From Desulfogranum japonicum DSM 18378 (GTDB lineage: Bacteria > Desulfobacterota > Desulfobulbia > Desulfobulbales > Desulfobulbaceae), in contig NZ_AUCV01000014.1 of NCBI RefSeq assembly GCF_000429945.1, positions 62,001 to 126,000 of the forward strand: 64,000 nt of DNA, in the 5' to 3' direction. Position 1 is the stretch's first letter. Each line of letters starts with the position of its first letter. The position numbers and the translations under genes were made by a program. Shown here in pieces: positions 1 to 64,000 of this stretch. Below the pieces are notes generated by a model. That model saw only the letters and a program-made list of their open reading frames with translations. It did not search any database and was not told the origin of the DNA.

Positions 1-548
1 CAACACGTTTTGGTAATGTGTTGGGATCCAGGGGGTCTGTAATACCGATTTTTAGAAATCAGATTATGAGGGGAGAGGCTGTAACATTAACAGATCCAGG
101 AATGACCCGTTTTATTATGAGCATTGCAGAAGCGGCACGTTTAGTTATTGACTCTGCGCAATTAGCGCAGGGCGGCGAAGTGTTTGTCACTAAAATGCCT
201 GTAATTCAAATTAAAGATCTTGCAGAAGTGATGATTCAAGAGCTGGCGCCTTTGCATGGATATGAGCCGACGGATATTCCTATAAATATTATTGGCAGTA
301 AAGCTGGTGAGAAGATGTATGAGGAGCTGTTGAGCCATGAAGAGACTCGCCGGACATACGAATTGCCTCAATATTTTGCCATTATACCAGCGTTCAGAGG
401 GTTGTATAGAAAAATTAGATATGAATATCATGATATTGTTTCTACAACTGTTGATCGTCCATATAATTCAGCGCAGGAAGCGTATTTAGATAAATCCGCT
501 ATTGCATCCTTTCTACATGAAAATAATCTTCTTTCTGATTCTCAGTAA
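1..548 (+). CDS. CapD/FlaA1-type nucleotide-sugar 4,6-dehydratase, C-terminal part
   Basis: This is the 3' end of a gene that begins before the window; the open frame runs in from position 3, so the GTG at 18 is internal. The first residues visible, RFGNVLGSRGSVIPIF, are the signature of Polysacc_synt_2 (CapD/PseB/FlaA1) short-chain dehydratases. The C-terminal GEKMYEELLSHEE motif is also typical. By family knowledge these enzymes act on UDP-N-acetylhexosamines in the cytoplasm and give 4-keto-6-deoxy sugars for surface glycans. The Rossmann nucleotide-binding part is outside the window. It leads directly into UDP-sulfoquinovose synthase and a flippase, which supports a role in EPS or O-antigen precursor supply. 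The exact substrate and stereochemistry cannot be read from this part. Confidence 0.88.
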   Translation, partial: TRFGNVLGSRGSVIPIFRNQIMRGEAVTLTDPGMTRFIMSIAEAARLVIDSAQLAQGGEVFVTKMPVIQIKDLAEVMIQELAPLHGYEPTDIPINIIGSKAGEKMYEELLSHEETRRTYELPQYFAIIPAFRGLYRKIRYEYHDIVSTTVDRPYNSAQEAYLDKSAIASFLHENNLLSDSQ

Positions 549-602
549 GTCCTCTTTCAGGAATAGTAAAATACGTATTATCGATACTCTCGAGGTAGTG
601 CT

Positions 603-1787
603 ATGCACATTTTGATTTTGGGCGGAGATGGCTATTTAGGGTGGCCAACAGCCATGTATTTCTCTGGCAAGGGACATGACGTTACCGTAGTAGACAATTA
701 TTTTCGTCGGAATGCCTGTACGGAGTTGGACTGTGGCACATTGTTCCATGTTCCCTCGTTATCGGAACGTGCCGCTATCTGGCAAGAAAAAACCGGGTAC
801 ACTATCCAGGTAGTCATTGGTGATTTGACAGATCCTGAAGTAATGCGCTCATTTTTTACAGGGGATGTTACATATCAATGGCCGAGTAACGGAGCCGTTT
901 GTGCTCCTCCAGATACTGTAATACATTATGCGGAACAACCTTCCGCGCCATATTCTCTTCTTAATTATAAGTACGCAAATACTACGATTTCCAACAATCT
1001 GTTGGTCACGAACAATCTCATGTTTGCTTTGAAGGACTTAAAGCCGGATACCCATGTTATTCACATAGGCACCATGGGAGAGTATGGCACTCCAAACATA
1101 GATATTGAAGAAGGGTGGCTTGAAGTTGAGCATAAAGGTCGTAAGGATACCTTCCTGTTTCCTCGTCAAGCATCTTCCATCTATCATACATCTAAAATTA
1201 TGGATACGGATCTTATGTGGTTTGCCGTACGCACATGGAAGCTTCGTATTACCAACTTGATGCAAGGGCCGGTGTATGGACTTGAGACCGATGAATCAAA
1301 GATTGATTCACGTTTGAAGACTATTTTTAATTACGATGAAATTTTTGGGACAGTGGTTAATCGCTTTATTACCCAGGCTATCGTTGGCTATCCGCTAACC
1401 GTCTATGGCCAAGGGGGGCAGACAAGAGGCTATCTGAATATAAAGGATACTCTGCAGTGTGTTGGCAAGGCTGTGCAAACACCTGCAAAGCAGGGTGAGT
1501 TTCGATTTTTCAACCAGATAATGGAAACATTCACAGTGCGAGAACTGGCAGAACTCACGTGCACTGTCGGAAGAAGCCTCGGGTATGATGTTGTAATACG
1601 ATCTGTTGAAAATCCGAGAAAAGAAGCTGAAGAGCATTATTACAACCCTGTGTATCATGGATTGCTAGATATAGGTGTAATTCCTCATTACTTAACTGAA
1701 GAAGTAATGAAGGAGATTTTTTTACTTATTGCTCCCTTTAAAGATGCTATCCGTAAGGATGTAATTTTTAAAGGCATCAAATGGTAA
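603..1787 (+). CDS. sqdB: UDP-sulfoquinovose synthase (SQD1/SqdB family)
   Basis: A 394-residue short-chain dehydrogenase-like enzyme. The N-terminal LGGDGYLGWPTA is the SQD1 form of the nucleotide-binding glycine motif. The signature stretch HIGTMGEYGTPNIDIEEG and the later YGQGGQTRGYL are close to plant SQD1 as I remember it. The expected catalytic residues are present: T157, Y194 and K198 (YxxxK in SSIYHTSK). The family converts UDP-glucose and sulfite to UDP-sulfoquinovose in the cytoplasm. Compared with plant SQD1 there seems to be an extra segment of roughly a dozen residues around 85-104. An ATG start with GAGG just upstream fits. It overlaps the next gene by 7 bp. Its place among Wzx, sulfotransferase and GT genes suggests sulfoquinovose goes into a polysaccharide rather than only a sulfolipid; that is inference. 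Confidence 0.9.
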   Translation: MHILILGGDGYLGWPTAMYFSGKGHDVTVVDNYFRRNACTELDCGTLFHVPSLSERAAIWQEKTGYTIQVVIGDLTDPEVMRSFFTGDVTYQWPSNGAVCAPPDTVIHYAEQPSAPYSLLNYKYANTTISNNLLVTNNLMFALKDLKPDTHVIHIGTMGEYGTPNIDIEEGWLEVEHKGRKDTFLFPRQASSIYHTSKIMDTDLMWFAVRTWKLRITNLMQGPVYGLETDESKIDSRLKTIFNYDEIFGTVVNRFITQAIVGYPLTVYGQGGQTRGYLNIKDTLQCVGKAVQTPAKQGEFRFFNQIMETFTVRELAELTCTVGRSLGYDVVIRSVENPRKEAEEHYYNPVYHGLLDIGVIPHYLTEEVMKEIFLLIAPFKDAIRKDVIFKGIKW

Positions 1788-3163
1788 TGCCTTCTCAAAA
1801 AATACAACAATTGAAGCGTATTCCACAATATACGTTTTTTGAAAATCTGTTTGCAAACCGATTGTTTGGTAGTGCGGTATGGGTTTTTGCTGGAAAACTC
1901 TTTTCCGCTATTGCAACAGTGGTCATAAACGGTTTGCTCGCCAGGATGCTCACCCCGGAAGAATTAGGGGTGTATTTTATTCTGCTCAGTATTGTTGGGA
2001 TGGCGGCTTTAGTTGCTCAATTAGGATTGGGACAGGTAATTGTCCGCCAAATTTCCTCTGCTCGTGGTTTGCAAGATTGTGCATCTATAAAACCTGATAT
2101 TCAATTCATTCTGCTTGTCGTCGTAATTATAAGCTGTGTAGTTTTTTTTATTGGGCAAACAGCATGGATGGGGAAAATAATTCATGCTGTCTTCCAGTCT
2201 CAAACGATAAATAGCAATATATTCATTCCTTTTCTCACTGTACCATTTTTAGCATTGCAAACTATTTTAGCTGAAGGACATAGAGGATTTGATGATATAC
2301 CAAAAGCGACAGTCTTTGGGGGGGTATCTACTAATGCTCTTCTTATGTCTTTTCTCTTGGGGGCTTTTTTTTGTATAGCTGGAATGACATTGTCCCAAGC
2401 TCTTGTTTTTACATTAATTGCTACGGTTGTCTCCGTTGTGATTTCTTTCGCTTTGTTCGTGAAAAAAGTACATGCAGTAAGCGAAAAATGCAATACTGTG
2501 GCAAATTATAAGGCGATATTATCTGCTAGCTATCCGCTTCTTGTTTATAGCCTTATGATATTTGCCGTAAATCAGGCTCCATTATGGATTATTGGTTCGT
2601 TTTTATCTGAAGAATCTGTCGCTTATTATGGCGCAGCTTTGAGATTAGTTCAACCTATTACAATGCCCCTCCTGATAGTTAACGCTATTGTTGCTTCAAA
2701 AATTTCCGAAATGCATATTAGAGGTAAACATGCTGAGTTGGAAAGAATGCTACGTTCTTGTGCAACTCTTGCAGGTGTTCCATCGTTAATTCTCTTGTTT
2801 GTCTTTATGTTTTTTTCAGCTGATGTGCTCGCTGTTGTTTTTGGCGAGAAGTATAGACATGCAAATGATTTACTCATCATTTTGTGTGCCGGAAAAATAC
2901 TCAGTGTTCTGGCGGGATCCTGCGGTATGCTTCTTATTCATACCGGTAACGAAAAGGTGCTCACTGTTACTTCTGTTATTGTCGGTTTGCTCACTGTAGC
3001 TCTTTCAATTTTACTGGTACAATATGGTGCAGTGGGTATAGCTATTGCTGTCGCAACAGGGATATCTATACAAAATATTATTCTCTTGATTGTTGGCAAG
3101 GCAAAAGTTGGTATCTGGACATCTATGCATATTAACTTCTTTGGAATAAAGAAGTTATTATAA
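1781..3163 (+). CDS. Wzx-like polysaccharide flippase (MATE/MOP superfamily)
   Basis: A 460-residue polytopic inner-membrane protein with about a dozen hydrophobic segments. The first follows a short basic N-terminus, at FGSAVWVFAGKLFSAIATVVINGLLARML (about residues 29-57). The motif LLARMLTPEELGVYFILLS is typical of Polysacc_synt / MurJ-like flippases, where an early helix ends in R followed by [ST]PEEfGly. Such proteins move undecaprenyl-linked oligosaccharides across the inner membrane for Wzy-dependent polymerisation. The start ATG lies in the 3' end of the sulfoquinovose synthase gene (ATGGTAATG), which points to translational coupling. A second in-frame ATG two codons on is an alternative. 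Together with the Wzy-like gene at 5.7 kb and Wza/Wzc-like genes at 14.8-18 kb this gives a complete Wzx/Wzy export route. Confidence 0.85.
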   Translation: MVMPSQKIQQLKRIPQYTFFENLFANRLFGSAVWVFAGKLFSAIATVVINGLLARMLTPEELGVYFILLSIVGMAALVAQLGLGQVIVRQISSARGLQDCASIKPDIQFILLVVVIISCVVFFIGQTAWMGKIIHAVFQSQTINSNIFIPFLTVPFLALQTILAEGHRGFDDIPKATVFGGVSTNALLMSFLLGAFFCIAGMTLSQALVFTLIATVVSVVISFALFVKKVHAVSEKCNTVANYKAILSASYPLLVYSLMIFAVNQAPLWIIGSFLSEESVAYYGAALRLVQPITMPLLIVNAIVASKISEMHIRGKHAELERMLRSCATLAGVPSLILLFVFMFFSADVLAVVFGEKYRHANDLLIILCAGKILSVLAGSCGMLLIHTGNEKVLTVTSVIVGLLTVALSILLVQYGAVGIAIAVATGISIQNIILLIVGKAKVGIWTSMHINFFGIKKLL

Positions 3164-3320
3164 ATACGTTGGAATGCTCATTTCGAAGAGCAATGGTAAT
3201 GCGTGTGTATTAGCTGATTATACAAAAGAGCTTTTTATAGAATTCTCGCCTTTGCAAACGTATTACGTTTATGAAATCGCCGGCGTGTAGCCGGTATTAT
3301 TGAATTATAGAACGATAAAA

Positions 3321-4283
3321 ATGAAACGATTACAGCCTGTTTTTGTTGTTGGATGTTATCGGTCTGGGACCACGTTGTTGCGTTTAATATTAAGTTCGCA
3401 TTCAAGTATTTATATTTCACAGGAAACACATTACATTGCTAATGTTTTTGGAAAAATTAAAAATGAATTTACCCAATTCGATCAAGTTTCTTTAACAAAA
3501 ATTATTGAACCTGTTCGTGCGTATTTACTACGAGAAGGGTGGGAAAAAATTCCTACAAAAGAAGATCTTTCTGTTTTATTTGATAAAGACTACTGCTCCT
3601 ACGCTGATTTCATACAGGAAGTGGCACTTTTTGAGTTAAATTCTAATAAAAGAGAGTCGCTATTATACTGGGGAGATAATACACCACAGTACGTTGGTTC
3701 CATGCAACTTCTCAATATTTTATTCCCTGAATGCAAATTTATTGTGATGGTTAGAGATCCTAGGGATGTTGTTGCTTCTGCACTGAAACTTAAATTTCAA
3801 GGAAAAACTCCAATAGGGATTGCAATTGATTGGCAACAGGCGTTAGCCTATAGTTTATCTGCGAGGGAGAAGTATGGTGCAGGCAGGGTTATGCTGCTTA
3901 AATATGAAAATTTGGTACTCAACACAAATGAATCTGTCAAAAAAATAATTGATTTTCTTGGTATAGATTTTGAAGATGAAATGCTGAAGTTCTATGCAAC
4001 GGACGATGCAAAAAAAATGCAAAAGCATACCCATCATCAATCTCTTAATAAACCTATCTCTTCAAAGTCGATAGGACGTTTCAAGAAAGACCTCACACAA
4101 AAGCAGATTAATAACATAACTCTGTATTTAGCTGAATATTTATTCTCGCTCAATTATATTTCTCAACAAGAATATCTTCAGAGTGTTTGCGATTCAACTG
4201 CAAATAGATTGAATTTGTATAGTTGTATGGTTGCAGAGTGGGGGTGGAGATGGCTAGGTCATGTTAAGTCCAAGGTAATATAA
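3321..4283 (+). CDS. PAPS-dependent sulfotransferase
   Basis: A 320-residue cytoplasmic sulfotransferase of the Sulfotransfer family. The 5'-phosphosulfate loop is GCYRSGTTLLR (residues 11-21). The 3'-phosphate-binding region is FIVMVRDPRDVVAS, near residue 140. These are the two PAPS-binding motifs of the family. I chose the ATG at 3321; an upstream TTG at 3300 would add only seven residues. The gene stands 157 bp after the flippase, so it may have its own transcript or be part of a long operon. In context it most likely sulfates a sugar of the exopolysaccharide or its lipid-linked precursor. With the sulfoquinovose synthase it makes the predicted polymer doubly sulfur-bearing. The acceptor cannot be told from sequence. 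No PAPS-synthesis gene is seen in the window. Confidence 0.85.
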   Translation: MKRLQPVFVVGCYRSGTTLLRLILSSHSSIYISQETHYIANVFGKIKNEFTQFDQVSLTKIIEPVRAYLLREGWEKIPTKEDLSVLFDKDYCSYADFIQEVALFELNSNKRESLLYWGDNTPQYVGSMQLLNILFPECKFIVMVRDPRDVVASALKLKFQGKTPIGIAIDWQQALAYSLSAREKYGAGRVMLLKYENLVLNTNESVKKIIDFLGIDFEDEMLKFYATDDAKKMQKHTHHQSLNKPISSKSIGRFKKDLTQKQINNITLYLAEYLFSLNYISQQEYLQSVCDSTANRLNLYSCMVAEWGWRWLGHVKSKVI

Positions 4284-4352
4284 TAATCACTGTTTGCTAT
4301 TGTGTAGAATAACCACTATTACATCAAACCTGGATCAAATAAATTTTGAACT

Positions 4353-5462
4353 ATGAAAATACTTTTTATACACAGAGTCGAGTTAGGTCGATCAGAACAG
4401 GCTACAGTGAATTATATCCCTTGCACTTTAGCTCAACAGGGACATCAAGTAAGCATGGTGGCGGCCAGTGGAGGTAGTACCGATCTCCTCGAATCAAATG
4501 GAGTGACTGTGTATTATGCTAACAATCCCTTAGAGCGATTCTACACAATACGCCGGGTTCTCAAATCTTTTTCCCCTGATATTGTCCATGTTTTCACCTT
4601 TGCAGGCTTTGGTCTCATCCCGTTTCTTTCATTGGGTATAAAAAGGCCAAAATATGTATGTGACATTAGGTCCCCGCTTGTGTGGAAAGGGATTATGAGA
4701 AAAATTATACAGTCTAAATCGAATCTTGAACGTAAAGGATATGACCTCATTTTTTCGCATAGTGAGTTGTCTGCGAAAACAGTATTTGGAAAAGAGGTGC
4801 CGGTCACAGTGGTACCTCCTGGTGTTGATCTGCTGTCAATTCCGACTATTCCAATAAAAACAGAAGCTAGAAAATTTGTGTATATTGGATCGCTCAATGA
4901 AGGAAGAGAGCTTGGAACTATGCTGCGGGCTTTTGCTAAGGTTGCTGCTGAAAACAAAGATATCACCCTGGATATTTATGGCAATGGCAATATCAAAGAG
5001 TCTCTTGAGCAGCTGGTTGCGTCTCTTAAGCTTAGCGATAGAATACTGTTTCATGGGGCTGTTGAGAGGAAGAAACTGTTTTCGAACCTGGTAGAGTACG
5101 ATGTTGGTTTGTCGTATGTACCAAAAGGTATTTTGGATGGCGGCCCCCCATTAAAAACATTGGAGTATTTTGCTTTTCATATGCCAGTGGTCGCTACTAA
5201 TACGGTTGGAAATCTGATGTTTGTTAACAGTGAAAACGGTGTCATTACACAGGATGATATTGAATCATATGCTCAGGGGATTCGAGACATGGTGAACTCG
5301 TCAAATGTTCCTCATATGAGCAAAGCTGCGAGGGAAAGTGTTGAAATTTGGGGCTGGCAATCAATTGTTTCCCGTATCGTGCTGCCAAGTTATGAGAAGG
5401 TGTTAACGGTGACTGGTCACAGGGTTAACAACGCTGATATTTCAATTGGTTCAGAGTCGTAA
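4353..5462 (+). CDS. Glycosyltransferase family 4
   Basis: A 369-residue GT-B fold glycosyltransferase. The C-terminal Rossmann half carries VPPGVDL (about residues 149-155), FVYIGSL, DIYGNGN, ILFHGAV and a PPLKTLEYFAFHMPVVATN segment matching the sugar-nucleotide-binding E-x7-E region of GT4. It should act in the cytoplasm at the inner membrane, adding a sugar to the lipid-linked EPS unit; the donor is unknown. The last ~18 codons (from about VTGHRVNN) and the stop codon are not typical GT4 sequence. They are encoded by the first part of a dispersed repeat that starts at 5409, so the original C-terminus was probably replaced when the element arrived. This may or may not affect activity, because GT4 C-termini tolerate variation. 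Confidence 0.85.
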   Translation: MKILFIHRVELGRSEQATVNYIPCTLAQQGHQVSMVAASGGSTDLLESNGVTVYYANNPLERFYTIRRVLKSFSPDIVHVFTFAGFGLIPFLSLGIKRPKYVCDIRSPLVWKGIMRKIIQSKSNLERKGYDLIFSHSELSAKTVFGKEVPVTVVPPGVDLLSIPTIPIKTEARKFVYIGSLNEGRELGTMLRAFAKVAAENKDITLDIYGNGNIKESLEQLVASLKLSDRILFHGAVERKKLFSNLVEYDVGLSYVPKGILDGGPPLKTLEYFAFHMPVVATNTVGNLMFVNSENGVITQDDIESYAQGIRDMVNSSNVPHMSKAARESVEIWGWQSIVSRIVLPSYEKVLTVTGHRVNNADISIGSES

Positions 5463-5583
5463 CTTATCACAGCTTCTTCAGGTTGAGGCAAGCGCGTTTT
5501 TTCGCAGGTAAGCGAAGACTCCGGTAGGCTGTCTCTGCGGAAAACCTCGATCGTGCAAAGATGGAGCACCTGTGATCAGTTAC
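5409..5583. repeat. MITE-like element, full copy 1
   Basis: About 175 bp bounded by inverted ends: GTGACTGGTCAC at the left and GTGATCAGTTAC at the right. A second copy of the left-end motif (GTAACTTATCACAG) lies inside at 5459. Conserved internal parts are GATATTTCAATTGGTT and a long hairpin whose arms run from GCAAGCGCG to GATCGTGC. It shares this order with the copy at 50121. Relative to that copy it carries an extra stretch, AGGTAAGCGAAGACTCCGG, that resembles another repeat at 34498. It encodes the C-terminal end and stop codon of the GT4 gene. The sequence from 5584 to 5731 holds no gene I can support; a further ATGATCAGTTATG at about 5625 looks like a decayed end of the same element. 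Confidence 0.7.
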
Positions 5584-5731
5584 GTGCAAAGAGGTGAGCG
5601 GCCAGCAGGAGACTTAGTGGGGGTATGATCAGTTATGGCATGGTCGTTTTAATCTCGCATGCGCCAAAGAGGGTATAGGAGGTTTCGAGGTGATCCTTTA
5701 CCTTTAAACAGGAAAAATATAGGCAAAATTC

Positions 5732-7018
5732 TTGAAACTATTTTACAACATTGTAGCATTATTGCTTGCTGATGCCGTTCTAAAAGATGTTCTTACTGGG
5801 TATCCTTTTAATAGTTCGTTGAAAGTCAGGTATTTTGATGACCTCTTGTTAATATTTCTGTATGTATTAACCATTGCTATTATCGCAAAGCGAAAGCGTA
5901 TCCCAAGAGAAGTAAGATTGTTTGTAGGAATGGTGTTGAGTGTTGTTGTATACTGTTTCATTCAGAGTCTTTTTGGCTCAAGTCTTGTATATAATAACGC
6001 ATTTTGGACTTTAAGGGATAATTACTATCACGCAATTATACCTGTATATTTTCTTTTAGTAATTCAAGGTAGAGGTAATACTGAGTATTACCTTCTTAAA
6101 ACGCAACATTTCATTTTTAGGTGTGTGAAATACTTCGTTATACTTGAAATATTTTTTGTTGGTTTTCAAGAGGTATATCATCTAGGGACAACTGGATCAA
6201 TTTTATTAGAAGATGATGTCACAGGTTCTTTAGGATTCGGGATGTCACATGCCCTCTCTTGTTCAATAATAATGTGTTTACCTGTATTAGTATATCTGAA
6301 GCAATGGAAATGGTTTGTACTCGCTCTGGCTATCCCTTTTCTCGCAAGTGCTCGTGGCGCAATAGTGGTATCTCTTGCCAGTTGTGGCCTGATATATGTG
6401 TTAGTCTACTTTCGACAAAACAGCATATCATATCAGATGAGAAGAAGATTGGCGATTTTGGGAGTCTTGATCGCCGTTTTGACTCCTTCAATGTTCACCT
6501 ATTATAACGCTTTCTCTTCTCAGCATGGAGGCGCAGCCATTGATCTCCCAGTCCTGATTGACCAACATACACGACCATTGAAAAAAAAGGCATACACAAC
6601 GACTAAAATATCATTTCTTATCTATAATTATCATCTGGTTCAATCCAAAGGGAAAGTATGGATTGGAACAGGACCTGGAAGCTACGCTTCCCGTACAGCA
6701 AAAGTCCTCAATGCTCCACTGTATCGATCAGTAGTTAATAGAATTATTGATGGTGGAAGGTTGTTTGTAGGCGGAAGCTCTTTAAATGTATGGTTGGTAG
6801 AATATGGTCTCATTGGGACAATCTTGTTTTTTCTTATCCCATGGACATACATTATTAAATATATGTATTCGTCAGGTTTGCATTGTTTCTTTATTGGTTT
6901 TACTTTCTTTTTCTGTTGTCTCTTAAATAAGCTTACAGAGCATTATTCAACAGGTTTACTTTTTTGGGTACTTTTCACCTGGTCTGTTGTTTTAACTCTA
7001 AGAAAAAGAATGGTCTGA
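5732..7018 (+). CDS. Wzy-like O-antigen/EPS polymerase or ligase (multi-TM)
   Basis: A 428-residue protein made almost wholly of hydrophobic helices (about ten). It has one longer polar, non-cytoplasmic-looking loop around residues 265-345, which contains GTGPGSYASR. This layout fits the O-antigen ligase / Wzy polymerase superfamily, where a G-x-G-x-G-x-Y-like motif in the large periplasmic loop is common (GIGPGNF-type in many members). It would polymerise flipped repeat units at the outer face of the inner membrane. The start is TTG; AGG at 5721-5723, 8 bp upstream, supports it, and there is no nearby better ATG. Sequence conservation in this family is low, so the call rests on topology, the loop motif and position next to Wzx and GT genes. 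It could instead be a ligase for a lipid-linked glycan. Confidence 0.72.
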   Translation: MKLFYNIVALLLADAVLKDVLTGYPFNSSLKVRYFDDLLLIFLYVLTIAIIAKRKRIPREVRLFVGMVLSVVVYCFIQSLFGSSLVYNNAFWTLRDNYYHAIIPVYFLLVIQGRGNTEYYLLKTQHFIFRCVKYFVILEIFFVGFQEVYHLGTTGSILLEDDVTGSLGFGMSHALSCSIIMCLPVLVYLKQWKWFVLALAIPFLASARGAIVVSLASCGLIYVLVYFRQNSISYQMRRRLAILGVLIAVLTPSMFTYYNAFSSQHGGAAIDLPVLIDQHTRPLKKKAYTTTKISFLIYNYHLVQSKGKVWIGTGPGSYASRTAKVLNAPLYRSVVNRIIDGGRLFVGGSSLNVWLVEYGLIGTILFFLIPWTYIIKYMYSSGLHCFFIGFTFFFCCLLNKLTEHYSTGLLFWVLFTWSVVLTLRKRMV

Positions 7019-7022
7019 GAGT

Positions 7023-7226
7023 AGATACAAATTTGTTGTTGAACAGCTTTTTTCGACCTTTGATACACACCTGCATGCCAATGGCTGTAGGGTGAAGGAT
7101 GTGCTGATCGTTGATGTCAGTATCGTGAGCGGTCTAGATACTACATCCGTCGTTATGCTAATGCCGACATCAGTCAGGCATCATTTCAGGCTGGCCGACG
7201 AACAAACGTTGGCAAAAGGATGTGAG
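7023..7226 (+). pseudogene. Remnant of an IS5/IS1182-type transposase
   Basis: Reading in frame from 7023 gives RYKFVVEQLFSTFDTHLHAN followed by GCRVKDVLIVDVSIVSGLDTT. This resembles the stretch of IS5-family DDE transposases that leads into the first catalytic Asp (LF..in..L...Gl.v..gtivDAtiv). Only about 70 codons survive, without a start, the second Asp or the Glu. Downstream the frame runs straight into a solo end of the dispersed repeat at 7227. The call is moderate: the match is by eye on a short, degraded piece. Apart from this and the repeat end, the 323 bp between the polymerase and pyruvyl transferase genes hold nothing else I can support. Confidence 0.42.
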
Positions 7227-7271
7227 GTGACTGATCACGGGGTTATCTACAATGATATTTCAATTAGTTAC
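7227..7271. repeat. Solo left end of the MITE-like element
   Basis: GTGACTGATCACGGGG followed after a short variable stretch by GATATTTCAATTAGTTAC matches the left part of the elements at 5409 and 50121. The right part, with the inner hairpin, is missing. It is fused to the transposase remnant upstream. Confidence 0.6.
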
Positions 7272-7340
7272 GATGTGAGCATGCATTGATTATAAATTAT
7301 GCTCCCTTGGACATAATCAGATTTTTTAAGAAGGGTATAT

Positions 7341-8417
7341 ATGAGTAATAAAATTTCAATCTGGTCACCACTGCGCTATGCAAATTATGGTGACGATATG
7401 CAAGCTGTTATACTTGCGAAATATCTCACTGCGCTTGGATATTCAGTCAAACTATATCAACTGGAAGAAGGATTGGCAGAGAGATATAATCTGGAATCTG
7501 CACCAACAATCGAAAAACTCTGTGAAGATGTCAAGCTCTGCATTATTGCCGGTGGGGCACTCCTGACGCCGTTCAATATCGCTAAACGCTGTCTGCATAA
7601 AGCAGCTATTGAGTATGAAAACGATTTTAAAGATCTCTACAATGCCACAAAGAGCTATCCTGTAAAATTTTGTGCCATTTCCATGGGCGGTGACGGGCAG
7701 CTTCGGATACCTCAGTTGTATTATTCCAAATCTCGCATCAATTTTTTTAAATCAGATAGCTTTTTACATGGCACCGTACGGCTTGCAGGAGATATTGAAC
7801 AGATGAAAAGATTTGGGAAAATATTTAAATATTATCCCGATATGCTCTTTCAAGCCCCGAATTATTTCGAATGCCAAAAACTGCAGCCTACAGAAAAATT
7901 TCGTGTTGGGATTAATTTTAAAAAGGGTAAATACCTGGATAAGCAACTTCTGTCAGATATCCATACGTATGCAGAAAAGTATGATGATATCGAATTTCAT
8001 TTTACGACCTCTCATATGGAGAAAGTCGGCCTTGATTATCAATATGTACCCTCAAAAGAAAGTAAAAATATAAAGATCGCGCGATATGAATATCCCGATC
8101 AACTTTTGGGTGTATTAGGTTCAATGGATATATTCATCACCTCAATGCTGCACTTAGGTATGACAGGATTAACAGTAGGTACCCCATTTATCAGTTATCG
8201 AGGGCCAGGTAAAACTAAATCGTTTCTGCATTCAATAGGTGGCGATTGGGCAATAGTTAATGACAATATCCGTTTTGAAGAGTTGAAAAATAACTTTTTC
8301 TCTAAATCTCGGGAGGAATTATTCCGCCAATTTGATGAATCAATTCTTTCTACAATGATCAAAGAGAGTGAATCACACTTCGAATTCTGTAAGGAAATTG
8401 CAGAGAGCTATGGTTGA
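7341..8417 (+). CDS. Polysaccharide pyruvyl transferase (WcaK/CsaB family)
   Basis: A 358-residue protein with the PF04230 layout. The N-terminal WSPLRYANYGDDMQAVIL corresponds to the family's glycine/asparagine-rich start. A central GGGALLT-like segment (CIIAGGALLTPFN) and a C-terminal MDIFITSMLHLGMTGLTVGTPFISY correspond to the second half of the GT-B-like fold. These enzymes add a ketal-linked pyruvate from phosphoenolpyruvate to a sugar of a surface polysaccharide. The SD-like AAGAAGGG lies about 6 bp before the ATG. The stop overlaps the start of the FrhB-like gene by 8 bp. That pairing recurs in many EPS loci, by my recollection. The modification would add negative charge to a polymer that already appears sulfonated and sulfated. 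Confidence 0.82.
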   Translation: MSNKISIWSPLRYANYGDDMQAVILAKYLTALGYSVKLYQLEEGLAERYNLESAPTIEKLCEDVKLCIIAGGALLTPFNIAKRCLHKAAIEYENDFKDLYNATKSYPVKFCAISMGGDGQLRIPQLYYSKSRINFFKSDSFLHGTVRLAGDIEQMKRFGKIFKYYPDMLFQAPNYFECQKLQPTEKFRVGINFKKGKYLDKQLLSDIHTYAEKYDDIEFHFTTSHMEKVGLDYQYVPSKESKNIKIARYEYPDQLLGVLGSMDIFITSMLHLGMTGLTVGTPFISYRGPGKTKSFLHSIGGDWAIVNDNIRFEELKNNFFSKSREELFRQFDESILSTMIKESESHFEFCKEIAESYG

Positions 8418-9696
8418 AAATATGAAGAAAGATAACATCTCGTTCGTCGTCAAAAATAACCTGTGTGTCGGATGTGGTATTTGCGAAGATGTTTGCTCTA
8501 CACACAAGGCAATTACGATTGTACGTACAGCTACCCTACATGTGCCGGAAGTAGATCAGCAAACGTGTAATAATTGTGGGCTTTGTCTTAACATATGCCC
8601 TGGCGCAGGAATAGCACTGCATGATTACTCTGAGAAACTCTTTAGCGATGAGAATATTTTGCAAGATACATATATTGGCAGATATTTGAACTGTTACTCT
8701 GGGTATAGCAATGATTACGATATCAGATATCATAGTGCATCAGGCGGACTTGTGACTCAGTTTCTGGTCTATCTCCTGGAAAAGAAGATAATTGACGGAG
8801 CAGTGGTTGTTGGATTTCAGGATAAAGACGTTACTGCGCCGAAAGTTTATATAGCTGAAAATAAAAAAGATGTTTTGCAAGGAAAAAGTTCAAAATATTG
8901 CCCTGTTTCTTATAATTCGATTGTGCCTCAACTCAAGGAGCGAGGTGGGAAATATGTAGTAGTTGGGCTTCCATGCCATATTCACGCGTTTAGAAAATAC
9001 GAAAATATCCATAATTGGTTACAGGAAAAAGTGCTGGGATATTTTTCAATATATTGTAGTGGAACAAAGAATTTTCTTTCTCAGGACTTCCTCTTTCAAC
9101 GGTTTAATATTGATAAACCTCAATTAAAGAAATTTGCTTATAGAGATGACGGCTGTCTTGGGTTCATGCGAGCTGAGTATAATGATGATTCTGTAAAGAA
9201 AATTAATTACTTGGATTATTATCGTTCGATGAGAGGATTTTTTACACCTGTCAGGTGTACGCTGTGCACAGATTATTATGGAGAACTTGCCGATGTCTGT
9301 TTTGGTGATATACATGTGGGTGAATATAGAGATGATAAAGTGGGGGTAAACTCCTTGGTAGTTCGTTCACCGTATTTTAAACGATTGCTTATTCAGGCAC
9401 AAAGTGAAGGAAGTATTACTCTCAATGAGATCGATAAGAAAACAGTTAACGATTCCCAACTCTTTATTTATAAGCACAAAAAAGGTCCAGGTATTGCAAC
9501 CGCTCTCAAATTAAGAAAAATGCTGGGAAAGACGGTGCCGGAGTACGATGTAGATATGAAGTTATATCTAAAATTTAAATATGTTCTACGGGAAATACAG
9601 AATGCTATTTTTAGAGTAATTGGAAAAACACGCTCTTTGTGGTTTATGATTCATTGGCTGGATATAATTACATCTAAAAATTCATCAACTCGTTGA
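8410..9696 (+). CDS. FrhB-like F420 hydrogenase/dehydrogenase beta-subunit family protein with 2x[4Fe-4S]
   Basis: Domain order: an N-terminal bacterial-ferredoxin module with two cluster motifs (C19-x2-C22-x2-C25-x3-C29 and C53-x2-C56-x2-C59-x3-C63), then the FrhB_FdhB N- and C-terminal domains. The latter include HSASGGLVTQFL and VVGLPCHIHAFR, plus a Cys-rich CTLCTDYYGELADVCFGD segment typical of the family. I start at ATG 8410, overlapping the pyruvyl transferase by 8 bp with GAGAG just upstream; an earlier in-frame ATG lies deep in that gene. The family includes F420-reducing hydrogenase beta subunits, but members inside EPS loci sit beside pyruvyl transferases and their substrate is not established. 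A redox step on a sugar or on the pyruvate donor is possible. It is unlikely to be a hydrogenase, since no partner subunits are present. Confidence 0.82.
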   Translation: MVENMKKDNISFVVKNNLCVGCGICEDVCSTHKAITIVRTATLHVPEVDQQTCNNCGLCLNICPGAGIALHDYSEKLFSDENILQDTYIGRYLNCYSGYSNDYDIRYHSASGGLVTQFLVYLLEKKIIDGAVVVGFQDKDVTAPKVYIAENKKDVLQGKSSKYCPVSYNSIVPQLKERGGKYVVVGLPCHIHAFRKYENIHNWLQEKVLGYFSIYCSGTKNFLSQDFLFQRFNIDKPQLKKFAYRDDGCLGFMRAEYNDDSVKKINYLDYYRSMRGFFTPVRCTLCTDYYGELADVCFGDIHVGEYRDDKVGVNSLVVRSPYFKRLLIQAQSEGSITLNEIDKKTVNDSQLFIYKHKKGPGIATALKLRKMLGKTVPEYDVDMKLYLKFKYVLREIQNAIFRVIGKTRSLWFMIHWLDIITSKNSSTR

Positions 9697-12152
9697 TTGA
9701 TGCATTCCTTATGTGGGCTCTCGGCAAGATAATATTGTTTGCTTGTAGTACCCATGCTCAGCTGAAGAGGTATTACGCTCATAGGATGATTATCACTCAA
9801 GCGGTGGTGTTCATTGTCGCCTTATCGTGTGTTTGCGTTTTTCCTGTTCAAGCTGATAGAGGACAGGCTCCTGGAGCTGTGATCTATGTTGCTGCTCACG
9901 GCAACGATAGTGGCGACGGTTCGATCGCTTCACCGCTGGCATCTATTGTTGCAGCACAGCGGAAGATTCGTGAGTGGAAAAGTTTAAAAGGTTTACCTCG
10001 AGGTGGAGTCACAGTTGAGATTTTTGGCGGATGGTATCAATTGATGGAGCCTATTGAATTCACATCAGAAGATTCCGGCACTGCTGAGGCACCGATTGTC
10101 TACCGAGCTCGGGGCGGAGACAAAGTGGTTTTGTCCGGTGGCCGATTTGTTACAAATTGGCAGCAAGTTACCATGCGTAACAATCCAACCGGCTATAAAC
10201 AACTGGATCCCTCGGCCCAGGGCAAAGTTTATCAGGCTGAACTGACAGAACTTGGGATTACCGAGTATGGTGATCTTTTGTATGACGCCGAGTGGAAAAT
10301 ACAATACCGCCACAGTAAGGATGACAACCAGCGAGAAGCAATCTTTGGCGACGCATTGGCTGCAAAACAAGAAGTTGAGCGTACAGGCAGAAAAATCGAA
10401 CCACGACTCGAGTTATTCTATAACAATGAACCGATGACGCTTTCCCGTTGGCCAAACAGTCGCTTTGCTTCTATCGACAAGGCACTCGGAAAGACAGAAT
10501 TTCATGTCCGTCGTCTGCAAGGTCGTCGTGAGGGGATTTTTAGTGTCCATAGGCTGAGTGGATGCCATGAGGGGCAGGGGAGGTGCGGCGATAACTATCC
10601 CAGCCGGTGGATAAACGAAAAAAACGCTATGGTTCGTGGCTATTGGTTTCGCGATTGGGTTGTCCAGACTCAGAAGATCGCTTCAATCGATCCTGAACAA
10701 CCAATAATTACACTTGCTGAGCCGTATCACCTGCAAGGGTACCGAAATGGCATGTGGTTTTTTGGGTTCAATATGCTGTGTGAAATCGACAAGCCCGGCG
10801 AGTGGTATCTTGATCGTGAGAATGGCACGCTCTATTTCTGGCCACCGAAGCCGTTGGAAAACGCTAAGACAGAGGTATCTGTCACTGACGGGCTTTTTCG
10901 GCTGAATGACACAGGGTACATCACCTTGCATGGGTTGAACCTCGAAACCATTCGCGGCACTGCGGTGCGGATAAAAAACAGCGAAAACTGCAGAGTAACC
11001 GGCTGCGTGATTCGAAACGCAACCAATTATGGCGTTACCATTGTCGATGGGAAGAATTGCTCTGTGATTGGCTGCGACATCTCCGCAACTGGTGGCGGTG
11101 GGGTTTTTATGGCTGGCGGAGATCGACAGCAACTGGTTTCGGCCGGTCACGCCGTCGAAAATTGTCATATCCACCACTTTGCACGCTGGGACCGGACCTA
11201 TCGCCCTGGTATCCTGATGACAGGTGTCGGGCTCCGAGCTTCGCACAATCTGATCCACCACGCTCCGCATTCAGCGATCATTTACGGCGGACCACTGCAT
11301 CGAATCGATTTCAACGAGATCCATAATGTCTGCCAGGAATCGCACGATTGCGGTGCGATCTATGGTGGAAGGAGCTGGTGTATGCGTGGCAATGTTTTCG
11401 AATACAACTATCTCCACCACATCTGTGGCAAGGGCGGCAGAGCCAGCAATGGGATTTACCTCGACGACGGCAATTCCGGTGCAACAATTCGGGGAAATGT
11501 ATTTCACAAACTTCGACGTCCGGTTCTTATCGGTGGTGGACGCGATAACCTGGTTGAAAATAATATCTTTATCGACTGCCCGCAGGCTTTTCATATGGAT
11601 GGCCGGTATGCCCCTGGAAACTGGGCTGCGCGAATCGGCGATAAACGAATTAAAAAGGCTCGCAAAACGGGTATTCTCAATGGCGTCCGATTCAGCGAGC
11701 CTCCTTACAGCGTTTATTTTCCCAAACTGGCGAAGATGATGGACAACCAGCCGACTCAGCCCATGGGGAACATACTGCGAGGGAATATTTTTTGGCAAGG
11801 TGACAGGCAAAATCTTCAGCGATTAAACAGGAAAAAACTGCCATCAAAAAAAAGGTGGCGACAGGAAGAGTGGTGGTTTCATATCCATAAAAGCGTGTGG
11901 GATCTTGTGAGTATCGAAAACAACCTGATTGATGAGGATCCAAAATTTGTCGATGAGAAGAGTGGAGATTTTCAGCTCAGAAATGACTCCCCTGCCTGGA
12001 AGATCGGATTCAAAGCAATCCCTTTTGAAACAATCGGGCTTTACCAGGATGATACCCGCGCAAGATGGCCAGTGACCCACAAAATCACGCCGTTGCCAGG
12101 AATACCAGAGAGACGACCTGGAAAAAATGCTAAACCAAGCCCAGTTGAATAG
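9693..12152 (+). CDS. Secreted right-handed parallel beta-helix protein (pectate-lyase-like fold)
   Basis: An 819-residue protein. The N-terminus has a hydrophobic export signal; the best-looking signal peptide starts at the ATG at 9786 and ends near FPVQA, although the frame is open from TTG 9693 with a 4 bp overlap to the previous gene. Mature sequence begins with VIYVAAHGNDSGDGS, the usual opening of DUF1565-like beta-helix proteins. The centre (about residues 400-640) has runs of Asn/Gly/Val-rich coils such as HGLNLETIRGTAVRIKNSEN and NHLIHH-like turns, matching parallel beta-helix rungs. The C-terminus FETIGLYQDDTRARWPV resembles a family common in Planctomycetes and Bacteroidetes. It probably acts in the periplasm or outside as a polysaccharide lyase, hydrolase or epimerase on the exopolymer. 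No catalytic residues could be assigned. Confidence 0.75.
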   Translation: MIDAFLMWALGKIILFACSTHAQLKRYYAHRMIITQAVVFIVALSCVCVFPVQADRGQAPGAVIYVAAHGNDSGDGSIASPLASIVAAQRKIREWKSLKGLPRGGVTVEIFGGWYQLMEPIEFTSEDSGTAEAPIVYRARGGDKVVLSGGRFVTNWQQVTMRNNPTGYKQLDPSAQGKVYQAELTELGITEYGDLLYDAEWKIQYRHSKDDNQREAIFGDALAAKQEVERTGRKIEPRLELFYNNEPMTLSRWPNSRFASIDKALGKTEFHVRRLQGRREGIFSVHRLSGCHEGQGRCGDNYPSRWINEKNAMVRGYWFRDWVVQTQKIASIDPEQPIITLAEPYHLQGYRNGMWFFGFNMLCEIDKPGEWYLDRENGTLYFWPPKPLENAKTEVSVTDGLFRLNDTGYITLHGLNLETIRGTAVRIKNSENCRVTGCVIRNATNYGVTIVDGKNCSVIGCDISATGGGGVFMAGGDRQQLVSAGHAVENCHIHHFARWDRTYRPGILMTGVGLRASHNLIHHAPHSAIIYGGPLHRIDFNEIHNVCQESHDCGAIYGGRSWCMRGNVFEYNYLHHICGKGGRASNGIYLDDGNSGATIRGNVFHKLRRPVLIGGGRDNLVENNIFIDCPQAFHMDGRYAPGNWAARIGDKRIKKARKTGILNGVRFSEPPYSVYFPKLAKMMDNQPTQPMGNILRGNIFWQGDRQNLQRLNRKKLPSKKRWRQEEWWFHIHKSVWDLVSIENNLIDEDPKFVDEKSGDFQLRNDSPAWKIGFKAIPFETIGLYQDDTRARWPVTHKITPLPGIPERRPGKNAKPSPVE

Positions 12153-12158
12153 ATAGTT

Positions 12159-13340
12159 GTGTCTCAGGATATCGTTGGTAAATACAGTGTTCAACGTACT
12201 GCACACTATGTATGGAAATTGCTTTCACCCTGTAATGAAGAGCTAACTGACCATGATTGTCAAGAAATAGGGCCGGATTTCGTCGACTTTGTCAGTGTGA
12301 ACTGGGTTACCGCTTTTTGTTATGAGCGGTTACGGGAAACCTCAGCCATTTATGGATTGACAGAGGAATTACAAGACAGATTACGCAAAGAGTGCCTTGC
12401 AAACCGTCTCCGTAACAGCCTGTTGAAAACAGCTTTAACCGAGCTTTTGCGCACCTTTCATGAGCAAGGAATTGAGGTGGTATTGCTGAAAGGTGCTGCA
12501 ACGTTCAGCGATGGTTTATATCCTCAACTTGGTGCCCGGTGGATGGTGGACCTGGACCTTCTGATACGAGAGAATCTCCTGGGCAAGGCCAGGGAGATAT
12601 TGATCGCAGCTGGCTACCAGGAGGTGGTAGACCCGGACAAAGAGCGTGACGGCCTGGCCACTGATGCCCGGCACGCACACATAAACGAGTATGCCAAACC
12701 CGGAACTCCAGTGGTAATAGAGTTGCATTACCATGTCTCCTATGGGCATGGCGCGTATGTGCTGCCTGTGGATGTGGCCTGGGAGAATACACTGCCCACA
12801 GAGGTCGACGGTGTGCCATGCCTTGTGCTTAACCCTACATATCGGCTGCTTCACAATACCGTCCATGGGCTGCTTCCTTCCCGGGATTTTATCAAAGGAG
12901 ATATACGTATGTGGCACTTGCTGGAGTTCGGCTATCTGGTTTCTCGATACCAGAATAAGATTGATTGGCAGGTGTGGATAGAGGCTGGAGAACGAGGGAA
13001 GTACAAAACTGCTTTTCATGCATGGTTATTACTTGCTCAGGAATTGATGGGGCTGCCCTGGCCTTTAGAAGATACACCGTCAACCATCGGCAAACTGCAT
13101 GCTATGCGTTTACAGTACGGTACGGTGCTTGGTCCTGCAGCACATAATTCCTGGCTGGTACAATCGCTGACTTTACAGGAAAAAAGCTGGCTGTTGTTGA
13201 ATAAACTCTATTATTATAGTACGTTACCTGTTTGGAGCTGGCAAAATGTCTGCTATACAGGAGGCAAGGGCCATTTTTCTGTGCGTATTCGATTTTTTAT
13301 CAGGAAAATGCTGAACCGCAAAAGCTGGATTAAGATATAG
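12159..13340 (+). CDS. PF14907-type nucleotidyltransferase family protein
   Basis: A 393-residue protein starting at GTG, 6 bp after the beta-helix gene. The diagnostic part is VVLLKGAATFSDGLYPQLGARWMVDLDLLIRE (about residues 107-138), the LKG...Y...R...DiDlLv pattern of the uncharacterised nucleotidyltransferase family NTP_transf_5, with an Asp pair (VDLDLL) standing for the metal-binding residues. It is followed by a helical C-terminal half with conserved-looking H...H (VIELHYHV). Members are common in EPS and exosortase-type loci of Proteobacteria, often with PqqD-like and kinase-like genes; here a PqqD-like gene lies 5 kb downstream. The reaction is not known. It could nucleotidylate a sugar, protein or small molecule. 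Cytoplasmic by lack of signal or TM. Confidence 0.75.
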   Translation: MSQDIVGKYSVQRTAHYVWKLLSPCNEELTDHDCQEIGPDFVDFVSVNWVTAFCYERLRETSAIYGLTEELQDRLRKECLANRLRNSLLKTALTELLRTFHEQGIEVVLLKGAATFSDGLYPQLGARWMVDLDLLIRENLLGKAREILIAAGYQEVVDPDKERDGLATDARHAHINEYAKPGTPVVIELHYHVSYGHGAYVLPVDVAWENTLPTEVDGVPCLVLNPTYRLLHNTVHGLLPSRDFIKGDIRMWHLLEFGYLVSRYQNKIDWQVWIEAGERGKYKTAFHAWLLLAQELMGLPWPLEDTPSTIGKLHAMRLQYGTVLGPAAHNSWLVQSLTLQEKSWLLLNKLYYYSTLPVWSWQNVCYTGGKGHFSVRIRFFIRKMLNRKSWIKI

Positions 13341-13344
13341 TCAT

Positions 13345-14616
13345 ATGAAAAATCTAGTAATCGCAACATCAATAAGTCTGTTTTGCAGTGGTGCACTTAC
13401 CTGCTCCGGTCATGCAGAGCAAAGTGAAGTGGATTCTTCTTTCTTTGGTGGCGGAGGATACTTTCACCCCTACATCAGCACCACCGGGATGTACGATGAT
13501 AATGTATACAAAAGCGAAGATGATACACAGAGCGACACCGCTATTATCGTTTCCCCTGGTATATGGGTGGCATTTCCAACAACCAGGAAACAGGTAATGA
13601 AGGTCGAGACAACCAACCTGACACCTGGTGGTTTGCGCATGCAGCAGGACAGAGGGCAACGGTTCAGGAGAATGCAGGGATATCTGCATTATGGAGGTTC
13701 ATTCACCCGATTTAATGAAGCCACTGATACAGATAGCGATGATCATCGTGTGGAAGGGTATTTTGCTTTCAACACCAAAGGCGGACTGACCTTGGAAATC
13801 ATGGATTTTTACCTGGATGGTCATAATGACTGGGGCGAAGGTATTTCCGATGGGTTTGATACCTTTACAAGTAATTTGGTGGGTGGCCGAGCCACATATG
13901 ACATTGGTGCCCGCTTCAGGGTGAGGGCCTCATATTCTGTTTATACTGTAGGGTACGACCAGGATTATAATGCTACTCGCGACAGGCAGGATAATAAACT
14001 GTCCACGCGGTTGTACTATAAGTTATCCCCTAAAAAATCGGCTCTTGTCGGCTATGACTTCCTGGATGTCGATTACGACCAGTGGGAATCCCTCAATTCC
14101 AAGCAGCATTATATGTTTGGCGGTTTTCGCTGGCGAGCAAGCGAAAAAACCATGGGCGAGGTCAAGGCAGGGTACCAGACAAAAGATTATGCAGATTCTG
14201 GGTATAACAGTGACGGAGATTTTTTTCTTTCTGCCTGGATGGATTATGAGTTAACCGGAAAAACTGCATTGCGACTGTTGGCGGATCGCATTTATGAGGA
14301 GCCTGGTTCCTATACTGTGGAAAGCAAGCTTTCTACACGCGGTAAACTTGTTCTTAGCCATCAGCTGACCTCCAAATTTGAAACAAGGCTTTCTGGGGAA
14401 TATATTGCTACCTCCTACAACGGCGAGTACGTGTATAACGATGTCACTTATGAACGGGAGGATGACGAGTATAGCATGGAAGCCCTGATTGAGTACAATA
14501 TTCAGGATTGGTTATCCACCCAGTTGAAATATAAGTATTACAGACGGGATACCAATGTAGATGGATTATCCTATGATGATAATCGATTCCTGCTGGGGGT
14601 TACCTGTTCTCTCTGA
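13345..14616 (+). CDS. Outer-membrane beta-barrel protein, BBP2-like (PF10082 type)
   Basis: A 423-residue protein with a cleavable signal peptide (MKNLVIATSISLFCSGALTCSGHA). This is followed by FHPYISTTGMYDDNVYKSEDD, the typical start of putative beta-barrel porin 2 proteins found in EPS loci. The rest alternates amphipathic strands rich in Tyr, Asp and Gly and ends in a strand with LLGVTCSL; the last residue is not the usual aromatic, although the strand pattern is clear. The ATG is 4 bp after the previous stop. By position it is likely the outer-membrane exit or a barrel partner for the exported polysaccharide, working beside the short Wza-like lipoprotein encoded next. Short Wza-like proteins lack the C-terminal pore helix, so a separate barrel makes sense; this is inference. 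Confidence 0.78.
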   Translation: MKNLVIATSISLFCSGALTCSGHAEQSEVDSSFFGGGGYFHPYISTTGMYDDNVYKSEDDTQSDTAIIVSPGIWVAFPTTRKQVMKVETTNLTPGGLRMQQDRGQRFRRMQGYLHYGGSFTRFNEATDTDSDDHRVEGYFAFNTKGGLTLEIMDFYLDGHNDWGEGISDGFDTFTSNLVGGRATYDIGARFRVRASYSVYTVGYDQDYNATRDRQDNKLSTRLYYKLSPKKSALVGYDFLDVDYDQWESLNSKQHYMFGGFRWRASEKTMGEVKAGYQTKDYADSGYNSDGDFFLSAWMDYELTGKTALRLLADRIYEEPGSYTVESKLSTRGKLVLSHQLTSKFETRLSGEYIATSYNGEYVYNDVTYEREDDEYSMEALIEYNIQDWLSTQLKYKYYRRDTNVDGLSYDDNRFLLGVTCSL

Positions 14617-14641
14617 GTGTGTGCTGAGGCAAGATTCAAAA

Positions 14642-14719
14642 GGTAATCGGGCACAGGGTGCTTGATCTTCCGGTAAGCCAGGCTGAACGCGGAGAGATCG
14701 AGTGCAGAGTGATCAGTTA
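14642..14719. repeat. Degenerate short copy of the MITE-like element
   Basis: GTAATCGGGCACAGGGTGCTT at the left and GTGATCAGTTAT at the right resemble the inner left end (GTAACTGGTCACAGGTGCTT) and the right end of the full elements. The interior is shorter and diverged, with only GATCGAGTGCAGAG recalling the usual GATCGTGCAAAG. It fills most of the 160 bp between the barrel and the Wza-like gene. Confidence 0.45.
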
Positions 14720-14775
14720 TGCGGAAGTCGCAGAGTATGGGTTTTATTGGATTTACTACATAAAAAAGGATTGAA

Positions 14776-15567
14776 ATGCAGGTACATAAAGTTATAGCCA
14801 TATTGTTGTTCATCTTGATTGCATCGTGCTATAGCACATTCGCGGCTAGTGAATATGTGGTCGGACCGGAAGATGTGCTTGATGTATCAGTGTATGATCA
14901 TCCGGAGATGACCTCAACCGTTCGGGTGGATGGCAGGGGAATGGTTATCTTACCCCTATTGGATGAAGTGAAAGTGGCAGGTTTGACCATTGGCGCAGTA
15001 TCCAAAAAGATCACCGATTTGTTGGCTGACGGGTACATTATCAATCCGCAGGTAAACGTGTTTGTGAAGACCTTCCGCGATCAGAAGGCGGTAATACTCG
15101 GGCAGGTGTTGAAGCCCGGCTTATATGAACTGCGTACCAAGACAACCCTCCTGGAATTGATTTCCCAGGCAGGCGGGTTAACCCCCGAAGCCGGGGATCT
15201 TGCAACCCTGAAACGTGAGACCAAGGAAGGGGTGCATGAAATGAAAATAGACCTGAAGAAGCTGGTGGACCAGGGTGATACCAGTTTGAATGTTCAGGTG
15301 ATGGATGGCGACAAGGTGTTCATTGTCAAGGCTGGGATTTTTTATGTGACCGGTGAAGTGAAAAAGCCGGATTCATATAAATATCAGGATGATTTGACCT
15401 TGATAAAGGCTGTGGCTTTGGCTGGCGGTTTTACGGATATTGCTTCCACCAGCGGTGTCAAAATTGTGCGCAAGATTAATGGAAAGGAAGAGGTCTTGAA
15501 ACGGATTGAAATGGATGAACCTGTTTTGCCCAATGATGTGATAGTGGTGCCTGAGAGCTTTTTTTAG
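14776..15567 (+). CDS. Wza-like polysaccharide export lipoprotein (Poly_export + SLBB domains)
   Basis: A 263-residue exported protein. The hydrophobic N-terminus ends in IASC, a fair lipobox, so Cys18 is a candidate lipid-attachment residue. SEYVVGPEDVLDVSVYDHPEMT opens the Poly_export domain (about residues 26-105). Two SLBB-type domains follow (about 107-185 and 190-255; VILGQVLKPGLYEL and FYVTGEVKKPDSYKY). It is shorter than E. coli Wza (about 380 residues) and lacks the C-terminal amphipathic helix that forms the outer-membrane pore. It would form the periplasmic channel that passes the polymer to the outer membrane, with the barrel protein encoded upstream as likely exit. The Wzc-like kinase follows after a 218 bp gap with REP-like palindromes. 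Confidence 0.88.
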   Translation: MQVHKVIAILLFILIASCYSTFAASEYVVGPEDVLDVSVYDHPEMTSTVRVDGRGMVILPLLDEVKVAGLTIGAVSKKITDLLADGYIINPQVNVFVKTFRDQKAVILGQVLKPGLYELRTKTTLLELISQAGGLTPEAGDLATLKRETKEGVHEMKIDLKKLVDQGDTSLNVQVMDGDKVFIVKAGIFYVTGEVKKPDSYKYQDDLTLIKAVALAGGFTDIASTSGVKIVRKINGKEEVLKRIEMDEPVLPNDVIVVPESFF

Positions 15568-15572
15568 TGGTT

Positions 15573-15735
15573 CGGTGCGTGTGAGGTACCCTGCAAAACT
15601 GGCTGTCTGAATCTTTTTATTTTATTCCTTGGCCAATAAAGCTTGGTGGTAAAGATAGGGTGCGTCGAACGTACCAAAAATTGAAGCCAAACCCTCGTCA
15701 TTGCTAGAGCATGTGGTGCGTGCAACGCATCGTAG
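15573..15735. repeat. Cluster of three REP-like palindromes
   Basis: Three related palindromic units: CGGTGCGTGTGAGGTACC (from 15573), ATAGGGTGCGTCGAACGTACC (15655-15675, opposite orientation) and TGTGGTGCGTGCAACGCATC (from 15712). The consensus over the window is GTGGTGCGTnnnACGCACCCTAC. They lie between the Wza-like and Wzc-like genes. Each can form a 6-7 bp hairpin, and neighbours in opposite orientation can pair over a longer distance. Confidence 0.6.
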
Positions 15736-15785
15736 AGGATATTCGCGTAATACCTGTTTGGTTAACCGGAGGTATCGGCAGGAAA

Positions 15786-17981
15786 ATGGAAAACAATAAC
15801 GAAATCATGTTTGAAGAGCGGGAAATTCATCTCAGGAGTTACCTGCGTGTTCTTGAAAAGAGAAAGTCGATTATCATTGCCTTCTTTGTCATTACAGTCC
15901 TGGTCGTCACCATAGCTACCTTGCGTATGGTGCCAATTTATCAGGCTTCCACCCAGGTGCTGGTGGAAAAGAACGAAAGTACCTCGCTCATGGGGAATGG
16001 GTATTACAATGTGTATGACCCGGAGTTTTATGAAACCCAGCACCAGCTGATAAAAAGCCAGAATGTTGCCCGCAAAGTGGTACAACTGCTGAACCTCACT
16101 GAAACCTATGCGACTTATTTTCCTAACCAGGAAGAGAATGCATCGTTTGTGCGGACAATGAAAGATACCGTGAAAGGCTGGATGGCAGCCTTGAAACCTT
16201 CGTCGGATGATGCCATTGCCGCTCCGGGAAAGGTGGTTGAGGAAAAATCTCGGGAATCCATCCTGGCAGATATGGTGCAGGATGGCATTGTGGTAAGCCC
16301 TGTGCAGGAAAGTAAGCTGCTCAATATCAGCTTTCAGTCGGAAAACCCCTATTATTCGAAAGTGGTGGCAGATACTATTGCTGAAGCCTACAAAGAAGAG
16401 ATCATGGCCATTCACATGAACTCTTCGGGCTATGCCCTGCAATGGATGACCAAAAAGGCTGAAGAGGAGAAAGAAAAACTCACCCAGTCTGAGATTGCGC
16501 TTCAGGCATATATGAAGCAGCAGAATATTGTTACTGTTGAAGATAAAGTTTCAATTGTACCGCAGAAACTGACCAATCTGACCAACCAGCTTGCCGAGGC
16601 GCAGACAAATAGAAGCAATCTGGAAAATATTTATAAAAAGGTTCAGCAGGCAAAGCAGAACGGGGGCGATCTGGAATCCTTGCTACTTGCCAATAAAAGT
16701 GGCGGCCTGGTGGAAATTCGTTTGGCCATTCGTAAGGCAGAGCAGCAGATAGTAGAGTTAAGCCAGAAATACGGCTATAAGCATCCTGTAATGATAGATG
16801 CCAAAAGTCAGCTCAAGGACCTGCAGCGTCAGAAGAAGAGTGAGATGGACAAAATAGTGGCGTCCATAAAAAACGAGTACGACGTCGCCACGGGGCAGGA
16901 AACTGCAATTAAGGAAGCCCTGGCTGAAGGGAAACAGGAGGCCATGGGGCTGAATGAGCGGTTGATGGAGTACAACCGGCTAAAGCGTGAAGTGGATGCC
17001 AACCGGGCACTGTATGAAGCGTTGATGATGCAGGCTAAGGAAAAAGACCTCACTGAAAATACCCAGAAAGTCAATGTCTGGCTGACCCAGGAGGCAGAGT
17101 TGCCGGAATCTCCCATTAAACCCAATGTAAAACGTAACCTGTTGCTTGGGCTTATGCTCGGGGTGTTTGGCGGCGTGGGGATGGCGTTTTTTATCGAGTA
17201 TCTCGATAACACCATCAAAGATCCAGAAGATACGGAAAGGCGTTTTGGCCATACCGTTATAGGTGTGGTGGAGATGCTGGCCAAGGAAGATCCTGATACC
17301 TTTGCCAGGCTGGATGGAACCACATCCTTTGCTGAGAGCTTTAAATCCCTGCGTACCGCCCTGCTGCTGTCTTCGGCTGATCAGCCTCCCAAACGGGTAC
17401 AGATGACATCCATGTCGCCCAAAGAAGGGAAAACAACCAATGCCGTAAACCTGGCCTTTGCCGTTGCTCAGACAGAGCGTTCAGTGGTGCTCATTGATAC
17501 TGACCTCCGCAGACCACGGTTGCATAAAGCGTTGCGGGTAAAGAATGACAACGGTTTGAGTTCCTACCTCTCAGGAGCCCATGACACCATTGATATTCAA
17601 AAAGTGCCTGAAACAAATGTTTCTGTTATCTGCGCCGGCCCCATACCACCCAACCCGTCTGAATTGTTAGATACGCAACGTTTTGGGGAGATGCTGGATC
17701 AGTTAAGCCAACAGTATGATATGATTATCATCGATTCTCCACCTGTTCTCAGTGCAACAGATGCATTAATTGTGAGCAAACATGTCGACGGTGTTGTGGT
17801 TGTTACCAGGTTTGCCGAAACAACCTTTGAGCGCCTGAATCGAGGGCTGAAATCCCTGAAAGATATCGATAGCCGAATAATCGGCCTGGTGATTAACTGT
17901 ATGGATATGAAGAAGTCTAATTATTATTCGTACTATGGCTATTATCAGTATTATTCAGCCGGCAAAGAAGAACAGGCGTAG
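15786..17981 (+). CDS. Wzc-like bacterial tyrosine kinase / polysaccharide co-polymerase
   Basis: A 731-residue inner-membrane protein. An N-terminal TM (about residues 29-50) opens a Wzz domain. A long coiled-coil periplasmic part (about 210-420) follows, then a second TM (about 455-478, preceded by the proline motif LPESPIKPNVKR) and a cytoplasmic BY-kinase domain. The kinase has Walker A SPKEGKTT (K549), Walker A' VLIDTDLRRPR (near 568) and Walker B MIIIDSPP (Asp near 649). The C-terminus is a tyrosine cluster (SNYYSYYGYYQYYSAG), the autophosphorylation tail that controls polymer length and export. I start at ATG 15786; an open frame from 15711 would add 25 residues unlike the family. GGAGG lies 13 bp upstream. 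It completes the Wzy-dependent machinery. Confidence 0.92.
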   Translation: MENNNEIMFEEREIHLRSYLRVLEKRKSIIIAFFVITVLVVTIATLRMVPIYQASTQVLVEKNESTSLMGNGYYNVYDPEFYETQHQLIKSQNVARKVVQLLNLTETYATYFPNQEENASFVRTMKDTVKGWMAALKPSSDDAIAAPGKVVEEKSRESILADMVQDGIVVSPVQESKLLNISFQSENPYYSKVVADTIAEAYKEEIMAIHMNSSGYALQWMTKKAEEEKEKLTQSEIALQAYMKQQNIVTVEDKVSIVPQKLTNLTNQLAEAQTNRSNLENIYKKVQQAKQNGGDLESLLLANKSGGLVEIRLAIRKAEQQIVELSQKYGYKHPVMIDAKSQLKDLQRQKKSEMDKIVASIKNEYDVATGQETAIKEALAEGKQEAMGLNERLMEYNRLKREVDANRALYEALMMQAKEKDLTENTQKVNVWLTQEAELPESPIKPNVKRNLLLGLMLGVFGGVGMAFFIEYLDNTIKDPEDTERRFGHTVIGVVEMLAKEDPDTFARLDGTTSFAESFKSLRTALLLSSADQPPKRVQMTSMSPKEGKTTNAVNLAFAVAQTERSVVLIDTDLRRPRLHKALRVKNDNGLSSYLSGAHDTIDIQKVPETNVSVICAGPIPPNPSELLDTQRFGEMLDQLSQQYDMIIIDSPPVLSATDALIVSKHVDGVVVVTRFAETTFERLNRGLKSLKDIDSRIIGLVINCMDMKKSNYYSYYGYYQYYSAGKEEQA

Positions 17982-18158
17982 ATGGTACAGGCAGCTTGTT
18001 GCTTTTACCTGTGAGTGAGAGAATATTTGTGCTCTGGGATGGTTTGTATAGGGTTTAATCGTAGGTGGAGTGTGTTACGCGTCATCTTGATTTGTTCGTA
18101 TGAATTATCTGGAGCACAAAATACATTTGCGGCAGCAAGCTGAGCTGAAGGAGAAAGT

Positions 18159-18434
18159 ATGGGACTGCAGAGTACATTTTCCGTTGCTCCTGATGTTATC
18201 TACCAGGAGCTGGATGGTGAGATGGTTCTCCTGGATACTAAATCAGGGGAGTATTTCGGTATTGATGAGATTGGCTCACGTATTTGGGCCTTAATAGAGC
18301 AAGGGCAGACGACCAAAGGTATTCAGAGTGCACTTCTTGAAGAGTATGATGTTGATGAAGAGACCTGTAGCCGGCATGTAGGCGCTTTTGTTAACGAGTT
18401 ACAGAAGGCTGGATTGATAGAGGCTAACTGTTAA
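18159..18434 (+). CDS. PqqD-like small protein
   Basis: A 91-residue protein of the PqqD / coenzyme PQQ synthesis D family. Sequence signs are VIYQELDGEMVLLDTKSGEYFGIDEIGSRIWALI, the usual winged-helix-like fold with a beta-hairpin carrying L(D/N)...G.y..Ld..g..iW, followed by an acidic helical half. GAAGGAG lies 5 bp before the ATG. PqqD proteins bind peptides and present them to radical SAM partners, but stand-alone homologues are frequent in EPS loci next to PF14907 nucleotidyltransferases, as here. It is the last gene of the plus-strand EPS region, and a REP-like palindrome follows. No precursor peptide gene was recognised. Confidence 0.78.
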   Translation: MGLQSTFSVAPDVIYQELDGEMVLLDTKSGEYFGIDEIGSRIWALIEQGQTTKGIQSALLEEYDVDEETCSRHVGAFVNELQKAGLIEANC

Positions 18435-18457
18435 TCTTGATTTGTTATTGCGGGATG

Positions 18458-18482
18458 TGTGGTGCGTATGACGCACCCTACG
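18458..18482. repeat. REP-like palindrome
   Basis: GGTGCGTATGACGCACC is a near-perfect 7 bp hairpin with a 3-base loop, followed by CTACGG. It belongs to the same family as the units at 15.6-15.7 kb and 29.7-29.8 kb. It lies between the convergent PqqD-like and hybrid kinase genes, where it could also slow transcription. Confidence 0.6.
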
Positions 18483-18561
18483 GTTTAGCCAGATGTGAAT
18501 GCTGCTTGTAAAGCACAACTTTTTTGCCTGCAAGATGAAGGCGTTATTTTGCCAACACTGC

Positions 18562-20811
18562 CTATTTGGTTTCGTTATCTTCCTTTCCAATATAATCTGC
18601 CACAAGCTTGCTCAATTCTGCAAAATTAAAGGGCTTCATGATAAAGGAGGTTCGGCCGTCTGCCAGGATCTCCGACATGCTGATATCTTTGGCAAAGCCC
18701 GATGAGATGATGATGGGTATGTCCGGGTTCGTTGCCCGGAGTTGCCTATAGGCATCTCTGCCATCCATGACCGGCATGACCACATCAAGAATTACCAGGT
18801 CTATGGTATCCATCAATTCCCGATACATATTTACCGCCTGTTCACCGTTTTCCGCCAGAAGGATCTGGTAGCCTATTTCCTCCAGCAGGAGCGTGCCCGT
18901 GGTTCTGATGATATCTTCATCATCTACCAGCAGTATCGTCCCTTTGCCTTGGACCACATGTTCTTCATTGCGTGAGGTGAGTGTATATTTTTCTGAGGCT
19001 GCAATGGGGAGAAGGATGGTGAAAATCGTTCCCAGTCCGGGGGTACTGGTAACATTGATGTCTCCATGGTGATCTTTAATGGTGCCGTATACGGCGGCGA
19101 GCCCCAGTCCTGTGCCTTTTCCTGTATCCTTGGTGGTGAAAAACGGTTCAAAAATGTTGGGCTGTATATCTTCAGGAATGCCGTGGCCGGAATCCTGTAT
19201 GGAGATAACCAGATATGTTCCCTTTTTGAGGGGGTCGTGTTTCGTGGGTGAGGGATTGTTCAGGTCAATGTTGCTGGTGGAGATGAACAAGACACCGCCA
19301 TCCGGCATGGCATCCCTGGCATTGATGAATAGGTTGAGAAAACTGTTCTGTAATTGTGCCGGGTCACCTGTAACCTTTATCTGTTTGGCATTGAATTGGG
19401 TCTCAATGGTTATGCGTTTATCAATGCTACTCTTGAGGATGGTCAGGGTATCGCGAAGAACCGTATGCAGATTGACCGGTGAAGAAATTTGCTTGCCTTT
19501 TCGGCCAAATGCCAGCAGCTTTTTGATAAGGCTTGTTGTCCTGTCTGTGGCAGTGTGTATGATCTCCAGATATTTTTCTGCTTTGGGGTTGTCCTGCACA
19601 ACAAGTTCGAGCAGTTCTGTAGCGCCTTTTATACCACTCAGCATGTTGTTGAAATCGTGGGCAATGCCACCTGCCAGTTGACCGATGGCATCCATTTTCT
19701 GGCTGTGGGCAAGTTTTTCCTGCAGGATTTCTTTTTCTTTTTCAACCTTGAGGCGATCTGAAATGTCTCTGCTTATTCCCAGCACACCAATCAGGTTGCC
19801 ATCGGAATCCAGGAGTGGTGTTTTCAGGGTTTCAAAGTGCCCGCGATAGCCGTCATCGGCAAAGGTCAGGGTTTCCTCATTTTTACAGGGAGTATTCCGG
19901 GCAATGGCGTTCAAGTCGTGCTTGCGGAAAAAATCAGCCTGCTGCTTATCTACAAAGTCATAATCTGTTTTACCTCGAATCTCTGCTTCAGTAGCCCCGA
20001 AAAAGTGCTCGAAAACGTGGTTGCAGTAAATATATCTCCCTTCAGGGTCTTTTACCCAGATAAGGTCTGGGATAGTTTCGATTAGGGTTCTGTAGTGTGT
20101 TTCAGATTGACGGAGTTTTTGTTCTGAAAGTTCAAGGTTTTTAATAATGCCTGCCTGGCGGACATTTTGAACAGCAAGCAGGGAGAGCTGATTTGCAAGG
20201 CTGAAGAGGAATTCGGCAATCCGTTCATACTGTTCCCTGGACATGGAAGGTACTTCGTAGAACGCTTTTACGGTTTCTTCTTCGTCAGCACCTATTTCTT
20301 TGGCATAAAGCCGAATTTGTTCATCGGTTTGGTTGGCATCCCTGACCTGACCCATGAGCCAGTTGGCCAGGTGTTTTTCGCCAACCGCAATACCTGCTCC
20401 CGAGTCCCAGAGGCCTCCGCTCAGGCAACGTTGAATGGTGGGGCCCTGCAGGTTGAGCGTTCCGATAACAGCATCAGAATAAAAGCAGTTTTGTCTGCCT
20501 TTTTCTGTTTTTCTGATGATATCTTTGCACAGGCGGCGAAAGTTGCTTGGTTTGGTTATGGGGGTACCACTGGGTGTGGTGATAATGGAGGCAACACCGG
20601 TGGCAGCAGCAAATTGATCCTGAAGACGTTGTATTACTTCGAGGTCAAAGAGGTTTTCGAATTGCAGGTCGTCTTTGTTTTCTATCTGGTAGGTTAAGGT
20701 ACTGAGCTGCCGTTTGAGGTTATTGTTTTCTTTGCGAAGTTTTTCCTCGGTCTGTTCCAACTCTTGTATGCGGTTTTCCAGATAAGATAACCTGGAGGGG
20801 GACGCCGGCAT
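18562..20811 (-). CDS. PocR-PAS hybrid sensor histidine kinase
   Basis: 749 residues without TM, so cytoplasmic. Domains in order: coiled coil (about 7-45), PocR ligand-binding domain (about 50-215, with the Cys/His-rich signs CKDIIRKTEKGRQNCF and HLANWLMGQV), short coiled coil, PAS (about 235-355), HisKA with GGIAHDFNN (His385), HATPase with N-box NLFINARDAM, G1 DSGHGIP and G2 GKGTGLGLAA, and a C-terminal receiver (about 623-740) with acceptor Asp676. PocR domains sense small organic molecules such as propanediol or hydrocarbon-type ligands. All catalytic residues are present, so it should autophosphorylate and relay internally. No output regulator is adjacent; the TetR gene lies upstream on the same strand, 348 bp away. 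It is convergent with the EPS locus and may or may not control it. Confidence 0.9.
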   Translation of the reverse strand: MPASPSRLSYLENRIQELEQTEEKLRKENNNLKRQLSTLTYQIENKDDLQFENLFDLEVIQRLQDQFAAATGVASIITTPSGTPITKPSNFRRLCKDIIRKTEKGRQNCFYSDAVIGTLNLQGPTIQRCLSGGLWDSGAGIAVGEKHLANWLMGQVRDANQTDEQIRLYAKEIGADEEETVKAFYEVPSMSREQYERIAEFLFSLANQLSLLAVQNVRQAGIIKNLELSEQKLRQSETHYRTLIETIPDLIWVKDPEGRYIYCNHVFEHFFGATEAEIRGKTDYDFVDKQQADFFRKHDLNAIARNTPCKNEETLTFADDGYRGHFETLKTPLLDSDGNLIGVLGISRDISDRLKVEKEKEILQEKLAHSQKMDAIGQLAGGIAHDFNNMLSGIKGATELLELVVQDNPKAEKYLEIIHTATDRTTSLIKKLLAFGRKGKQISSPVNLHTVLRDTLTILKSSIDKRITIETQFNAKQIKVTGDPAQLQNSFLNLFINARDAMPDGGVLFISTSNIDLNNPSPTKHDPLKKGTYLVISIQDSGHGIPEDIQPNIFEPFFTTKDTGKGTGLGLAAVYGTIKDHHGDINVTSTPGLGTIFTILLPIAASEKYTLTSRNEEHVVQGKGTILLVDDEDIIRTTGTLLLEEIGYQILLAENGEQAVNMYRELMDTIDLVILDVVMPVMDGRDAYRQLRATNPDIPIIISSGFAKDISMSEILADGRTSFIMKPFNFAELSKLVADYIGKEDNETK

Positions 20812-20879
20812 GTGTGCTTCTCCTCATGCGATATAAGGGGCATGGAAAAAATATATTATCCAATCTTGCTGTCTCTCAA

Positions 20880-20955
20880 CTCGGTAACGTCGTAGCCACA
20901 ATGGCTCAATACGGCCAGTATGGGACCATTGACGCGACGACGTTACCAAACCGAG
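20880..20955. repeat. Long nested inverted repeat (about 76 bp)
   Basis: The outer arms are CTCGGTAACGTCGT and ACGACGTTACCaaaCCGAG. Inside lie CAATGG / CCATTG and a central ATACGGCCAGTAT. Nearly the whole segment can fold on itself. It sits in the 348 bp between the divergent start of the hybrid kinase gene and the 3' end of the TetR gene. There is no T-tract, so it is not an obvious terminator. The rest of that gap shows no gene or further motif I can support. It could be a mobile-element relic or an operator-rich promoter region for the kinase. Confidence 0.6.
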
Positions 20956-21159
20956 ATCCTACGCAATTTTTGGGTATGTATTATCTTCCGCGACCCTGAC
21001 GTTGCTGAGCAACATCGAATTGTATGAATGTTGGCTACAGATATCGTATGTGGAAAAACGAGTTAATACAAGCAAAGAAAATGGATTGGATGAATGACGA
21101 TTCATTTTTTAACGAAGGGTTGTGCATGTGTGGAGGTTGCCGGAAAGGAATAATAATCT

Positions 21160-21756
21160 CTACCCTGCTGCAGCATTGAGTATGTCGTCCAGAAGAAGCT
21201 GAAACTCGCAGAGTGAGGCGTCGGATTTATTGGCTTTCATAATCACCAGTGCGCCGAGCCAGTTGTTGCGTATCTGGCTGGTTAACAGGGTAAGGTCTTT
21301 ATTTGGCGCTATGGCGCCTTGCTGTTGTGCCTGCTCCAGGCAGGCAAGCAGTGGGGCGTATTCTTTGATGAAACAGCGGGATGCTTCTCCGGCAATGGCT
21401 TCGCTCACATCGGCCATTTCTAGGGTTATGTTGCAGAGAAGGCAGCCCAGCGAAAAGCCGCCTTTGGTGGAGAGGTATGCTATTTTGTGTTGATAGAGGG
21501 ATTTGATCCGCTCCAGCGGTGGTTTGCCCGTGTCTGTAAGGATTTGCTCCATGGTTTCAAGTTCGCGCTCTGTAAAAAGACGCATGGCCTGGATGGCAAA
21601 GTCCTCCTTGTTTTTAAAATAGTTGTAAAACGATCCTTTGGGAATACCTGCCGCATTGGCAATCTCCTGCACCCCGGTGGCATTATAGCCCTTGTGGTAG
21701 AGTGCCTTTAAACCCATACGGGTAATGTATTGTTTCTGTTCGTCGCGCTGTTTCAT
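21160..21756 (-). CDS. TetR/AcrR family transcriptional regulator
   Basis: A 198-residue repressor. The N-terminal helix-turn-helix is clear: GLKALYHKGYNATGVQEIANAAGIPKGSFYNYFKNKEDF (about residues 15-53), the TetR_N signature. The C-terminal ligand-binding part is helical with several Cys residues (GCLLCNITLEM), and the segment matches the general AcuR/YxaF-like group only loosely. The ligand is unknown. It is divergent from the zinc-ribbon protein and serine hydrolase genes at 21.9 kb; the 160 bp between them is a natural place for its operator, and an imperfect palindrome ATCATATGATCAGTCG near 21768 is a candidate. Autoregulation and control of the neighbouring pair is the simplest inference. 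Confidence 0.88.
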   Translation of the reverse strand: MKQRDEQKQYITRMGLKALYHKGYNATGVQEIANAAGIPKGSFYNYFKNKEDFAIQAMRLFTERELETMEQILTDTGKPPLERIKSLYQHKIAYLSTKGGFSLGCLLCNITLEMADVSEAIAGEASRCFIKEYAPLLACLEQAQQQGAIAPNKDLTLLTSQIRNNWLGALVIMKANKSDASLCEFQLLLDDILNAAAG

Positions 21757-21916
21757 GGTAGACGGATCATATGATCAGTCGTTTTGTTTTGCAAGTGGTA
21801 TTTAGAGTGATAGTGGGCAATACAGCCTTGTATATTTATGTGTGTAAAGGTGGGCCAGGCGTGATATACTCTTTGCATGAGTTGTACCTTACAAACCTTT
21901 TTTGGAGGGTATACAC

Positions 21917-22297
21917 ATGCTGAAATGGAGAAATCTGCGAAAAAACTTTGACAAGCGACCAGAACTCCTCCGTTGCCCGAATTGCAGAAGCGAGTTACAG
22001 CAAAGCGAAGTGGGGCCGACTGCCTATGCACAGAAGATTCGTGATACGGCACCAGATATTTATGCATTCACTCTTTTGTACAGATGTCCCCAGTGCCCCT
22101 GGTGGGCATTGAGAGAGGAGTATATATCGTCTCTCTTTCTCAATTTAGCAGAAGATTATCTCATCTTTCCTCCCAAAGACGCTTCCCTGGCAGATGTCTC
22201 CGAAAATACCTGGGAAAGAATTCTTACAGATGAAGATCTCAATCCTGACAGCGGGGTCAAGCTTAAGGATGAGGAGGTGCAGTGGCTTTTCGGCTGA
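21917..22297 (+). CDS. Small zinc-ribbon-like protein of unknown function
   Basis: A 126-residue soluble protein. The ATG at 21917 has a strong SD, GGAGGG, 8 bp upstream. Two CPxC knuckles, LRCPNCRSE (about residues 20-28) and YRCPQCPWW (about 56-64), form a likely four-cysteine zinc site; the rest is acidic. I do not recognise the family. It is followed by the serine hydrolase gene, which overlaps its 3' end by 16 bp, so the two are probably co-translated. It faces the TetR gene and may be under its control. A rubredoxin-like or DNA-binding role would be guesswork. Confidence 0.7.
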   Translation: MLKWRNLRKNFDKRPELLRCPNCRSELQQSEVGPTAYAQKIRDTAPDIYAFTLLYRCPQCPWWALREEYISSLFLNLAEDYLIFPPKDASLADVSENTWERILTDEDLNPDSGVKLKDEEVQWLFG

Positions 22298-23391
22298 TAA
22301 TAACCCGTTCAATACAAAAAATTGGTATTTCTGCAATATTGTCTCTGTTTCTTTGTCTGTCTTCCGCTGCTGCGTTTGATCAGAAGATCAAAGCAATAGT
22401 CGATGCCGGGTATGCCGAGGCACAAGCACGTAAAGCCAATGTGCCGGGTGTGGTGGCAGGCGTCTGGGATGTTCCCCGGAACATAGCCACTGTGTATGCG
22501 GTCGGGCTGGCGGAAAAGGAAACAGCAATTCCCATGGGCATTGGTCACAGCTTTAAAATAGCCAGTGTTACCAAAACCATGGTTGCTACTGTAATCGTAC
22601 AGCTCATTGAAGAGGGACGACTCTCGTTTGATACGCCTGTTGCTGCGTTTTATCCGGATCTTCCCAAGGCCGAGCATGTAACCATCCGTATGCTGGGTGA
22701 TATGACCAGCGGATATTTTGATTACCTTGAAGATGAGGCCTTTCTGGATAACTTTGATAATCTTCCGAATTTCACAGCAACGCCTCGGGAGATGATAGCT
22801 GTGGCCATGGCTCACCCCATGGAATATCCTCCAGGCCATGGATTTAATTACAGTAATACCAATACGGTGTTATTGGGGCAGATTATCGAGAAGATTACAG
22901 GGGACAAGCTGGAAACTGTATTGCAGAATCGGCTGTATACCCCCTTGGGCCTGGCGAAGACGGGAGCCCCTGACTCCGGGTCATATCTGCCAGCCCCCAT
23001 GGCAAACAGCTACCATCCCAACACCCTGGAAAATTGGACAGACAAGATGGATTATTCGCCCGAATATGCCTGCGGCAATGCATATTCAACGCTTCTGGAG
23101 TTACGCACGTGGGCGCAGGCTCTCGCAGCCGGTACGTTGATAAAGCCGCAGAGCATGGTGGAAGTGCTTTCCAGCGGCACACCTTTTCCCCATGCGCCGG
23201 AGTATATCTACCGTTTTGGGATGATTGACTATCGGGGATACCTGGGCCATTCCGGTGATACTGATTATTATCTTACCGAAGCGTATCATCATCCGGAAAA
23301 GCAACGTACTGTTGTTATTCTTTCCAACAGCAGTCTTACAGGGTTTACCGGAATGCTGCTTGCCCAAATAATTGACCTGCTTGAAGAATGA
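22282..23391 (+). CDS. Periplasmic serine hydrolase of the beta-lactamase/DD-peptidase (class C-like) family
   Basis: 369 residues from a GTG start within the preceding gene; GAGGAGGTG just upstream supports it. There is a signal peptide with hydrophobic core ISAILSLFLCLSSAAA and likely cleavage before FDQK. Catalytic motifs: S95-V-T-K98 (SxxK), Y191-S-N193 (YxN) and H324-S-G326 (the HxG variant of the KTG box). This is the pattern of AmpC-like esterases, D-aminopeptidases and R61-type DD-peptidases, all acting in the periplasm. The HxG form and lack of typical AmpC features argue against a dedicated beta-lactamase. The substrate is unknown. The gene ends convergent with the REC-HD gene. Confidence 0.87.
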   Translation: MAFRLIITRSIQKIGISAILSLFLCLSSAAAFDQKIKAIVDAGYAEAQARKANVPGVVAGVWDVPRNIATVYAVGLAEKETAIPMGIGHSFKIASVTKTMVATVIVQLIEEGRLSFDTPVAAFYPDLPKAEHVTIRMLGDMTSGYFDYLEDEAFLDNFDNLPNFTATPREMIAVAMAHPMEYPPGHGFNYSNTNTVLLGQIIEKITGDKLETVLQNRLYTPLGLAKTGAPDSGSYLPAPMANSYHPNTLENWTDKMDYSPEYACGNAYSTLLELRTWAQALAAGTLIKPQSMVEVLSSGTPFPHAPEYIYRFGMIDYRGYLGHSGDTDYYLTEAYHHPEKQRTVVILSNSSLTGFTGMLLAQIIDLLEE

Positions 23392-23434
23392 GTCGATATC
23401 CTGTGCAATTTTAGATAGTCTTTCTAAGCGATCT

Positions 23435-24580
23435 TTATTCTGCGTCGGCTTCCAGTTCTACCTTTATAGGTTCGACAATACCGGACTGTGCAGCGTAATT
23501 TTTTAATCCCTGCAAAAGCGCTGGAGTGATAGCTTGGCCTTTGGGGATGATAAGGGTTCCATTTTTTGCAAAGACATCATCCACCGGGATCATGCCTGGT
23601 ATCATATCTTTGATGCGAACAGAAATGGTTCGTTCACTCTGTACAACAGGTGCGGTAGCAAGTATATCAAGGATGTTCGGATTGTAGACTCCTTTCCGTT
23701 TTCGCAACAATTTAATCGTTTCTGCTATGTCGGATTGCCTGAACAGGAGAATGTCAAAATCAATGACTGCCTTCAGTGTCTGGGCCCCCATGATGACTTC
23801 GTCAAATTCGTTCTCGCGAATATCGTCATTGTAGTTATCGTATCGAAGCTGCTGCATGGCTATCATCTGTGTGACCTGTTCAAGTCTGGGAATTTTTTCC
23901 AGCATTTTTGAAGCAATTTCAGGGCAGGCATTGATCATGGATTGTTCTTCCTGTGTCAGTTCCAGTCCTCTGTAATGCTTTTTCAAGATCTCTGAGGGGA
24001 TGGTAATAAAACCAATCTGCGACATCAGGGCGGCAACTTCATATTGCCAGAGGCCGGGGAGATGTAATTGCTCTGCAATATGGACTACATATTTTTTTAT
24101 CCTGCCAGCGGAACTGAAGGCCAGGGGGTGAACAACGCCAAGGAGTTCAGAAAGTACGTTGATACTTTGCTTGAGTGTTTTCTGTAAGAGTTCTTTTTCG
24201 CTTGTAATCAGTCGGTATTGCCTTTGCGCCAGCGCCAGTGATGTTATAAACGTTGCCTGATTGTACGGTTTCAATAGAAATCGGAAAATATGACCATTGT
24301 TTACGGCATTCATTGCTGTTTCCAGATCTGCATTGCCTGTGAGCATCAGGCGAACCATATCCGGGTACAGTTCTTTTGTTTTGGTGAGTAATTCAATGCC
24401 ATTCATTACCGGCATATGCATGTCGGAAACAATGACAGCAAACGGCCCTTTCTCTTTAAGTATCTGCAACGCCTCTTTTGGACCAGTGGCAATCTCCAGG
24501 GGGAAACGTTTGCGTAGTTGACGTTTTATGGCATGGAGAATGTTGGGGTCGTCATCGACAAAGAGAATTTTTTCTTCCAT
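23435..24580 (-). CDS. Response regulator with HD-type output domain
   Basis: 381 residues from ATG 24580, preceded by AAGGAAAAAAG; the frame is open further upstream but those residues overlap the neighbouring gene and do not fit. The receiver domain (about 4-120) has VDDDPN, acceptor Asp53 (VIVSDMHMP) and the Lys of FLLKPYN. The C-terminal part (about 150-330) resembles an HD/HD-GYP output domain (SSAGRIKKYVVHIAEQL, LWQYEVAALMSQIG), but the metal-binding HD and GYP residues are largely gone, so phosphodiesterase activity is doubtful. It lies 22 bp after the REC-HDOD gene on the same strand, with the PAS kinase upstream, so the three read as one signalling operon. Confidence 0.85.
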   Translation of the reverse strand: MEEKILFVDDDPNILHAIKRQLRKRFPLEIATGPKEALQILKEKGPFAVIVSDMHMPVMNGIELLTKTKELYPDMVRLMLTGNADLETAMNAVNNGHIFRFLLKPYNQATFITSLALAQRQYRLITSEKELLQKTLKQSINVLSELLGVVHPLAFSSAGRIKKYVVHIAEQLHLPGLWQYEVAALMSQIGFITIPSEILKKHYRGLELTQEEQSMINACPEIASKMLEKIPRLEQVTQMIAMQQLRYDNYNDDIRENEFDEVIMGAQTLKAVIDFDILLFRQSDIAETIKLLRKRKGVYNPNILDILATAPVVQSERTISVRIKDMIPGMIPVDDVFAKNGTLIIPKGQAITPALLQGLKNYAAQSGIVEPIKVELEADAE

Positions 24581-24602
24581 TGTTTTGCTTTTTTCCTTAG
24601 GC

Positions 24603-25832
24603 TCAGGAGGCTCCACGCTGCACGTCTTTAGCAATCTGTATCCAATGGGGGAATTGAGCTCGAATGTCGAATTTGATGTCAATTTTTTGCTGGAGTTTGG
24701 CATAGAGCTCGTCTTCCTCGATGTCCAAAGCATATTTATCTACAAATTTTGCAAGATATACAACAAGTGGCACATTGATTTCATTGGTTAATAAATATTC
24801 AGGATTGTTGTGATAGGCAACCGCCTCGATGATACTGTCTGGTAATCCCCACAGGCCAAGGAGATAGGCGCCAATTTCTGCGTGGGTAGTTCCAAGTATC
24901 TGTTTTTCCACTTCACTGAAAGGTGTTTCGTTTTGGGTTGAGAGATCGGTAACCTGGGTGAATAGTTCATGAAAGTTCATCGCTATCACCAGCTTCCCCA
25001 CATCCCTCAGCAAACCTGCCATGAACGCACAATCCACTGACAGGGGCTCCATCTCTTCTGAAGCTGCAATTTTTCTTGCTATGGCAGCTGTACTGAGACT
25101 GTGCCTGTAAATATCATTAATTTTAAATAGGGTGATGTCGGCGTTATCCCATTTGGAGAAAAGATCAATGCCGATGATGATGGCTTTGATAATGTCAAAT
25201 CCCAACAGCACAACAGCTTCAGCGGGGCTGGAGATATGTCGTGGTAAACCGAAAAACGAAGAGTTGACCAGCTGCAGAATTTTTGCAGACATGCCTATGT
25301 CCTGCTCTATGATCTTGCCAACAGTTTTGATAGAACCCTCAGGGGAATTGATTTCATCAACAGCCTTGATGTACAGGTCTGGAAGACTGGGAAGAGTACC
25401 TGTTTTTGAGATGACTGTTTTCAACTGGGGATTGTCCAGCAGATCGCGCAATGCGCAGGACCGTTGGATTGTGGATATCAGTGCCTCCTGCGGACAAGGT
25501 TTGGAAAGGTATTTGTGAACAGGATACACAGACCTTAGGATCATTTCCTGGTCTGAGTGACCGGAAAGCACAATACGGATAACATCTGGATGCAGTTCCA
25601 TCACCCTTGAGAGAAGTTCCGGGCCGTCCATGCCCGGCATTCTCATGTCCGTTACAAGTACATCAAAGGTGTATTGCTCCATAAGCTCCAATGCCTTCTG
25701 CCCGCTTTCAGCAAAGTGCATGTCCCATTCACGGCGCATGCTGCGCAGCATGCGTTTTAATCCAGACAGGATATGAGGTTCATCATCAACAAACAGAATG
25801 CGATTTGTGCAGGCTTTTGCGTCGCTGGTCAC
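24603..25832 (-). CDS. Response regulator with HDOD output domain
   Basis: 409 residues starting at GTG with AAGGAG 6 bp upstream. The receiver (about 10-125) has VDDEPH, Asp62 (VLVTDMRMP) and Lys in YLSKPCP. The HDOD domain (about 140-345) has TLPSLPDLYIKAVDEINSP, DIGMSAKILQLVNSSFFG and AVVLLGFDIIKAII, all standard for PF08668, followed by a VAYHNNPE-containing end. HDOD proteins are non-enzymatic signalling or scaffold domains related to HD hydrolases. It sits between the PAS histidine kinase (24 bp upstream) and the REC-HD protein, its likely partners. The pathway they control is not visible here. Confidence 0.9.
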   Translation of the reverse strand: MTSDAKACTNRILFVDDEPHILSGLKRMLRSMRREWDMHFAESGQKALELMEQYTFDVLVTDMRMPGMDGPELLSRVMELHPDVIRIVLSGHSDQEMILRSVYPVHKYLSKPCPQEALISTIQRSCALRDLLDNPQLKTVISKTGTLPSLPDLYIKAVDEINSPEGSIKTVGKIIEQDIGMSAKILQLVNSSFFGLPRHISSPAEAVVLLGFDIIKAIIIGIDLFSKWDNADITLFKINDIYRHSLSTAAIARKIAASEEMEPLSVDCAFMAGLLRDVGKLVIAMNFHELFTQVTDLSTQNETPFSEVEKQILGTTHAEIGAYLLGLWGLPDSIIEAVAYHNNPEYLLTNEINVPLVVYLAKFVDKYALDIEEDELYAKLQQKIDIKFDIRAQFPHWIQIAKDVQRGAS

Positions 25833-25856
25833 TGGGTACTCCTTAACTGTAACTGA

Positions 25857-28007
25857 TTACATCGCTTCCAAATGTATTGGAAGTTGAACGAAAAAGGTGG
25901 TGCCGTTTTCATTTGTTTCAAATGATAGCTTGCCATGATGCTTATCAACGATAACAGACCTGGATATGGCCAGTCCCTGTCCGGTACCTTTGCCCACCTC
26001 CTTGGTGGTGAAAAACGGATCGAAAATTTTGGTTTGCACTGCCTCGGGTATTCCTGATCCATTGTCACTGATGGAGATGATCACATGGTCTTGTTCTGTT
26101 TTGGTTTGTATGTGGATTCGGCCTTTGTAATTTTCTTTTTTTGCAGAGGCTTCCTCTATGGCCTGTGCAGCATTGATTATCAAATTAAGCAGGACCTGAT
26201 TCAACTCCCCTGGCAGGCAGGATACCAATGGAAGATTCTTGTCAAAGTCGATTTCCATTTCTGCAACATATTTCCAGGCGTTGCGCGATACGGTAATGGT
26301 ATTTTCCAGAGCGTTGTTGATGTCGACCAGGGTTTTGTCGTCTGCACCTGGGTGGGAAAATGCTTTCATGGAGAGAACGATTTTAGAGACCCGTTCCACT
26401 CCTTCCAGAGTTTGCTCTATTGCTTGGGGGAGTTCTTCTTCCAGGTATTCCAGATCTGCATTTTCCATACTCTGTTCGAGCTGACTGACAAGTGAATCAA
26501 TGGTAAGGTTTTCATGTTCTTGAGACAAACGACGACATGCGTTGGTATATGTGCAGATATCTTGAAATGCGTCCTGAAAAAAACGTACGTTATCTCCAAT
26601 ATACTGAATAGGTGTGTTTATTTCATGGGCTATGCCAGCTGCGAGCTGGCCAATGGCAGCTAATTTTTCCGATTGTATGAGCTGCATCTGGGTATTTTGC
26701 AAATTATCCAATGCTTCCTGGAGCTTTTTGGTACGCTCAAAAACAATCTCTTCAAGATTTTCTGTGTATGCTTTCAGTTTTTCTTCCGCAATTATGGCTT
26801 TTTCTGCCATTTCGTTGGCGCGCTCGGTTTCCCTTTTCAATTTGGTTTCATTCTCTTTTCTTTCGGTGATATCAATAAATACTACCATGAGTACCTGTTC
26901 AGTATCAAGGATAAGAGGGATGGCACTTAGTAATATGGTTATGGTATGGTCATCTTCATGGTTAGGTTCAAAGCTATATTCTTTTTCGAATTGATTCTCT
27001 GTGGCACTGTTGGAAGAGATTGGCCATAAATTGATATCAGTGTTGTAAAAAATGTTGTCACATTCTTTTCCGACCAGGGCTTGCTTCGCTTGCTCGAAGC
27101 TGTCGTATCGTAGTATATTTGCTGCTTTTTCATTGAGTTGCATAACGCTTTTATCTGAATTTACTAATACTACACCAACAGGTATTCCGTCAATTATGGC
27201 GAGAAGAGCTTCATAGGCTTTCAGGTTTTCTCTCTCGATTTCTTTGTGTCTTTTGATTATTCTGTATATTTTAACAGATATGAAAAAGGAAAAGATAACA
27301 ACTGCAATCCAGGAAATGATGTTCAAGAAAAACGTCGTTTTACCAATAAAATTTTCTGTGTCATAAAGTTTTTTTTCAGCTTTGTTTTTTGTTTTATTGC
27401 TTTGGAAGTATATTTTTGCAGCATCTTCTTGTATCTTCTTTAAAGAATTTTCAATTTTTTCTGATAAAATTGAGAGTTCATGTTGTATTTTTTTGTTAGT
27501 TACGTTGATGCTTATCGGTATTAAATCAAAAGTTTGTGAAAAAATCCCTTTAAGTTCTTTGAATTTTTTTTCAGTATTGACAATATCTATTTCTTCGTGA
27601 TCTTTATTTTCTTTTGTGTATTCAATTGTCTCTACGTATTCATCTATGTTGTAGGAGTTTGCTTTGATTTCATCTGTAAATATTCCTCCTGTATTAAGAG
27701 TGGATAATGCATCTTGCGCGTGTTTAAGGCGATAAGTAATGCTATCTTGCAGTAACTCTATATGTTTTTTTGAGTCAGTAATAAGCATCTTGTTGTATTC
27801 ATTCTGTATAATCAGTAATTCCCGAAAAATTATATTTGTAATTCTTTGTCTGTTCTCTTCATTTTTAATGGTGCTGATAACTATTTTTGAATGAAAACGG
27901 TTGAGATAATAGCTGCCATATCCATTAATTAGAGTTACAATAATGATGAGACCTATAAGGTAGGCCATCATTCGTATGATGGACTCTGAAAAGTATTTTT
28001 TTAGCAT
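25857..28007 (-). CDS. Membrane PAS sensor histidine kinase
   Basis: 716 residues. TM1 (about 13-31) and TM2 (about 226-248) bracket a 195-residue helical periplasmic region rich in Lys and Glu, probably a four-helix sensor. A linker and PAS domain (about 262-385) follow, then a coiled coil (about 385-445), HisKA with GIAHEINTP (His461) and HATPase (N-box [28 protein letters not shown]). All kinase residues are present. Directly upstream (16 bp) lies the remnant of a solute-binding-like protein, which in intact form may have been its sensory partner. The REC-HDOD and REC-HD proteins encoded downstream are the likely phospho-acceptors. The 5' half is visibly more AT-rich than the kinase half. 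Confidence 0.9.
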
Positions 28008-28022
28008 GGATCCTGTTCCGAT

Positions 28023-28378
28023 TTATAAAAACACATATTTGAGAGCGATCGCCTGGTTTTGGACTGAAATTGCATAATCCATGTATTTTTTGGCGATGTC
28101 CGGATACGTTGAGTAACTCAAGAGACCTAGATAGTGCCTGTCTATAAATGGGTCTTTTCGGAGTCTCGTTCCTCGTTGATCTAAATTTGAGTAAAAATCT
28201 TCATTTGTGGACAGACACAAGATAGAGATGTTTTTTTTCGCTATATATTTTTTCGATCCGGCCAGATACATATAACCTGTTTTATTACGCACAATGGAAC
28301 GAAGCAGATTATCTGATCCGCCTTTTGTAATTCCCATGGTACGGTTTGCCTGTCGTTCAATAATCGTGTCAATTTCAC
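28023..28378 (-). pseudogene. C-terminal remnant of a periplasmic binding-protein-like gene
   Basis: About 115 codons are open, reading LREIDTIIERQANRTMGITK and on through SDNLLRSIVRNKTGYMYLAG to a hydrophobic-free C-terminus. The composition and pattern (KGGSDNLLRSIV, KYMDYAISVQNQAIALKYV) look like the end of a substrate-binding protein of the SBP_bac_3 type, which often precedes such kinases. The frame is cut at 28379 by a solo end of the dispersed repeat, with a stop codon just beyond. An ATG at 28337 leaves a 104-residue open frame, but without signal peptide or first lobe. The family assignment is tentative; the truncation at the repeat boundary is what the sequence shows directly. Confidence 0.5.
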
Positions 28379-28430
28379 GTAACTGATCACGGGGTCAACA
28401 ACGCTGATATTTCAATTAGTTTTGAGTTGT
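28379..28430. repeat. Solo left end of the MITE-like element
   Basis: GTAACTGATCACGGGG, then CAACGCTGATATTTCAATTAG and TTTGAGTTGT, match the first ~52 bases of the element at 50121 almost exactly. The hairpin part and right end are missing. Its left boundary is where the binding-protein-like frame is lost. Confidence 0.7.
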
Positions 28431-29045
28431 GGTTTTATGTTCATCCTTTGAGTAGCAGTCCTTGGAATCAGGAAACATGCAACGAATGGAGATATCAATG
28501 TACTGAAGTAAGAAAATGGTTGATAGCAGTATGTGTGCTGCCATGAGATAAATGGTAAGACTGACGTCATGATAAAGTCTCCAGCGGGATTACATGTGAA
28601 GCAGCTTCGTTTCCGGGAGAATATGTTGCTCCTGGAGCAATCCACCAAACAACAGATACCTGATCGTTGAGATACTGTTGCTTATTGAGCAAAACTGAGC
28701 AGTAACTTTTGTTTGTAGTAATAGTATGCCATATCTCGTATATTTTTCGATAGCTATAGAGGTTTTTTTTCTTTTCTTTATGAGCAGGCGTGTTGTAAAA
28801 GTTCGGAGAATTATTATTTTCAGCGGCCCTAAGATCTGCGATTAATGTTATCACAGACATAGCGTTGATATCGGAGTCTGCGTTTACCTTCGAGGATAAA
28901 GATTTGAACACAAAGCAAAAATTGGGTAGGTAAGCGAGGAGCGAGACTCCCAGCGAGTAACTGTTGACCACAAAGAAAAATGTCGGCACACCCGACCTGT
29001 ATTTATAGTTTGACTGAGTCGGGCCGTATCATAGAGGAGAAAAAA
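28431..29045. other. Gene-poor gap with inverted arms of a second repeat
   Basis: No gene is supported in these 615 bp. At 28864-28889 the minus strand reads AAGGTAAACGCAGACTCCGA, a near copy of the sequence starting at 34497, and at 28928-28950 the plus strand reads AGGTAAGCG...AGACTCC. The two form an outward-facing inverted pair around about 40 bp. The SD AGAGGAG of the siroheme protein gene lies at the right end. A 140-codon open frame on the minus strand (28567-28989) has no recognisable features and was left out. Confidence 0.5.
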
Positions 29046-29663
29046 ATGACAACCAAAGTTCAGCCAAGTGTAACTGTAATGTTTCCAGGCGGACGTCTTC
29101 GTCCAGCGGTGATGAAAGAGATTCAGAAAATTGCAGAGGATTTTTCTTTAGGTATCTACCTGACCACTGCGCAGAACCTGAGACTGATCGATGTACCTGA
29201 AGAATCTCTGGAGTCCATTAAACAGCGTCTGCTTGATTTGGGCCTGCAGTTAAAAGGACCTGGCAAATTTCCTTTGCCCCGTGTCTGTGTTGGCATGAAT
29301 CATTGTAATCTCGGGGTGGCAGATACCCTGGCAATGAGTGAGAAGATAACTGCAGCTTTTGCAGGCAGAGAGAAAACCAAAGGCAAATTCAAGATTGCCA
29401 TTGCAGGCTGTAATATGTGCTGTTCCAGTCCTAAAACCACAGACATGGGAATAGTTGCCACAAGGGATGGATTTGAATTTTTTGTTGGTGGAAAAGGTGG
29501 ACCATATCCTAAAATCGGTAAAAGAATCGGCAGAAATTTAACCGATGAACAGGTTTTGGAGATTATGGCCAAGCTGGTGGAATACCATGATGAAAAAACA
29601 ATAAAAAAACAGCGTTTCGCCAAGTTGATGGACCTTGAGGATTTCCCGTATCCTGAAGTGTAA
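29046..29663 (+). CDS. Small assimilatory-type siroheme sulfite/nitrite reductase-like protein
   Basis: 205 residues from ATG 29046, with AGAGGAG 7 bp upstream. The ferredoxin-like half domain (about 8-70) has FPGGRLRPAVMKEIQKIAE. The siroheme/[4Fe-4S] motif follows: C81-x5-C87 (CVGMNHCNLG) and C122-x3-C126 (GCNMCCSSP), the classic four cysteines. Length and single-module layout match the low-spin, about 25-kDa assimilatory-type sulfite reductase known from Desulfovibrio and other sulfate reducers. It is cytoplasmic. The likely reaction is reduction of sulfite (or nitrite) by a low-potential donor, but the physiological role of this class is poorly defined. It stands alone between a gap and two REP-like units. 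It could relate to sulfite supply, which the sulfoquinovose synthase consumes, but no link is seen. Confidence 0.85.
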   Translation: MTTKVQPSVTVMFPGGRLRPAVMKEIQKIAEDFSLGIYLTTAQNLRLIDVPEESLESIKQRLLDLGLQLKGPGKFPLPRVCVGMNHCNLGVADTLAMSEKITAAFAGREKTKGKFKIAIAGCNMCCSSPKTTDMGIVATRDGFEFFVGGKGGPYPKIGKRIGRNLTDEQVLEIMAKLVEYHDEKTIKKQRFAKLMDLEDFPYPEV

Positions 29664-29673
29664 CGCTGCGAGG

Positions 29674-29697
29674 TGTGGTGCCTGTGACGCACCCTAC
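29674..29697. repeat. REP-like palindrome, forward unit
   Basis: TGTGGTGCCTGTGACGCACC followed by CTAC. It is paired in inverted orientation with the unit at 29789; the two could form a large stem with about 90 bases between them. It lies just after the siroheme protein stop codon. Confidence 0.6.
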
Positions 29698-29788
29698 TGT
29701 CTCGTTATCAGCAGACTTTTTGGTAGATAATTTCTTTGTTTACACACAGCCGGCCTCCCGTCTGTGTTTCTATGTATCACGTAAGCAG

Positions 29789-29810
29789 GTAGGGTGCGTC
29801 ACACGCATCA
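29789..29810. repeat. REP-like palindrome, inverted unit
   Basis: GTAGGGTGCGTCACACGCAT is the reverse complement form of the unit at 29674. It lies 8 bp from the stop of the last minus-strand gene of the lipid locus, so the pair marks the border between the two regions and could end both transcripts. Confidence 0.6.
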
Positions 29811-29817
29811 TGTATGC

Positions 29818-30075
29818 TCAGATGTTTTTTTGAATATATGAAGACAGGGTAGCCAGCGACTGTAATACATCTCGGCTGGAGTTTTCATTGTCCATGCGGA
29901 CCCCGTAAGTCTGCTGGACGGTTACAGCAATTTCAAGGGCATCGATGGAGTCTATGCCTAACACGGACTCCGGGCCGATGAGTGGGGCATGTGTGTTGAA
30001 GTATTGTATCTCCGGCATCTCCAGGTTACAGGTGGTACAGATCAATTCAAGTAGTTCTTGTTCAAAAGATTCCAT
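29818..30075 (-). CDS. Acyl carrier protein (ACP 1)
   Basis: 85 residues from ATG 30075 (a TTG at 30090 would add five). The phosphopantetheine site is LGIDSIDALE, with the Ser at residue 43 in the G-[IL]-D-S motif, followed by the usual helix III. Two Cys near residues 13-16 (CTTCN) are unusual for an ACP. It is the last gene of the minus-strand locus, 66 bp after the ABC permease. It is therefore the candidate carrier whose acyl chain the BtrH-like protein transfers or the ABC exporter's substrate carries. No phosphopantetheinyl transferase is seen in the window. Confidence 0.87.
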   Translation of the reverse strand: MESFEQELLELICTTCNLEMPEIQYFNTHAPLIGPESVLGIDSIDALEIAVTVQQTYGVRMDNENSSRDVLQSLATLSSYIQKNI

Positions 30076-30141
30076 TACATTTTTGCTCAATATACAGATG
30101 CAGGTCCATTGACCTGCATTTCTTTTTTAGACGGATACTTC

Positions 30142-31440
30142 TTAACGCAGTCTTTTTCGGGAGCTGATCAACCAGGAGAGAAAACTCGAGAGGATGAAAA
30201 AAGCTACGAGCTTACCGAGATCTTCAGCGACCGCAGTGAGGGGATTGCCCCGGACAAGCAGATTCTGAAAGGCTGTCAGACCCCAGTTAAGGGGGGAGAG
30301 CTGACTTACCTGTTGCATGGTACTGGGCATGGCATATACAGGCACCATGATACCTCCCAGCGCGGCAGCAGCCACAACGGTGGTAGCGCCAACCGTGGAT
30401 GCCTGTTCATACGTTGAACAGAGATTTCCCAGCAATAACCCGTATCCGCAGGCTGCCAGCCCGCTACACAGGACGACGAGCAGGGCTGCCAATGGTTGTT
30501 CGCCAAGGGAAAAAGGGGTAAGCCCGATATACGGAAACAGATACATACCGATAAGGCAGATAACCATGAACTGACTGAGGCAGATCCCGATATATGCTGC
30601 CACCTTACCCAGTTGAAACGAAGCCTGGGAAACCGGTGAGGATACCAGTCTGGCCATGATTCCGGAGTTACGCTCCTGGAGAATACTGCCTGCAATGGGG
30701 ATGGCTGTGAAAAACATGCCGAACAGGGCCCAGGCCGGAACATTCTGTTGGGTCGGGCTGTATGCCGGGAGCTGTTGTTCCTGCAGGGTGGAGGTCTCGG
30801 TAAAGGTGAGCAGGGGCTGTGCCGGATTATTCTGCTGGCTGGTTGTTTCTGCTTGTTGCGGGGGAGGAGGAGTCAAATCGGTGGACGATGGCACGCCTTC
30901 AGCTAAACTCCTTTGTATCCATGCCATTGTATATTGCAGGGATAACAGCTCCGCTGCCATGTCAAGCTGTGCTGTAACCCCGTTGCGCAGCGACGGCAGG
31001 AGGGTAGGGTCAATCACCATGGAGAGTTGTACGGGGTCATCAGTGACCGGTTGTTGCGTGGAACCTGCGGCGCCAGCTATCTGCCTCGCCTTTTCCTGGA
31101 GAGCAGCAGATGTGCCTTGTGGTATGATCAGTCCAAACTGATAGTCTCCTGAGTGTACTGCTGTAACCAGGTCTTCCCTTGTATGCTCGGTGGTTGACCA
31201 GGAGGTGAGTGCAATGTTCAGGGACTCCAATCGTTGCCGGATAATATTGCCTAGTTGCTCCTGATCCATGTCCAGCAGGAGCATGGTGGTTGGTTTCTGG
31301 CCTGTCAGGGCCATCACATTTTCCTGCACCAGGGTAATGATAACCACCAGGATGGCAGGCATGAGAAACAGGACCACCAGGCCGGCCCGGTCCCTGCGCA
31401 GCAGCAGTAATTCCTTGGCTGCAACAACAAACAACTTCAT
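30142..31440 (-). CDS. ABC-2 type transporter permease
   Basis: 432 residues from ATG 31440, overlapping the ATPase stop (TGATG). One N-terminal TM (about residues 20-40, after KELLLLRRDRAG) is followed by a large soluble extracytoplasmic domain (about 45-240, with a Pro/Gln-rich stretch near 190-215). Five to six further TMs form the C-terminal half, including the conserved ERNSGIMARLVSSPVSQASFQLGK region. This is the ABC2_membrane_3 (YhgE/NatB/LinK-like) layout. It should pair with the ATPase encoded upstream to export a lipid or amphiphile from the cytoplasm. Its place between ACP 1 and the BtrH-like gene suggests a lipidated product as cargo; the cargo is unknown. Confidence 0.85.
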   Translation of the reverse strand: MKLFVVAAKELLLLRRDRAGLVVLFLMPAILVVIITLVQENVMALTGQKPTTMLLLDMDQEQLGNIIRQRLESLNIALTSWSTTEHTREDLVTAVHSGDYQFGLIIPQGTSAALQEKARQIAGAAGSTQQPVTDDPVQLSMVIDPTLLPSLRNGVTAQLDMAAELLSLQYTMAWIQRSLAEGVPSSTDLTPPPPQQAETTSQQNNPAQPLLTFTETSTLQEQQLPAYSPTQQNVPAWALFGMFFTAIPIAGSILQERNSGIMARLVSSPVSQASFQLGKVAAYIGICLSQFMVICLIGMYLFPYIGLTPFSLGEQPLAALLVVLCSGLAACGYGLLLGNLCSTYEQASTVGATTVVAAAALGGIMVPVYAMPSTMQQVSQLSPLNWGLTAFQNLLVRGNPLTAVAEDLGKLVAFFILSSFLSWLISSRKRLR

Positions 31441-32219
31441 CAATCCCGCACCTGTTTGCCTGTGAGCTGGAGGAACAATTCTTCCAGGTTTTTATGATTC
31501 GAGTTGTGGAGTAGTTCCTGTGGCGTGCCCATGGCGATCATTTTACCGTGATCTATGACGCCGATGCGACTGCAGAGTTTTTCAATTTCTTCCAGGTAAT
31601 GGCCGGTGTACAGGATAGTGGTTCCCTGGCTGTTCAATTCCAGCAGGGCATTGTGGATCATGTGTCTGGACTGGGTATCCACACCGACAGTGGGCTCGTC
31701 AAGGATCAGAACCTGTGGTTGGTGAATCAGGCCTGCAGCCAGGTTCAGGCGCCGTTTCATGCCTCCGGAAAACGATGTCACCTGATCCCTGGCACGTTCA
31801 ACCAACCCTGCAACGGTAAGGGAACGTTCGATCTGCTGCTGCAAGGTGGCACCACGCAACCCTTGGAGCTTTCCGAAAAAGGAGAGATTTTCCCAGGCGG
31901 TCAGGGGGTCATAGAGTGCTATATCCTGAGGTACCAGTCCTGTCAGTTGTTTGATCTTTCCGGCCTGGGATACTACGTCATAACCCAGTACCGTGGCTGT
32001 ACCTGTATCAGGCAGGGCAAGGCCTGAAAAAATGGACACAGCAGTGGTCTTGCCAGCGCCATTGACTCCCAGCAGACCGAAAAAATCACCCTGCTGGATG
32101 GTGAGTGTAAGGTTATCCAGTGCAGGGGAGCTGGTTCCTCGATACTGTTTGCATATTTCTCTGGCCTCAAGAGCCGGTAAAGGGTTCCCTTGTTCTTGCG
32201 AGGTATTTCTGGGCCGCAT
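31440..32219 (-). CDS. ABC transporter ATP-binding protein
   Basis: 259 residues. I start at ATG 32219, one base after the stop of the BtrH-like gene; the longer open frame upstream is the shadow of that gene. Motifs: Walker A GVNGAGKTT (51-59), Q-loop GLVPQDIALYDPLTAWEN, signature FSGGMKRRLNLAAG, Walker B VLILDEPTVGVD and H-loop YTGHYLEE. It is of the DrrA/NatA/CcmA export type. It forms the ATPase dimer for the ABC-2 permease encoded next, and one permease gene implies a homodimeric or fused-function exporter. The tight coupling with the BtrH-like gene suggests a shared product. Confidence 0.93.
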   Translation of the reverse strand: MRPRNTSQEQGNPLPALEAREICKQYRGTSSPALDNLTLTIQQGDFFGLLGVNGAGKTTAVSIFSGLALPDTGTATVLGYDVVSQAGKIKQLTGLVPQDIALYDPLTAWENLSFFGKLQGLRGATLQQQIERSLTVAGLVERARDQVTSFSGGMKRRLNLAAGLIHQPQVLILDEPTVGVDTQSRHMIHNALLELNSQGTTILYTGHYLEEIEKLCSRIGVIDHGKMIAMGTPQELLHNSNHKNLEELFLQLTGKQVRD

Positions 32220-32220
32220 A

Positions 32221-33234
32221 TTATTGCTGATCATCCAGCCATGTACGCAGGTTGGAGAAAACCTGTTCTTCTTTTGCCGCACATTCCCGCAATGTGGCAG
32301 CCATGGCCTGATAAGTGTCTTCTTCCCGTGGACGGTCCTTGCAAACCCTTGCCGCAGATGCTGCAAATGCACGCCAGGTATCGCCTGATTGGGTAAACAG
32401 GGCAGCACATTGTTCAAGATACGGGTCCTGGAGAAGCGTTGCACTCTCCTGGAGAAAGGCCGCATACATAAAGCGAAATCCACCGCCACCTGTGCCGATT
32501 TCTTCCTGCATGCGTACCACATGGCCCAGGTGCAGATCAGCTCTTTCTTTTCCTAATTTGTGTGGCCATTTCTCAAGTCTCTTGGCCAGAAAACGAATTC
32601 CCTTAACACCGATAAGAGGAAAAGGTGAGCCAATCATCAGCTTGCAGACAAAGCGGATACCTTCTGTGATGAAGTGATGGTGATCAATGGTTTGCGGCGT
32701 TTGAGTGAAGTAATACATTTTCCCTTTGGGAGCCAATGCTCCAGAGGCAAAACGGGCCCGGGTCATGTCTGCGACGGGACAGCGAACAGGCGTGGGAAAC
32801 ACCGGGTCACTTACCAGGTAATCGTCGCCCTCTCTGCCATACACTACCAGATTGTGGGCATTGAAGTGAAAGCGGAGTGCCCTTGGGAAATATGGAAGCC
32901 AGAAAACCCCTGTCTGCAGGCCCACAGGAATGGATTGCGCCAGGGCTGCATCCAGCTCAGCCACTGCCTGTTCTTTATCCCTGAATTGCTTCTGGTGCAT
33001 GGTGAACCCGGGAGCGTTGGCGAAATGTTTCAGGATGCCTCCGGCAGCAGCACGGTAGGTTACCAGGGGCAGGTTATGCAGGCGGATAAAGGGCAGGTAG
33101 CCGAAAAAGAGGCCTCCCCCCATTCCAAAGGCCATGGCTTCGGACATGGGCAACCCCTTGTGGGTAAGCAGGTTGCTGCATACGCCGCTCTCGCAATGGG
33201 CAGATTGGGAATGGGTAAAATCAACAGGCTGCAT
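32221..33234 (-). CDS. BtrH-like acyltransferase (BtrH N-terminal plus DUF4872-like)
   Basis: 337 residues from ATG 33234, with GGAGAGG 4 bp upstream; it overlaps the preceding gene by 14 bp. The N-terminal HCESGVCSNLLTHKGLPMSEAMAFGMGGGLFFGY (about 13-46) is the hallmark of the BtrH_N fold, with the HC...N...G...SE..afG.g.G.gF.Y pattern. LPYFPRALRFHFNAHNLVVYG and YLVSDPVF add the papain-like His/Asp region. The C-terminal helical half resembles DUF4872. BtrH moves a gamma-glutamyl-GABA-type acyl group from an ACP to an aminoglycoside amine in butirosin synthesis. Here an analogous transfer of an acyl chain from a locus ACP to an amine or hydroxyl acceptor is the natural inference. Cys14 is the candidate nucleophile. 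Confidence 0.8.
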   Translation of the reverse strand: MQPVDFTHSQSAHCESGVCSNLLTHKGLPMSEAMAFGMGGGLFFGYLPFIRLHNLPLVTYRAAAGGILKHFANAPGFTMHQKQFRDKEQAVAELDAALAQSIPVGLQTGVFWLPYFPRALRFHFNAHNLVVYGREGDDYLVSDPVFPTPVRCPVADMTRARFASGALAPKGKMYYFTQTPQTIDHHHFITEGIRFVCKLMIGSPFPLIGVKGIRFLAKRLEKWPHKLGKERADLHLGHVVRMQEEIGTGGGGFRFMYAAFLQESATLLQDPYLEQCAALFTQSGDTWRAFAASAARVCKDRPREEDTYQAMAATLRECAAKEEQVFSNLRTWLDDQQ

Positions 33235-33652
33235 GTTCCTCTCCCTGTTCTGTGCCATAAACTGGTGCTCGCAGTTTTCCCTGCTGCAGATCTTCGACCG
33301 TGACATCAAAGATGTCAGCATATTTTTGCAGGGTACCGGTTCCCAGTCGTTTAAAAAACAGGGGCAGGGTGTGCAGGTAGACGACAATTCGGAGCTGATT
33401 GCTGTACTTGGCCAACAATCCTGTATCCATGTGGTTGATAACCATGTAATAGCGCAGGCAACTCCAGCTGCCACGATGGATTTTCTCTCTGGTGTGCTGA
33501 ATCTGTTTTTCGATTGCGTCCCAGGCTTGCCGGTTGACTATATTTACCGGTTGCCACATATCTCCGGATATCAACTGTTGCCTGCCGTCGTTGCCAGCCT
33601 GGTAGCTGACAGTGGCAATGCCGTTGGTGACGCTTTGTTCTTGCTCTGTCAT
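33221..33652 (-). CDS. Hypothetical protein next to the BtrH-like gene
   Basis: 143 residues. It is basic-to-neutral and has no signal or TM. The middle (WSCLRYYMVINHMDTGLLAKYSNQL) and the C-terminal segment RLGTGTLQKYADIFDVTVEDLQQGKL recall the second half of an XRE-type helix-turn-helix (LaklfgVsvdeLl.G) but a full HTH is not evident. I do not recognise the family. It overlaps the BtrH-like gene by 14 bp and is therefore very likely translated with it, which suggests a helper or partner of the acyltransferase. The upstream gap to the PagL-like gene is 82 bp. Confidence 0.65.
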   Translation of the reverse strand: MTEQEQSVTNGIATVSYQAGNDGRQQLISGDMWQPVNIVNRQAWDAIEKQIQHTREKIHRGSWSCLRYYMVINHMDTGLLAKYSNQLRIVVYLHTLPLFFKRLGTGTLQKYADIFDVTVEDLQQGKLRAPVYGTEQGEEHAAC

Positions 33653-33734
33653 AATACAAATACTGTTAAAACTGTAAACAGGTATAAATACTGGGAAGTT
33701 CTCTGCTGAATCACTTGCTCTATGAGTCGTTAGA

Positions 33735-34340
33735 TTAAAACGAAACGCCGAATAAAACTTTCCACGAATTCAGCGGATCATTGGGTTCCTCACTGCCGCC
33801 ATTGGAAATATGGTGATAGCGAACTTCAAATAGTAAATCATGTTCAGATATACTGTGGTATTTGAGACCTGCTCCAAACTGGTAATTGCCGTTCAGGTCA
33901 GCTCCCATGCCAGGGATATCTGCAAAGTTATACACCGGCCCACCACCACCGAACAGGTATGGTTTCCAGACGGTGTTTGCTGTAAAGGTGTAGGTGGCCA
34001 GAAAATTCATGCCCACCATGGCGGAGGTATCCGGGCTGACTACAACAGAAACAGGTAACTCCAACAGTATGGAGTGAAAGCCCCTGTACCATCCTGAGCC
34101 GATATTGTCAAAGATGATGTGATTGTAGCGAGGGATAATATCCAGAGTTTCCACGCGCTGGGTGGTTTGGCCCCAGTCGGGAACGCTTTGACCATATCCT
34201 CCAAGGAGAGCCCAGTTATCTTTTGATGTGTCGAAGGCGGCATGGGCTGCCGGAGAATACAGGCAACAGGTGAGATTGAGCATGGCGAATACGGCTTTCC
34301 AGGACCAGTTGGCCTGTATAACAGGTAGATATTGTTTCAT
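33735..34340 (-). CDS. PagL-like lipid A deacylase / acyloxyacyl hydrolase family barrel
   Basis: 201 residues from ATG 34340, which gives a convincing signal peptide ending SPAAHA; upstream in-frame starts would only add an unlikely basic extension. The mature part is an eight-strand-type outer-membrane barrel with Gly/aromatic-rich strands and a final strand ending in Phe. The diagnostic motif is EVRYHHISNGG, the HxSN region of PagL with catalytic His177 and Ser179. The third residue of the triad (Glu about 12 residues on) is not where I would expect it (Asn there), so activity needs testing. In the lipid locus it may trim acyl chains from lipid A or from the exported glycolipid at the outer membrane. 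Confidence 0.75.
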   Translation of the reverse strand: MKQYLPVIQANWSWKAVFAMLNLTCCLYSPAAHAAFDTSKDNWALLGGYGQSVPDWGQTTQRVETLDIIPRYNHIIFDNIGSGWYRGFHSILLELPVSVVVSPDTSAMVGMNFLATYTFTANTVWKPYLFGGGGPVYNFADIPGMGADLNGNYQFGAGLKYHSISEHDLLFEVRYHHISNGGSEEPNDPLNSWKVLFGVSF

Positions 34341-34497
34341 GGTGTTTTTCACGTTTTTCCTGGCTGTTTTATTCAAGGTTCCCATCAATGTCCTTACCCT
34401 CAGCATACATGACTATACCACAGACAATCTACAGGCCATCTTGAATAATTGCTTTTTCGTCCAATCTCAGGGGTTATACTTAAAAAAACATCCTCAA

Positions 34498-34572
34498 AGG
34501 TAAGCGTAGACTCCGATATCAACTATATGTCTGCGGAATTTTTCTCTCATGCCTCGGAGCCTGCGTTTACCT
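34498..34572. repeat. Inverted repeat, second repeat family
   Basis: The arms AGGTAAGCGTAGACTCCGA and TCGGAGCCTGCGTTTACCT match at 16 of 19 positions around a 37-base centre. The left arm plus ATATCAAC is nearly identical to the sequence at 28864-28889 (opposite strand), and part of it appears in the element at 5409. It lies in the 308 bp between the PagL-like and deacetylase genes, which has no gene on either strand. Confidence 0.55.
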
Positions 34573-34601
34573 GACCTTGAACGAAAAATCTCAGTATTCA
34601 A

Positions 34602-34629
34602 GATACCCTGCAGACAAATACAGGGTATC
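34602..34629 (-). terminator. Possible terminator hairpin after the deacetylase gene
   Basis: A perfect 9 bp stem GATACCCTG / CAGGGTATC with a 10-base loop begins 20 bp past the stop of the deacetylase gene. On the minus strand it is followed by TTGAATACTGAGATTTTTCG, so the T-tract is late and weak. It may separate the deacetylase end of the operon from the PagL-BtrH-ABC-ACP module. Confidence 0.4.
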
Positions 34630-34648
34630 GGTATTTGAAATATTTGGG

Positions 34649-35455
34649 TCAGCATCTATTTTCCGTAGAGGAATTTACAAGTTCTTCAAGGGGAACAACC
34701 GTGTGGGTTGTGCTCACCACCTGTAGCAGACGGTCCAGTTCTGTTTGCCATTCAAGGAAACGGTCCTCTTCATCTGGCGCGATATCGTGGAGCAGGATAA
34801 TACAGCCAGGTTGGAGGCATCTGGTAATTTTTGCCGCAAGTGCACGTACGGTTCTGTTTCCCCTGTCATACGCACGGCAATTGGCAGAGACAGCGGTAAG
34901 TTGTTCTCGGACGAGTACTTTTGTTAAGCGTGGCCCGGTGATACCGACAGGAGGGCGAAAAAAGACCGGCCTGGAACCAAGCTGGCTCAGTACATATTGG
35001 GTTTTTCTTACTTCGCTTGCGATGGTTCGCTGTGTCCGCAGCATGAGCGTATAATCATGATTCCAGGAATGGTTGCCGATGCTGTGCCCCTGACGTAAAA
35101 TCTCTTTGACTATCTCCGGGTATTGCTGTGCTTTTTTACCTATGAGGAAAAAGGTTGCAGTGAGATTGTGGCGTGCAAGGAGTTTCAGAACCACAGGGGT
35201 GGAAAGAGGAGAGGGGCCGTCATCAAAAGTGAGCGCAATATCTCGTGCCTGCCTGGAACCACGGCTGATCACTGGCAGGTAAAATCCCACTGTGGAGAGG
35301 AATGGTGCCCATGCGCAGACAAGGAGAAACAAACACAGGGGGATCAGGGACCAGAAAGGATGCAGGAATGCCAGCACCATGGCCAAGCCGATACTTAGCA
35401 TGCCGGTCTTTTCGGCAAGGGTCAGGGGATTTTGTGGGTGAGGTAACATCTTCAT
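34649..35455 (-). CDS. NodB-type polysaccharide deacetylase, membrane-anchored
   Basis: 268 residues from ATG 35455. Two N-terminal TM segments (about 15-60) lead into a NodB homology domain: TFDDGPSPLSTPVVL (motif 1, Asp pair), HSIGNHSWNHDY (motif 2, H-x3-H), FFRPPVG (motif 3) and the late ILLHD (motif 5 His). These carbohydrate esterase 4 residues point to a metal-dependent N-deacetylase acting outside the inner membrane, or at its cytoplasmic face depending on orientation. Because it lies 4 bp after the MMPL-methyltransferase stop, its substrate is likely a glycolipid made by the locus; a free amine so produced could be the acceptor for the BtrH-like acyltransferase. That link is speculative. 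Confidence 0.85.
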   Translation of the reverse strand: MKMLPHPQNPLTLAEKTGMLSIGLAMVLAFLHPFWSLIPLCLFLLVCAWAPFLSTVGFYLPVISRGSRQARDIALTFDDGPSPLSTPVVLKLLARHNLTATFFLIGKKAQQYPEIVKEILRQGHSIGNHSWNHDYTLMLRTQRTIASEVRKTQYVLSQLGSRPVFFRPPVGITGPRLTKVLVREQLTAVSANCRAYDRGNRTVRALAAKITRCLQPGCIILLHDIAPDEEDRFLEWQTELDRLLQVVSTTHTVVPLEELVNSSTENRC

Positions 35456-35459
35456 GGGC

Positions 35460-38400
35460 TTAGTTGATAGCCTCACAGATAATCCAGATGAGTTCAGGGT
35501 TATTGCCTGAAACTTCACTGACAGAAACCGTTAATCCCGCTTGTTTGCAAAGATCCGCAATATGTTCCCTGGATCTGTAGTGGGCCTGTCCGCCGTGCAG
35601 TCTGATGCGAATATCTTCCAGGTGCCATGACCAGGAGCGTTTACCCTGTGGTCGGATAACAAATCGGATGGCCAGAATACCGTGGTCACGCAGTATGTGT
35701 CTGCAGTTGGTCAGCAGTTGCTTCAGGCATTGTTCATCCAGGTAATGGAGCATATCCAACAGCAGAATACAATCGGCTTTTCCGGGTATCTGCGGCAGGT
35801 CTGGTGCAAATCCCCGTATGGCTTTCCCTCTGTCCTGAAAGGCAAAAGAAGCTACCCGAACACGCTCAGGATCAGGATCCAGGGCATATACCTTTGCCTG
35901 GGGGTATTGTTCCAGGCACCAACATGCCGGAACACCATACCCGCAACCAATGTCAACGATGGTGCGGATGTTTTGTTCTCTGGCCAGAAAACCGCTAAGA
36001 TCCCTGCATATGGGATCAAACCGCATTTTCCAGTGGGCAAATTGTCTGGGGTAGGCCTCCAGAGTACGGTAGCGGCGATCAACCCGCTGTTCAGCAGTCG
36101 CAGCCTTCCTGCCTGTGAAAGAGGGTGAAGGCCGCAGATATGCCTCTAACAGAGGTGGCAGAAGAAAAAAGGTTCCAACCAGGGAATACCCGATGCCAAG
36201 CAGGGAGGTTATGCCGATGCTTTTTAAGAGTGAATGTTCAGCAAGGCAGAGAACACCAAAACCAATCATGGTGGAGGTGCCAGCTATGAAAACCGCCAAA
36301 CGCACCAGGGAGTAAGACGGGTGTGAGCTGTCTCTGTAGCGTTGGTGGGCACGGGCACAGAAAATCGAGTAATCAACCCCCATGCCCAGGATGACGATGG
36401 AGAGCATCAGGGAGGGGATATCCAGCGGACGTCCAAGCAGATGTAGCGTGCCTAGGGTACATATATAGGAAAAAGCAGGTGGCAGCAGGGTCAGCAGAGT
36501 CAGCCGGATGTCCAGGTAAAACAGAAAAAGCAGCAGGGCAACGCTGCAGGCAATGGCAAAAAAAAGGAACCTGAACGTAGAAAAGAGCAGCTCTGCCAGG
36601 TGGCTGGTGAACAGGTTGGTGTCGAACAGGCTGCCTTCCTGACTGTATCGGGAGAATATGGCAGCGCTGTCGTAGGTTGTTCCAGGGTGCAGGTTGATGT
36701 ATTGGCCATACCCCTTTTCCTGTTTGGTGATACCCAGCATCTGATAGTATTCTGCGGGAATCGGTTGTACCTGTACAGCATTACCGGGGTGCAGAAGTTT
36801 GGTGAATTCTGTGAATGCATCAGCTGTGAAGCCATAGTTTGCTGAAACTCTCCGTAGGGTAGTGGTGACTTCTTGAATTTTTTCCTGTGTCCAGAAATTT
36901 TCCCAGGCATGGAGATTTTTCTCTGCTCTGTCTTTTCCGGGAAAAACCATGGAAGGCACAAAGGTGCTCTCCAGCTGGTTGTTGCCTCTATCAGCCTCAA
37001 CCATTTCCAGCACACGGTCGTTATGATTTTGCAGTTGTGCAAATGTAGGTGCCGTATGCATGAAGAATATCTGCTGATCCATATTTCCCCAGACAGAGGA
37101 AAACAGGCTATCTGCCTCCATGGTTGCTTCACTGACTGTGTTCATACTGCTGAGGCTCACATGAAATTCGGGTCTGGCAAAACAGAGTAGCCCCAGGGCC
37201 AGTACAGCGGTAGTGATGCTGCCGAATTTGCCTGTGTGGTAAAGCCTGTCAATGAAGCTGCGCAGCGGCTGCGTACGCCGGGATAGTGGCTTGAGAGCCG
37301 GAAACACAGCGGGAAAAATCCAATGCACGATAACATAGGAAAAGAAAATTCCCAGGGCGGTAAATTGGCCAAGCTCTGTGAATATGGGAAAGTTACCGCA
37401 ACTGAGCAGAAGAAACGCCCCTATGGAAGTGATTACAGCCATGATACCAACGCTGCGGACCTCTCTGGATGCTTCATTGCCTGTTGTCTGTTTTTTGCGG
37501 TCCAGGAAAAGCAGGTAGGTGACCCCGTGATCAACGGTTATGGATATGATGGCACTGCCAAAACCAAGCACCATGATGGAGATGGAATCATGGAACAGCG
37601 AATACACACACAGCGCAATACCCATACCGGCAAAGGCGGGAAGCAGGCTGAGCATGCCTATCAGCGGCCTGGGAAAAGAAATGAAAAGTAACAGGCAGAT
37701 GCCAGCTGTTGCCAGCAGGAGTGCCCGGTTGACATCGTGGCGGATAATTCGTTCATTGTCCAGGGCTGCACGAAAAGCGCCAACCGGGGTCAGAGTGATT
37801 TTTTTATCTGAGCTGAATGTGTGCTGAACTGCCTGGGCTGCCTGTTGGATATGTTCTGTGAGCTGGCGGGCTGAGGATGTATCCGTACCGTTGGCCAGGG
37901 GCCTGGCTGTAACCAGCATGTGCTGGCGGTCGGTTGAGAGCAGGCGTCCCTTGTAAATTCTGGCATTCAGGGTCGGAGCCAGAGGAGCAAGCCTGGCCAT
38001 GACCAGATCTTTAAAGCCCAGGGGGTCCAGGGCTATGAAGCGTGCCTGCCCCATGCCTTCCATGGATGCCAGATCGCTATGGAGTTTAGCGATACGTTGC
38101 TCTATGCTGGCAGGATGCACGAGCGGGGCAACCTGTTCTCGGAGTTCTGCGGCAGTGAAGAGCTGGGGAAGGTTTTTGGCAATGGTGGTGGCAAGACCGG
38201 GAATGAGCTGGGCGTAATCGGAAGAACCCACCTGGGCAAAGAGCCCGCTGTCGGTCAGGTGCTGTTCCAGCATGGTGCAGACTGCTGCCAACAGGTCAGG
38301 ATCCTGGCCTTCGTACATGACATCAATGGCAATCTGATCCTGGAGGGGGTGATGTTCAAAAACCGAAAGCCCGTTGGTAATGATAGTGTCATTGGCAGGC

Positions 38401-38504
38401 AAAGAACGAATCACATCTGTGTCGATATGTAGACGGTAAACACCAATCCCCGTACATACGAGGGTGGCAACCAGAAAGAGCAGGAGATAACGAAGGCGTG
38501 ACAT
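35460..38504 (-). CDS. MMPL/RND exporter fused to a SAM-dependent methyltransferase
   Basis: 1,014 residues. Residues 1 to about 800 form a 12-TM MMPL-type exporter in two halves: TM1 at 5-21, a first large periplasmic loop, TM bundle GMLSLLPAFAGMGIALCVYS and ISITVDHGVTYLLFLDRKKQ, then the second half with LSIVILGMGVDYSIFCARAHQRY. The Asp residues in VDHGVTYL and VDYSIF are the proton-relay positions. After a linker, residues about 840-1014 are a class I methyltransferase: VDIGCGYGVPACW (motif I, near 848), VYALDPDPERV and LLLDMLHYLD. ApeM exporters in APE loci are MMPL proteins, and a methyltransferase is usually a separate protein there. The fusion suggests methylation at the cytoplasmic mouth of the exporter or simply gene fusion. 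Confidence 0.88.
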   Translation of the reverse strand: MSRLRYLLLFLVATLVCTGIGVYRLHIDTDVIRSLPANDTIITNGLSVFEHHPLQDQIAIDVMYEGQDPDLLAAVCTMLEQHLTDSGLFAQVGSSDYAQLIPGLATTIAKNLPQLFTAAELREQVAPLVHPASIEQRIAKLHSDLASMEGMGQARFIALDPLGFKDLVMARLAPLAPTLNARIYKGRLLSTDRQHMLVTARPLANGTDTSSARQLTEHIQQAAQAVQHTFSSDKKITLTPVGAFRAALDNERIIRHDVNRALLLATAGICLLLFISFPRPLIGMLSLLPAFAGMGIALCVYSLFHDSISIMVLGFGSAIISITVDHGVTYLLFLDRKKQTTGNEASREVRSVGIMAVITSIGAFLLLSCGNFPIFTELGQFTALGIFFSYVIVHWIFPAVFPALKPLSRRTQPLRSFIDRLYHTGKFGSITTAVLALGLLCFARPEFHVSLSSMNTVSEATMEADSLFSSVWGNMDQQIFFMHTAPTFAQLQNHNDRVLEMVEADRGNNQLESTFVPSMVFPGKDRAEKNLHAWENFWTQEKIQEVTTTLRRVSANYGFTADAFTEFTKLLHPGNAVQVQPIPAEYYQMLGITKQEKGYGQYINLHPGTTYDSAAIFSRYSQEGSLFDTNLFTSHLAELLFSTFRFLFFAIACSVALLLFLFYLDIRLTLLTLLPPAFSYICTLGTLHLLGRPLDIPSLMLSIVILGMGVDYSIFCARAHQRYRDSSHPSYSLVRLAVFIAGTSTMIGFGVLCLAEHSLLKSIGITSLLGIGYSLVGTFFLLPPLLEAYLRPSPSFTGRKAATAEQRVDRRYRTLEAYPRQFAHWKMRFDPICRDLSGFLAREQNIRTIVDIGCGYGVPACWCLEQYPQAKVYALDPDPERVRVASFAFQDRGKAIRGFAPDLPQIPGKADCILLLDMLHYLDEQCLKQLLTNCRHILRDHGILAIRFVIRPQGKRSWSWHLEDIRIRLHGGQAHYRSREHIADLCKQAGLTVSVSEVSGNNPELIWIICEAIN

Positions 38505-38512
38505 AGATAGTA

Positions 38513-39235
38513 TTATACAAGAAAGCTGACTGTTAACAAGAGCAGCACGATGAGCGGAAAGGCTGTGAACAGGAGCTTGTGGTTCTGGTAGAGTTCATTG
38601 GCCCGCTGGATAAATGGCAGGCCTCCCAATGCCTGGCGCAGCCAGGTGATGATAACGGTTTGGTTATCCGAGCCTTGCAGGCCCTGGTACGCACACATGG
38701 GATAGATGGCAAAGGCATTGCGGCAGGTTCTCCGCAACATCTCATCCCAGGGGGTACCGTCGAATTTTTTGTCTGCCAGAGTTTCGGCAAAGGAACGGTT
38801 AAGCGCATAGGCATGGGCCAGACAGCGATACTGCACCGTAACCAGTTCGCTGGAAGCTGTTTTCCTGCTGCCTGAGGTTATGCCACCAAGAAGGAACATG
38901 TCCCAGGTTGGCATGGTTTTCAGATAATTGCAGGCAGCTTGCAGCGTTTTTGCTGAAAAGTTTTTGAAGAACACATCGTCTTCAAAAATCAGCAGCGTTC
39001 GGGCTTCACTTTCCAGCGCCTTGAGGATGCATTGGCGGTGGGATTCAAAAATACCTTGCTCTCTGTTTTTCGGGTGTTTGTCCACCACAAGGAATTCCAC
39101 ACGATCTTCCAGACCGACGGCAGAGAACTGTTCATGGGCCTTATGATATCGATCCGGTCTTTCCTGCAGAGTGATGCATATGATAGAGTCAAAAAATGAC
39201 CAGCTGTCGGTTTGTTGGTCCTCAGGAGATTGCAT
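38513..39235 (-). CDS. Glycosyltransferase family 25-like protein with C-terminal membrane anchor
   Basis: 240 residues. The N-terminal part FDSIICITLQERPDRYHKAHEQF (about 15-37) and ESHRQCILKALESEARTLLIFEDDVFF (about 69-95, with the EDD metal motif) are the GT25 / LPS glycosyltransferase signature. GTPWDEML and the final TM LLFTAFPLIVLLLLTVSFL (about 218-239) follow. It should transfer a hexose from a UDP-sugar at the cytoplasmic face of the inner membrane. With a GT2 encoded further upstream, the locus product is probably glycosylated with at least one sugar. The gap to the MMPL gene is 8 bp. Confidence 0.82.
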   Translation of the reverse strand: MQSPEDQQTDSWSFFDSIICITLQERPDRYHKAHEQFSAVGLEDRVEFLVVDKHPKNREQGIFESHRQCILKALESEARTLLIFEDDVFFKNFSAKTLQAACNYLKTMPTWDMFLLGGITSGSRKTASSELVTVQYRCLAHAYALNRSFAETLADKKFDGTPWDEMLRRTCRNAFAIYPMCAYQGLQGSDNQTVIITWLRQALGGLPFIQRANELYQNHKLLFTAFPLIVLLLLTVSFLV

Positions 39236-39362
39236 GGTGTTATATCTATTGCTTGGGGCGACTATTTTGGTGTAAACTTTCTCAAGTACGCTATCTTTTG
39301 CTGGCCCTGCAAGGAATGCTTACGCAAAGGGCGTGCCTGTAAATTAAACGTTACATTTTTTT

Positions 39363-39716
39363 ATGACTCGCTGGATCACATCACCTGTACAACGTCTTGC
39401 AGAAACAGCTTATGTTCGTTCGGCCATGGAAGAACAGGCCGATCTTTCTGCCTTCAAGCAACGACCTACACCAAGAATCATTGCAGGCGTATCAGCCATT
39501 GGTTTCAGTTATCTCATAGGCTGGCCTGCGGTGACAGCCCTGGGCATTCTTGCCGTCAAATTTCATAACCACTGGATAGCCACCATCGGCGGACCACTGA
39601 CCTATGGGCTGTCACATCTGGTCTTTATGCTCGGGATGTATCTTGCCGGGGCTGAGTATACTATGATTTTTTTTCGATGGTTGACCAGACTGACTATGGA
39701 AAAACTCCTATCCTGA
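39363..39716 (+). CDS. Small membrane protein of unknown function, opposite strand
   Basis: 117 residues with two or three hydrophobic segments (about 40-66, 75-95, 97-105; IIAGVSAIGFSYLIGWPAVTAL and LVFMLGMYLAGAEYTMIFF) and short charged ends. It is the only plus-strand gene within about 33 kb of minus-strand genes. It starts 127 bp from the divergent GT25-like gene, so a promoter must lie in that gap, and it ends exactly where the convergent dehydratase gene ends (stop codons adjacent at 39716/39717). No SD is evident and I do not recognise the family. The clean amino-acid pattern and the exact fit between neighbours favour a real gene. Confidence 0.6.
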   Translation: MTRWITSPVQRLAETAYVRSAMEEQADLSAFKQRPTPRIIAGVSAIGFSYLIGWPAVTALGILAVKFHNHWIATIGGPLTYGLSHLVFMLGMYLAGAEYTMIFFRWLTRLTMEKLLS

Positions 39717-40535
39717 TCATTTCTTTATAGCCAGGCTGCTGCTCACATCCCTCATACGCACACTGTGAATGGCTTCATAGACTTTTTGTTCTTCATCCAT
39801 GATATGTATATCAAAGAGGAGTTCTTCCCCATGACTTTGCACTTGATGGATTGTGGTCGTATAGCGCTGGCCCGGTTGTGTAGGGCGATAAATAATGCGC
39901 TGTGCAAATCCCACGGGGAAGGGGATGTAGTCAACTGATTGCTGGCCAAGGACACAGGCTGCGTGGAGTGCACCGTCCAGTGGGAAAGGGGAGCCAAGTC
40001 GGTGTCGTCTTTCTCTGGATAATGGGAAATCAGGTGCCTGCAATTCACCGAGAGCCCATCCGGAACCAAGGCGAAGGGTGCCGGTAAGTGTCTGATAGGA
40101 TGGACCAAAGGGGACCAGGCGACTATAGATATGTCTGCTGTCGACTTCCTTAAAGTGGTTGCCGGGCAATGTCATGGGAGAGCCTGGATCCGGGGCATTT
40201 GTATCTGTGGAGAATCCAACTGAACCATGCTCAATCATGCGGGTCATGGCCTTGAGTTTGACCCGTGTGAGCAGTTTGGCGTGAACGGTTTTTGCTGCAG
40301 GTTCTGTCAGTTCAACGACAACGTCGACTTTTTCACCTGCTTGGGGGAGAACCAGAAATTTGGCAAAAACTGCATCGTGCATGGATTGGGCCGTGCAAGC
40401 CGTATATGTTTCGGCAACCTGCTCTGCCAGCAGTTGCATGGTTTCCACTGCCGGCAGCACAACGCGGCCCTGAAAGCAGTGATCCTTGAACCACGGCTGA
40501 ACCCTGATGCTCTGCTCGAAGCGCTGTTTTTCCAT
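39717..40535 (-). CDS. Discrete PKS-type dehydratase (double hotdog, PS-DH-like)
   Basis: 272 residues. The first hotdog carries FKDHCFQGRVVLPAV, the HxxxGxxxxP motif with catalytic His19. The second carries PFPLDGALHAACVLG with catalytic Asp187 and His191 (DxxxH/Q). YSRLVPFGPSYQTL lies between, where polyketide synthase DH domains have their conserved Y.....G..YG-like segment. This is the fold of dehydratase domains in modular PKSs and PUFA synthases, found here as a free-standing protein. It would remove water from 3-hydroxyacyl-ACPs to give trans double bonds. The start overlaps the thioesterase stop (TAATG). It is the third dehydratase-type protein of the locus, with the ApeI- and ApeP-like ones. 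Confidence 0.82.
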   Translation of the reverse strand: MEKQRFEQSIRVQPWFKDHCFQGRVVLPAVETMQLLAEQVAETYTACTAQSMHDAVFAKFLVLPQAGEKVDVVVELTEPAAKTVHAKLLTRVKLKAMTRMIEHGSVGFSTDTNAPDPGSPMTLPGNHFKEVDSRHIYSRLVPFGPSYQTLTGTLRLGSGWALGELQAPDFPLSRERRHRLGSPFPLDGALHAACVLGQQSVDYIPFPVGFAQRIIYRPTQPGQRYTTTIHQVQSHGEELLFDIHIMDEEQKVYEAIHSVRMRDVSSSLAIKK

Positions 40536-41011
40536 TACTCGGGAAAAGATTTCCAGAGATTTATGGTTTTCTCATCAATCTCCACGGGAATGAGCTTATC
40601 ATTCACAGCACAGTGCTTGGTAAAACCGGTACAGCAGATTTCTCCGTTGTCAGCCCTGGTGATGATATAATCAAACTGCAACTTTACCATCTCCATTTGA
40701 GCTGGTCTGGTCTGAATGTACATCAGGTCGTCGTAAAACAGAGGCGAATAGTAGTTGAGCCCGGTTTGGATGATAGGATAGATGAATCCGCTTTCTTCAA
40801 TTTCCTTATACGGATAGTTGGCTTCACGCATCAGGGAGGCCCTGCCAAATTCAAAATATTTTAAATAATTGGCATGGTATACAACCTGGGAACGGTCAGT
40901 GTCCACATACAGGGTGCGCAGTTCGCAGCGGTGCCAGACAAGGCCGCTGTTGGCATCTCGGACGTAACTGGTTCCTTCCAGGAATTCGGGTATAAATGGT
41001 TTTGGTCGCAT
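40535..41011 (-). CDS. 4HBT-family (YbgC/FcbC-like) acyl thioesterase
   Basis: 158 residues, a single hotdog. LRTLYVDTDRSQVVYHANYLKYFEFGRASLMRE (about 32-64) is the standard 4HBT signature, including the catalytic Asp in YVDTDRSQVVYH. It should release acyl chains from ACP or CoA in the cytoplasm, or remove wrong intermediates. It is coupled by one-base overlaps both to the upstream ketosynthase (TGATG) and the downstream dehydratase (TAATG), so the three are almost certainly made together. In APE loci a thioesterase (ApeK-like) occurs at a similar place. Confidence 0.88.
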   Translation of the reverse strand: MRPKPFIPEFLEGTSYVRDANSGLVWHRCELRTLYVDTDRSQVVYHANYLKYFEFGRASLMREANYPYKEIEESGFIYPIIQTGLNYYSPLFYDDLMYIQTRPAQMEMVKLQFDYIITRADNGEICCTGFTKHCAVNDKLIPVEIDEKTINLWKSFPE

Positions 41012-42276
41012 CAGAGTCCTCGAAATACAATGCAGCAGTTGGTGCCGCCGAATCCAAAAGAGTTGGACAAAACAAATTCATAGGAATGGGCACGGGATTG
41101 GTTGGGAACCACATCCAGGTCGCTGAATTCCGGGTCTGGGATGTGATTGACAGTTGGCAGAACAATTCCCTGTTGCATGGCTTCTATGGAGAGAGCTGCT
41201 TCAATGGCAGCGGACGCACCGAGGGAATGCCCCACTTGTGATTTGTTGGCGGAAATCGGGATATCAGGGAGATTTTCTCCAAATACCGTGCGCAGGCATT
41301 TTACCTCAGCCGCATCCCCGGCAGGCGTGGAGGTGCCGTGGGCATTGATTGAACCGATATCCCGGGGCAGAATTTCAGCATCGTCGATGGCGTCATGCAT
41401 GGCCCGGACAATGGTTGTGGGATTGGGACGGGTAAAATGGTGGGCATCTGAGTTCCATCCTATTCCAGCTATCTCAGCCCTGGCAGTCAGGCCGTGGGCC
41501 CGGACGGCGTCTTCAGCCGCAAGAACCAGTACTCCGGCACCTTCGGCCAGCACAAATCCCTTGCGGTCAAGGCTGAAAGGGCGCGATGCCTGGGTGGGAT
41601 CTTCTGCTGCCCTGTCTTTGGGGCCTACCTTAATGGTGGCCAGCATGTTGGAAAATCCCTGGATAATCTCTGGAACCAGGCAGGTTTCCACACCACCTGC
41701 CAGCATGAAATCGCATTCACCGTCACGTATCATTCGTGCCCCCATGCCGATGGCATGGTTGCCTGATGCGCAGGCACCCTGGGGTGAAATGATGGGTCCG
41801 GTGAAGCCAAGCAGCATGCCGGCTTTACCGCCGGGAAGGTTGGCGCAGACATTGGGCAGCAGATATGGGCTGACCTTTAACGGGCCCCGGTTGACGAAGT
41901 TGTCCACAGCTATACGATAGGAGTCGGTACCATTCAGGGCGGAGCCGATCAGGCAGCCCATCTGGGGTCCGGTTTCTTCGGTTACTTCAAGCCCTGCGTG
42001 CTCCAACGCCTGCCGACACATTTCCATGGTCAGAAAAACGTAATCTGCGTTCCACAGAGACTGTTCCTTGCGGGTAACGTATGGGAGTTCAGCCGGATTC
42101 CACTCTGGGATTTCACCAACCACATTGGAGCGGCTGGGCGACTCGCAACGGGTCAGTTTTCGAAATCCTGCACGGCCGTCCCGGGCTCCCTGCCAGGTTG
42201 TGGCAAAGGTGTTTCCCAAAGCAGAAGCTGCTGCATATCCAACCACAAAAACCTTTCTATTTTTTGGCGCCTTCAT
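41011..42276 (-). CDS. Beta-ketoacyl-ACP synthase (FabF/KAS II type), KS 1
   Basis: 421 residues of thiolase fold. The catalytic triad is complete: Cys169 (QGACASGNHA), His313 (INAHGTSTPAGD) and His350 (NKSQVGHSLGA, with Lys345). AGIGWNSDAHHFTRPNP is the usual KAS II segment. ACAGGAAAAC precedes the ATG. It elongates acyl-ACP with malonyl-ACP. It lies 13 bp after a second, clearly related ketosynthase gene. Because both have the active Cys this pair is not a KS/chain-length-factor pair of the type II PKS kind, so the two likely act at different chain lengths or on different substrates. Confidence 0.94.
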   Translation of the reverse strand: MKAPKNRKVFVVGYAAASALGNTFATTWQGARDGRAGFRKLTRCESPSRSNVVGEIPEWNPAELPYVTRKEQSLWNADYVFLTMEMCRQALEHAGLEVTEETGPQMGCLIGSALNGTDSYRIAVDNFVNRGPLKVSPYLLPNVCANLPGGKAGMLLGFTGPIISPQGACASGNHAIGMGARMIRDGECDFMLAGGVETCLVPEIIQGFSNMLATIKVGPKDRAAEDPTQASRPFSLDRKGFVLAEGAGVLVLAAEDAVRAHGLTARAEIAGIGWNSDAHHFTRPNPTTIVRAMHDAIDDAEILPRDIGSINAHGTSTPAGDAAEVKCLRTVFGENLPDIPISANKSQVGHSLGASAAIEAALSIEAMQQGIVLPTVNHIPDPEFSDLDVVPNQSRAHSYEFVLSNSFGFGGTNCCIVFRGL

Positions 42277-42289
42277 GTTTTCCTGTTAC

Positions 42290-43540
42290 TTAAACTGCTC
42301 TCCTGAAAACGGCGCAGGCATTACAACCACCGAATCCAAATGCATTTTTGAGTACAAAGTCCTGATCTATGTGCCGCTTTCCTGTGGCAATACAGTCTAA
42401 GGCAATAGCGGGATCAGGGGTATAGTTAATGGTTGGAGGAACGAGACCTTGTTCCATTCCCTGTAGCGCAAAGATACTCTCAATGGCGCTTGAGGCTCCC
42501 ATGGCATGGCCAATGAGAGACTTGTTGGCGCTGACCGGCGGAAGTTTACCCTTAAAGACAGTCTGCATGGCCTCAAATTCCACCTGGTCTCCTATTTTGG
42601 TGGATGCTGCGTGGGCATTGACCACATCAATGTCCTGGGGTTGAATCGCCGCCTGATCCAGGGCATTCTGCATACACCGGCTGACCGTAGGCAGGTGTGG
42701 GGCCACAAAATGGTGAGCGTCAGAGGTCATCCCCCAGCCTGCAAGCTCTGTGGCATAGGAGAGTCCATGGGCATGGGCAAATTCCCTGGTTGCCAGAATG
42801 ATGGCCGCAGCTCCTTCTGAGACAACAAAACCGCGGCGGTTGCTGGAAAAAGGCCTGCTTGCCGCTTCCGGAGGGCCATCTGCCTGACCATCCTTTGGGG
42901 TATAGATACCGTTCATGGTGTAAAAGCCTGCAAGTATTGGCTCAACCAGAGCAAAATCAACAGCCCCGCATATGGCGATGTCCGCAACGCCCTGGGCCAG
43001 GAACATGGCTCCGATAATAACAGAAGTCAGGCCTGTAGCGCACGCGGAAATGGTGGAAGTAATGGGCCCCTGTGCTCCGGTGGCAATGGCAATTTTACCA
43101 CCGATCATGTTAATGCATGAATTGGGGTTGGCGTAAGGGTGGGGAAGCTTGTTTTCCGTCTGCAGGCGCCGGTCTGCCTTGAGAACAGCATCCAGTCCGC
43201 CAATGGCTGAACTATAGGTGAGGGCGGTTCTTGGGGCTATGTCCGGCGTGATTTCCACACCGCTTCGTTCCAGGGCACGAACAGCTGTGAGCAGAGAATG
43301 GCTGAATACCGGCGAACTCCATGCCGCCCGGTGCCGGGCAGAAAGAAAGGGATAGTCTTTCTGGGTAATATCCGCAACCTGGCCGGCAATATTGACCGGA
43401 AAATCCTGGGGCAAAGGGAAGCGGGTCAGGGGACCGATACCACTTCTACCAAGAAGGGCGTTCTGCCATTGTTCTTCAATTTCTGTTCCAAGGGGAGAAA
43501 CAGCATCATAGCCGATAATAACGGCGTCTTTATCATACAT
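42290..43540 (-). CDS. Beta-ketoacyl-ACP synthase (FabF/KAS II type), KS 2
   Basis: 416 residues; active-site Cys167 (STISACATGLTS), His310 (VVNAHAASTKIGD) and His345 (NKSLIGHAMGA). It is related to KS 1 but with AASTK in place of the GTSTP after the first His, a change that often marks specialised ketosynthases. The N-terminus DAVIIGYDAVSPLG is normal. It sits between KS 1 and the tandem radical SAM genes, all on one strand with 11-13 bp gaps, so a single transcript is likely. Confidence 0.92.
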   Translation of the reverse strand: MYDKDAVIIGYDAVSPLGTEIEEQWQNALLGRSGIGPLTRFPLPQDFPVNIAGQVADITQKDYPFLSARHRAAWSSPVFSHSLLTAVRALERSGVEITPDIAPRTALTYSSAIGGLDAVLKADRRLQTENKLPHPYANPNSCINMIGGKIAIATGAQGPITSTISACATGLTSVIIGAMFLAQGVADIAICGAVDFALVEPILAGFYTMNGIYTPKDGQADGPPEAASRPFSSNRRGFVVSEGAAAIILATREFAHAHGLSYATELAGWGMTSDAHHFVAPHLPTVSRCMQNALDQAAIQPQDIDVVNAHAASTKIGDQVEFEAMQTVFKGKLPPVSANKSLIGHAMGASSAIESIFALQGMEQGLVPPTINYTPDPAIALDCIATGKRHIDQDFVLKNAFGFGGCNACAVFRRAV

Positions 43541-43551
43541 CTGTACTGCGA

Positions 43552-44550
43552 TTACCAGGGAATAAACTGATACAGCTTGGCAAACATCTCGTAGACTTCA
43601 ATCCAGTTTTGCAAATCCTGAGCTGTTTTGATATGGGCGCGTTTATTAACCATTACCCAGCTCATGTGCGCTGCGCCGTCCTTACAGGTGGAACAATCCC
43701 TGGTTTCCGAGGTGCAGCACCTGTGCATGGTTTCCAGATCCGAAGACCATCTGATAAAGTTGGTCAGACGTTTGGGGCGGGGGGTGCGTTTATCAAGGGG
43801 ATCGGTGACCGAAGGACACTCCTGCCAGCCAAAGGGGCGACCAAGCATGGTGCCGGTGGTGATCACCTGGTGATAATATTTGGATGAGATAACCGTTTCA
43901 GGATAGGCATCCAGCATGGCGTCCATCTCCTGACGAACTGCAACGAGTTCTTCTGGTTTCCAGGAAAAACCATCAACACCTTCATCATTTGAGAGGAGCT
44001 GCATGTGAACTTTTAGTCCCACATCCTTGATTTTTTGTACAATCTGTTCAGATTTTCCCAGCTGCTTTGGCGTGATGGTGTACAGGTAGTAGGCATGGGG
44101 GTCGCCGGCATAATTCGCGCTGGAAATTGCAAAAGTGTCTTTTCCCCGCAGGGTTTTTTCATCTTTGTCGTCTCCCCACAAAGAGATGCCCACCATCATA
44201 TCGGGGAAACGATCCCTGGGCACCTTGATTAGTCCGTTGGTGGCGCAGAACGTAGGCAACCTTTTGTAAAACGCCTCTATGCGATCAAGGCAGAGTGTGG
44301 GTTCACCTCCGATAAGGATAGCGAGATTAACCCCGCGCTCCTGCTCTTTTTGTACAAATGCATGCCACTTTTCTATATCGGTTTCCTCACTGGCGACTTC
44401 ATGTTCGCCAGAAGAGAAAAAAAAGCACCCTTTGCATCTGAGGTTACACCTATTGGTAACATCGTAGATGGAACTGCGGATATTGAGCTTTGAAATTTTT
44501 TTATAGCGTTCGTACCAATGGCTATCAAGAAGGGAACTGACGGTTATCAT
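43552..44550 (-). CDS. Radical SAM enzyme, tandem copy A
   Basis: 332 residues. The radical SAM cluster motif is C35-x3-C39-x2-C42 in YDVTNRCNLRCKGCFFF. LIGGEPTL is the SAM-binding GGE motif. The C-terminal third has a Cys group CCTSETRDCSTCK (near 276-288) that could hold an auxiliary iron-sulfur cluster, but the layout is not a full SPASM domain. It is paralogous to the next gene upstream (YDMTSRCNIKCDGC; CCVPDTDCDDC), with the same order of motifs. The substrate is unknown. Placed between ketosynthases and an ACP, it most likely acts on an ACP-bound acyl chain. The N-terminal about 30 residues are polar and may contact the ACP. Confidence 0.87.
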   Translation of the reverse strand: MITVSSLLDSHWYERYKKISKLNIRSSIYDVTNRCNLRCKGCFFFSSGEHEVASEETDIEKWHAFVQKEQERGVNLAILIGGEPTLCLDRIEAFYKRLPTFCATNGLIKVPRDRFPDMMVGISLWGDDKDEKTLRGKDTFAISSANYAGDPHAYYLYTITPKQLGKSEQIVQKIKDVGLKVHMQLLSNDEGVDGFSWKPEELVAVRQEMDAMLDAYPETVISSKYYHQVITTGTMLGRPFGWQECPSVTDPLDKRTPRPKRLTNFIRWSSDLETMHRCCTSETRDCSTCKDGAAHMSWVMVNKRAHIKTAQDLQNWIEVYEMFAKLYQFIPW

Positions 44551-44556
44551 AATTAA

Positions 44557-45612
44557 CTAAGCACTTGGAGGCGGAGTAATGAAATGATCGCAGAGGTTCT
44601 GGCCTTTTTCGTAACCTCGGACCCATACCGCCAGATAGGTGTCTACGTAATCAAGCCAGGCGGAAAATGTATCCGGGTCTGTTGCGTGTCTGTACATGCG
44701 GGCAGTCACCACAGCACTGCCTGCTGCATAATGCCGGCAGTCATCACAATCAGTATCCGGTACGCAGCAGGCCGCTTCACGATCCCATTGGAGATCTGTT
44801 CTGTATTGCCTGAAAGAACGGCCCAGTCCAATGTCTGTAGATGGATTTCGACGGGGATAGGGGCAGGAGAAAAGATCGTGCAGCCCTTTTGGGTGGGTAT
44901 GGGAGACGATATTGTATTTGGAAAACAGCACATGTTGCGGGTAGCTGGTCAATAGTGCATCCATGGCTTCCCTGGTTTTGAGCAGGGAAGCGGAGTCGTG
45001 GCACAGGGGACCTGTATAGCCTACCGGAGCAGAGAACATGTTAAAGGTGATTTTCATGTCCTGGTCTGCAACCTGCTTGACGACTTCGGCAGCCTCTTCA
45101 ATATTATTGGGAGTAAAGGTGTAAACAAAGACAGCCCTGGGGTCATCCTTGTAATTGTTCATCTGCCTGGCCAGCATATCCGGTGCCTTACGAACAGCGA
45201 GACTGGTCTGATCGTTTCCCCATACAGAAATATGGATCTGGTAGTCTATCTCTCGCGGGATGGGCTTTAAGCCGTTTGTAGCTATGGCCCCGAGGGGCAT
45301 GACATCAAAACAGACCTGACACAGTTCTGGAACCAGTGCCGGTTCAGCACCGGCAAGGACCACAAAGGTTATGCCTCGTTCTTTTTCCGACTCCATCAGA
45401 CCTCGCCAGTATTCGGGACTGGTGTTGGCAGTTGCAAACTGCTTTTCGCCGGCATAATAGTAACAGCCATCGCATTTGATGTTGCAGCGACTGGTCATGT
45501 CGTAGGTGGATTCACGGAGGAAAAAATAGCGGCGTACCTTTTCCCAGCGTTCTCTGATTTTCGGATCAGCAATGATATCAGAGAATTTGAAGGCCTGCTT
45601 TGGTGCTGTCAT
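44557..45612 (-). CDS. Radical SAM enzyme, tandem copy B
   Basis: 351 residues; C43-x3-C47-x2-C50 in YDMTSRCNIKCDGCYYY. The SAM-binding position reads VVLAGAEPAL, where GGE is altered to GAE. The C-terminal Cys group CCVPDTDCDDC (near 297-307) again suggests an auxiliary cluster. Its ATG follows the stop of the ACP gene with no gap (TAAATG), so enzyme and ACP are translationally coupled, a strong hint of a carrier-bound substrate. The seven-base gap to copy A also supports a complex of the two. The altered GAE motif could weaken SAM binding, and one copy may be the catalyst while the other has a structural or second-step role. Confidence 0.87.
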   Translation of the reverse strand: MTAPKQAFKFSDIIADPKIRERWEKVRRYFFLRESTYDMTSRCNIKCDGCYYYAGEKQFATANTSPEYWRGLMESEKERGITFVVLAGAEPALVPELCQVCFDVMPLGAIATNGLKPIPREIDYQIHISVWGNDQTSLAVRKAPDMLARQMNNYKDDPRAVFVYTFTPNNIEEAAEVVKQVADQDMKITFNMFSAPVGYTGPLCHDSASLLKTREAMDALLTSYPQHVLFSKYNIVSHTHPKGLHDLFSCPYPRRNPSTDIGLGRSFRQYRTDLQWDREAACCVPDTDCDDCRHYAAGSAVVTARMYRHATDPDTFSAWLDYVDTYLAVWVRGYEKGQNLCDHFITPPPSA

Positions 45613-45879
45613 TTACTCGTTTTCGCTTTGTTTTTCGATAATGTATTCCGCAATGATTTTCACGGTGGTGAGGCGTGGATAGTCATCTTCATCAATCCGT
45701 ATGCCATATTCATCCCGCAATACCAGGGCAACCGTGGCAAGGTCCATAGAGTCTATACCCACTTCATCCACCAGGTCCAGATCGGGATCAAAGGTTTCCG
45801 GGGTGACATCTTCAAGTTTCAACTCGTCAATGATGATTTCTGCGATTCGTTGAATTGTCTGTTGTATATCTGTACTCAT
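45613..45879 (-). CDS. Acyl carrier protein (ACP 2)
   Basis: 88 residues with EVGIDSMDLATVALVLRDEYG; the phosphopantetheine Ser is residue 44. It has the usual acidic four-helix pattern. It is directly coupled to radical SAM copy B. The DLATVALVLRDEYGI helix after the Ser is close to ACPs of APE and PUFA-type systems. It is likely the carrier for the elongation module formed by KS 1/KS 2, the dehydratases and the tandem radical SAM enzymes. Confidence 0.9.
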   Translation of the reverse strand: MSTDIQQTIQRIAEIIIDELKLEDVTPETFDPDLDLVDEVGIDSMDLATVALVLRDEYGIRIDEDDYPRLTTVKIIAEYIIEKQSENE

Positions 45880-45950
45880 AAAAAATTGTCGTATGCTGTT
45901 CTGAAGGGGTGGTTACCCTGGCTACTGTTTTTGTGATAACACAGCCACCT

Positions 45951-46265
45951 TCAGTTATTGGTAAAATACATCTTGCCGGAGCAGACCTCTTCAGCTCCGC
46001 AGGTTATCATAAAGCGGTATTGCTGGCACCTTTTCTCGCAGGTGATCCGAATATCCAGGTGGTCCTTTGGTCTCACCGTTTTTCTGAATTTCACCCGGCT
46101 CATCCCTGTCATGTGGATGTTCTGCTGTTCGGAACCTGCGACAATATCAGCAACCATTTTCAATTGAACGATACCCGGAAGAATGGGATCGCCGGGGAAG
46201 TGCCCCTGAAACCATGGCAGGTCCGGAGAGATGGTGACTGATGAGGTTAAATCGGTTGCTGTCAT
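45951..46265 (-). CDS. ApeI-like 3-hydroxyacyl-ACP dehydratase (small hotdog)
   Basis: 104 residues. FQGHFPGDPILPGIVQLKMVADI (about 19-41) is the FabZ-like active-site region with catalytic His (GHFPG). The FabZ Glu position is occupied by Lys/Leu (PGIVQLK), a difference shared, as I recall, with ApeI proteins of aryl-polyene loci. It dehydrates 3-hydroxyacyl-ACP, probably as a dimer or with the ApeP-like protein. The gap to ACP 2 is 71 bp. The 220 bp before it, up to the GDYXXLXY gene, hold no gene I can support. Confidence 0.83.
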   Translation of the reverse strand: MTATDLTSSVTISPDLPWFQGHFPGDPILPGIVQLKMVADIVAGSEQQNIHMTGMSRVKFRKTVRPKDHLDIRITCEKRCQQYRFMITCGAEEVCSGKMYFTNN

Positions 46266-46486
46266 TGTACTGGTATCCGAGCATTAGCCTTGCAGGAGAG
46301 TATTTCCAGCTTTGCAAGGTGATGCAAAACAATAATTTCAAGATGGACAACATACCACCAGATTTAAAAAACTCAATATATAGATATCCATTGTCATTCT
46401 GTAGCTGAACATTACGTTCTGCTATACCTGTACCTTGCAGATTTGCAGTCACCTGTTGTGTGAGTAAAACAGGTTGATATGATTGG

Positions 46487-47008
46487 TTATTTCTCTGGTT
46501 CCAGTTTGTTCAGGTCATTATCGTACATTGCTACCAACAACAACTTACCCTTTTTATCCACCCGAAACTGTCCGTATCGGGCAGGTTGATAATATTTGCC
46601 ATGGCCTTCCTGGAAAAAGTAGGCGTTTGTGGCAAATTTTACCAAACCGTTACGAATACGGTAGTATAAAAGAATTTCATTGCCGGAAAGAGGCTGACCT
46701 GTATAAAGGCTCTTGAATGTACAGATTTTCTGTTCATCCAGGCTGGCTACCACGAAACCGTCAGAAGATGTAACGTCATGCTTCATGTTTTTGCGATCTT
46801 TGCTGTTTATACGGGATCTAGACACTTCGTCTGCCAACCGGAAACGCAAAGCCATATAGTCTCCCTGCATAAGAGAGCGTGGATCAACAGGAGCCAGCTC
46901 AAGGTAGACTATTCTTCCATCAGTCAGATGGTTCTCTTTGCAAACAATGGACCAATTTACAAGGATCAAGATAAGGATCAGCGAGCCGAGAGCGATTTTT
47001 TTATGCAT
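46487..47008 (-). CDS. GDYXXLXY-domain membrane-anchored protein
   Basis: 173 residues. An N-terminal TM (ALGSLILILILVNWSIV) is followed by a soluble, probably periplasmic domain with LMQGDYMALRF, the GDYxxLxY signature (PF14345), and DGRIVYLELAPVDPRSL before it, which is usual for the family. The function of the family is unknown. It is the last of a three-gene set with DUF4401 and DUF2157 membrane proteins; stop and start are one base apart (TAACATG). The same trio occurs widely in Proteobacteria outside any lipid locus, so its presence here looks like an insertion or recruitment into the transcript. Confidence 0.85.
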   Translation of the reverse strand: MHKKIALGSLILILILVNWSIVCKENHLTDGRIVYLELAPVDPRSLMQGDYMALRFRLADEVSRSRINSKDRKNMKHDVTSSDGFVVASLDEQKICTFKSLYTGQPLSGNEILLYYRIRNGLVKFATNAYFFQEGHGKYYQPARYGQFRVDKKGKLLLVAMYDNDLNKLEPEK

Positions 47009-47009
47009 G

Positions 47010-48068
47010 TTACGCCTCGTTATGTGTGGGGATGATGTATTGCATTACCCACCGGACAAAAAGCAGAATGAGACCTGTGACGAGCAGGGATTGGGATTTG
47101 GCCAGTAATGTGGTGTCCAGCAGGTAATAGTATGAAGAAATGTAAAAAAGAAGAGATGCGATCCCCAAACCGAAGAGAATGCGATTTGCCCCTAAAAAAC
47201 CGAAAACAATAATCACCATTCCAACGGTAATTCCCTGAACATTTAACGATACCAAACTGATGAGCAGGGTAGCCAGCAAGGTCGTCATTGACAGCCGGCT
47301 TTTCAATGGCTGACCATATCTGTGTAAGACTCTCCATGCCACATAGATTGTAACTACTCCGATAAGGGCTTCTCCGAGCCAGGGATGGGACAAGGCTGCA
47401 TGTTTTGCCAGCAGTTCATGGCCAAAGCTTCTATACCCGAACAGGCTCAGTGCCTTGTGAGATACAAGGGCAAGGACCAGTCCATATCCTATGGCTCTGA
47501 TTTGCGGCATCAGTTGTGGATAACGGAATTCGTTGAGCCAGCACCAGGATGCAGCGAAGAGGAGTATTCCGCCAATTACATCGGGAATTTGCATCTCATA
47601 CAGAGCCATTGCCAAAGCTACGGAAGCAGCAATGGTGGAAAAGACGCGATGAATAAAACTGCGCATCAGTACCACCAGAACAGCTTGAAGAGCGACGAGC
47701 AGTAGCCATGCCATCACTTTATTATGGTCGGAAAAGTCAAATATGGCGAATGCAAGCAATACCTGCCCGGCCATACTTGTGGCCAGCCCTGTATGTTCAA
47801 CGAATTCGTTGACAGAGAGACGCAGCTGGACAAAAGCCCCAACGATCATGAGTGCCCCGACTATACAGGCCACCTCGCTGTTTCTAAAAACTGAAGCAAA
47901 GGCTGTTCCGATAAAGCCAAGAATGAAGAGCGCTGCCAGCCAACCGGAAAATGCTAAAAGCACCTTCACATACCAGGGGGCATCCGGAGCTTTATGTTCA
48001 GGCTGTTTTCCCTGAACGATTCCGTGTTTTTGCAGTAGCGTCCATGTCTGATTGGTTGATTTATTCAT
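47010..48068 (-). CDS. DUF4401 multi-TM membrane protein
   Basis: 352 residues from ATG 48068, which overlaps the DUF2157 stop by four bases (ATGA). The open frame upstream is shadow. There are about ten hydrophobic helices (for example VLLAFSGWLAALFILGFIGTAF and LLATLLISLVSLNVQGITVGM). It is matched to DUF4401 by pattern and by its fixed position between DUF2157 and GDYXXLXY genes. The function is unknown; the trio is thought to form an inner-membrane complex. Nothing in the sequence suggests an enzyme. Confidence 0.8.
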   Translation of the reverse strand: MNKSTNQTWTLLQKHGIVQGKQPEHKAPDAPWYVKVLLAFSGWLAALFILGFIGTAFASVFRNSEVACIVGALMIVGAFVQLRLSVNEFVEHTGLATSMAGQVLLAFAIFDFSDHNKVMAWLLLVALQAVLVVLMRSFIHRVFSTIAASVALAMALYEMQIPDVIGGILLFAASWCWLNEFRYPQLMPQIRAIGYGLVLALVSHKALSLFGYRSFGHELLAKHAALSHPWLGEALIGVVTIYVAWRVLHRYGQPLKSRLSMTTLLATLLISLVSLNVQGITVGMVIIVFGFLGANRILFGLGIASLLFYISSYYYLLDTTLLAKSQSLLVTGLILLFVRWVMQYIIPTHNEA

Positions 48069-49036
48069 GAGAGACACTCCTGATGAACCTTTTTCAGCCA
48101 TAACGCCGATCCACTGCCCATACCTATGACAATCAATGCCAGCAGCAGAAAAGCGGCCGGTTCCATATGGGTCAGCATATGTTTGCCAAGGAAAGAAACA
48201 GTTATTGTTATTACGGATAGACAGCAACCGGCGAGCATAAAAATATCCCGTTTAAGTTTCCGGTAAATATAATACATGGCGGCCAGCCAAATCACCCATA
48301 CCAGGGCTGGATAGACGTTAACTTCTCGATAGTCAAAGATTGAAATCAGGACCAGCCAGGTTAAGGGAACACCGGAACTGAGGGCAAGGAGGCGGATGGC
48401 CCAGCTTTCCGAGAGCCAGTTCCAGATTTTTGCCAGGAACTGCCATGCAATAAAGGCAAGCGTGTTAAAGAGAAAAACGATCCATAACAGGGTGTACTCG
48501 GATCCGAAGACAAACCAGAATATGCCCCTGAATGTCAAATAATATAGAGTAATGGAGGTATTCATGAGGGCAATCCAGACGACCCAGAGAACTGAAAAAC
48601 GTCCGATTACAGCCCAGGGCAACATCAAAAGACCCCAGTTGAAAAACAGCTGCCAGGGATCTGCACCTGTTTGGTAGGTTTGACCGTATAAGGCCAGCAA
48701 TACCCCCAGGGAGAGCGTTGCGCCCAGAAGGGATACCTTGCTTGCCATGGTGTCTACCTTAAGTTTACAGTACGCGACAATGGTCAGCACAAGGCATGCT
48801 TCCACCAGTCCGAATTTGGCCAACCGGCCTAAATCTTTCCAGTTATAGGCGATGAAGAAGAGAAGGGCAAATGCCAGTGCCAGTCCGCCCAGCCAGAGCA
48901 GGAGATGGTCGATGAACGTTCTCCAGTTTTTACCGTTGGGTTTGACCTTTGCAAGGGTAAGGGCATCGTCAATGTTCTCTGGTGGAATGAATCCCTGCTC
49001 GATAATGTCGATCAATTGCCTGCGAGGTGTACTCAT
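48065..49036 (-). CDS. DUF2157 multi-TM membrane protein
   Basis: 323 residues from ATG 49036, with GAGAGGA about 8 bp upstream; an upstream GTG would add seven residues. A short cytoplasmic N-terminal helix (STPRRQLIDIIEQGFIPPENIDDALTLA) is followed by about nine TM helices, beginning LLLWLGGLALAFALLFFIAYNW, the conserved DUF2157 core. The function is unknown. It is the first gene of the DUF2157-DUF4401-GDYXXLXY trio. The 39 bp to the SPASM radical SAM stop upstream are compatible with read-through from the lipid locus. Confidence 0.84.
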   Translation of the reverse strand: MSTPRRQLIDIIEQGFIPPENIDDALTLAKVKPNGKNWRTFIDHLLLWLGGLALAFALLFFIAYNWKDLGRLAKFGLVEACLVLTIVAYCKLKVDTMASKVSLLGATLSLGVLLALYGQTYQTGADPWQLFFNWGLLMLPWAVIGRFSVLWVVWIALMNTSITLYYLTFRGIFWFVFGSEYTLLWIVFLFNTLAFIAWQFLAKIWNWLSESWAIRLLALSSGVPLTWLVLISIFDYREVNVYPALVWVIWLAAMYYIYRKLKRDIFMLAGCCLSVITITVSFLGKHMLTHMEPAAFLLLALIVIGMGSGSALWLKKVHQECLS

Positions 49037-49075
49037 GGGGGTGTTCCTCTCTGTCACTCCATGTAGCTCTGAAGA

Positions 49076-50101
49076 CTAGCCCGAATTTCTCCAACAGGTG
49101 GGATCTGAGGCAAGATAGTCACCGGTCAGCTGGTAGGCAGCTCCGCGACATCCATAACATTCAGCTGCTTTTTCACAGTTTCTGCATGGTCCTTTTATCA
49201 GTTCCCGGTAGTTTTTCAGATTTTGAATGATTTCGCTGTTTTTAAGAATGTCTGCCAGCGTGCGGGTTCGAATATTCCCCACAGGGATGGTAACCCCGAC
49301 ACAGGGCATGACATCGCCGGTGGAGGTTACAACACAGGATACCTGGTGCCGCATGCATTTGTTACCCACCAGTGGGGGCTGAGGGTCCCAGTTCCGGCCG
49401 AACATGTTCGTATCAATGGTGGCAAGCTGCAGAAACAGTTTCTGCAGTTCTGAGGATTTTACATGGAGCCAGGTATTTTTCATACCATTGGCCTGGGGAG
49501 TGAGTACCTCAAAATAGGGTTCAATTTGCATCTCCCTGAGCCATTGCCACATGGCTGGGAGTTCATCGATATTTTGACGGCAGATAATTGTGCTGATGGC
49601 CAGAAAGCGTTCCTTGGCCGGGTAACCGGCGGCCTGTAAATGGCTCAGGGCTTGCAAAATAAGCTGGTAGGCTCCTTTTTTCCCTGCCAGGTGATCTTGG
49701 ATCTCTGAATTTCTGGAGTTGAGCTTTAAGGCAACCCGAACATTCTTGCTGGCCAGGAGAAATGCCAGCTGCTGGTCGATGCCAGAGCCATTGGTGAACA
49801 TTTCCACAGTCAGACCTTCCCGACTGAGGAACTCGAGCATCTCCGGCAAATGGGGATAAATGGAAGGCTCTCCTCCCAGAATGATAATCTTTCTGGCACC
49901 CAGCTGTTTTGCCTGCAGGATGGTTTCCTTGATTTCTGCACGCGAGAGTTCTGAGTGAGGCGCGGGCTGACCTTCAACATAACAGTACGAGCAACGGAAA
50001 TTGCATACCCTGCTGAACTCAATTTCCATGGAGAGCAGTCTATCGCTCTGAACAGCCTCCCGAACTTCACTGTCGGTGAATTCCAGGTTATAGAATTGCA
50101 T
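49076..50101 (-). CDS. Radical SAM/SPASM-type enzyme
   Basis: 341 residues. The radical SAM motif is C33-x3-C37-x2-C40 (EFSRVCNFRCSYCYVEG), with GGEPSIY as SAM-binding motif. The C-terminal auxiliary-cluster region has NKCMRHQVSCVV, DVMPCVG and GPCRNCEKAAECYGCRGAAY...C, a full SPASM/twitch pattern. SPASM enzymes mostly modify peptides, but some act on small molecules, carbohydrates or amino-sugar groups. Here, with no precursor peptide nearby, a lipid or starter-unit substrate is possible. GGAAGGA lies 8 bp before the ATG. The MITE-like element sits just upstream (50121-50278), between this gene and the B12-type radical SAM gene, so a promoter or processing site may be there. Confidence 0.88.
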   Translation of the reverse strand: MQFYNLEFTDSEVREAVQSDRLLSMEIEFSRVCNFRCSYCYVEGQPAPHSELSRAEIKETILQAKQLGARKIIILGGEPSIYPHLPEMLEFLSREGLTVEMFTNGSGIDQQLAFLLASKNVRVALKLNSRNSEIQDHLAGKKGAYQLILQALSHLQAAGYPAKERFLAISTIICRQNIDELPAMWQWLREMQIEPYFEVLTPQANGMKNTWLHVKSSELQKLFLQLATIDTNMFGRNWDPQPPLVGNKCMRHQVSCVVTSTGDVMPCVGVTIPVGNIRTRTLADILKNSEIIQNLKNYRELIKGPCRNCEKAAECYGCRGAAYQLTGDYLASDPTCWRNSG

Positions 50102-50120
50102 TAGTTCAATATCCTTCCAG

Positions 50121-50278
50121 GTAACTAATCACGGGGTTAATAACACTGATATTTCAATTAGTTCTGAGTTGTAACTGGTCACAGGTGCTTCAGGTTTGTG
50201 CAAGCGCGGTTTTTCGCTATAGGCTATCTATGCGGGAAACCGCGATCGTGCAAAGATGGAGTATCTGTGATCAGTTAC
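50121..50278. repeat. MITE-like element, full copy 2
   Basis: 158 bp with terminal inverted repeats GTAACTAATCAC (left) and GTGATCAGTTAC (right), and a second left-type motif GTAACTGGTCACAGG at 50173. The inner hairpin has arms AAGCGCGGTTTTTCGC and GCGGGAAACCGCGATCG. The order and sequence match the copy at 5409. The right end overlaps the stop codon of the cobalamin-type radical SAM gene (TAA read on the minus strand lies inside GTAACTGATCAC). It separates two radical SAM genes in the middle of the lipid locus. Confidence 0.75.
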
Positions 50279-51762
50279 CCTTCTAGGTCCTGGAAACGGT
50301 TCATACGTTCCCAGCGCGCCACTTCCAGCTGATACCGTCCTTCCCATCCATATTTTTTCATAATTCTTGCAAAGCGCATTTTGAGAAAAGGTTTGAACAA
50401 AAAACGCCAGATGGAAATCCATGCCCAGCCTTGTCGTCTAACCTTGGAGGAAGGATCCCACCAGCCCAGGACAATCTGACGCTGGTACCAGAACTGGTAT
50501 TGCAGCTGGTCTGCATCCAGGTGATGTGTGCGCACATTGGCCCAGAGACCATTATATTTTTTATAGTCAGTCTCATTGGTAATCAGGCCCTGTTCAAGCA
50601 GGTTTTTACGCATACCTGTTTTGGGATACGGAGTCAGCACCTGACAGTAGGCTGCATCTGCATTGATATCCTTGAAAAATGCATAGTTGCCAGCAATGGA
50701 TTCTTCGTTGTCGTCGGGAAAACCAAAAATAAGGCCTCCAATAACCATCATGCCGTATTTGTGACAATTTTCAATGGCTTTTTTCGAATGGGCAATAATA
50801 TCGCCTTTGCCTGCACTGCTGAGATTATTTTTATATCCGTTTTCAATACCCAGAAAAACAGAGGCGAATCCGGCTTCAGCCATTTTTGCGACCATAGGTT
50901 CGTTTTGCGCCATGGTGACGCAGTCTGCCTGTACAACCAGTTTGAGCCCGGTATAGTTCTGGGCAATGATGGCATCGCACAGTTCCATGACCCTGTCAGC
51001 ATCGAGAACAATGTTGTCGTCAGTGATAAAAATGAAACGGGTTTTTCGTTTATAGTAGATGTCGTCAATATCCCTGATCACTCTCTCTATGGGAAATGTC
51101 CTGAAGGTGCGGCCGTACATGTGTTTCATTGAGCAGAAATTGCAGGCGCGGGTACAACCCCGTGAAGTCTCAAGCAGTTCTATCTTGGAGTGCATGACGT
51201 GGTAACCCCAGGTCAGCCGCCGTTCGTCCCGTACCGGAAGTTTAAGTGTTGAAAGGTCCAGGTTCTCTGCTTTAGGGTTGTGTATGAAAACTCCATCCTT
51301 TTTATAGGAGAGAGAAGGGATGGCTGTGATCTCGTCTGTGCCTGTAAGAGCATTTACCAGTCGGCGGCATGCTTCTTCACCTTCACCCCGGATCATGAAA
51401 TCAATCCAACCGGCATCTTTGGTGGCTGCGATCTCCTCTGCCATCAAAGTGGCATGGTAGCCGCCGATGACAATTTTGAGATGCGGGGCCAGGGTTTTCA
51501 GAAATTTGGCTATTTTAATACAGGTATCGTATTGCCAGGCCATGGCTGAGAGGCCGATCAGGTCGATGTCATGCTTTTTGACGACTTTGCTAAGGTACTT
51601 GGTGATGGAACGTCGTTTGCGAACAAGATCAACAAGGTATACGTTGTGCCCTTCATCTATATTGCCGGCAATGCTTGCAATACCGTGATTGGGAAGGTGG
51701 ATGGCTGTTTCATGGATGATAATCGGAGCCACATCAGGCATGGAAATCAATAAAACGTTCAT
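50275..51762 (-). CDS. Cobalamin-binding-type radical SAM enzyme (B12-rSAM) A
   Basis: 495 residues. The N-terminal Rossmann-like B12-binding domain (about 1-145; VYLVDLV, IDLIGLSAMAW, IVIGGYHATL, RGEGEEA) lacks the DxHxxG motif, as in many family members. The radical SAM motif is C203-x3-C207-x2-C210 (ETSRGCTRACNFC). A helical tail (about 410-495) follows. Such enzymes methylate or ring-contract unreactive carbons; BchE and HpnJ-type relatives share the layout. The stop codon lies inside the end of the repeat element, so the last residues may be post-insertion. It overlaps the PlsC-like gene upstream by four bases (ATGA). Action on a lipid intermediate is inferred from context. Confidence 0.9.
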   Translation of the reverse strand: MNVLLISMPDVAPIIIHETAIHLPNHGIASIAGNIDEGHNVYLVDLVRKRRSITKYLSKVVKKHDIDLIGLSAMAWQYDTCIKIAKFLKTLAPHLKIVIGGYHATLMAEEIAATKDAGWIDFMIRGEGEEACRRLVNALTGTDEITAIPSLSYKKDGVFIHNPKAENLDLSTLKLPVRDERRLTWGYHVMHSKIELLETSRGCTRACNFCSMKHMYGRTFRTFPIERVIRDIDDIYYKRKTRFIFITDDNIVLDADRVMELCDAIIAQNYTGLKLVVQADCVTMAQNEPMVAKMAEAGFASVFLGIENGYKNNLSSAGKGDIIAHSKKAIENCHKYGMMVIGGLIFGFPDDNEESIAGNYAFFKDINADAAYCQVLTPYPKTGMRKNLLEQGLITNETDYKKYNGLWANVRTHHLDADQLQYQFWYQRQIVLGWWDPSSKVRRQGWAWISIWRFLFKPFLKMRFARIMKKYGWEGRYQLEVARWERMNRFQDLEG

Positions 51763-52547
51763 GGGGATCCCTGGTTATAGGCTTCAAGTACCTGTTTTTC
51801 AAGTTCAGTCACCGATGGCGGTGCGTTTTGATAATCAGGCTGGATACGGTCAACTACACGCAGGGTAATGGTATTTTTACGCCTGCTGTTGAAGAGGAAT
51901 TTACCTGGCGGGAACAGGACTTCTGTATTTTCAATGTGAACAATGTAAATGGGTGCCTGGCACAATCTGGCAATTTTAAGTGCTCCTGGATGAAAAGTGG
52001 CTGCTTTTTCACCACGATTTCTGGTGCCTTCCGGGAAAACAAAAAGATTACCACCGGAACGTAGGAAAGATGGCATGGTCTCCAGTTGCTGCAGCATGAA
52101 TCGTGCAAAGTGGCCCTCACCACTGGCAGGAATATAACCTGCCCTGGTGATTACCTGGCCAAATATCGGCAGACTGAAAAATCGGGTTTTGACTATGGTT
52201 CTGTGCCTGGGAAACGTACGGATGAGTAACAGTGGATCCAGGTACGAGAGGTGGTTGCAGACAATGACACTGGAGCGGATAGCCTCAATTTCCGGCGGGA
52301 TGTCTAAGCGATGGGAGGGGGCAGTAACCCTGAGGATGGCAAAGAGAACCCGAAAGAACAGGCTGTTCAGTTTTTGGGTGGCTGTTTCAGAGTCCTTTGC
52401 CAGGAATGCCGCATAGGCATAGGGCAGGGAAAAACAGCAAATGAAACCCAGGGTAAACCAGGTCCAGCAGGTCAGGGTTACAAACCAGTCTGCCAGCCGG
52501 GCCGTAAAATGAGCAGGCTGGTGCTTACTCGAGTGCATCTCTGCCAT
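51759..52547 (-). CDS. PlsC-type 1-acylglycerol-3-phosphate O-acyltransferase family protein
   Basis: 262 residues. Two TM-like segments near 22-50 (LTCWTWFTLGFICCFSLPYAYAA) precede the acyltransferase domain: VCNHLSYLDPLLL (NHxxxxD motif, about residues 97-103) and VFPEGTRNRG (motif III). It resembles PlsC and the ApeG/ApeK-type acyltransferases of APE loci. It would transfer the finished acyl chain from ACP to a glycerol phosphate or other hydroxyl at the inner membrane. The start at 52547 overlaps the 3' end of KS 3 by 23 bp; a second ATG three codons later is equally possible. Confidence 0.87.
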   Translation of the reverse strand: MAEMHSSKHQPAHFTARLADWFVTLTCWTWFTLGFICCFSLPYAYAAFLAKDSETATQKLNSLFFRVLFAILRVTAPSHRLDIPPEIEAIRSSVIVCNHLSYLDPLLLIRTFPRHRTIVKTRFFSLPIFGQVITRAGYIPASGEGHFARFMLQQLETMPSFLRSGGNLFVFPEGTRNRGEKAATFHPGALKIARLCQAPIYIVHIENTEVLFPPGKFLFNSRRKNTITLRVVDRIQPDYQNAPPSVTELEKQVLEAYNQGSP

Positions 52548-53772
52548 TTTTCACCAGCAGGCAGGTATTGACACCGCCAAAGGCAAAATTTTGTACAGCC
52601 GCAATACTGCTCCTGGCATCAATAAGCTCACGGGTGTGACGAAGCATGTTGCAACGGGGGTCTACTTCCTCAAGATTCAAAGTCGGGGCGATGAAGTTCT
52701 GGTCCATCATATACAGGCAGAGAATCAACTCGATGACGCCGCAAGTACCCATGGTGTGTCCCATGTAACTTTTCAGGCCCGTGATCCATGGCTTGTCTCC
52801 ATAGACCTGTTCGATTGCCTGCGCTTCTATGACATCCCCCATCTTGGTGGCCGTGGCATGGGCACTGATAAAATCAACCTGGTCGGGGGTCAGGGAAGCG
52901 TCATGAAGGGCGATACGCAAGGTTGCGGTTATGCCGTCCAGGTTAGGCAGGATAAGATCTCCGCCATTGTTGTTACAGGCAAAACCCTTTATTTCACCAA
53001 GGATGGTAGCCCCACGTTTTTTAGCAGATTCATATTCTTCCAGCAGTACGGCCCCACCGCCTTCTCCCACGACCAGACCGTCACGATTGGCGTCAAAAGG
53101 CCTCGGCGTACAATGGGGAGTCTCGTTGTATTTGACTGAGCAGGCAAGCAGATTGTCAAATACTGCCACGGTGGTGGTGTCATACTCGTCTGCGCCACCG
53201 CAGATCATGGCGTCCTGCATGCCGAATTTGATCATTTCATAGGCAAAACCTATGGCCTGACTGCTTGTGGTACAGGCTGTGGATGAGGCAATGACCCTGC
53301 CGGTGATACCAAACATGCGGGTGATGTTCACCGCTGTGGTGTGTACCATGGAACGGAGATAGTCCACAGCACCGATGGAAGAAAATTTTGAATCCAGGTC
53401 ATTGAAAAAAGTTTTATAAATATCACGCTGGACAGTGGGGCTGCCATGGGTGGAACCAAAGGCCACTCCCAATCTGCCGGAGGTGATAAAGTCCTGGCTG
53501 AGTCCGGACTGCTCAAGGACATCTTTGGCAACCTGGCAGGCATAGTAGGCGACCGGTCCCATTGTTTTTCGGAAATGTCGCTTAAAATCCATGGCAAGGG
53601 GATAGTCAACAGATCCAAATACCTTGGAATGAATATGCTTGGTCAGCAGGCCGTCGTCACGCAGGGGAGATACACCGGATTTCCCGTGGAGCAGGCTTTC
53701 AAGTATGGCGTCTTTGCCATAACCTATGGGGGTAATTGCCGAACAGGCAGTGATAACAACGCGTCGATTCAT
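52525..53772 (-). CDS. Beta-ketoacyl-ACP synthase, KS 3 (ApeR-like)
   Basis: 415 residues from ATG 53772; an open extension of 16 residues overlaps the ACP gene and is less likely. Catalytic Cys167 (SSTACTTSSQ), His305 (SAHATATKMGD) and His339 (LKSYMGHTMGTCG, with Lys334). The LKSYMGHTMG variant and the VVITACSAITPIGYG start recall the ApeR/FabF-like ketosynthase of aryl-polyene loci, which works with a dedicated ACP. It follows ACP 3 by 25 bp and overlaps the PlsC-like gene. It is clearly different from KS 1 and KS 2, so the locus has at least three ketosynthase types plus the partial one at the right edge. Confidence 0.92.
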   Translation of the reverse strand: MNRRVVITACSAITPIGYGKDAILESLLHGKSGVSPLRDDGLLTKHIHSKVFGSVDYPLAMDFKRHFRKTMGPVAYYACQVAKDVLEQSGLSQDFITSGRLGVAFGSTHGSPTVQRDIYKTFFNDLDSKFSSIGAVDYLRSMVHTTAVNITRMFGITGRVIASSTACTTSSQAIGFAYEMIKFGMQDAMICGGADEYDTTTVAVFDNLLACSVKYNETPHCTPRPFDANRDGLVVGEGGGAVLLEEYESAKKRGATILGEIKGFACNNNGGDLILPNLDGITATLRIALHDASLTPDQVDFISAHATATKMGDVIEAQAIEQVYGDKPWITGLKSYMGHTMGTCGVIELILCLYMMDQNFIAPTLNLEEVDPRCNMLRHTRELIDARSSIAAVQNFAFGGVNTCLLVKNGRDALE

Positions 53773-53797
53773 GGAGAGAGTGCTTGGAATATATGGG

Positions 53798-54058
53798 TTA
53801 GGAATTATTGCGCATGACATCCAGTTGCTCGATATAATCGAGGATGTCGTTGATTGTTCGGATGCCCATGGCCTTTTCTTTTTCTTCCCTGCTCAGGGAG
53901 GTGCCAAGCATGATCTCTATTTTTCCCAGGAGTTCGATTGCATCAATGCTGTCAAAGTTGTGATCATCGCGGAGGTTGTCGTCCAGTCCCGGATTCTCAA
54001 ATTCAAAATCGTCAATAAGTATGGATAAAATGTTATCTTGCAGTTCTTCTCTAGTCAT
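53798..54058 (-). CDS. Acyl carrier protein (ACP 3, atypical DSI motif)
   Basis: 86 residues from ATG 54058 (a GTG at 54067 would add three). The modification site reads NFDSIDAIELL with Ser37: the usual Gly two residues before the Asp-Ser is replaced by Asn-Phe. FDSI-type sites occur in ApeF-like and some myxobacterial ACPs, so it should still be modified. The sequence is strongly acidic. It pairs with KS 3. The 253 bp upstream of it, to the LpxL-like gene stop, are free of genes and may hold a promoter; I see no clear sigma-70 boxes. Confidence 0.84.
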   Translation of the reverse strand: MTREELQDNILSILIDDFEFENPGLDDNLRDDHNFDSIDAIELLGKIEIMLGTSLSREEKEKAMGIRTINDILDYIEQLDVMRNNS

Positions 54059-54311
54059 AAAAAACACTTCATTACGTTGTGCCCACCCTGTAAAGGCCTT
54101 ATTGCCGGATGTCCACTTCGTGGTACTGAAAAATTATTACGGAACATCAATCATGTGCTGGTGGCAATGAAAGTCGTATGCTGTACATGGTAACGGACTT
54201 TGTATTTCCGGGCCGACACTACTTCAGAAAATTTAAGGTTAATCGCGGATAGTACACAGTTTGTGATGAATTACAAAGAAATAATTCCCCGGAAATGACA
54301 GGAGGTCCAAG

Positions 54312-55181
54312 TCAGTGAATAAAACGGGTAAAGTGATACCATGCAAAGGGGTGGCTGCGCAGCGCCTCTTCAAGCAGTGAAGCATATTGCTGTGCAGCCT
54401 GCCTGATATTCTCCTGCCGCTTTTGTCTGTCTGCAGAGCTGACGCAAATGGGCTCTGACAGAGTCAGGTGATAGCTGTTGGTTCCAACCCGGAAGGCAAA
54501 AAATACAAAGAGAGGGGCTCCGGAAACCAAGGCAAAAATAAAAGGTGCCTCTGAGACATAGGCTATATGATCAAGGAAGGTCACCTCTACCTGGCGTTGG
54601 TCATCCCTCCAGATAATATCTCCGGTCATGGATACCAATCCGCCGTTTTGCAGGAAACGAATACCTTCCACGGCAGAAAACGGATTATTGGCGTCTTTGC
54701 CAGTGCCGATAATGGTTACTCCGGATTCTCGAAGCTGTTCCTTTTGCAGTCGCTCAACTCCTTCTTTCTGTTTTTCTCCCATGTAGAGCAGAAGCTGCAG
54801 ATCCTGACACTGTTCCTTGAGCAGGTTTGCGGCAATTTCCCAGTTGCCAAGATGAGACATGAGCAAAATGCCTCCCTGTTTCCCGATGCATGCTTCCAGT
54901 CTTTCCCAACCATGGGCCGTGAAACGCGGCGGTCCGGTCCGGGCAGTCAGGAATCTGTCCAGATGGATGGTTGTGAATCTCTGGTATTGTCGGAAGCTGC
55001 ACCACCTGTAATATATGGAGGATTTTCCAGGGAAAAGAATGCTGTAAAAACGATTGCTCTCCTGCACGTTGGCAGAGAATATAAAATATCCACAGGCTAT
55101 AATCCTGGAGACAAGCGCAAAGAGCCAGGCACCAAGCAGACCGGAAAACCGGGTAAGAATATTGTACCAGAAACCGCCCAT
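54312..55181 (-). CDS. LpxL/HtrB-like lysophospholipid/lipid A acyltransferase
   Basis: 289 residues from ATG 55181, overlapping the GT2 stop by one base (TGATG). An N-terminal TM (LLGAWLFALVSRIIACGYFIFS) is followed by LLMSHLGNWEIAANLL, the H-x4-[DE] acyltransferase motif of the Lip_A_acyltrans family, and GTGKDANNPFSAVEGIRFLQNGGLVSMTGD. In APE loci a GT2 and an LpxL-like acyltransferase are frequently neighbours or fused (ApeJ-like), and here they are tightly coupled. It would add an acyl chain, probably the locus product, to a glycosylated acceptor at the inner membrane. Confidence 0.87.
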   Translation of the reverse strand: MGGFWYNILTRFSGLLGAWLFALVSRIIACGYFIFSANVQESNRFYSILFPGKSSIYYRWCSFRQYQRFTTIHLDRFLTARTGPPRFTAHGWERLEACIGKQGGILLMSHLGNWEIAANLLKEQCQDLQLLLYMGEKQKEGVERLQKEQLRESGVTIIGTGKDANNPFSAVEGIRFLQNGGLVSMTGDIIWRDDQRQVEVTFLDHIAYVSEAPFIFALVSGAPLFVFFAFRVGTNSYHLTLSEPICVSSADRQKRQENIRQAAQQYASLLEEALRSHPFAWYHFTRFIH

Positions 55182-55882
55182 CAGTGCCCTTGTCCAAAAA
55201 TACGAGCACAAATGAGCCTGGAAAAAGTTGCCGAGTTGCGCATGAAATCAACCCAGGGGCGAAAATGGCTGATACGTACACCCGGTGGCTGATACACCAC
55301 ATGCACATCAGCTTCTCTGGTGGGAATACCGTTTCTTTTCGCTTTCACCAGCACTTCCACTTCATATTGATATCTCCTGGCCTTGACATGGAGCTGGAGA
55401 ATTTCTGGGAGTGGGTAGATTCTGAACCCGGACTGGGAATCGCTTACCCTTGGGCCTCCGGAGACCCATACCCAAAAATTGGAAAAACCGCGCCCGAAGC
55501 GACTGGTCCAGGGAACATTACCATCCTGATTCATACCCAGACGACGTCCAAGTACAATGCAACGTTCATTGTCATGTACGCTGTTCAACAGGTTGAGAGC
55601 ATCTGAGGGGAGATGCTGGCCGTCGCCGTCCAGGGTAATGGCCCAGGAAAAGCCCTTTTCGGCAGCCGCCCGAAACCCGGTGAGCAGGGCAGCGCCTTTG
55701 CCATGATTATTCGCGTGATGCAGCACCTGGATGGTGTCGAAAGCGTGCAAACGTTTCCTGGTTGAATCCGTTGAACCGTCATCAACCACGATAATCGGTA
55801 ATCCGGTTGCAAGAGACTGCTCAACAACTGAGCTGACTCGGCTTTCGTGGTTATAGACGGGGATGATGATGACTGCCTGCAT
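55181..55882 (-). CDS. Glycosyltransferase family 2 (DPM-synthase-like)
   Basis: 233 residues, GT-A fold. VIIIPVYNHESRV starts the domain, IIVVDDGSTDST gives the first Asp pair, ITLDGDGQHLP is the DxD region and NNHGKGAALLTGF is a typical GT2 loop. No TM is seen, so it is cytoplasmic or peripheral. It resembles the GT2 half of ApeJ-type proteins. It likely adds a sugar to the lipid acceptor that the LpxL-like protein then acylates. The gap to the DAK2-DegV gene upstream is 45 bp. Confidence 0.9.
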   Translation of the reverse strand: MQAVIIIPVYNHESRVSSVVEQSLATGLPIIVVDDGSTDSTRKRLHAFDTIQVLHHANNHGKGAALLTGFRAAAEKGFSWAITLDGDGQHLPSDALNLLNSVHDNERCIVLGRRLGMNQDGNVPWTSRFGRGFSNFWVWVSGGPRVSDSQSGFRIYPLPEILQLHVKARRYQYEVEVLVKAKRNGIPTREADVHVVYQPPGVRISHFRPWVDFMRNSATFSRLICARIFGQGH

Positions 55883-55927
55883 AGTTGTTCGTAGAGATAA
55901 AATAGTGAAAATAGGGAAGGTTTGAGG

Positions 55928-57640
55928 TCAGTTATCTGCAAAAAAATTTGGTGCGACTGCCAACGCCCACGTACCCGGCCCCATGTGCACTCCGGATGTC
56001 AGGGATAGGGGCACTTCCATGATGCGGGCATAGGGATAGAGGTTCTGTATTTTGTCTTTTACCGTTCCCTGCACCCAGGATTTATTGTCTGTATATTGCA
56101 GCAGAATAATGGGGCTATCCTTGCTCGTGAAGTGCAAGGATAACTGTTTTGTGGCAAAGGATATCTGGTCGTCACTGTTTCTGGCAACCCCCAGCTTGCG
56201 CACACCTTCGGCAGTTGGGGTAATGATGGGCTTCATGTGCAGCAGGTCTGCAAAAAATCCTTTTGCTTTTGAGACCCTGCCACCGGCAACCAGGTACTTG
56301 AGTTCATCGATGAAAACATACTCCAGGCATTCCCTTGACAGGCTTTGAGCGTAGGATATCACTTTATCTGCAACTACCCCCTGGTTTGCCAGCTGAGCTG
56401 TCAGCAACGCAATGAGACCCAGACGGCCGGAAGCCGCCCCTGTGTCCAGGACAGTGAACTCCTCGTTCTGGTTGGCTTTTCTCCAGGTCATGGCTGTGGA
56501 ATAGTTGCCGGTAAAGGCAGAACCCACGGACAGGTAGAGCGATGGCCCGAACTGTCGGCAGATACTCTGGTAATGCTGGTAGCGCTCATAGTTCGATGCC
56601 TGGGCAGTGGTTACCTTACCTCCATTCTTCATAAGGGAATACAGCTGGTCAGGGCAACATAAACTTTCCGGGGTGGAGGTGTTGCTGGTGACAATGTAGC
56701 TGTCCAGCAGGCTGATGCCGTATTGTCTTGCGATTTCCCTGGCAATGGATCCTGCAGCATCGGTGACGATGTGGATTGCGGCTCTCTGTTCACTGCTCTG
56801 GGAAGAAATGCCATTCTGGGTGATCTGTTCATCTGACCATTGTTCAATGGTCCCGATAGATTGCAGGCCTGAGCGGAGCTGTTCAGGCGTGGAACTGTGG
56901 ATGTGTACTTTGAATCCCTGCTCCAGCGGCATCATCACCACGCTCTCACCAAGTGATACGACCTGGGTTTTCAGTTCCGTTTCACTCAGTTCGGTCCGGA
57001 TAACGGCACCTACACAGTGCTCTTCACAGGATGCCACCGTATAAGCGGGGTTGATGGACAACTGATCAGCAAACAGCTCAATGACGCTTGGTGAGTCCTG
57101 GCTATATGCTGTGCAGTGCCTGAAGAAGCCGTCAAAAAAAACATACATGCCCAATGCGCCGGAATCAACCACGCCCGCCTGGGCAAGATCTGCCAGGTTG
57201 CGCGTGGTGTCGCGCACTACCTGTTGCAGTATCTTCATAACTCGTGGATAGAAATCTTGGGCAACAGTGTGCTCCAGCAGCGTTTCCACCAAGGCATCAA
57301 AAAACGAAAGCATTGTTCCGGCGCGGGGGTCGGCAACTGCTTTGTACGCCTTGTCCCTGCCTTGCCTAGCCCATTTTGCCAGCTCCTCGCCATGAGCTGC
57401 ATGGCAGAATTCACGAAAAAAGGCCACAGCAATGTTGCCGGAGTTGCCGGTGGCAGCCCGGGCGAGCCGGTCGCGCAATTGCAGTGGTTGTTTGTCGCTA
57501 TGAAGCAATGGGCTGAGACTAATGCGCAGGTTGGTTCCGGTATCGCTGTCTGCCACAGGAAAGACGTTGATCCGATCAAGCAGATCAGACCAGGCGGCAA
57601 GGCATTCGTAGCCAGCGGTGAGTGAGGTGTGCAGGCTCAT
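55928..57640 (-). CDS. DAK2-DegV fusion: predicted fused fatty acid kinase (FakA-like + FakB-like)
   Basis: 570 residues from ATG 57640, overlapping the ligase stop by four bases (ATGA); the longer open frame upstream is shadow. N-terminal DAK2/DhaL-type domain (about 5-190): NVFPVADSDTGTNL, the Asp-x-Asp Mg-ATP site, and RAATGNSGNIAVAFF. Middle domain (about 195-285) as in FakA/YloV. C-terminal DegV domain (about 290-568): IHIVTDAAGSIAREIARQYGISLLDSYI, KVTTAQASNYERY, LSVGSAFTGNYSTA and the lipid-binding GGRVSKAKGFFADLL. In Firmicutes, FakA phosphorylates fatty acids held by separate FakB (DegV). Having both in one chain implies a dedicated kinase for the locus acyl chain, giving acyl-phosphate for transfer to an ACP or for recycling. 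Confidence 0.88.
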   Translation of the reverse strand: MSLHTSLTAGYECLAAWSDLLDRINVFPVADSDTGTNLRISLSPLLHSDKQPLQLRDRLARAATGNSGNIAVAFFREFCHAAHGEELAKWARQGRDKAYKAVADPRAGTMLSFFDALVETLLEHTVAQDFYPRVMKILQQVVRDTTRNLADLAQAGVVDSGALGMYVFFDGFFRHCTAYSQDSPSVIELFADQLSINPAYTVASCEEHCVGAVIRTELSETELKTQVVSLGESVVMMPLEQGFKVHIHSSTPEQLRSGLQSIGTIEQWSDEQITQNGISSQSSEQRAAIHIVTDAAGSIAREIARQYGISLLDSYIVTSNTSTPESLCCPDQLYSLMKNGGKVTTAQASNYERYQHYQSICRQFGPSLYLSVGSAFTGNYSTAMTWRKANQNEEFTVLDTGAASGRLGLIALLTAQLANQGVVADKVISYAQSLSRECLEYVFIDELKYLVAGGRVSKAKGFFADLLHMKPIITPTAEGVRKLGVARNSDDQISFATKQLSLHFTSKDSPIILLQYTDNKSWVQGTVKDKIQNLYPYARIMEVPLSLTSGVHMGPGTWALAVAPNFFADN

Positions 57641-58995
57641 GTATTCAGCAACTGGTTGATAGCTTCCCGGTCGTATTTGCCGTTGGATTTTACAGGAATA
57701 TGGTCCACACACCTGATGCAGCGGGGCAGGGCGTAGGGTTCCAGTGCTTCTGCCAGCATCTGTTTCAGGGTGCTGACCTCCACCTCGCCTTCCACCAGGG
57801 CACCTATCCAGGACTCTCTGCCTCCGGGATCTGCAAACGACGTTACGACACAATCGATGACATCCGGTCGTGCCTTGATCAGAGAACTGATGGTGTCGAG
57901 ATCAACGCGCTTGCCACCAACTTTGATAACCGTATCAGCCCGTCCCTGTAGCCTGAATGCGTCTGGTCCATCTGCAGCGACACGGTCCTGGGCAGTGAAA
58001 AAGCCGTGTTCATCCACAGGCAGGGTGGAGGAAATATAGGGTGAGTGTACTGCCAGACATTCGTTCTTAACTTTCCATTCAATGGAGGCAAAAGGAGTGA
58101 AGGCTTCTTCGCCCTTTGATCTGTTTCGGGTCGCAATGCCGCCTGTTTCCGTTGAGCCGTACACCTCGATGATGCCTGTTGTATTCCCTTTGCAGAATAT
58201 GGTGTTATCCTGTTCCGGAAGCATGCCTGCGGATGAAAATGCCAGACGCAAACCAAGGGCTTTGCTGCCCAGGGCCCGATAGTGGGCTGGCACGCTGGCC
58301 ATGATGGTCGCATTGCAGGCTGTAGCGGTGCTGACGATTTCACCGGGAAACGAGGGCGTCTCGTCAATGACCGCTGCAGAAGAGACCAGGGGCATGATAA
58401 CGGAAAACAGCAGGCCGTATATATGATAGGGCGGGATGGTTGCCAGAATGACATCTTGTTCTGTTACCGAAAACCTGTGCCTGTGAAAGACACCTTCGCC
58501 AACAAGGTTGTATGGCGTTTTAGGCCAGAGCTGGGGCGCCCCGGTTGATCCACCTGTATACAGATGGAGAAATGTCGTATCTGGTCGTCTCAATCCGTTC
58601 AGCTGGACTGGCGAGGCCGCAGCCAGTTCTTCCATTGAAATTACCCGACTGCCCCGGGGGATATCGCGTGGCACATCTGTGATAATCGTGTCCAGCAGGC
58701 CCTGCTTGTGCATCTCATGCAAAGCCCGTCCTGAAAGGGCAAATGGCAGCAACAGATCCGGTCCTCCGCCCAGGGAGGCAAGTATCGCTGCAGCGATTAC
58801 TGCCTTGTTTTCAACCGCAAGGCAAATGGAATCAGGTTTCTTGCCCCCTTGCAGAAGCGAAAGTATCCGACCCGCCATTGCATATACCTCGGCTCTTGTG
58901 GTTCCATGGTATATGAATTCCCTGTCAGGTTGCTCCGGCTTCTGGATCAGTTTTGCCAGAACGTGTTCGGTCTCACGTTGAAAATCTGTTGTCAT
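57637..58995 (-). CDS. AMP-forming acyl/aryl-ACP (CoA) ligase (ApeH-like)
   Basis: 452 residues from ATG 58995. Adenylation motifs: LYTGGSTGAPQLWPKT (P-loop variant), IPPYHIYGLLF (A4 region), IEVYGSTETGG (A5), ADTVIKVGGKRVD (A8) and SNGKYDRE (A10 catalytic Lys). At about 450 residues it is shorter than usual acyl-CoA ligases, as ApeH-type ligases are. It activates the starter acid or the finished acyl chain with ATP and loads it on an ACP. No chorismate lyase, tyrosine ammonia lyase or aryl hydroxylase is seen in the window, so an aromatic starter is not supported here. The gene overlaps the B12-type radical SAM gene by 23 bp. Confidence 0.88.
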   Translation of the reverse strand: MTTDFQRETEHVLAKLIQKPEQPDREFIYHGTTRAEVYAMAGRILSLLQGGKKPDSICLAVENKAVIAAAILASLGGGPDLLLPFALSGRALHEMHKQGLLDTIITDVPRDIPRGSRVISMEELAAASPVQLNGLRRPDTTFLHLYTGGSTGAPQLWPKTPYNLVGEGVFHRHRFSVTEQDVILATIPPYHIYGLLFSVIMPLVSSAAVIDETPSFPGEIVSTATACNATIMASVPAHYRALGSKALGLRLAFSSAGMLPEQDNTIFCKGNTTGIIEVYGSTETGGIATRNRSKGEEAFTPFASIEWKVKNECLAVHSPYISSTLPVDEHGFFTAQDRVAADGPDAFRLQGRADTVIKVGGKRVDLDTISSLIKARPDVIDCVVTSFADPGGRESWIGALVEGEVEVSTLKQMLAEALEPYALPRCIRCVDHIPVKSNGKYDREAINQLLNT

Positions 58996-60262
58996 CAAAC
59001 CTGCTCACTGTTTTGCCAAAAGCATGACTGCTCAAATTGCGATCACGGGGCTTGAAGGTATTGCTCATCATTTCCTTACGGACAACCTGTTTGAAGAGCT
59101 TGGCCATTTTTATGTGCTGCGGTTCGTCATGGTAAAAAGTATCCCAGGCATAATCAAGCAGTTCCTGCAACCTTTCAGGGCTCATGTGCTTGGGCTGATA
59201 GACCACGCGGTCTGCGGAGTAGTCATTCCAGTCCCTGGAAATAATCCTGTTTTCCTTGTTGAGAGCTTCATACGCCTTGGTATGGGGGAATGGCGCAAGC
59301 ACCGTGAACTCGGCCAGATCCAGGTCGATCTCGAGCAGAAAATCGATGAGACGTTTGATGGAGTCTTCTGTATGATTATCAAGACCAAGGAGGATTGTGC
59401 CCTCCACTCCGATGCCATGGTCATGGTAGCGTTTAACGCGTTCACGGATGTAATCTGAAGTATCGAATACAGCCTGGTACACATACCAGGCTCCTGCCTG
59501 GGCAGCCAGGTCAAGAACTTCGGGTTTATCTTCAATGGGGTGGCAGCACCAGTTTTTTTTCAGGGGAATCATTTCCCTGAACAAATCCATTTCCCACTGG
59601 GTATCCTGGGCCAGGGAATTGTCCACAATGAAAAGGCGGTTGTTATCGATTCCGGCTATTTCGCTGATGGTCTTGTCAATGGGACGGGGGCGGAACTGTC
59701 TGCCGCCAAGGTAGGAGACCGCGCAGGGATAACAGTGGAACCGGCATCCCCTGGAGGCATGCACCAGGTCCACCATCTGCACGCCTTTGTAATTATAGAG
59801 TTCCCGTTTAAGGATATCTCTGCGGGCAGGGCCTACCAGTGCTATATCAGGCCTGTCATCAATAAAGTTATAACATGGTTGCAACGCATTGTTGCGAAAA
59901 TCAGTCAGCACGTCTTCCATGCGTCCTTCTGCTTCTCCCAGAAAGACAGCATCCGCATGGAGCATGGTCTCCTCTGCATGGAGCATGGTGGCGATCCCGC
60001 CGAATATGACTTTTACACCCCTTTTGCGAAATTCATCTGCTATCTGCCACCCTCTCTTTGCCTGGATTGTGAGCATCATGGAAATACCAACAAAGTCGAC
60101 AGGGTTGTCAAAATCTATTTCTTCCAGGTTTTCGTCGATGAATTCAACCTCTACATATTCCGGAAGGGTTGCCGCAAAAACAACTGGCCCATGGGGAGGA
60201 AGGTGAAATTCAGTCTGTCGGTCAAGTTTTGCCCATTTGGGATAGATAAGTTTGAACTTCAT
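58973..60262 (-). CDS. Cobalamin-binding-type radical SAM enzyme (B12-rSAM) B
   Basis: 429 residues. The N-terminal B12-binding-like domain (about 1-140; VEVEFIDENLEEI, DFVGISMMLT, VIFGGIATMLHAEE) lacks DxHxxG. The radical SAM motif is C173-x3-C177-x2-C180 (HASRGCRFHCYPC). The C-terminal part (about 370-429) is helical with KLFKQVVRKEMMS. It differs from B12-rSAM A in length and tail, and so probably in substrate. It lies between the ApeN-like lipoprotein and the acyl ligase genes, overlapping both (4 and 23 bp). It may methylate or cyclise the acyl chain or a headgroup. Confidence 0.88.
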   Translation of the reverse strand: MKFKLIYPKWAKLDRQTEFHLPPHGPVVFAATLPEYVEVEFIDENLEEIDFDNPVDFVGISMMLTIQAKRGWQIADEFRKRGVKVIFGGIATMLHAEETMLHADAVFLGEAEGRMEDVLTDFRNNALQPCYNFIDDRPDIALVGPARRDILKRELYNYKGVQMVDLVHASRGCRFHCYPCAVSYLGGRQFRPRPIDKTISEIAGIDNNRLFIVDNSLAQDTQWEMDLFREMIPLKKNWCCHPIEDKPEVLDLAAQAGAWYVYQAVFDTSDYIRERVKRYHDHGIGVEGTILLGLDNHTEDSIKRLIDFLLEIDLDLAEFTVLAPFPHTKAYEALNKENRIISRDWNDYSADRVVYQPKHMSPERLQELLDYAWDTFYHDEPQHIKMAKLFKQVVRKEMMSNTFKPRDRNLSSHAFGKTVSRFDDNRFST

Positions 60263-60915
60263 TTCACGGGAACCGCATTCAATAATTTCATGTTAAGTGA
60301 ATATCCTCGCATGCCATATGCGTTAAGACTCAGCTTTTGGGGGAACTGCGCCTGATCTGTTGAGGAACTCCAGCAGCCTGTGACGCTTCGCGTACGTTCA
60401 TGGGTGAAGGTGTACTGGTTGACTGTCCAGCAATTTTCTGTTTTGGGATGCACATCTGTTACCGCCCCGGAACCGGCAGTGAAGCGGCATGTGGCCATCT
60501 CGTCTGCGTCTGTGCCGAGCTGCAACGCGCCCTGAGGTCTTCTGAAAATGGTTTGAATATCGTGCATCAGGCCTGCTGCAAAGCCCTGGCTGTCGAAAGG
60601 CGGTAGGGCTTTTGTTACATCCAGTGCTCCGGCCTGATCTGATTCAGCTTCAAACAGAGTTAATCCTTCGACAGTGAGCAGTGCACTGCGTATGTGTTCT
60701 CTGGTCAGGGTTGTGACACCAAGCAGTGTAGAGCCGTGTCCATTGGCTTGCCGAAAGCTGATGGAGTGAACAAACTGCCAGCCATTACCGGGAAAAACAG
60801 CATTGCAGGCCTGCGCCGTAAGATTATCCGGCTGCAGGTTCAGTTCCGGTAGCTGGGAGTGATTGGCAACTGTACAACCGGAGAGGAGCAGCACGGTAAA
60901 AAGCAGGTGTTTCAT
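60259..60915 (-). CDS. DUF3261-like outer-membrane lipoprotein (ApeN-like)
   Basis: 218 residues with a lipoprotein signal: MKHLLFTVLLLSGC, lipidated Cys14. The mature domain has FPGNGWQFVHSISFRQANGHGSTLLGV (about 41-67), the DUF3261 beta-rich core, and ends with a Cys-containing segment. In APE loci the matching lipoprotein (ApeN) accompanies the LolA-like carrier and MMPL exporter in moving product to the outer membrane. Here the order is the same: the gene overlaps the LolA-like gene by four bases (ATGA). Residue identity with the family was judged by eye only. Confidence 0.75.
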   Translation of the reverse strand: MKHLLFTVLLLSGCTVANHSQLPELNLQPDNLTAQACNAVFPGNGWQFVHSISFRQANGHGSTLLGVTTLTREHIRSALLTVEGLTLFEAESDQAGALDVTKALPPFDSQGFAAGLMHDIQTIFRRPQGALQLGTDADEMATCRFTAGSGAVTDVHPKTENCWTVNQYTFTHERTRSVTGCWSSSTDQAQFPQKLSLNAYGMRGYSLNMKLLNAVPVK

Positions 60916-61571
60916 TTTCCGGTAAAAAGTTCTGCGGCTATAGGCTTGTTCAGTACCCGGTTGGTAAAAGTCATTTGGGTATAACAGCCAGGGCCTTCGT
61001 GAATGGTAACAGATTCCAGGAGACCGTCCCGGTTGGAGAGATGCAGTTCGATCTTGCCGATCAACCCGTCAAGCATTCCTGGTCTGGGAGTTAGCATGAC
61101 ATGGGTCTTGTCAGGGAAGGAAACTGTAAACATCGCATTGTCAGTGAACCGGCCGTCGAGCCAACCGGCAATTTCAGCCATGATAACCTGCATGGACCCC
61201 ATTGCTCCGGCTGGTTCCTCCTGCAGTGTGCCGTCTGTGTCCATGTATTTTTTAATAGTGTCGCCGTGCATCAGGAGAATGGAGCGTACCGGTGAGTGGT
61301 ATTCCCAGCGCAGGGATGAAGGTGCCTGAAAAGAGAAAATGCCGGTTGAGCGAATGGGTTGTACCAGCATCTTCATGTGCTTTTCCTGCACAAAATCAGC
61401 CTGGATGGAGCTGATATGTACAGTGGCGGACTCTTCTGTTGCAGCTGTGATCATACAGGTGGAGAGAACAAAGACTGCACATAAAAGAAATGCCTGAAGC
61501 CGTTTGCCGGATTTTTTCCCCGAGCATGGCGGACGGCTGCCCCCGATAAGGGGGATACAGATAGCTTTCAC
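60912..61571 (-). CDS. LolA-like periplasmic lipid carrier (ApeL-like)
   Basis: 219 residues, GTG start overlapping the reductase stop (TAGTG). The N-terminal export signal is somewhat long (AFLLCAVFVLSTCMITAA, residues 27-44). The domain has HISSIQADFVQEKHMKMLVQPIRSTGIFSFQAPSSLRWEY (about 52-91), the LolA fold signature, and ends with a helix-strand pattern typical of ApeL. It would carry a hydrophobic product across the periplasm from the MMPL exporter to the outer membrane, with the DUF3261 lipoprotein. The long basic N-terminus (about 26 residues before the hydrophobic core) may instead mean a later start, but none with a good SD is seen. Confidence 0.82.
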   Translation of the reverse strand: MKAICIPLIGGSRPPCSGKKSGKRLQAFLLCAVFVLSTCMITAATEESATVHISSIQADFVQEKHMKMLVQPIRSTGIFSFQAPSSLRWEYHSPVRSILLMHGDTIKKYMDTDGTLQEEPAGAMGSMQVIMAEIAGWLDGRFTDNAMFTVSFPDKTHVMLTPRPGMLDGLIGKIELHLSNRDGLLESVTIHEGPGCYTQMTFTNRVLNKPIAAELFTGK

Positions 61572-62308
61572 TAGACCATCCCACCGTTCACTGAAATGAC
61601 CTGTCCTGTGACGTATGATGCGGCATCAGAGCAGAGGAAAGAGACAACGCCGGCAACTTCTTCGGGCTTACCTATGCGTGCCATGGGAATCAGGCTCTTT
61701 ATATGTTCTTTAGGTGCATCCTGCACCATATCGGTTTCTATCAGGCCGGGAGCAACTACATTTACCCGGATACCGAGACGGGCGACTTCTGCAGCTATTA
61801 CCTTGCTGGCAGCGTTGATGCCTGCTTTTGCAGCTGAATAATTTGCCTGGCCGCGGTTGGCAACCAGGGAAGATGCAGAGGACAATGAGACAATTGTGCC
61901 TTGGCGCCTGCGTACCATTTTTTCAATGACCGGGCGCGTCATGTTGTAAAAACCATGAAGGCTGGTGTCCAGCACCTTGGACCAGTTTTCCCTGGACATC
62001 ATCATGAAAAGGCCGTCTGCTATCACGCCTGCATTATTGATCAGGATATCAATCTGTCCCAGGCGAGTGGCTATGTCTTCAACCACCTGCTCGGCCTGTT
62101 CAGCCTGGCGGACGTCAAACTGATATATTTCACCTGCTCCGCCGGCCTTTTTTACCTCTGCCAGGGTTTGTTCAGCCCCTGGCCGATCACTCATGTAGTT
62201 GACGATTACATAACAGTTGTTGCGGGCAAGATCCACGCAAACTGCCCTGCCTATGCCTTTGCTGCCGCCGGTGACAATGGCGACACGTCTTGCTTCTGTA
62301 TTGGTCAT
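61571..62308 (-). CDS. 3-oxoacyl-ACP reductase (FabG/ApeQ-like)
   Basis: 245 residues, classical SDR. The Rossmann motif is TGGSKGIGRAV (about 14-24), NNAG at about 91-94, catalytic Ser in SLSSASS and Tyr-x3-Lys in YSAAKAG, and the C-terminal GQVISVNGGMV is typical of FabG. It reduces 3-ketoacyl-ACP with NADPH. With the ApeP-like dehydratase (14 bp upstream) and the ketosynthases it completes an elongation cycle that lacks an enoyl reductase; no FabI-, FabK- or FabV-like gene is seen. The cycle should therefore leave double bonds in place and make a polyene. That is the strongest sign that the locus makes an unsaturated chain. Confidence 0.94.
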   Translation of the reverse strand: MTNTEARRVAIVTGGSKGIGRAVCVDLARNNCYVIVNYMSDRPGAEQTLAEVKKAGGAGEIYQFDVRQAEQAEQVVEDIATRLGQIDILINNAGVIADGLFMMMSRENWSKVLDTSLHGFYNMTRPVIEKMVRRRQGTIVSLSSASSLVANRGQANYSAAKAGINAASKVIAAEVARLGIRVNVVAPGLIETDMVQDAPKEHIKSLIPMARIGKPEEVAGVVSFLCSDAASYVTGQVISVNGGMV

Positions 62309-62322
62309 GTTGTAACTCGTGA

Positions 62323-62757
62323 TTATGCTTGAAAGAGCTGGAGAATGATGGTGGCCACACGTACATCATCCATGAAGACCTCACAGGCTGTTTCCCGTAG
62401 GTTCTCAAAGACATGGGTGTTTTCTGCCGTTGAAATTATAGGGGCATCGTAGGGAAGGGGGCCCACATCAATTTCTGCTTTTTTGATACCAACCAGCCAG
62501 CCCATCTGGTTGGAATCCAGTCCCTGGGTATGGATTCGGTCCCACCCGTTGCATACACCCGCAGTCTGTGCTGCAAGTTCAATCAGAATAAGGGGATCAA
62601 CACCTTCATCTTGTGCAAAGGGCCATTTTCTGTTCACCCTGGCAAGGGTTTTTGCCCGCGTGCTGTCCACGGCCAGAACCTGGTCAACCAGCAGCATGTT
62701 ATCACGATGGGGAAGAAGATCTTCCAGGCTGAGCTCGGAAAGTGTGTACAATTTCAT
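62323..62757 (-). CDS. ApeP-like 3-hydroxyacyl-ACP dehydratase (hotdog)
   Basis: 144 residues. LSLEDLLPHRDNMLLVDQVLAVD (His17, the FabA/FabZ-type catalytic His) and ILIELAAQTAGVCNGW (active-site Glu) mark the ApeP family of APE loci. It probably forms a heterodimer with the small ApeI-like protein. It is the first gene of the large minus-strand operon; the promoter should lie in the 564 bp to the divergent ACP 4 gene. A TATAAA 50 or so bases before the ATG is a possible -10 box but without a convincing -35. Confidence 0.87.
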   Translation of the reverse strand: MKLYTLSELSLEDLLPHRDNMLLVDQVLAVDSTRAKTLARVNRKWPFAQDEGVDPLILIELAAQTAGVCNGWDRIHTQGLDSNQMGWLVGIKKAEIDVGPLPYDAPIISTAENTHVFENLRETACEVFMDDVRVATIILQLFQA

Positions 62758-63321
62758 TGGTTTATGCAGTTTCTGTGTGCCTTGGCCCTACCAGGGGATT
62801 TATACAATCAGGTAACTGCTCACAGTGCATCTGATTTTTCCGCGATCAGCCTGACTTACGTATGCCCAATACGCTGCGCCAGCCTGCTTGCGAAAATCTC
62901 AGGCACCCTGTAACCAGTTACAAATACGGGGGAGTTGTTAACATAATCGTCTCCCCTATGAGTAGTTATAAAATCAGATGACAAATTCATATGGGCAATA
63001 TATGGTATATAGCATGATTTGAGAATCGGTACAATTCTTTGCATGTCTGTATCTGTGCAAGTAACGAGTCATATGGGGTAACCCGCTGTGATATGGCATC
63101 ACCCTGCAACCATGGCTGTTCAAAACCCGATTCTGCATACTTGTTTGTGGTTACACGTATACTGTTTCACGCAGGTGCGTATTACATAAAAATCGTCAGC
63201 TCGTCATTCAATATATACTATAAGAGGAATTGCGTGCTACACCGCTGGTGCCGAAACCAGTGTTGCGATCCTATTTCGCAATCGTGGAACCAGCGTATAG
63301 GGATGAGAGTGTTTCAGTTCT
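62758..63321. promoter_or_regulatory. Divergent intergenic region between the two arms of the lipid locus
   Basis: 564 bp between the ApeP-like gene (minus) and ACP 4 (plus). It must hold promoters for both arms. It contains a degenerate copy of the MITE-like element (62812-62921) close to the minus-strand start. From 62922 to 63321 I see no open frame with gene-like features and no clear sigma-70 boxes. ATGAGAGTG...TTCAG precedes the ACP 4 ATG without a strong SD. Confidence 0.55.
62812..62921. repeat. Degenerate MITE-like element in the divergent promoter region
   Basis: The inverted ends are GTAACTGCTCACAG (left) and CTGTAACCAGTTAC (right), close to GTAACTGATCACAG of the full copies. Inside, CATCTGATTTTTCCGC and GCGAAAATCTCAGG form a second inverted pair, as the inner hairpin does in copies 1 and 2. 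It is about 110 bp long. It lies roughly 55 bp from the start codon of the ApeP-like gene, so it could carry or disturb that promoter. Confidence 0.55.
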
Positions 63322-63588
63322 ATGAATAATCTGATAGAAGAGCTTAAAATAAAACTGGTGGATATTCTGAACCTGCAGGATGTCAAACCGGAAGATATCG
63401 ATGAAAATGCCCAACTGGTTGGTGGGGAGTACGGTATCGATTCCATCGACGTACTGGAAATGGTCGTCATGGTGGAGAAAGACTATGGTGTGGAGATAAA
63501 TAACCAACAGGTTGGGGAAAAAGTGTTTTCCTCCCTCGCTAATCTTGCCGCTTATATTTCAGAAAATTCACCCCAGCCGATTGCTTGA
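63322..63588 (+). CDS. Acyl carrier protein (ACP 4)
   Basis: 88 residues with EYGIDSIDVLEMVVMVEKDYGVEI; the phosphopantetheine Ser is residue 41. It is an acidic four-helix type, similar to ACP 1 and ACP 2 near the Ser. It starts the plus-strand arm and overlaps the following ketosynthase start by four bases (TTGA). This suggests a dedicated ACP-KS pair as with ApeE/ApeF and their ketosynthases. Confidence 0.9.
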   Translation: MNNLIEELKIKLVDILNLQDVKPEDIDENAQLVGGEYGIDSIDVLEMVVMVEKDYGVEINNQQVGEKVFSSLANLAAYISENSPQPIA

Positions 63589-64000
63589 AGAATACACGCG
63601 TTTTTATTTACGGTACCGGCATTGTCAGTGCCCTTGGTACCGGAGTAGTTTCTACTGTTCAGTCCCTTCGCCAGAATCAATCAGCTATACGGCCGCTTGA
63701 TCTTTTTACCCTTGGCCAGGGAGAACCCTTGCCTGTAGGGCAGGCAGACTTTCCCGAAGACCCTGCATCGGTTCTTCCCAGAACTCACCGCCTAGCGTTC
63801 CAGGCTGCCACCGAAACCATGCAGGACGCAACGTGTGTTCCGGATGCTGTGGTTATTGGTACAACCACCGGCGGCATGCTGCAGACAGAGCAGCTCCTGC
63901 GCAGTCATTGTGCTGATGCGGCCTGTTATGGATATCATGGTCTTGGAACGGTAGCAGAATATCTTGCCACTGAATTTCACTGCACCGGCCCGGCTGTTAC
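63585..64000 (+). CDS. Beta-ketoacyl synthase (KS 4), N-terminal part, cut by window edge
   Basis: The frame from TTG 63585 is open to the end of the window (138 codons). It starts MKNTRVFIYGTGIVSALGTG, the thiolase-fold ketosynthase opening, and continues with VVIGTTTGGM, matching the FGS..GG / TTTGGM region, and FHCTGPAV just before the active-site Cys would appear. The start codon overlaps the ACP 4 stop (TTGA), and I saw no other in-frame start. The type (true KS or a chain-length factor without Cys) cannot be decided, because the active site lies past 64000. It resembles ApeO/ApeC-type ketosynthases of APE loci. Confidence 0.8.
   Translation, partial: MKNTRVFIYGTGIVSALGTGVVSTVQSLRQNQSAIRPLDLFTLGQGEPLPVGQADFPEDPASVLPRTHRLAFQAATETMQDATCVPDAVVIGTTTGGMLQTEQLLRSHCADAACYGYHGLGTVAEYLATEFHCTGPAV

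Follow-up and report, generated by a model that had tools for sequence, protein, structure and literature searches.

The window analysed here, that is, the whole stretch of 64,000 nt, belongs to a bacterium that probably avoids O2 and contains a gene cluster of about 40 kb, which exceeds the right end and reaches window-equivalent position ~69640 (beyond that end, window-equivalent coordinates are L001 positions plus 58000). On the whole, the cluster combines an APE-type backbone, a DAR module and seven radical SAM (rSAM) genes, and it is similar to systems known to make a coloured lipid of the outer membrane, in which a polyene is linked to a ring of the resorcinol type. Five of the rSAM genes lie inside the window (at 43552, 44557, 49076, 50275 and 58973), as the initial annotation had claimed, and the larger cluster adds two cobalamin-rSAM genes and a DarB-type ketosynthase (KS) just past the right end. 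The four KS and four ACPs claimed there are likewise present, the KS genes at 41011, 42290, 52525 and 63585 and the ACP genes at 29818, 45613, 53798 and 63322; the KS gene at 63585 is truncated by the window end and fused to a CLF-like half. A whole-genome scan gives 59 rSAM matches per 5.8 Mb, with 6 in the 39.8-kb cluster stretch where 0.4 are expected (P ~4e-6), a count that excludes rs5 (the gene at 58973), which the scan overlooked; the clustering is therefore not due to chance. Among 33 adjacent gene pairs, 16 overlap and 8 are spaced by 0-20 bases, measured on listed ORF starts of which three are inferred, in keeping with the translational coupling proposed earlier. The claim of a missing enoyl reductase also holds, as none is among the Pfam matches of the scanned ORFs of the cluster, and its sole SDR is a ketoreductase (KR) by NCBIfam. 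The backbone and envelope genes are listed below.

33735..34406, minus, PagL-like outer-membrane protein (PF09411 49.5 bits)
34649..35518, minus, polysaccharide deacetylase, arcN counterpart (PF01522 105 bits)
35460..38504, minus, MMPL exporter fused to a class I methyltransferase (MMPL 56.8, Methyltransf_25 48.1 bits)
38513..39235, minus, GT25-like glycosyltransferase (PF01755 22.4 bits, below cut-off 24)
45951..46265, minus, ApeI-like dehydratase (PF22818 39.8 bits over 28.5)
46487..49057, minus, GDYXXLXY / DUF4401 / DUF2157 membrane cassette (domain matches)
51759..52547, minus, PlsC-type acyltransferase (PF01553 70.4 bits)
52525..53820, minus, ks3, ApeR-type ketosynthase (best PDB matches 4ewg, 322 bits, and 7f27, 306 bits)
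53798..54067, minus, acpC, ACP (PF00550 25.3 bits)
54312..55211, minus, LpxL-like acyltransferase (PF03279 42.6 bits)
55181..55882, minus, GT2 glycosyltransferase (PF00535 81.6 bits)
55928..57640, minus, FakA-FakB (Dak2-DegV) fatty-acid kinase fusion (start inferred; DegV 131, Dak2 59 bits)
57637..58998, minus, AMP-dependent acyl ligase, ApeH/arcT counterpart (PF00501 75.9 bits; best NCBIfam 4-coumarate-CoA ligase, 98 bits, below cut-off 334.7)
60259..60915, minus, DUF3261 / LolB-like lipoprotein (PF11659 21.7 bits, 0.6 short of cut-off 22.3)
60912..61571, minus, LolA-like carrier (PF03548 51.1 bits; nearest flexirubin LolA2, NF053544 98 bits, below 125)
61571..62308, minus, ketoreductase, FabG/FlxB-like SDR (NF004200 FabG 295.8 over 273; NF053542 FlxB 292.8, below 340)
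62323..62757, minus, ApeP-like dehydratase (PF22817 18.9 bits, below cut-off 27)
63322..63588, plus, acpD, ACP, opening the divergent arm (ORF and sequence)
63585..64000 in the window, to window-equivalent 65765, plus, fused KS-CLF (best PDB 7f28_B, 205.7 bits)

This set has the features of an APE locus, with an ApeO-ApeC-type KS-CLF, an ApeR-type KS, KR and a dehydratase pair, the LolA/MMPL/DUF3261 set, and no ER. Among solved structures, KS-CLF is nearest to ApeO and ks3 to ApeR; in the available text of PMC8358021, 7f28 is the ApeO-ApeC entry, 7f27 is ApeR and 4ewg an ApeR homologue. From the gene set drawn up by the initial annotation, the KR, ApeI-like, ligase, LolA, MMPL, PlsC-, LpxL- and GT2-like members pass Pfam, while the ApeP-like and DUF3261-like ones miss their cut-offs. 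The ApeP-like dehydratase keeps its His in 23 of 26 and its Glu in 26 of 26 aligned sequences, and all 40 aligned homologues of acpD have the Ser that carries phosphopantetheine. By our own tally against the list in the available text of PMC8253772, 16 of 18 E. coli ape functions have a family-level counterpart here, ApeA and ApeG being absent. With the APE loci of E. coli (apeA-R, PMC8253772) and A. baumannii (ApeO-ApeC/ApeR, PMC8358021), as the available text describes them, the cluster shares KS-CLF, ApeR-type KS, KR, ApeI, ligase, 4HBT, LolA, MMPL, and DUF3261-like, PlsC-like, GT2/LpxL-like and methyltransferase genes; unlike them, it has KS and CLF fused, GT2 and LpxL as separate genes, and additional rSAM and DAR genes, and no aryl source is recognised in the genome. 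Since neither an aromatic amino acid lyase (PF00221, including tyrosine ammonia-lyase) nor UbiC (PF04345) was found in the genome, the 'aryl' nature of the polyene is unproven here; the chorismatase model PF21168 matches none of the sequences searched and is thus silent on this genome. Across 46 homologous loci, the polysaccharide deacetylase is present in 22, a counterpart of the FakA-FakB fusion in 19 and the PagL-like gene in 7, and the MMPL-methyltransferase fusion is seen again in relatives. The membrane cassette at 46487..49057 is absent from all 46 loci read and is therefore probably an insertion outside the pathway.

The rSAM genes and the core genes around rs1 and rs2 are as follows.

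39717..40535, minus, psdh, PS-DH double-hotdog dehydratase, core (PF14765 42.8 bits)
40535..41011, minus, hbt, 4HBT thioesterase, core (PF13279 40.2 bits; TIGR00051 83.7 over 68.7)
41011..42276, minus, ks1, FabF-like ketosynthase, core (PF00109 128.6 bits; best PDB matches FabF)
42290..43540, minus, ks2, FabF-like ketosynthase, core (PF00109 103 bits)
43552..44550, minus, rs1, rSAM, core (PF04055 29.3 bits, just under cut-off 29.5)
44557..45612, minus, rs2, rSAM, core (PF04055 22.5 bits, below cut-off 29.5)
45613..45879, minus, acpB, ACP, core (PF00550 40.5 bits)
49076..50101, minus, rs3, rSAM-SPASM protein (PF04055 88, SPASM 38 bits)
50275..51762, minus, rs4, cobalamin-binding rSAM (B12 domain match; best NCBIfam BchE, 156 bits, below cut-off)
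58973..60262, minus, rs5, cobalamin-type rSAM (B12 28.8, rSAM 21.3 bits, both below cut-off)
65762-67120 (window-equivalent, beyond the window), plus, rs6, TIGR04072-class cobalamin-rSAM (391.7 over 360)
68300-69640 (window-equivalent, beyond the window), minus, rs7, HpnR-like cobalamin-rSAM (HpnR 173.6, below cut-off 650)

All seven rSAM proteins carry CxxxCxxC. Three of those in the window, rs1, rs2 and rs5, fall under the Pfam cut-off, though their motif is invariant: CxxxCxxC and four C-terminal Cys are kept in 49 of 49 rs1 sequences, the Cys motifs in 48 of 48 for rs2 and CxxxCxxC in 29 of 29 for rs5, a few loci being entered twice in these alignments. rs2 is a paralogue of rs1 (30% identity). 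Structure prediction yields weak models for both (pLDDT 72 for rs2, 58 for rs1), that of rs2 showing a generic rSAM fold. The active sites of the other core genes are intact, with the Ser of acpB, the C-H-K-H of ks1 and the His of psdh in 47 of 47 aligned sequences each and the C-H-K-H of ks2 in 46 of 46. The order acpB-rs2-rs1-ks2-ks1-4HBT-PSDH is kept in 41 of the 46 homologous loci, where rs2-rs1 lie between acpB and ks2 in a single direction, Spirochaetes and SAR324 MAGs included. Because rs1/rs2 and the two KS keep this order, the comparison supports the rSAM genes as a constant part of what appears to be an APE-type type II polyketide synthase locus; the initial annotation had named two outcomes that would speak against it, rSAM genes belonging to an unrelated known pathway in homologous loci, or an ordinary aryl polyene made with these genes deleted, and neither was encountered.

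The DAR module, which that annotation overlooked, occupies 29818-33652.

29818..30090, minus, ACP, DarC-like (PF00550 26.1 bits over 20.8), then the ABC permease, ABC ATPase and BtrH-like gene
30142..31443, minus, ABC-2 transporter permease (PF12698 115 bits)
31440..32234, minus, ABC transporter ATPase (start inferred; PF00005 96 bits)
32221..33234, minus, DarH by NCBI naming, BtrH-related acyltransferase (start inferred; NF053550 470.8 bits over 300)
33221..33652, minus, DarG-family DAR biosynthesis protein (NF053536 92 bits over 70)
67142-68296 (window-equivalent, beyond the window), minus, DarB KS (NF005293 StlD/DarB 535.3 over 450; narrower DarB model 435.3, below 550)

DarB, DarG and DarH all exceed curated cut-offs and are accompanied by the ABC pair and ACP. 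Enzymes of the DarB family condense two acyl chains into a ring. The presence of the module points to a polyene-DAR ester, and flexirubin is such a polyene acid esterified with DAR. With flexirubin (PMC3992019; NCBIfam Flx/Dar models) the locus shares the DarG/DarH families and FlxB- and LolA2-like genes; in contrast, its FlxB and LolA2 matches stay under cut-off and its genome has no tyrosine ammonia-lyase. According to the available text of PMC3949708, the arcuflavin genes (arc and dar) of Azoarcus sp. BH72 share with it a KS and an N-terminal-KS (CLF-like) gene, KR, dehydratases, ligase, LolA, exporter, GT, acyltransferases, methyltransferase and polysaccharide deacetylase, and in the DAR part darB, a BtrH-like gene, the ABC pair and ACP. 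The Azoarcus run darC, darI, darF, darE matches the order of the module, and two small genes within that dar run are not seen in the locus. Unlike arcuflavin, the locus has no DarA match and no halogenase among its Pfam matches, and has in addition seven rSAM, two FabF-like KS, PS-DH and FakAB; FakAB, ks1/ks2 and PS-DH are without known role in arcuflavin. In the host's order, rs2 is found in 94 of 257 sampled genomes, and DarH in 70 of these 94 against 34 of the 163 rs2-free ones; some of the 24 rs2 genomes without a DarH match are incomplete assemblies.

DarA also occurs within the order. A DarA-like protein of genome G339, so called from its position beside darB, finds no match in the present genome at E 1e-15; it matches flavodoxin weakly (20.9 bits), and none of the family models gives it the name DarA. 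In Streptomyces, a homologue of this protein adjoins ACP and KAS III. Among 104 DarH genomes, 33 have DarA only, 61 have rs7 only, 10 have neither and none has both; within 3 kb of darB, rs7 stands in 12 and a DarA-like gene in 4 of the 16 darB loci read. As rs7 and the DarA-like protein never co-occur, rs7 may replace DarA. The split follows mainly two DarB clades, so independent swaps are few.

On this evidence, we regard it as an even call that the locus specifies a polyene-dialkylresorcinol (arcuflavin/flexirubin-type) pathway in a form that works without O2 and yields an rSAM-tailored outer-membrane lipid. The APE-type synthase (fused KS-CLF, ApeR-type KS, KR, ApeP/ApeI-type dehydratases and ACPs) would make an ACP-bound polyene, and the core module with the cobalamin-type rs5 and rs6 would modify or build part of the acyl chain while ACP-bound. 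DarB would join two acyl chains into the ring, rs7 in DarA's place would aromatise or C-methylate it, and DarH would esterify polyene and ring. The GT2, LpxL-, PlsC-like and FakAB proteins would serve to attach acyl chains or to recycle them, and delivery of the lipid to the outer membrane would fall to MMPL-LolA-DUF3261. Gene content, conservation, intact active sites and the mutual exclusion of DarA and rs7 are observations; polyene synthesis, esterification and export are read from protein families, and every radical step is one that we only infer. Weighing against this reading are the lack of a lyase or UbiC as aromatic starter enzyme, the 24 rs2 genomes in which DarH has no match, and the genes without known role in arcuflavin.

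The core module rs2-rs1-ks2-ks1-4HBT-PSDH might alternatively make a small acyl product of its own, a starter or a DarB chain, and leave the polyene untouched, which we hold to be somewhat unlikely. The module owns an ACP, a KS pair, a dehydratase and a thioesterase, no aryl starter source is recognised in the genome, and KS-CLF at 400 bits is found in only 22 of 46 loci, many of these sequence stretches ending early; on plasmids, distant rs2 homologues adjoin ACP, NRPS, thioesterase or MaoC genes (three contexts read out of 15 records). However, polyene-type genes often adjoin the module (acpD in 34, rs6 in 30 and KR in 28 of 46 loci). Equally doubtful is that the rSAM enzymes just methylate, so that the product would be a conventional polyene-DAR lipid bearing methyl groups. 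In favour of this, B12-domain matches occur in four of the seven (that of rs5 below cut-off) and rs7 is nearest to the hopanoid C-methylase HpnR; against it, Pfam finds no such domain in rs1, rs2 or rs3, and rs4 is nearest to the cyclase BchE.

It is unlikely that the locus is of the ladderane-candidate or anaerobic PUFA type (Rattray 2009), making polyunsaturated or cyclised membrane fatty acids and not an envelope pigment. The Desulfobulbales precedent mentioned in the initial annotation is real, as the Kuenenia and Desulfotalea psychrophila clusters are reported to be syntenic in the available text of Rattray 2009 (PMC2649909), and these FASII clusters share with the locus divergent KS paralogues, several ACPs, rSAM genes, ligase, membrane transport protein, GT, methyltransferase and deacetylase. 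D. psychrophila also has C31:8/C31:9 hydrocarbons, FakAB and PlsC fit a product handed on to glycerolipids, and rs6 passes the cut-off of TIGR04072 'rSAM_ladder_B12'. Yet rs6 (~391 bits) lies outside the group at 555-629 bits found in 39 genomes of the order, other matches listed being at most 401 bits, and rs2 is rarer with this group, which 7 of the 94 rs2 genomes and 32 of the 163 others carry (p 0.01). High-scoring loci in G195, G505 and G524 carry phytoene-dehydrogenase-like and PaaK-type genes without rs1/rs2, the family assignment of the pair being checked for G524; the present locus has neither gene, and the G524 phytoene-dehydrogenase-like query finds none in it at E 1e-10. Judged on the published description, this second type appears to fit the Desulfotalea/Kuenenia cluster better, so the ladderane likeness as first worded is not supported, and the present locus is probably its sister type. 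The G524 ligase is itself nearest to flexirubin FlxY (438.6, cut-off 520), and the DAR module together with LolA-type export suggests the outer membrane as destination. On the other hand, both types are adjacent in G516, in G527, G533, G535, G537 and G538 only 7-8 kb separate rs2 from a high-scoring TIGR04072 gene, and weaker phytoene-dehydrogenase-like genes (138-188 bits) occur near seven type-A loci (G339, G376, G047, G039, G083, L039, L040). That the rSAM genes are passengers without link to lipid synthesis is most improbable, given the conserved place of rs2-rs1 even in Spirochaetes and SAR324 MAGs, and this analysis found no evidence for it.

Returning to the polyene-dialkylresorcinol pathway, a bolder and rather improbable version is that rs1 and rs2, conserved next to two extra KS, form new C-C bonds in the ACP-bound polyene, giving a carbocyclic or cross-linked lipid of the envelope that has not been described before, with rs7 a ring-modifying or aromatising rSAM that displaced the flavodoxin-like DarA. 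If the polyene-dialkylresorcinol reading as such is right, more than one third of the order's sampled genomes would hold a pathway for an envelope lipid that has yet to be studied, with radical enzymes working on intermediates of type II polyketide synthesis. Its hosts, in contrast to anammox bacteria, may be amenable to culture, and it would be a relative in which the unsolved ladderane question becomes testable. That reading also predicts that rs7 performs the DarA step or renders it needless.

The cluster lies in a host genome of 5.8 Mb in 124 contigs and spans from 29818 to about window-equivalent 69640, that is, 5.6 kb beyond the window end. The five radical SAM (rSAM) genes that the initial annotation had claimed in the window are all found there, and two further ones, both with B12 domains, are located outside. 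A genome scan gives 59 rSAM matches in total, and the cluster stretch holds 6 of them against an expectation of 0.4. The rSAM genes rs1 to rs7 and the dialkylresorcinol (DAR) module are located as follows.

29818-33652, with the DarB gene beyond the window: DAR module (DarB, DarH, DarG, ABC pair, ACP)
43552, start: rs1, radical SAM
44557, start: rs2, radical SAM
49076, start: rs3, radical SAM, SPASM
50275, start: rs4, radical SAM
58973, start: rs5, radical SAM
Beyond the window: rs6 and rs7, radical SAM, B12 domains

At 46487-49057, a GDYXXLXY / DUF4401 / DUF2157 membrane-protein cassette stands between cluster genes; it is present in 0 of 46 homologous loci and looks like a recent insertion.

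On the whole, the cluster is a real, deeply conserved gene system. It is best classified with the polyene-DAR (arcuflavin/flexirubin-like) pathway, as a variant rich in rSAM genes, rather than with the ladderane-candidate type. The strict one-strand order acpB-rs2-rs1-ks2-ks1-4HBT-PSDH is kept in 41 of the 46 rs2 loci compared (own locus excluded), and the notion that the rSAM genes are mere passengers is rejected on this ground. The exceptions are G077, which is rearranged, G085 and L043, without acpB at the threshold, G171, which meets a contig end, and L033, with ks2 in two pieces; G085 and L043 are probably one contig (79166 bases each), which makes the 46 loci 45 distinct ones. Among the 46, rs1 is present in 46, ks1 in 45, ks2 in 44, rs6 in 30 and rs5 in 24, the lower counts for rs6 and rs5 coming partly from contig ends and limited stretches, mostly of at most 40 kb. 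Matches to rs2 are found in 94 of the 257 genomes of the host's order and in 31 of 395 sampled genomes of the phylum, three of the latter (G018, G025 and G202) having distant homologues only; the loci of G202 and G368 were left out, and nine further rs2 loci were included from the search of the order, a non-random choice with the TIGR04072 position among its criteria. Identity in rs2 is 72-75% to the four nearest loci that bear a name, among which are a Desulfobulbus and a Desulfobulbaceae MAG, so that the host's order is probably Desulfobulbales; over 11 named MAG loci the identity to ours is 70-87% for rs1 and 64-74% for rs2. Named MAGs extend the rs2 loci to Spirochaetes and SAR324. A tree built from four core proteins places the two Spirochaetes amid other Desulfobacterota and does not keep the order's families apart, a pattern suggesting that the core moved by transfer. 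The alignment of rs1 and rs2 shows CxxxCxxC plus four invariant C-terminal cysteines, which could hold a second cluster; the AlphaFold models of both proteins are weak, the C-terminal cysteine region included. A fold search with the rs2 model returns the general rSAM fold only, with no mechanism indicated, PDB searches with rs2 and acpB give generic matches only, and a scan of viral contigs with rs6 finds no relative.

The aryl polyene (APE)-like set described in the initial annotation holds up: KR, ApeI- and ApeP-like dehydratases, ligase, LolA, MMPL, DUF3261-like, PlsC, LpxL-like and GT2 genes are all present, and a 4HBT gene as well. The fused KS-CLF (beyond 63585) has the top PDB matches 7f28_B (205.7 bits), 9s5h_B (201.3) and 6qsp_A (195.0), and the ketosynthase ks3 has 4ewg (322 bits) and 7f27 (306 bits). 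According to the available text of PMC8358021, 7F28 and 6QSP are ApeO-ApeC, 7F27 is ApeR and 4EWG an ApeR homologue; by sequence match, KS-CLF is thus nearest the ApeO-type structures and ks3 nearest ApeR. The ketosynthase ks1 is FabF-like, and the highest model score of ks2 is also FabF, below cut-off. The catalytic residues are invariant in every aligned homologue of all four ketosynthases (47, 46, 16 and 24 sequences). Two proteins come near flexirubin models, KR to FlxB (292.8, cut-off 340) and LolA to LolA2 (98, cut-off 125). The methyltransferase half, searched for kinship with the anammox AmxMT1 (PMC9821293, available text), gives no match so named. Neither an aromatic amino acid lyase nor UbiC is found in the host genome, so that "aryl" is unproven for the polyene of our locus. 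Of the order's 94 rs2 genomes, 18 have such a lyase, as do 17 of the 163 genomes without rs2; five loci (G516, G527, G535, G537 and G538) have it with a high-scoring TIGR04072 gene nearby, the one in G535 being confirmed as PF00221 (539 bits), and a weaker homologue is present in four further loci (G134, G039, G085 and G077).

The proteins of the DAR module exceed the cut-offs of their families, with 535.3 bits versus 450 for DarB (NF005293), 470.8 versus 300 for DarH, and 92 versus 70 for DarG. In Azoarcus, arcuflavin is the product of a DAR module working together with polyene clusters; the arc genes there and our locus alike include polysaccharide deacetylase, methyltransferase, LolA, ligase, GT and acyltransferases (PMC3949708, available text). 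Among the 257 genomes, DarH is found in 104 (at E 1e-3; 102 exceed the cut-off), rs2 in 94 and both in 70, with a Fisher p of 2e-17 that is overstated since the genomes are kin.

In 16 darB loci, a flavodoxin-like protein is found at most 3 kb from darB in 4, while rs7 is there in 12, ours included. We take the flavodoxin-like neighbour to be DarA from its position by darB and its Streptomyces homologue, which adjoins an ACP and KAS III; none of the family models confirms the name. In Azoarcus, darA comes after darB (PMC3949708, available text). Across the order, 36 genomes have a strong DarA-like match (250 bits or more), 62 have rs7 (counted only at E at most 1e-80), and 0 have both; the DarA-like query matched 60 genomes, 24 of which, at 81 bits or less, were left out of the DarA count. 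The 104 DarH genomes divide into 33 with DarA only, 61 with rs7 only, 0 with both and 10 with neither. Both states occur within the same genera (g250, g8 and g4). Since the DarB tree has mainly two clades, with G505, an rs7 bearer, falling in the DarA clade, one or a few replacements plus transfer would explain the pattern. The host's presumed anaerobic life style alone would not be a sufficient cause of the swap, because DarA is present in other genomes of the same order. In two DarA-type loci, G500 (L128 13378-16305) and G339 (L140 2747-5710), a protein of 976-988 residues lies near darA.

The ladderane-locus precedent that the first reading had named, with a related set in Desulfobulbales, proves real. 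As far as the available text of Rattray 2009 (PMC2649909) goes, the Kuenenia clusters have rSAM genes, phytoene-desaturase-like genes and divergent FabF, and are syntenic with Desulfotalea psychrophila, which makes C31:8 and C31:9 hydrocarbons, not ladderanes. No new fatty acids appeared when most of the candidate Kuenenia genes were expressed in E. coli, many of the proteins being insoluble or undetected (PMC4790861, available text). Clusters that antiSMASH calls "ladderane" are reportedly expressed in a number of phyla, including Desulfobacterota (PMC9902471, available text). In the order, TIGR04072 ("rSAM_ladder_B12") scores 555-629 bits in 39 genomes and at most 401 in the others among the matches listed, ours having 391. 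The gene rs2 is rarer with this high group (7 of 94 rs2 genomes versus 32 of 163 others). The high-TIGR04072 loci G195, G505 and G524 have an APE-type set with a phytoene-dehydrogenase-like gene and a PaaK-type ligase, without rs1/rs2; family models assign the G524 pair to PF01593 and AMP-binding/PaaK-like. The closest model to the G524 ligase (L162 17784-19121) is that of FlxY, the ligase of flexirubin synthesis (438.6, cut-off 520), so this type also looks flexirubin-related, hinting at a common ancestry of ladderane-candidate-like and flexirubin clusters. We take the high-TIGR04072 loci, which match the published description, to be the Rattray type and ours probably a sister type; ladderane membership of our locus is not adopted, as the second type fits better. 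The split is blurred by weaker phytoene-dehydrogenase-like genes near seven loci of the rs1/rs2 type, by rs5 and rs3 homologues common to both types, and by rs7 with DarB in G195 and G505. In G516 (L157-L159), a high-TIGR04072 APE-type set and the rs1/rs2 type adjoin on one contig.

A literature search, with subscription papers and preprints mostly outside its range, found no description of such a system and no mention of "TIGR04072"; the papers pairing dialkylresorcinol with radical SAM appear to concern other enzymes.

Distant rs2 homologues are also found in 15 plasmid records, and in the three contexts read, ACP, NRPS, thioesterase or MaoC genes are nearby, which is consistent with a carrier-protein-bound substrate. 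The Methylomagnum ishizawai plasmid (L125) has at 13362-22154, in a row, an ACP, a TauD/TfdA dioxygenase, an rs2-like protein annotated as hypothetical and a large NRPS. On the Burkholderia stagnalis (L126) and Alteromonas macleodii (L127) plasmids, the rs2 homologue comes immediately after a gene annotated as "phenylacetic acid catabolic protein" and is followed by one for a thioesterase or MaoC; two genera thus have this small cassette in common. A plasmid labelled Enterobacter hormaechei (NZ_OR497351.1, 177444-178454) has an rs2-homologue score identical to that of the Alteromonas plasmids; the island may have been transferred, or the record may be mislabelled.
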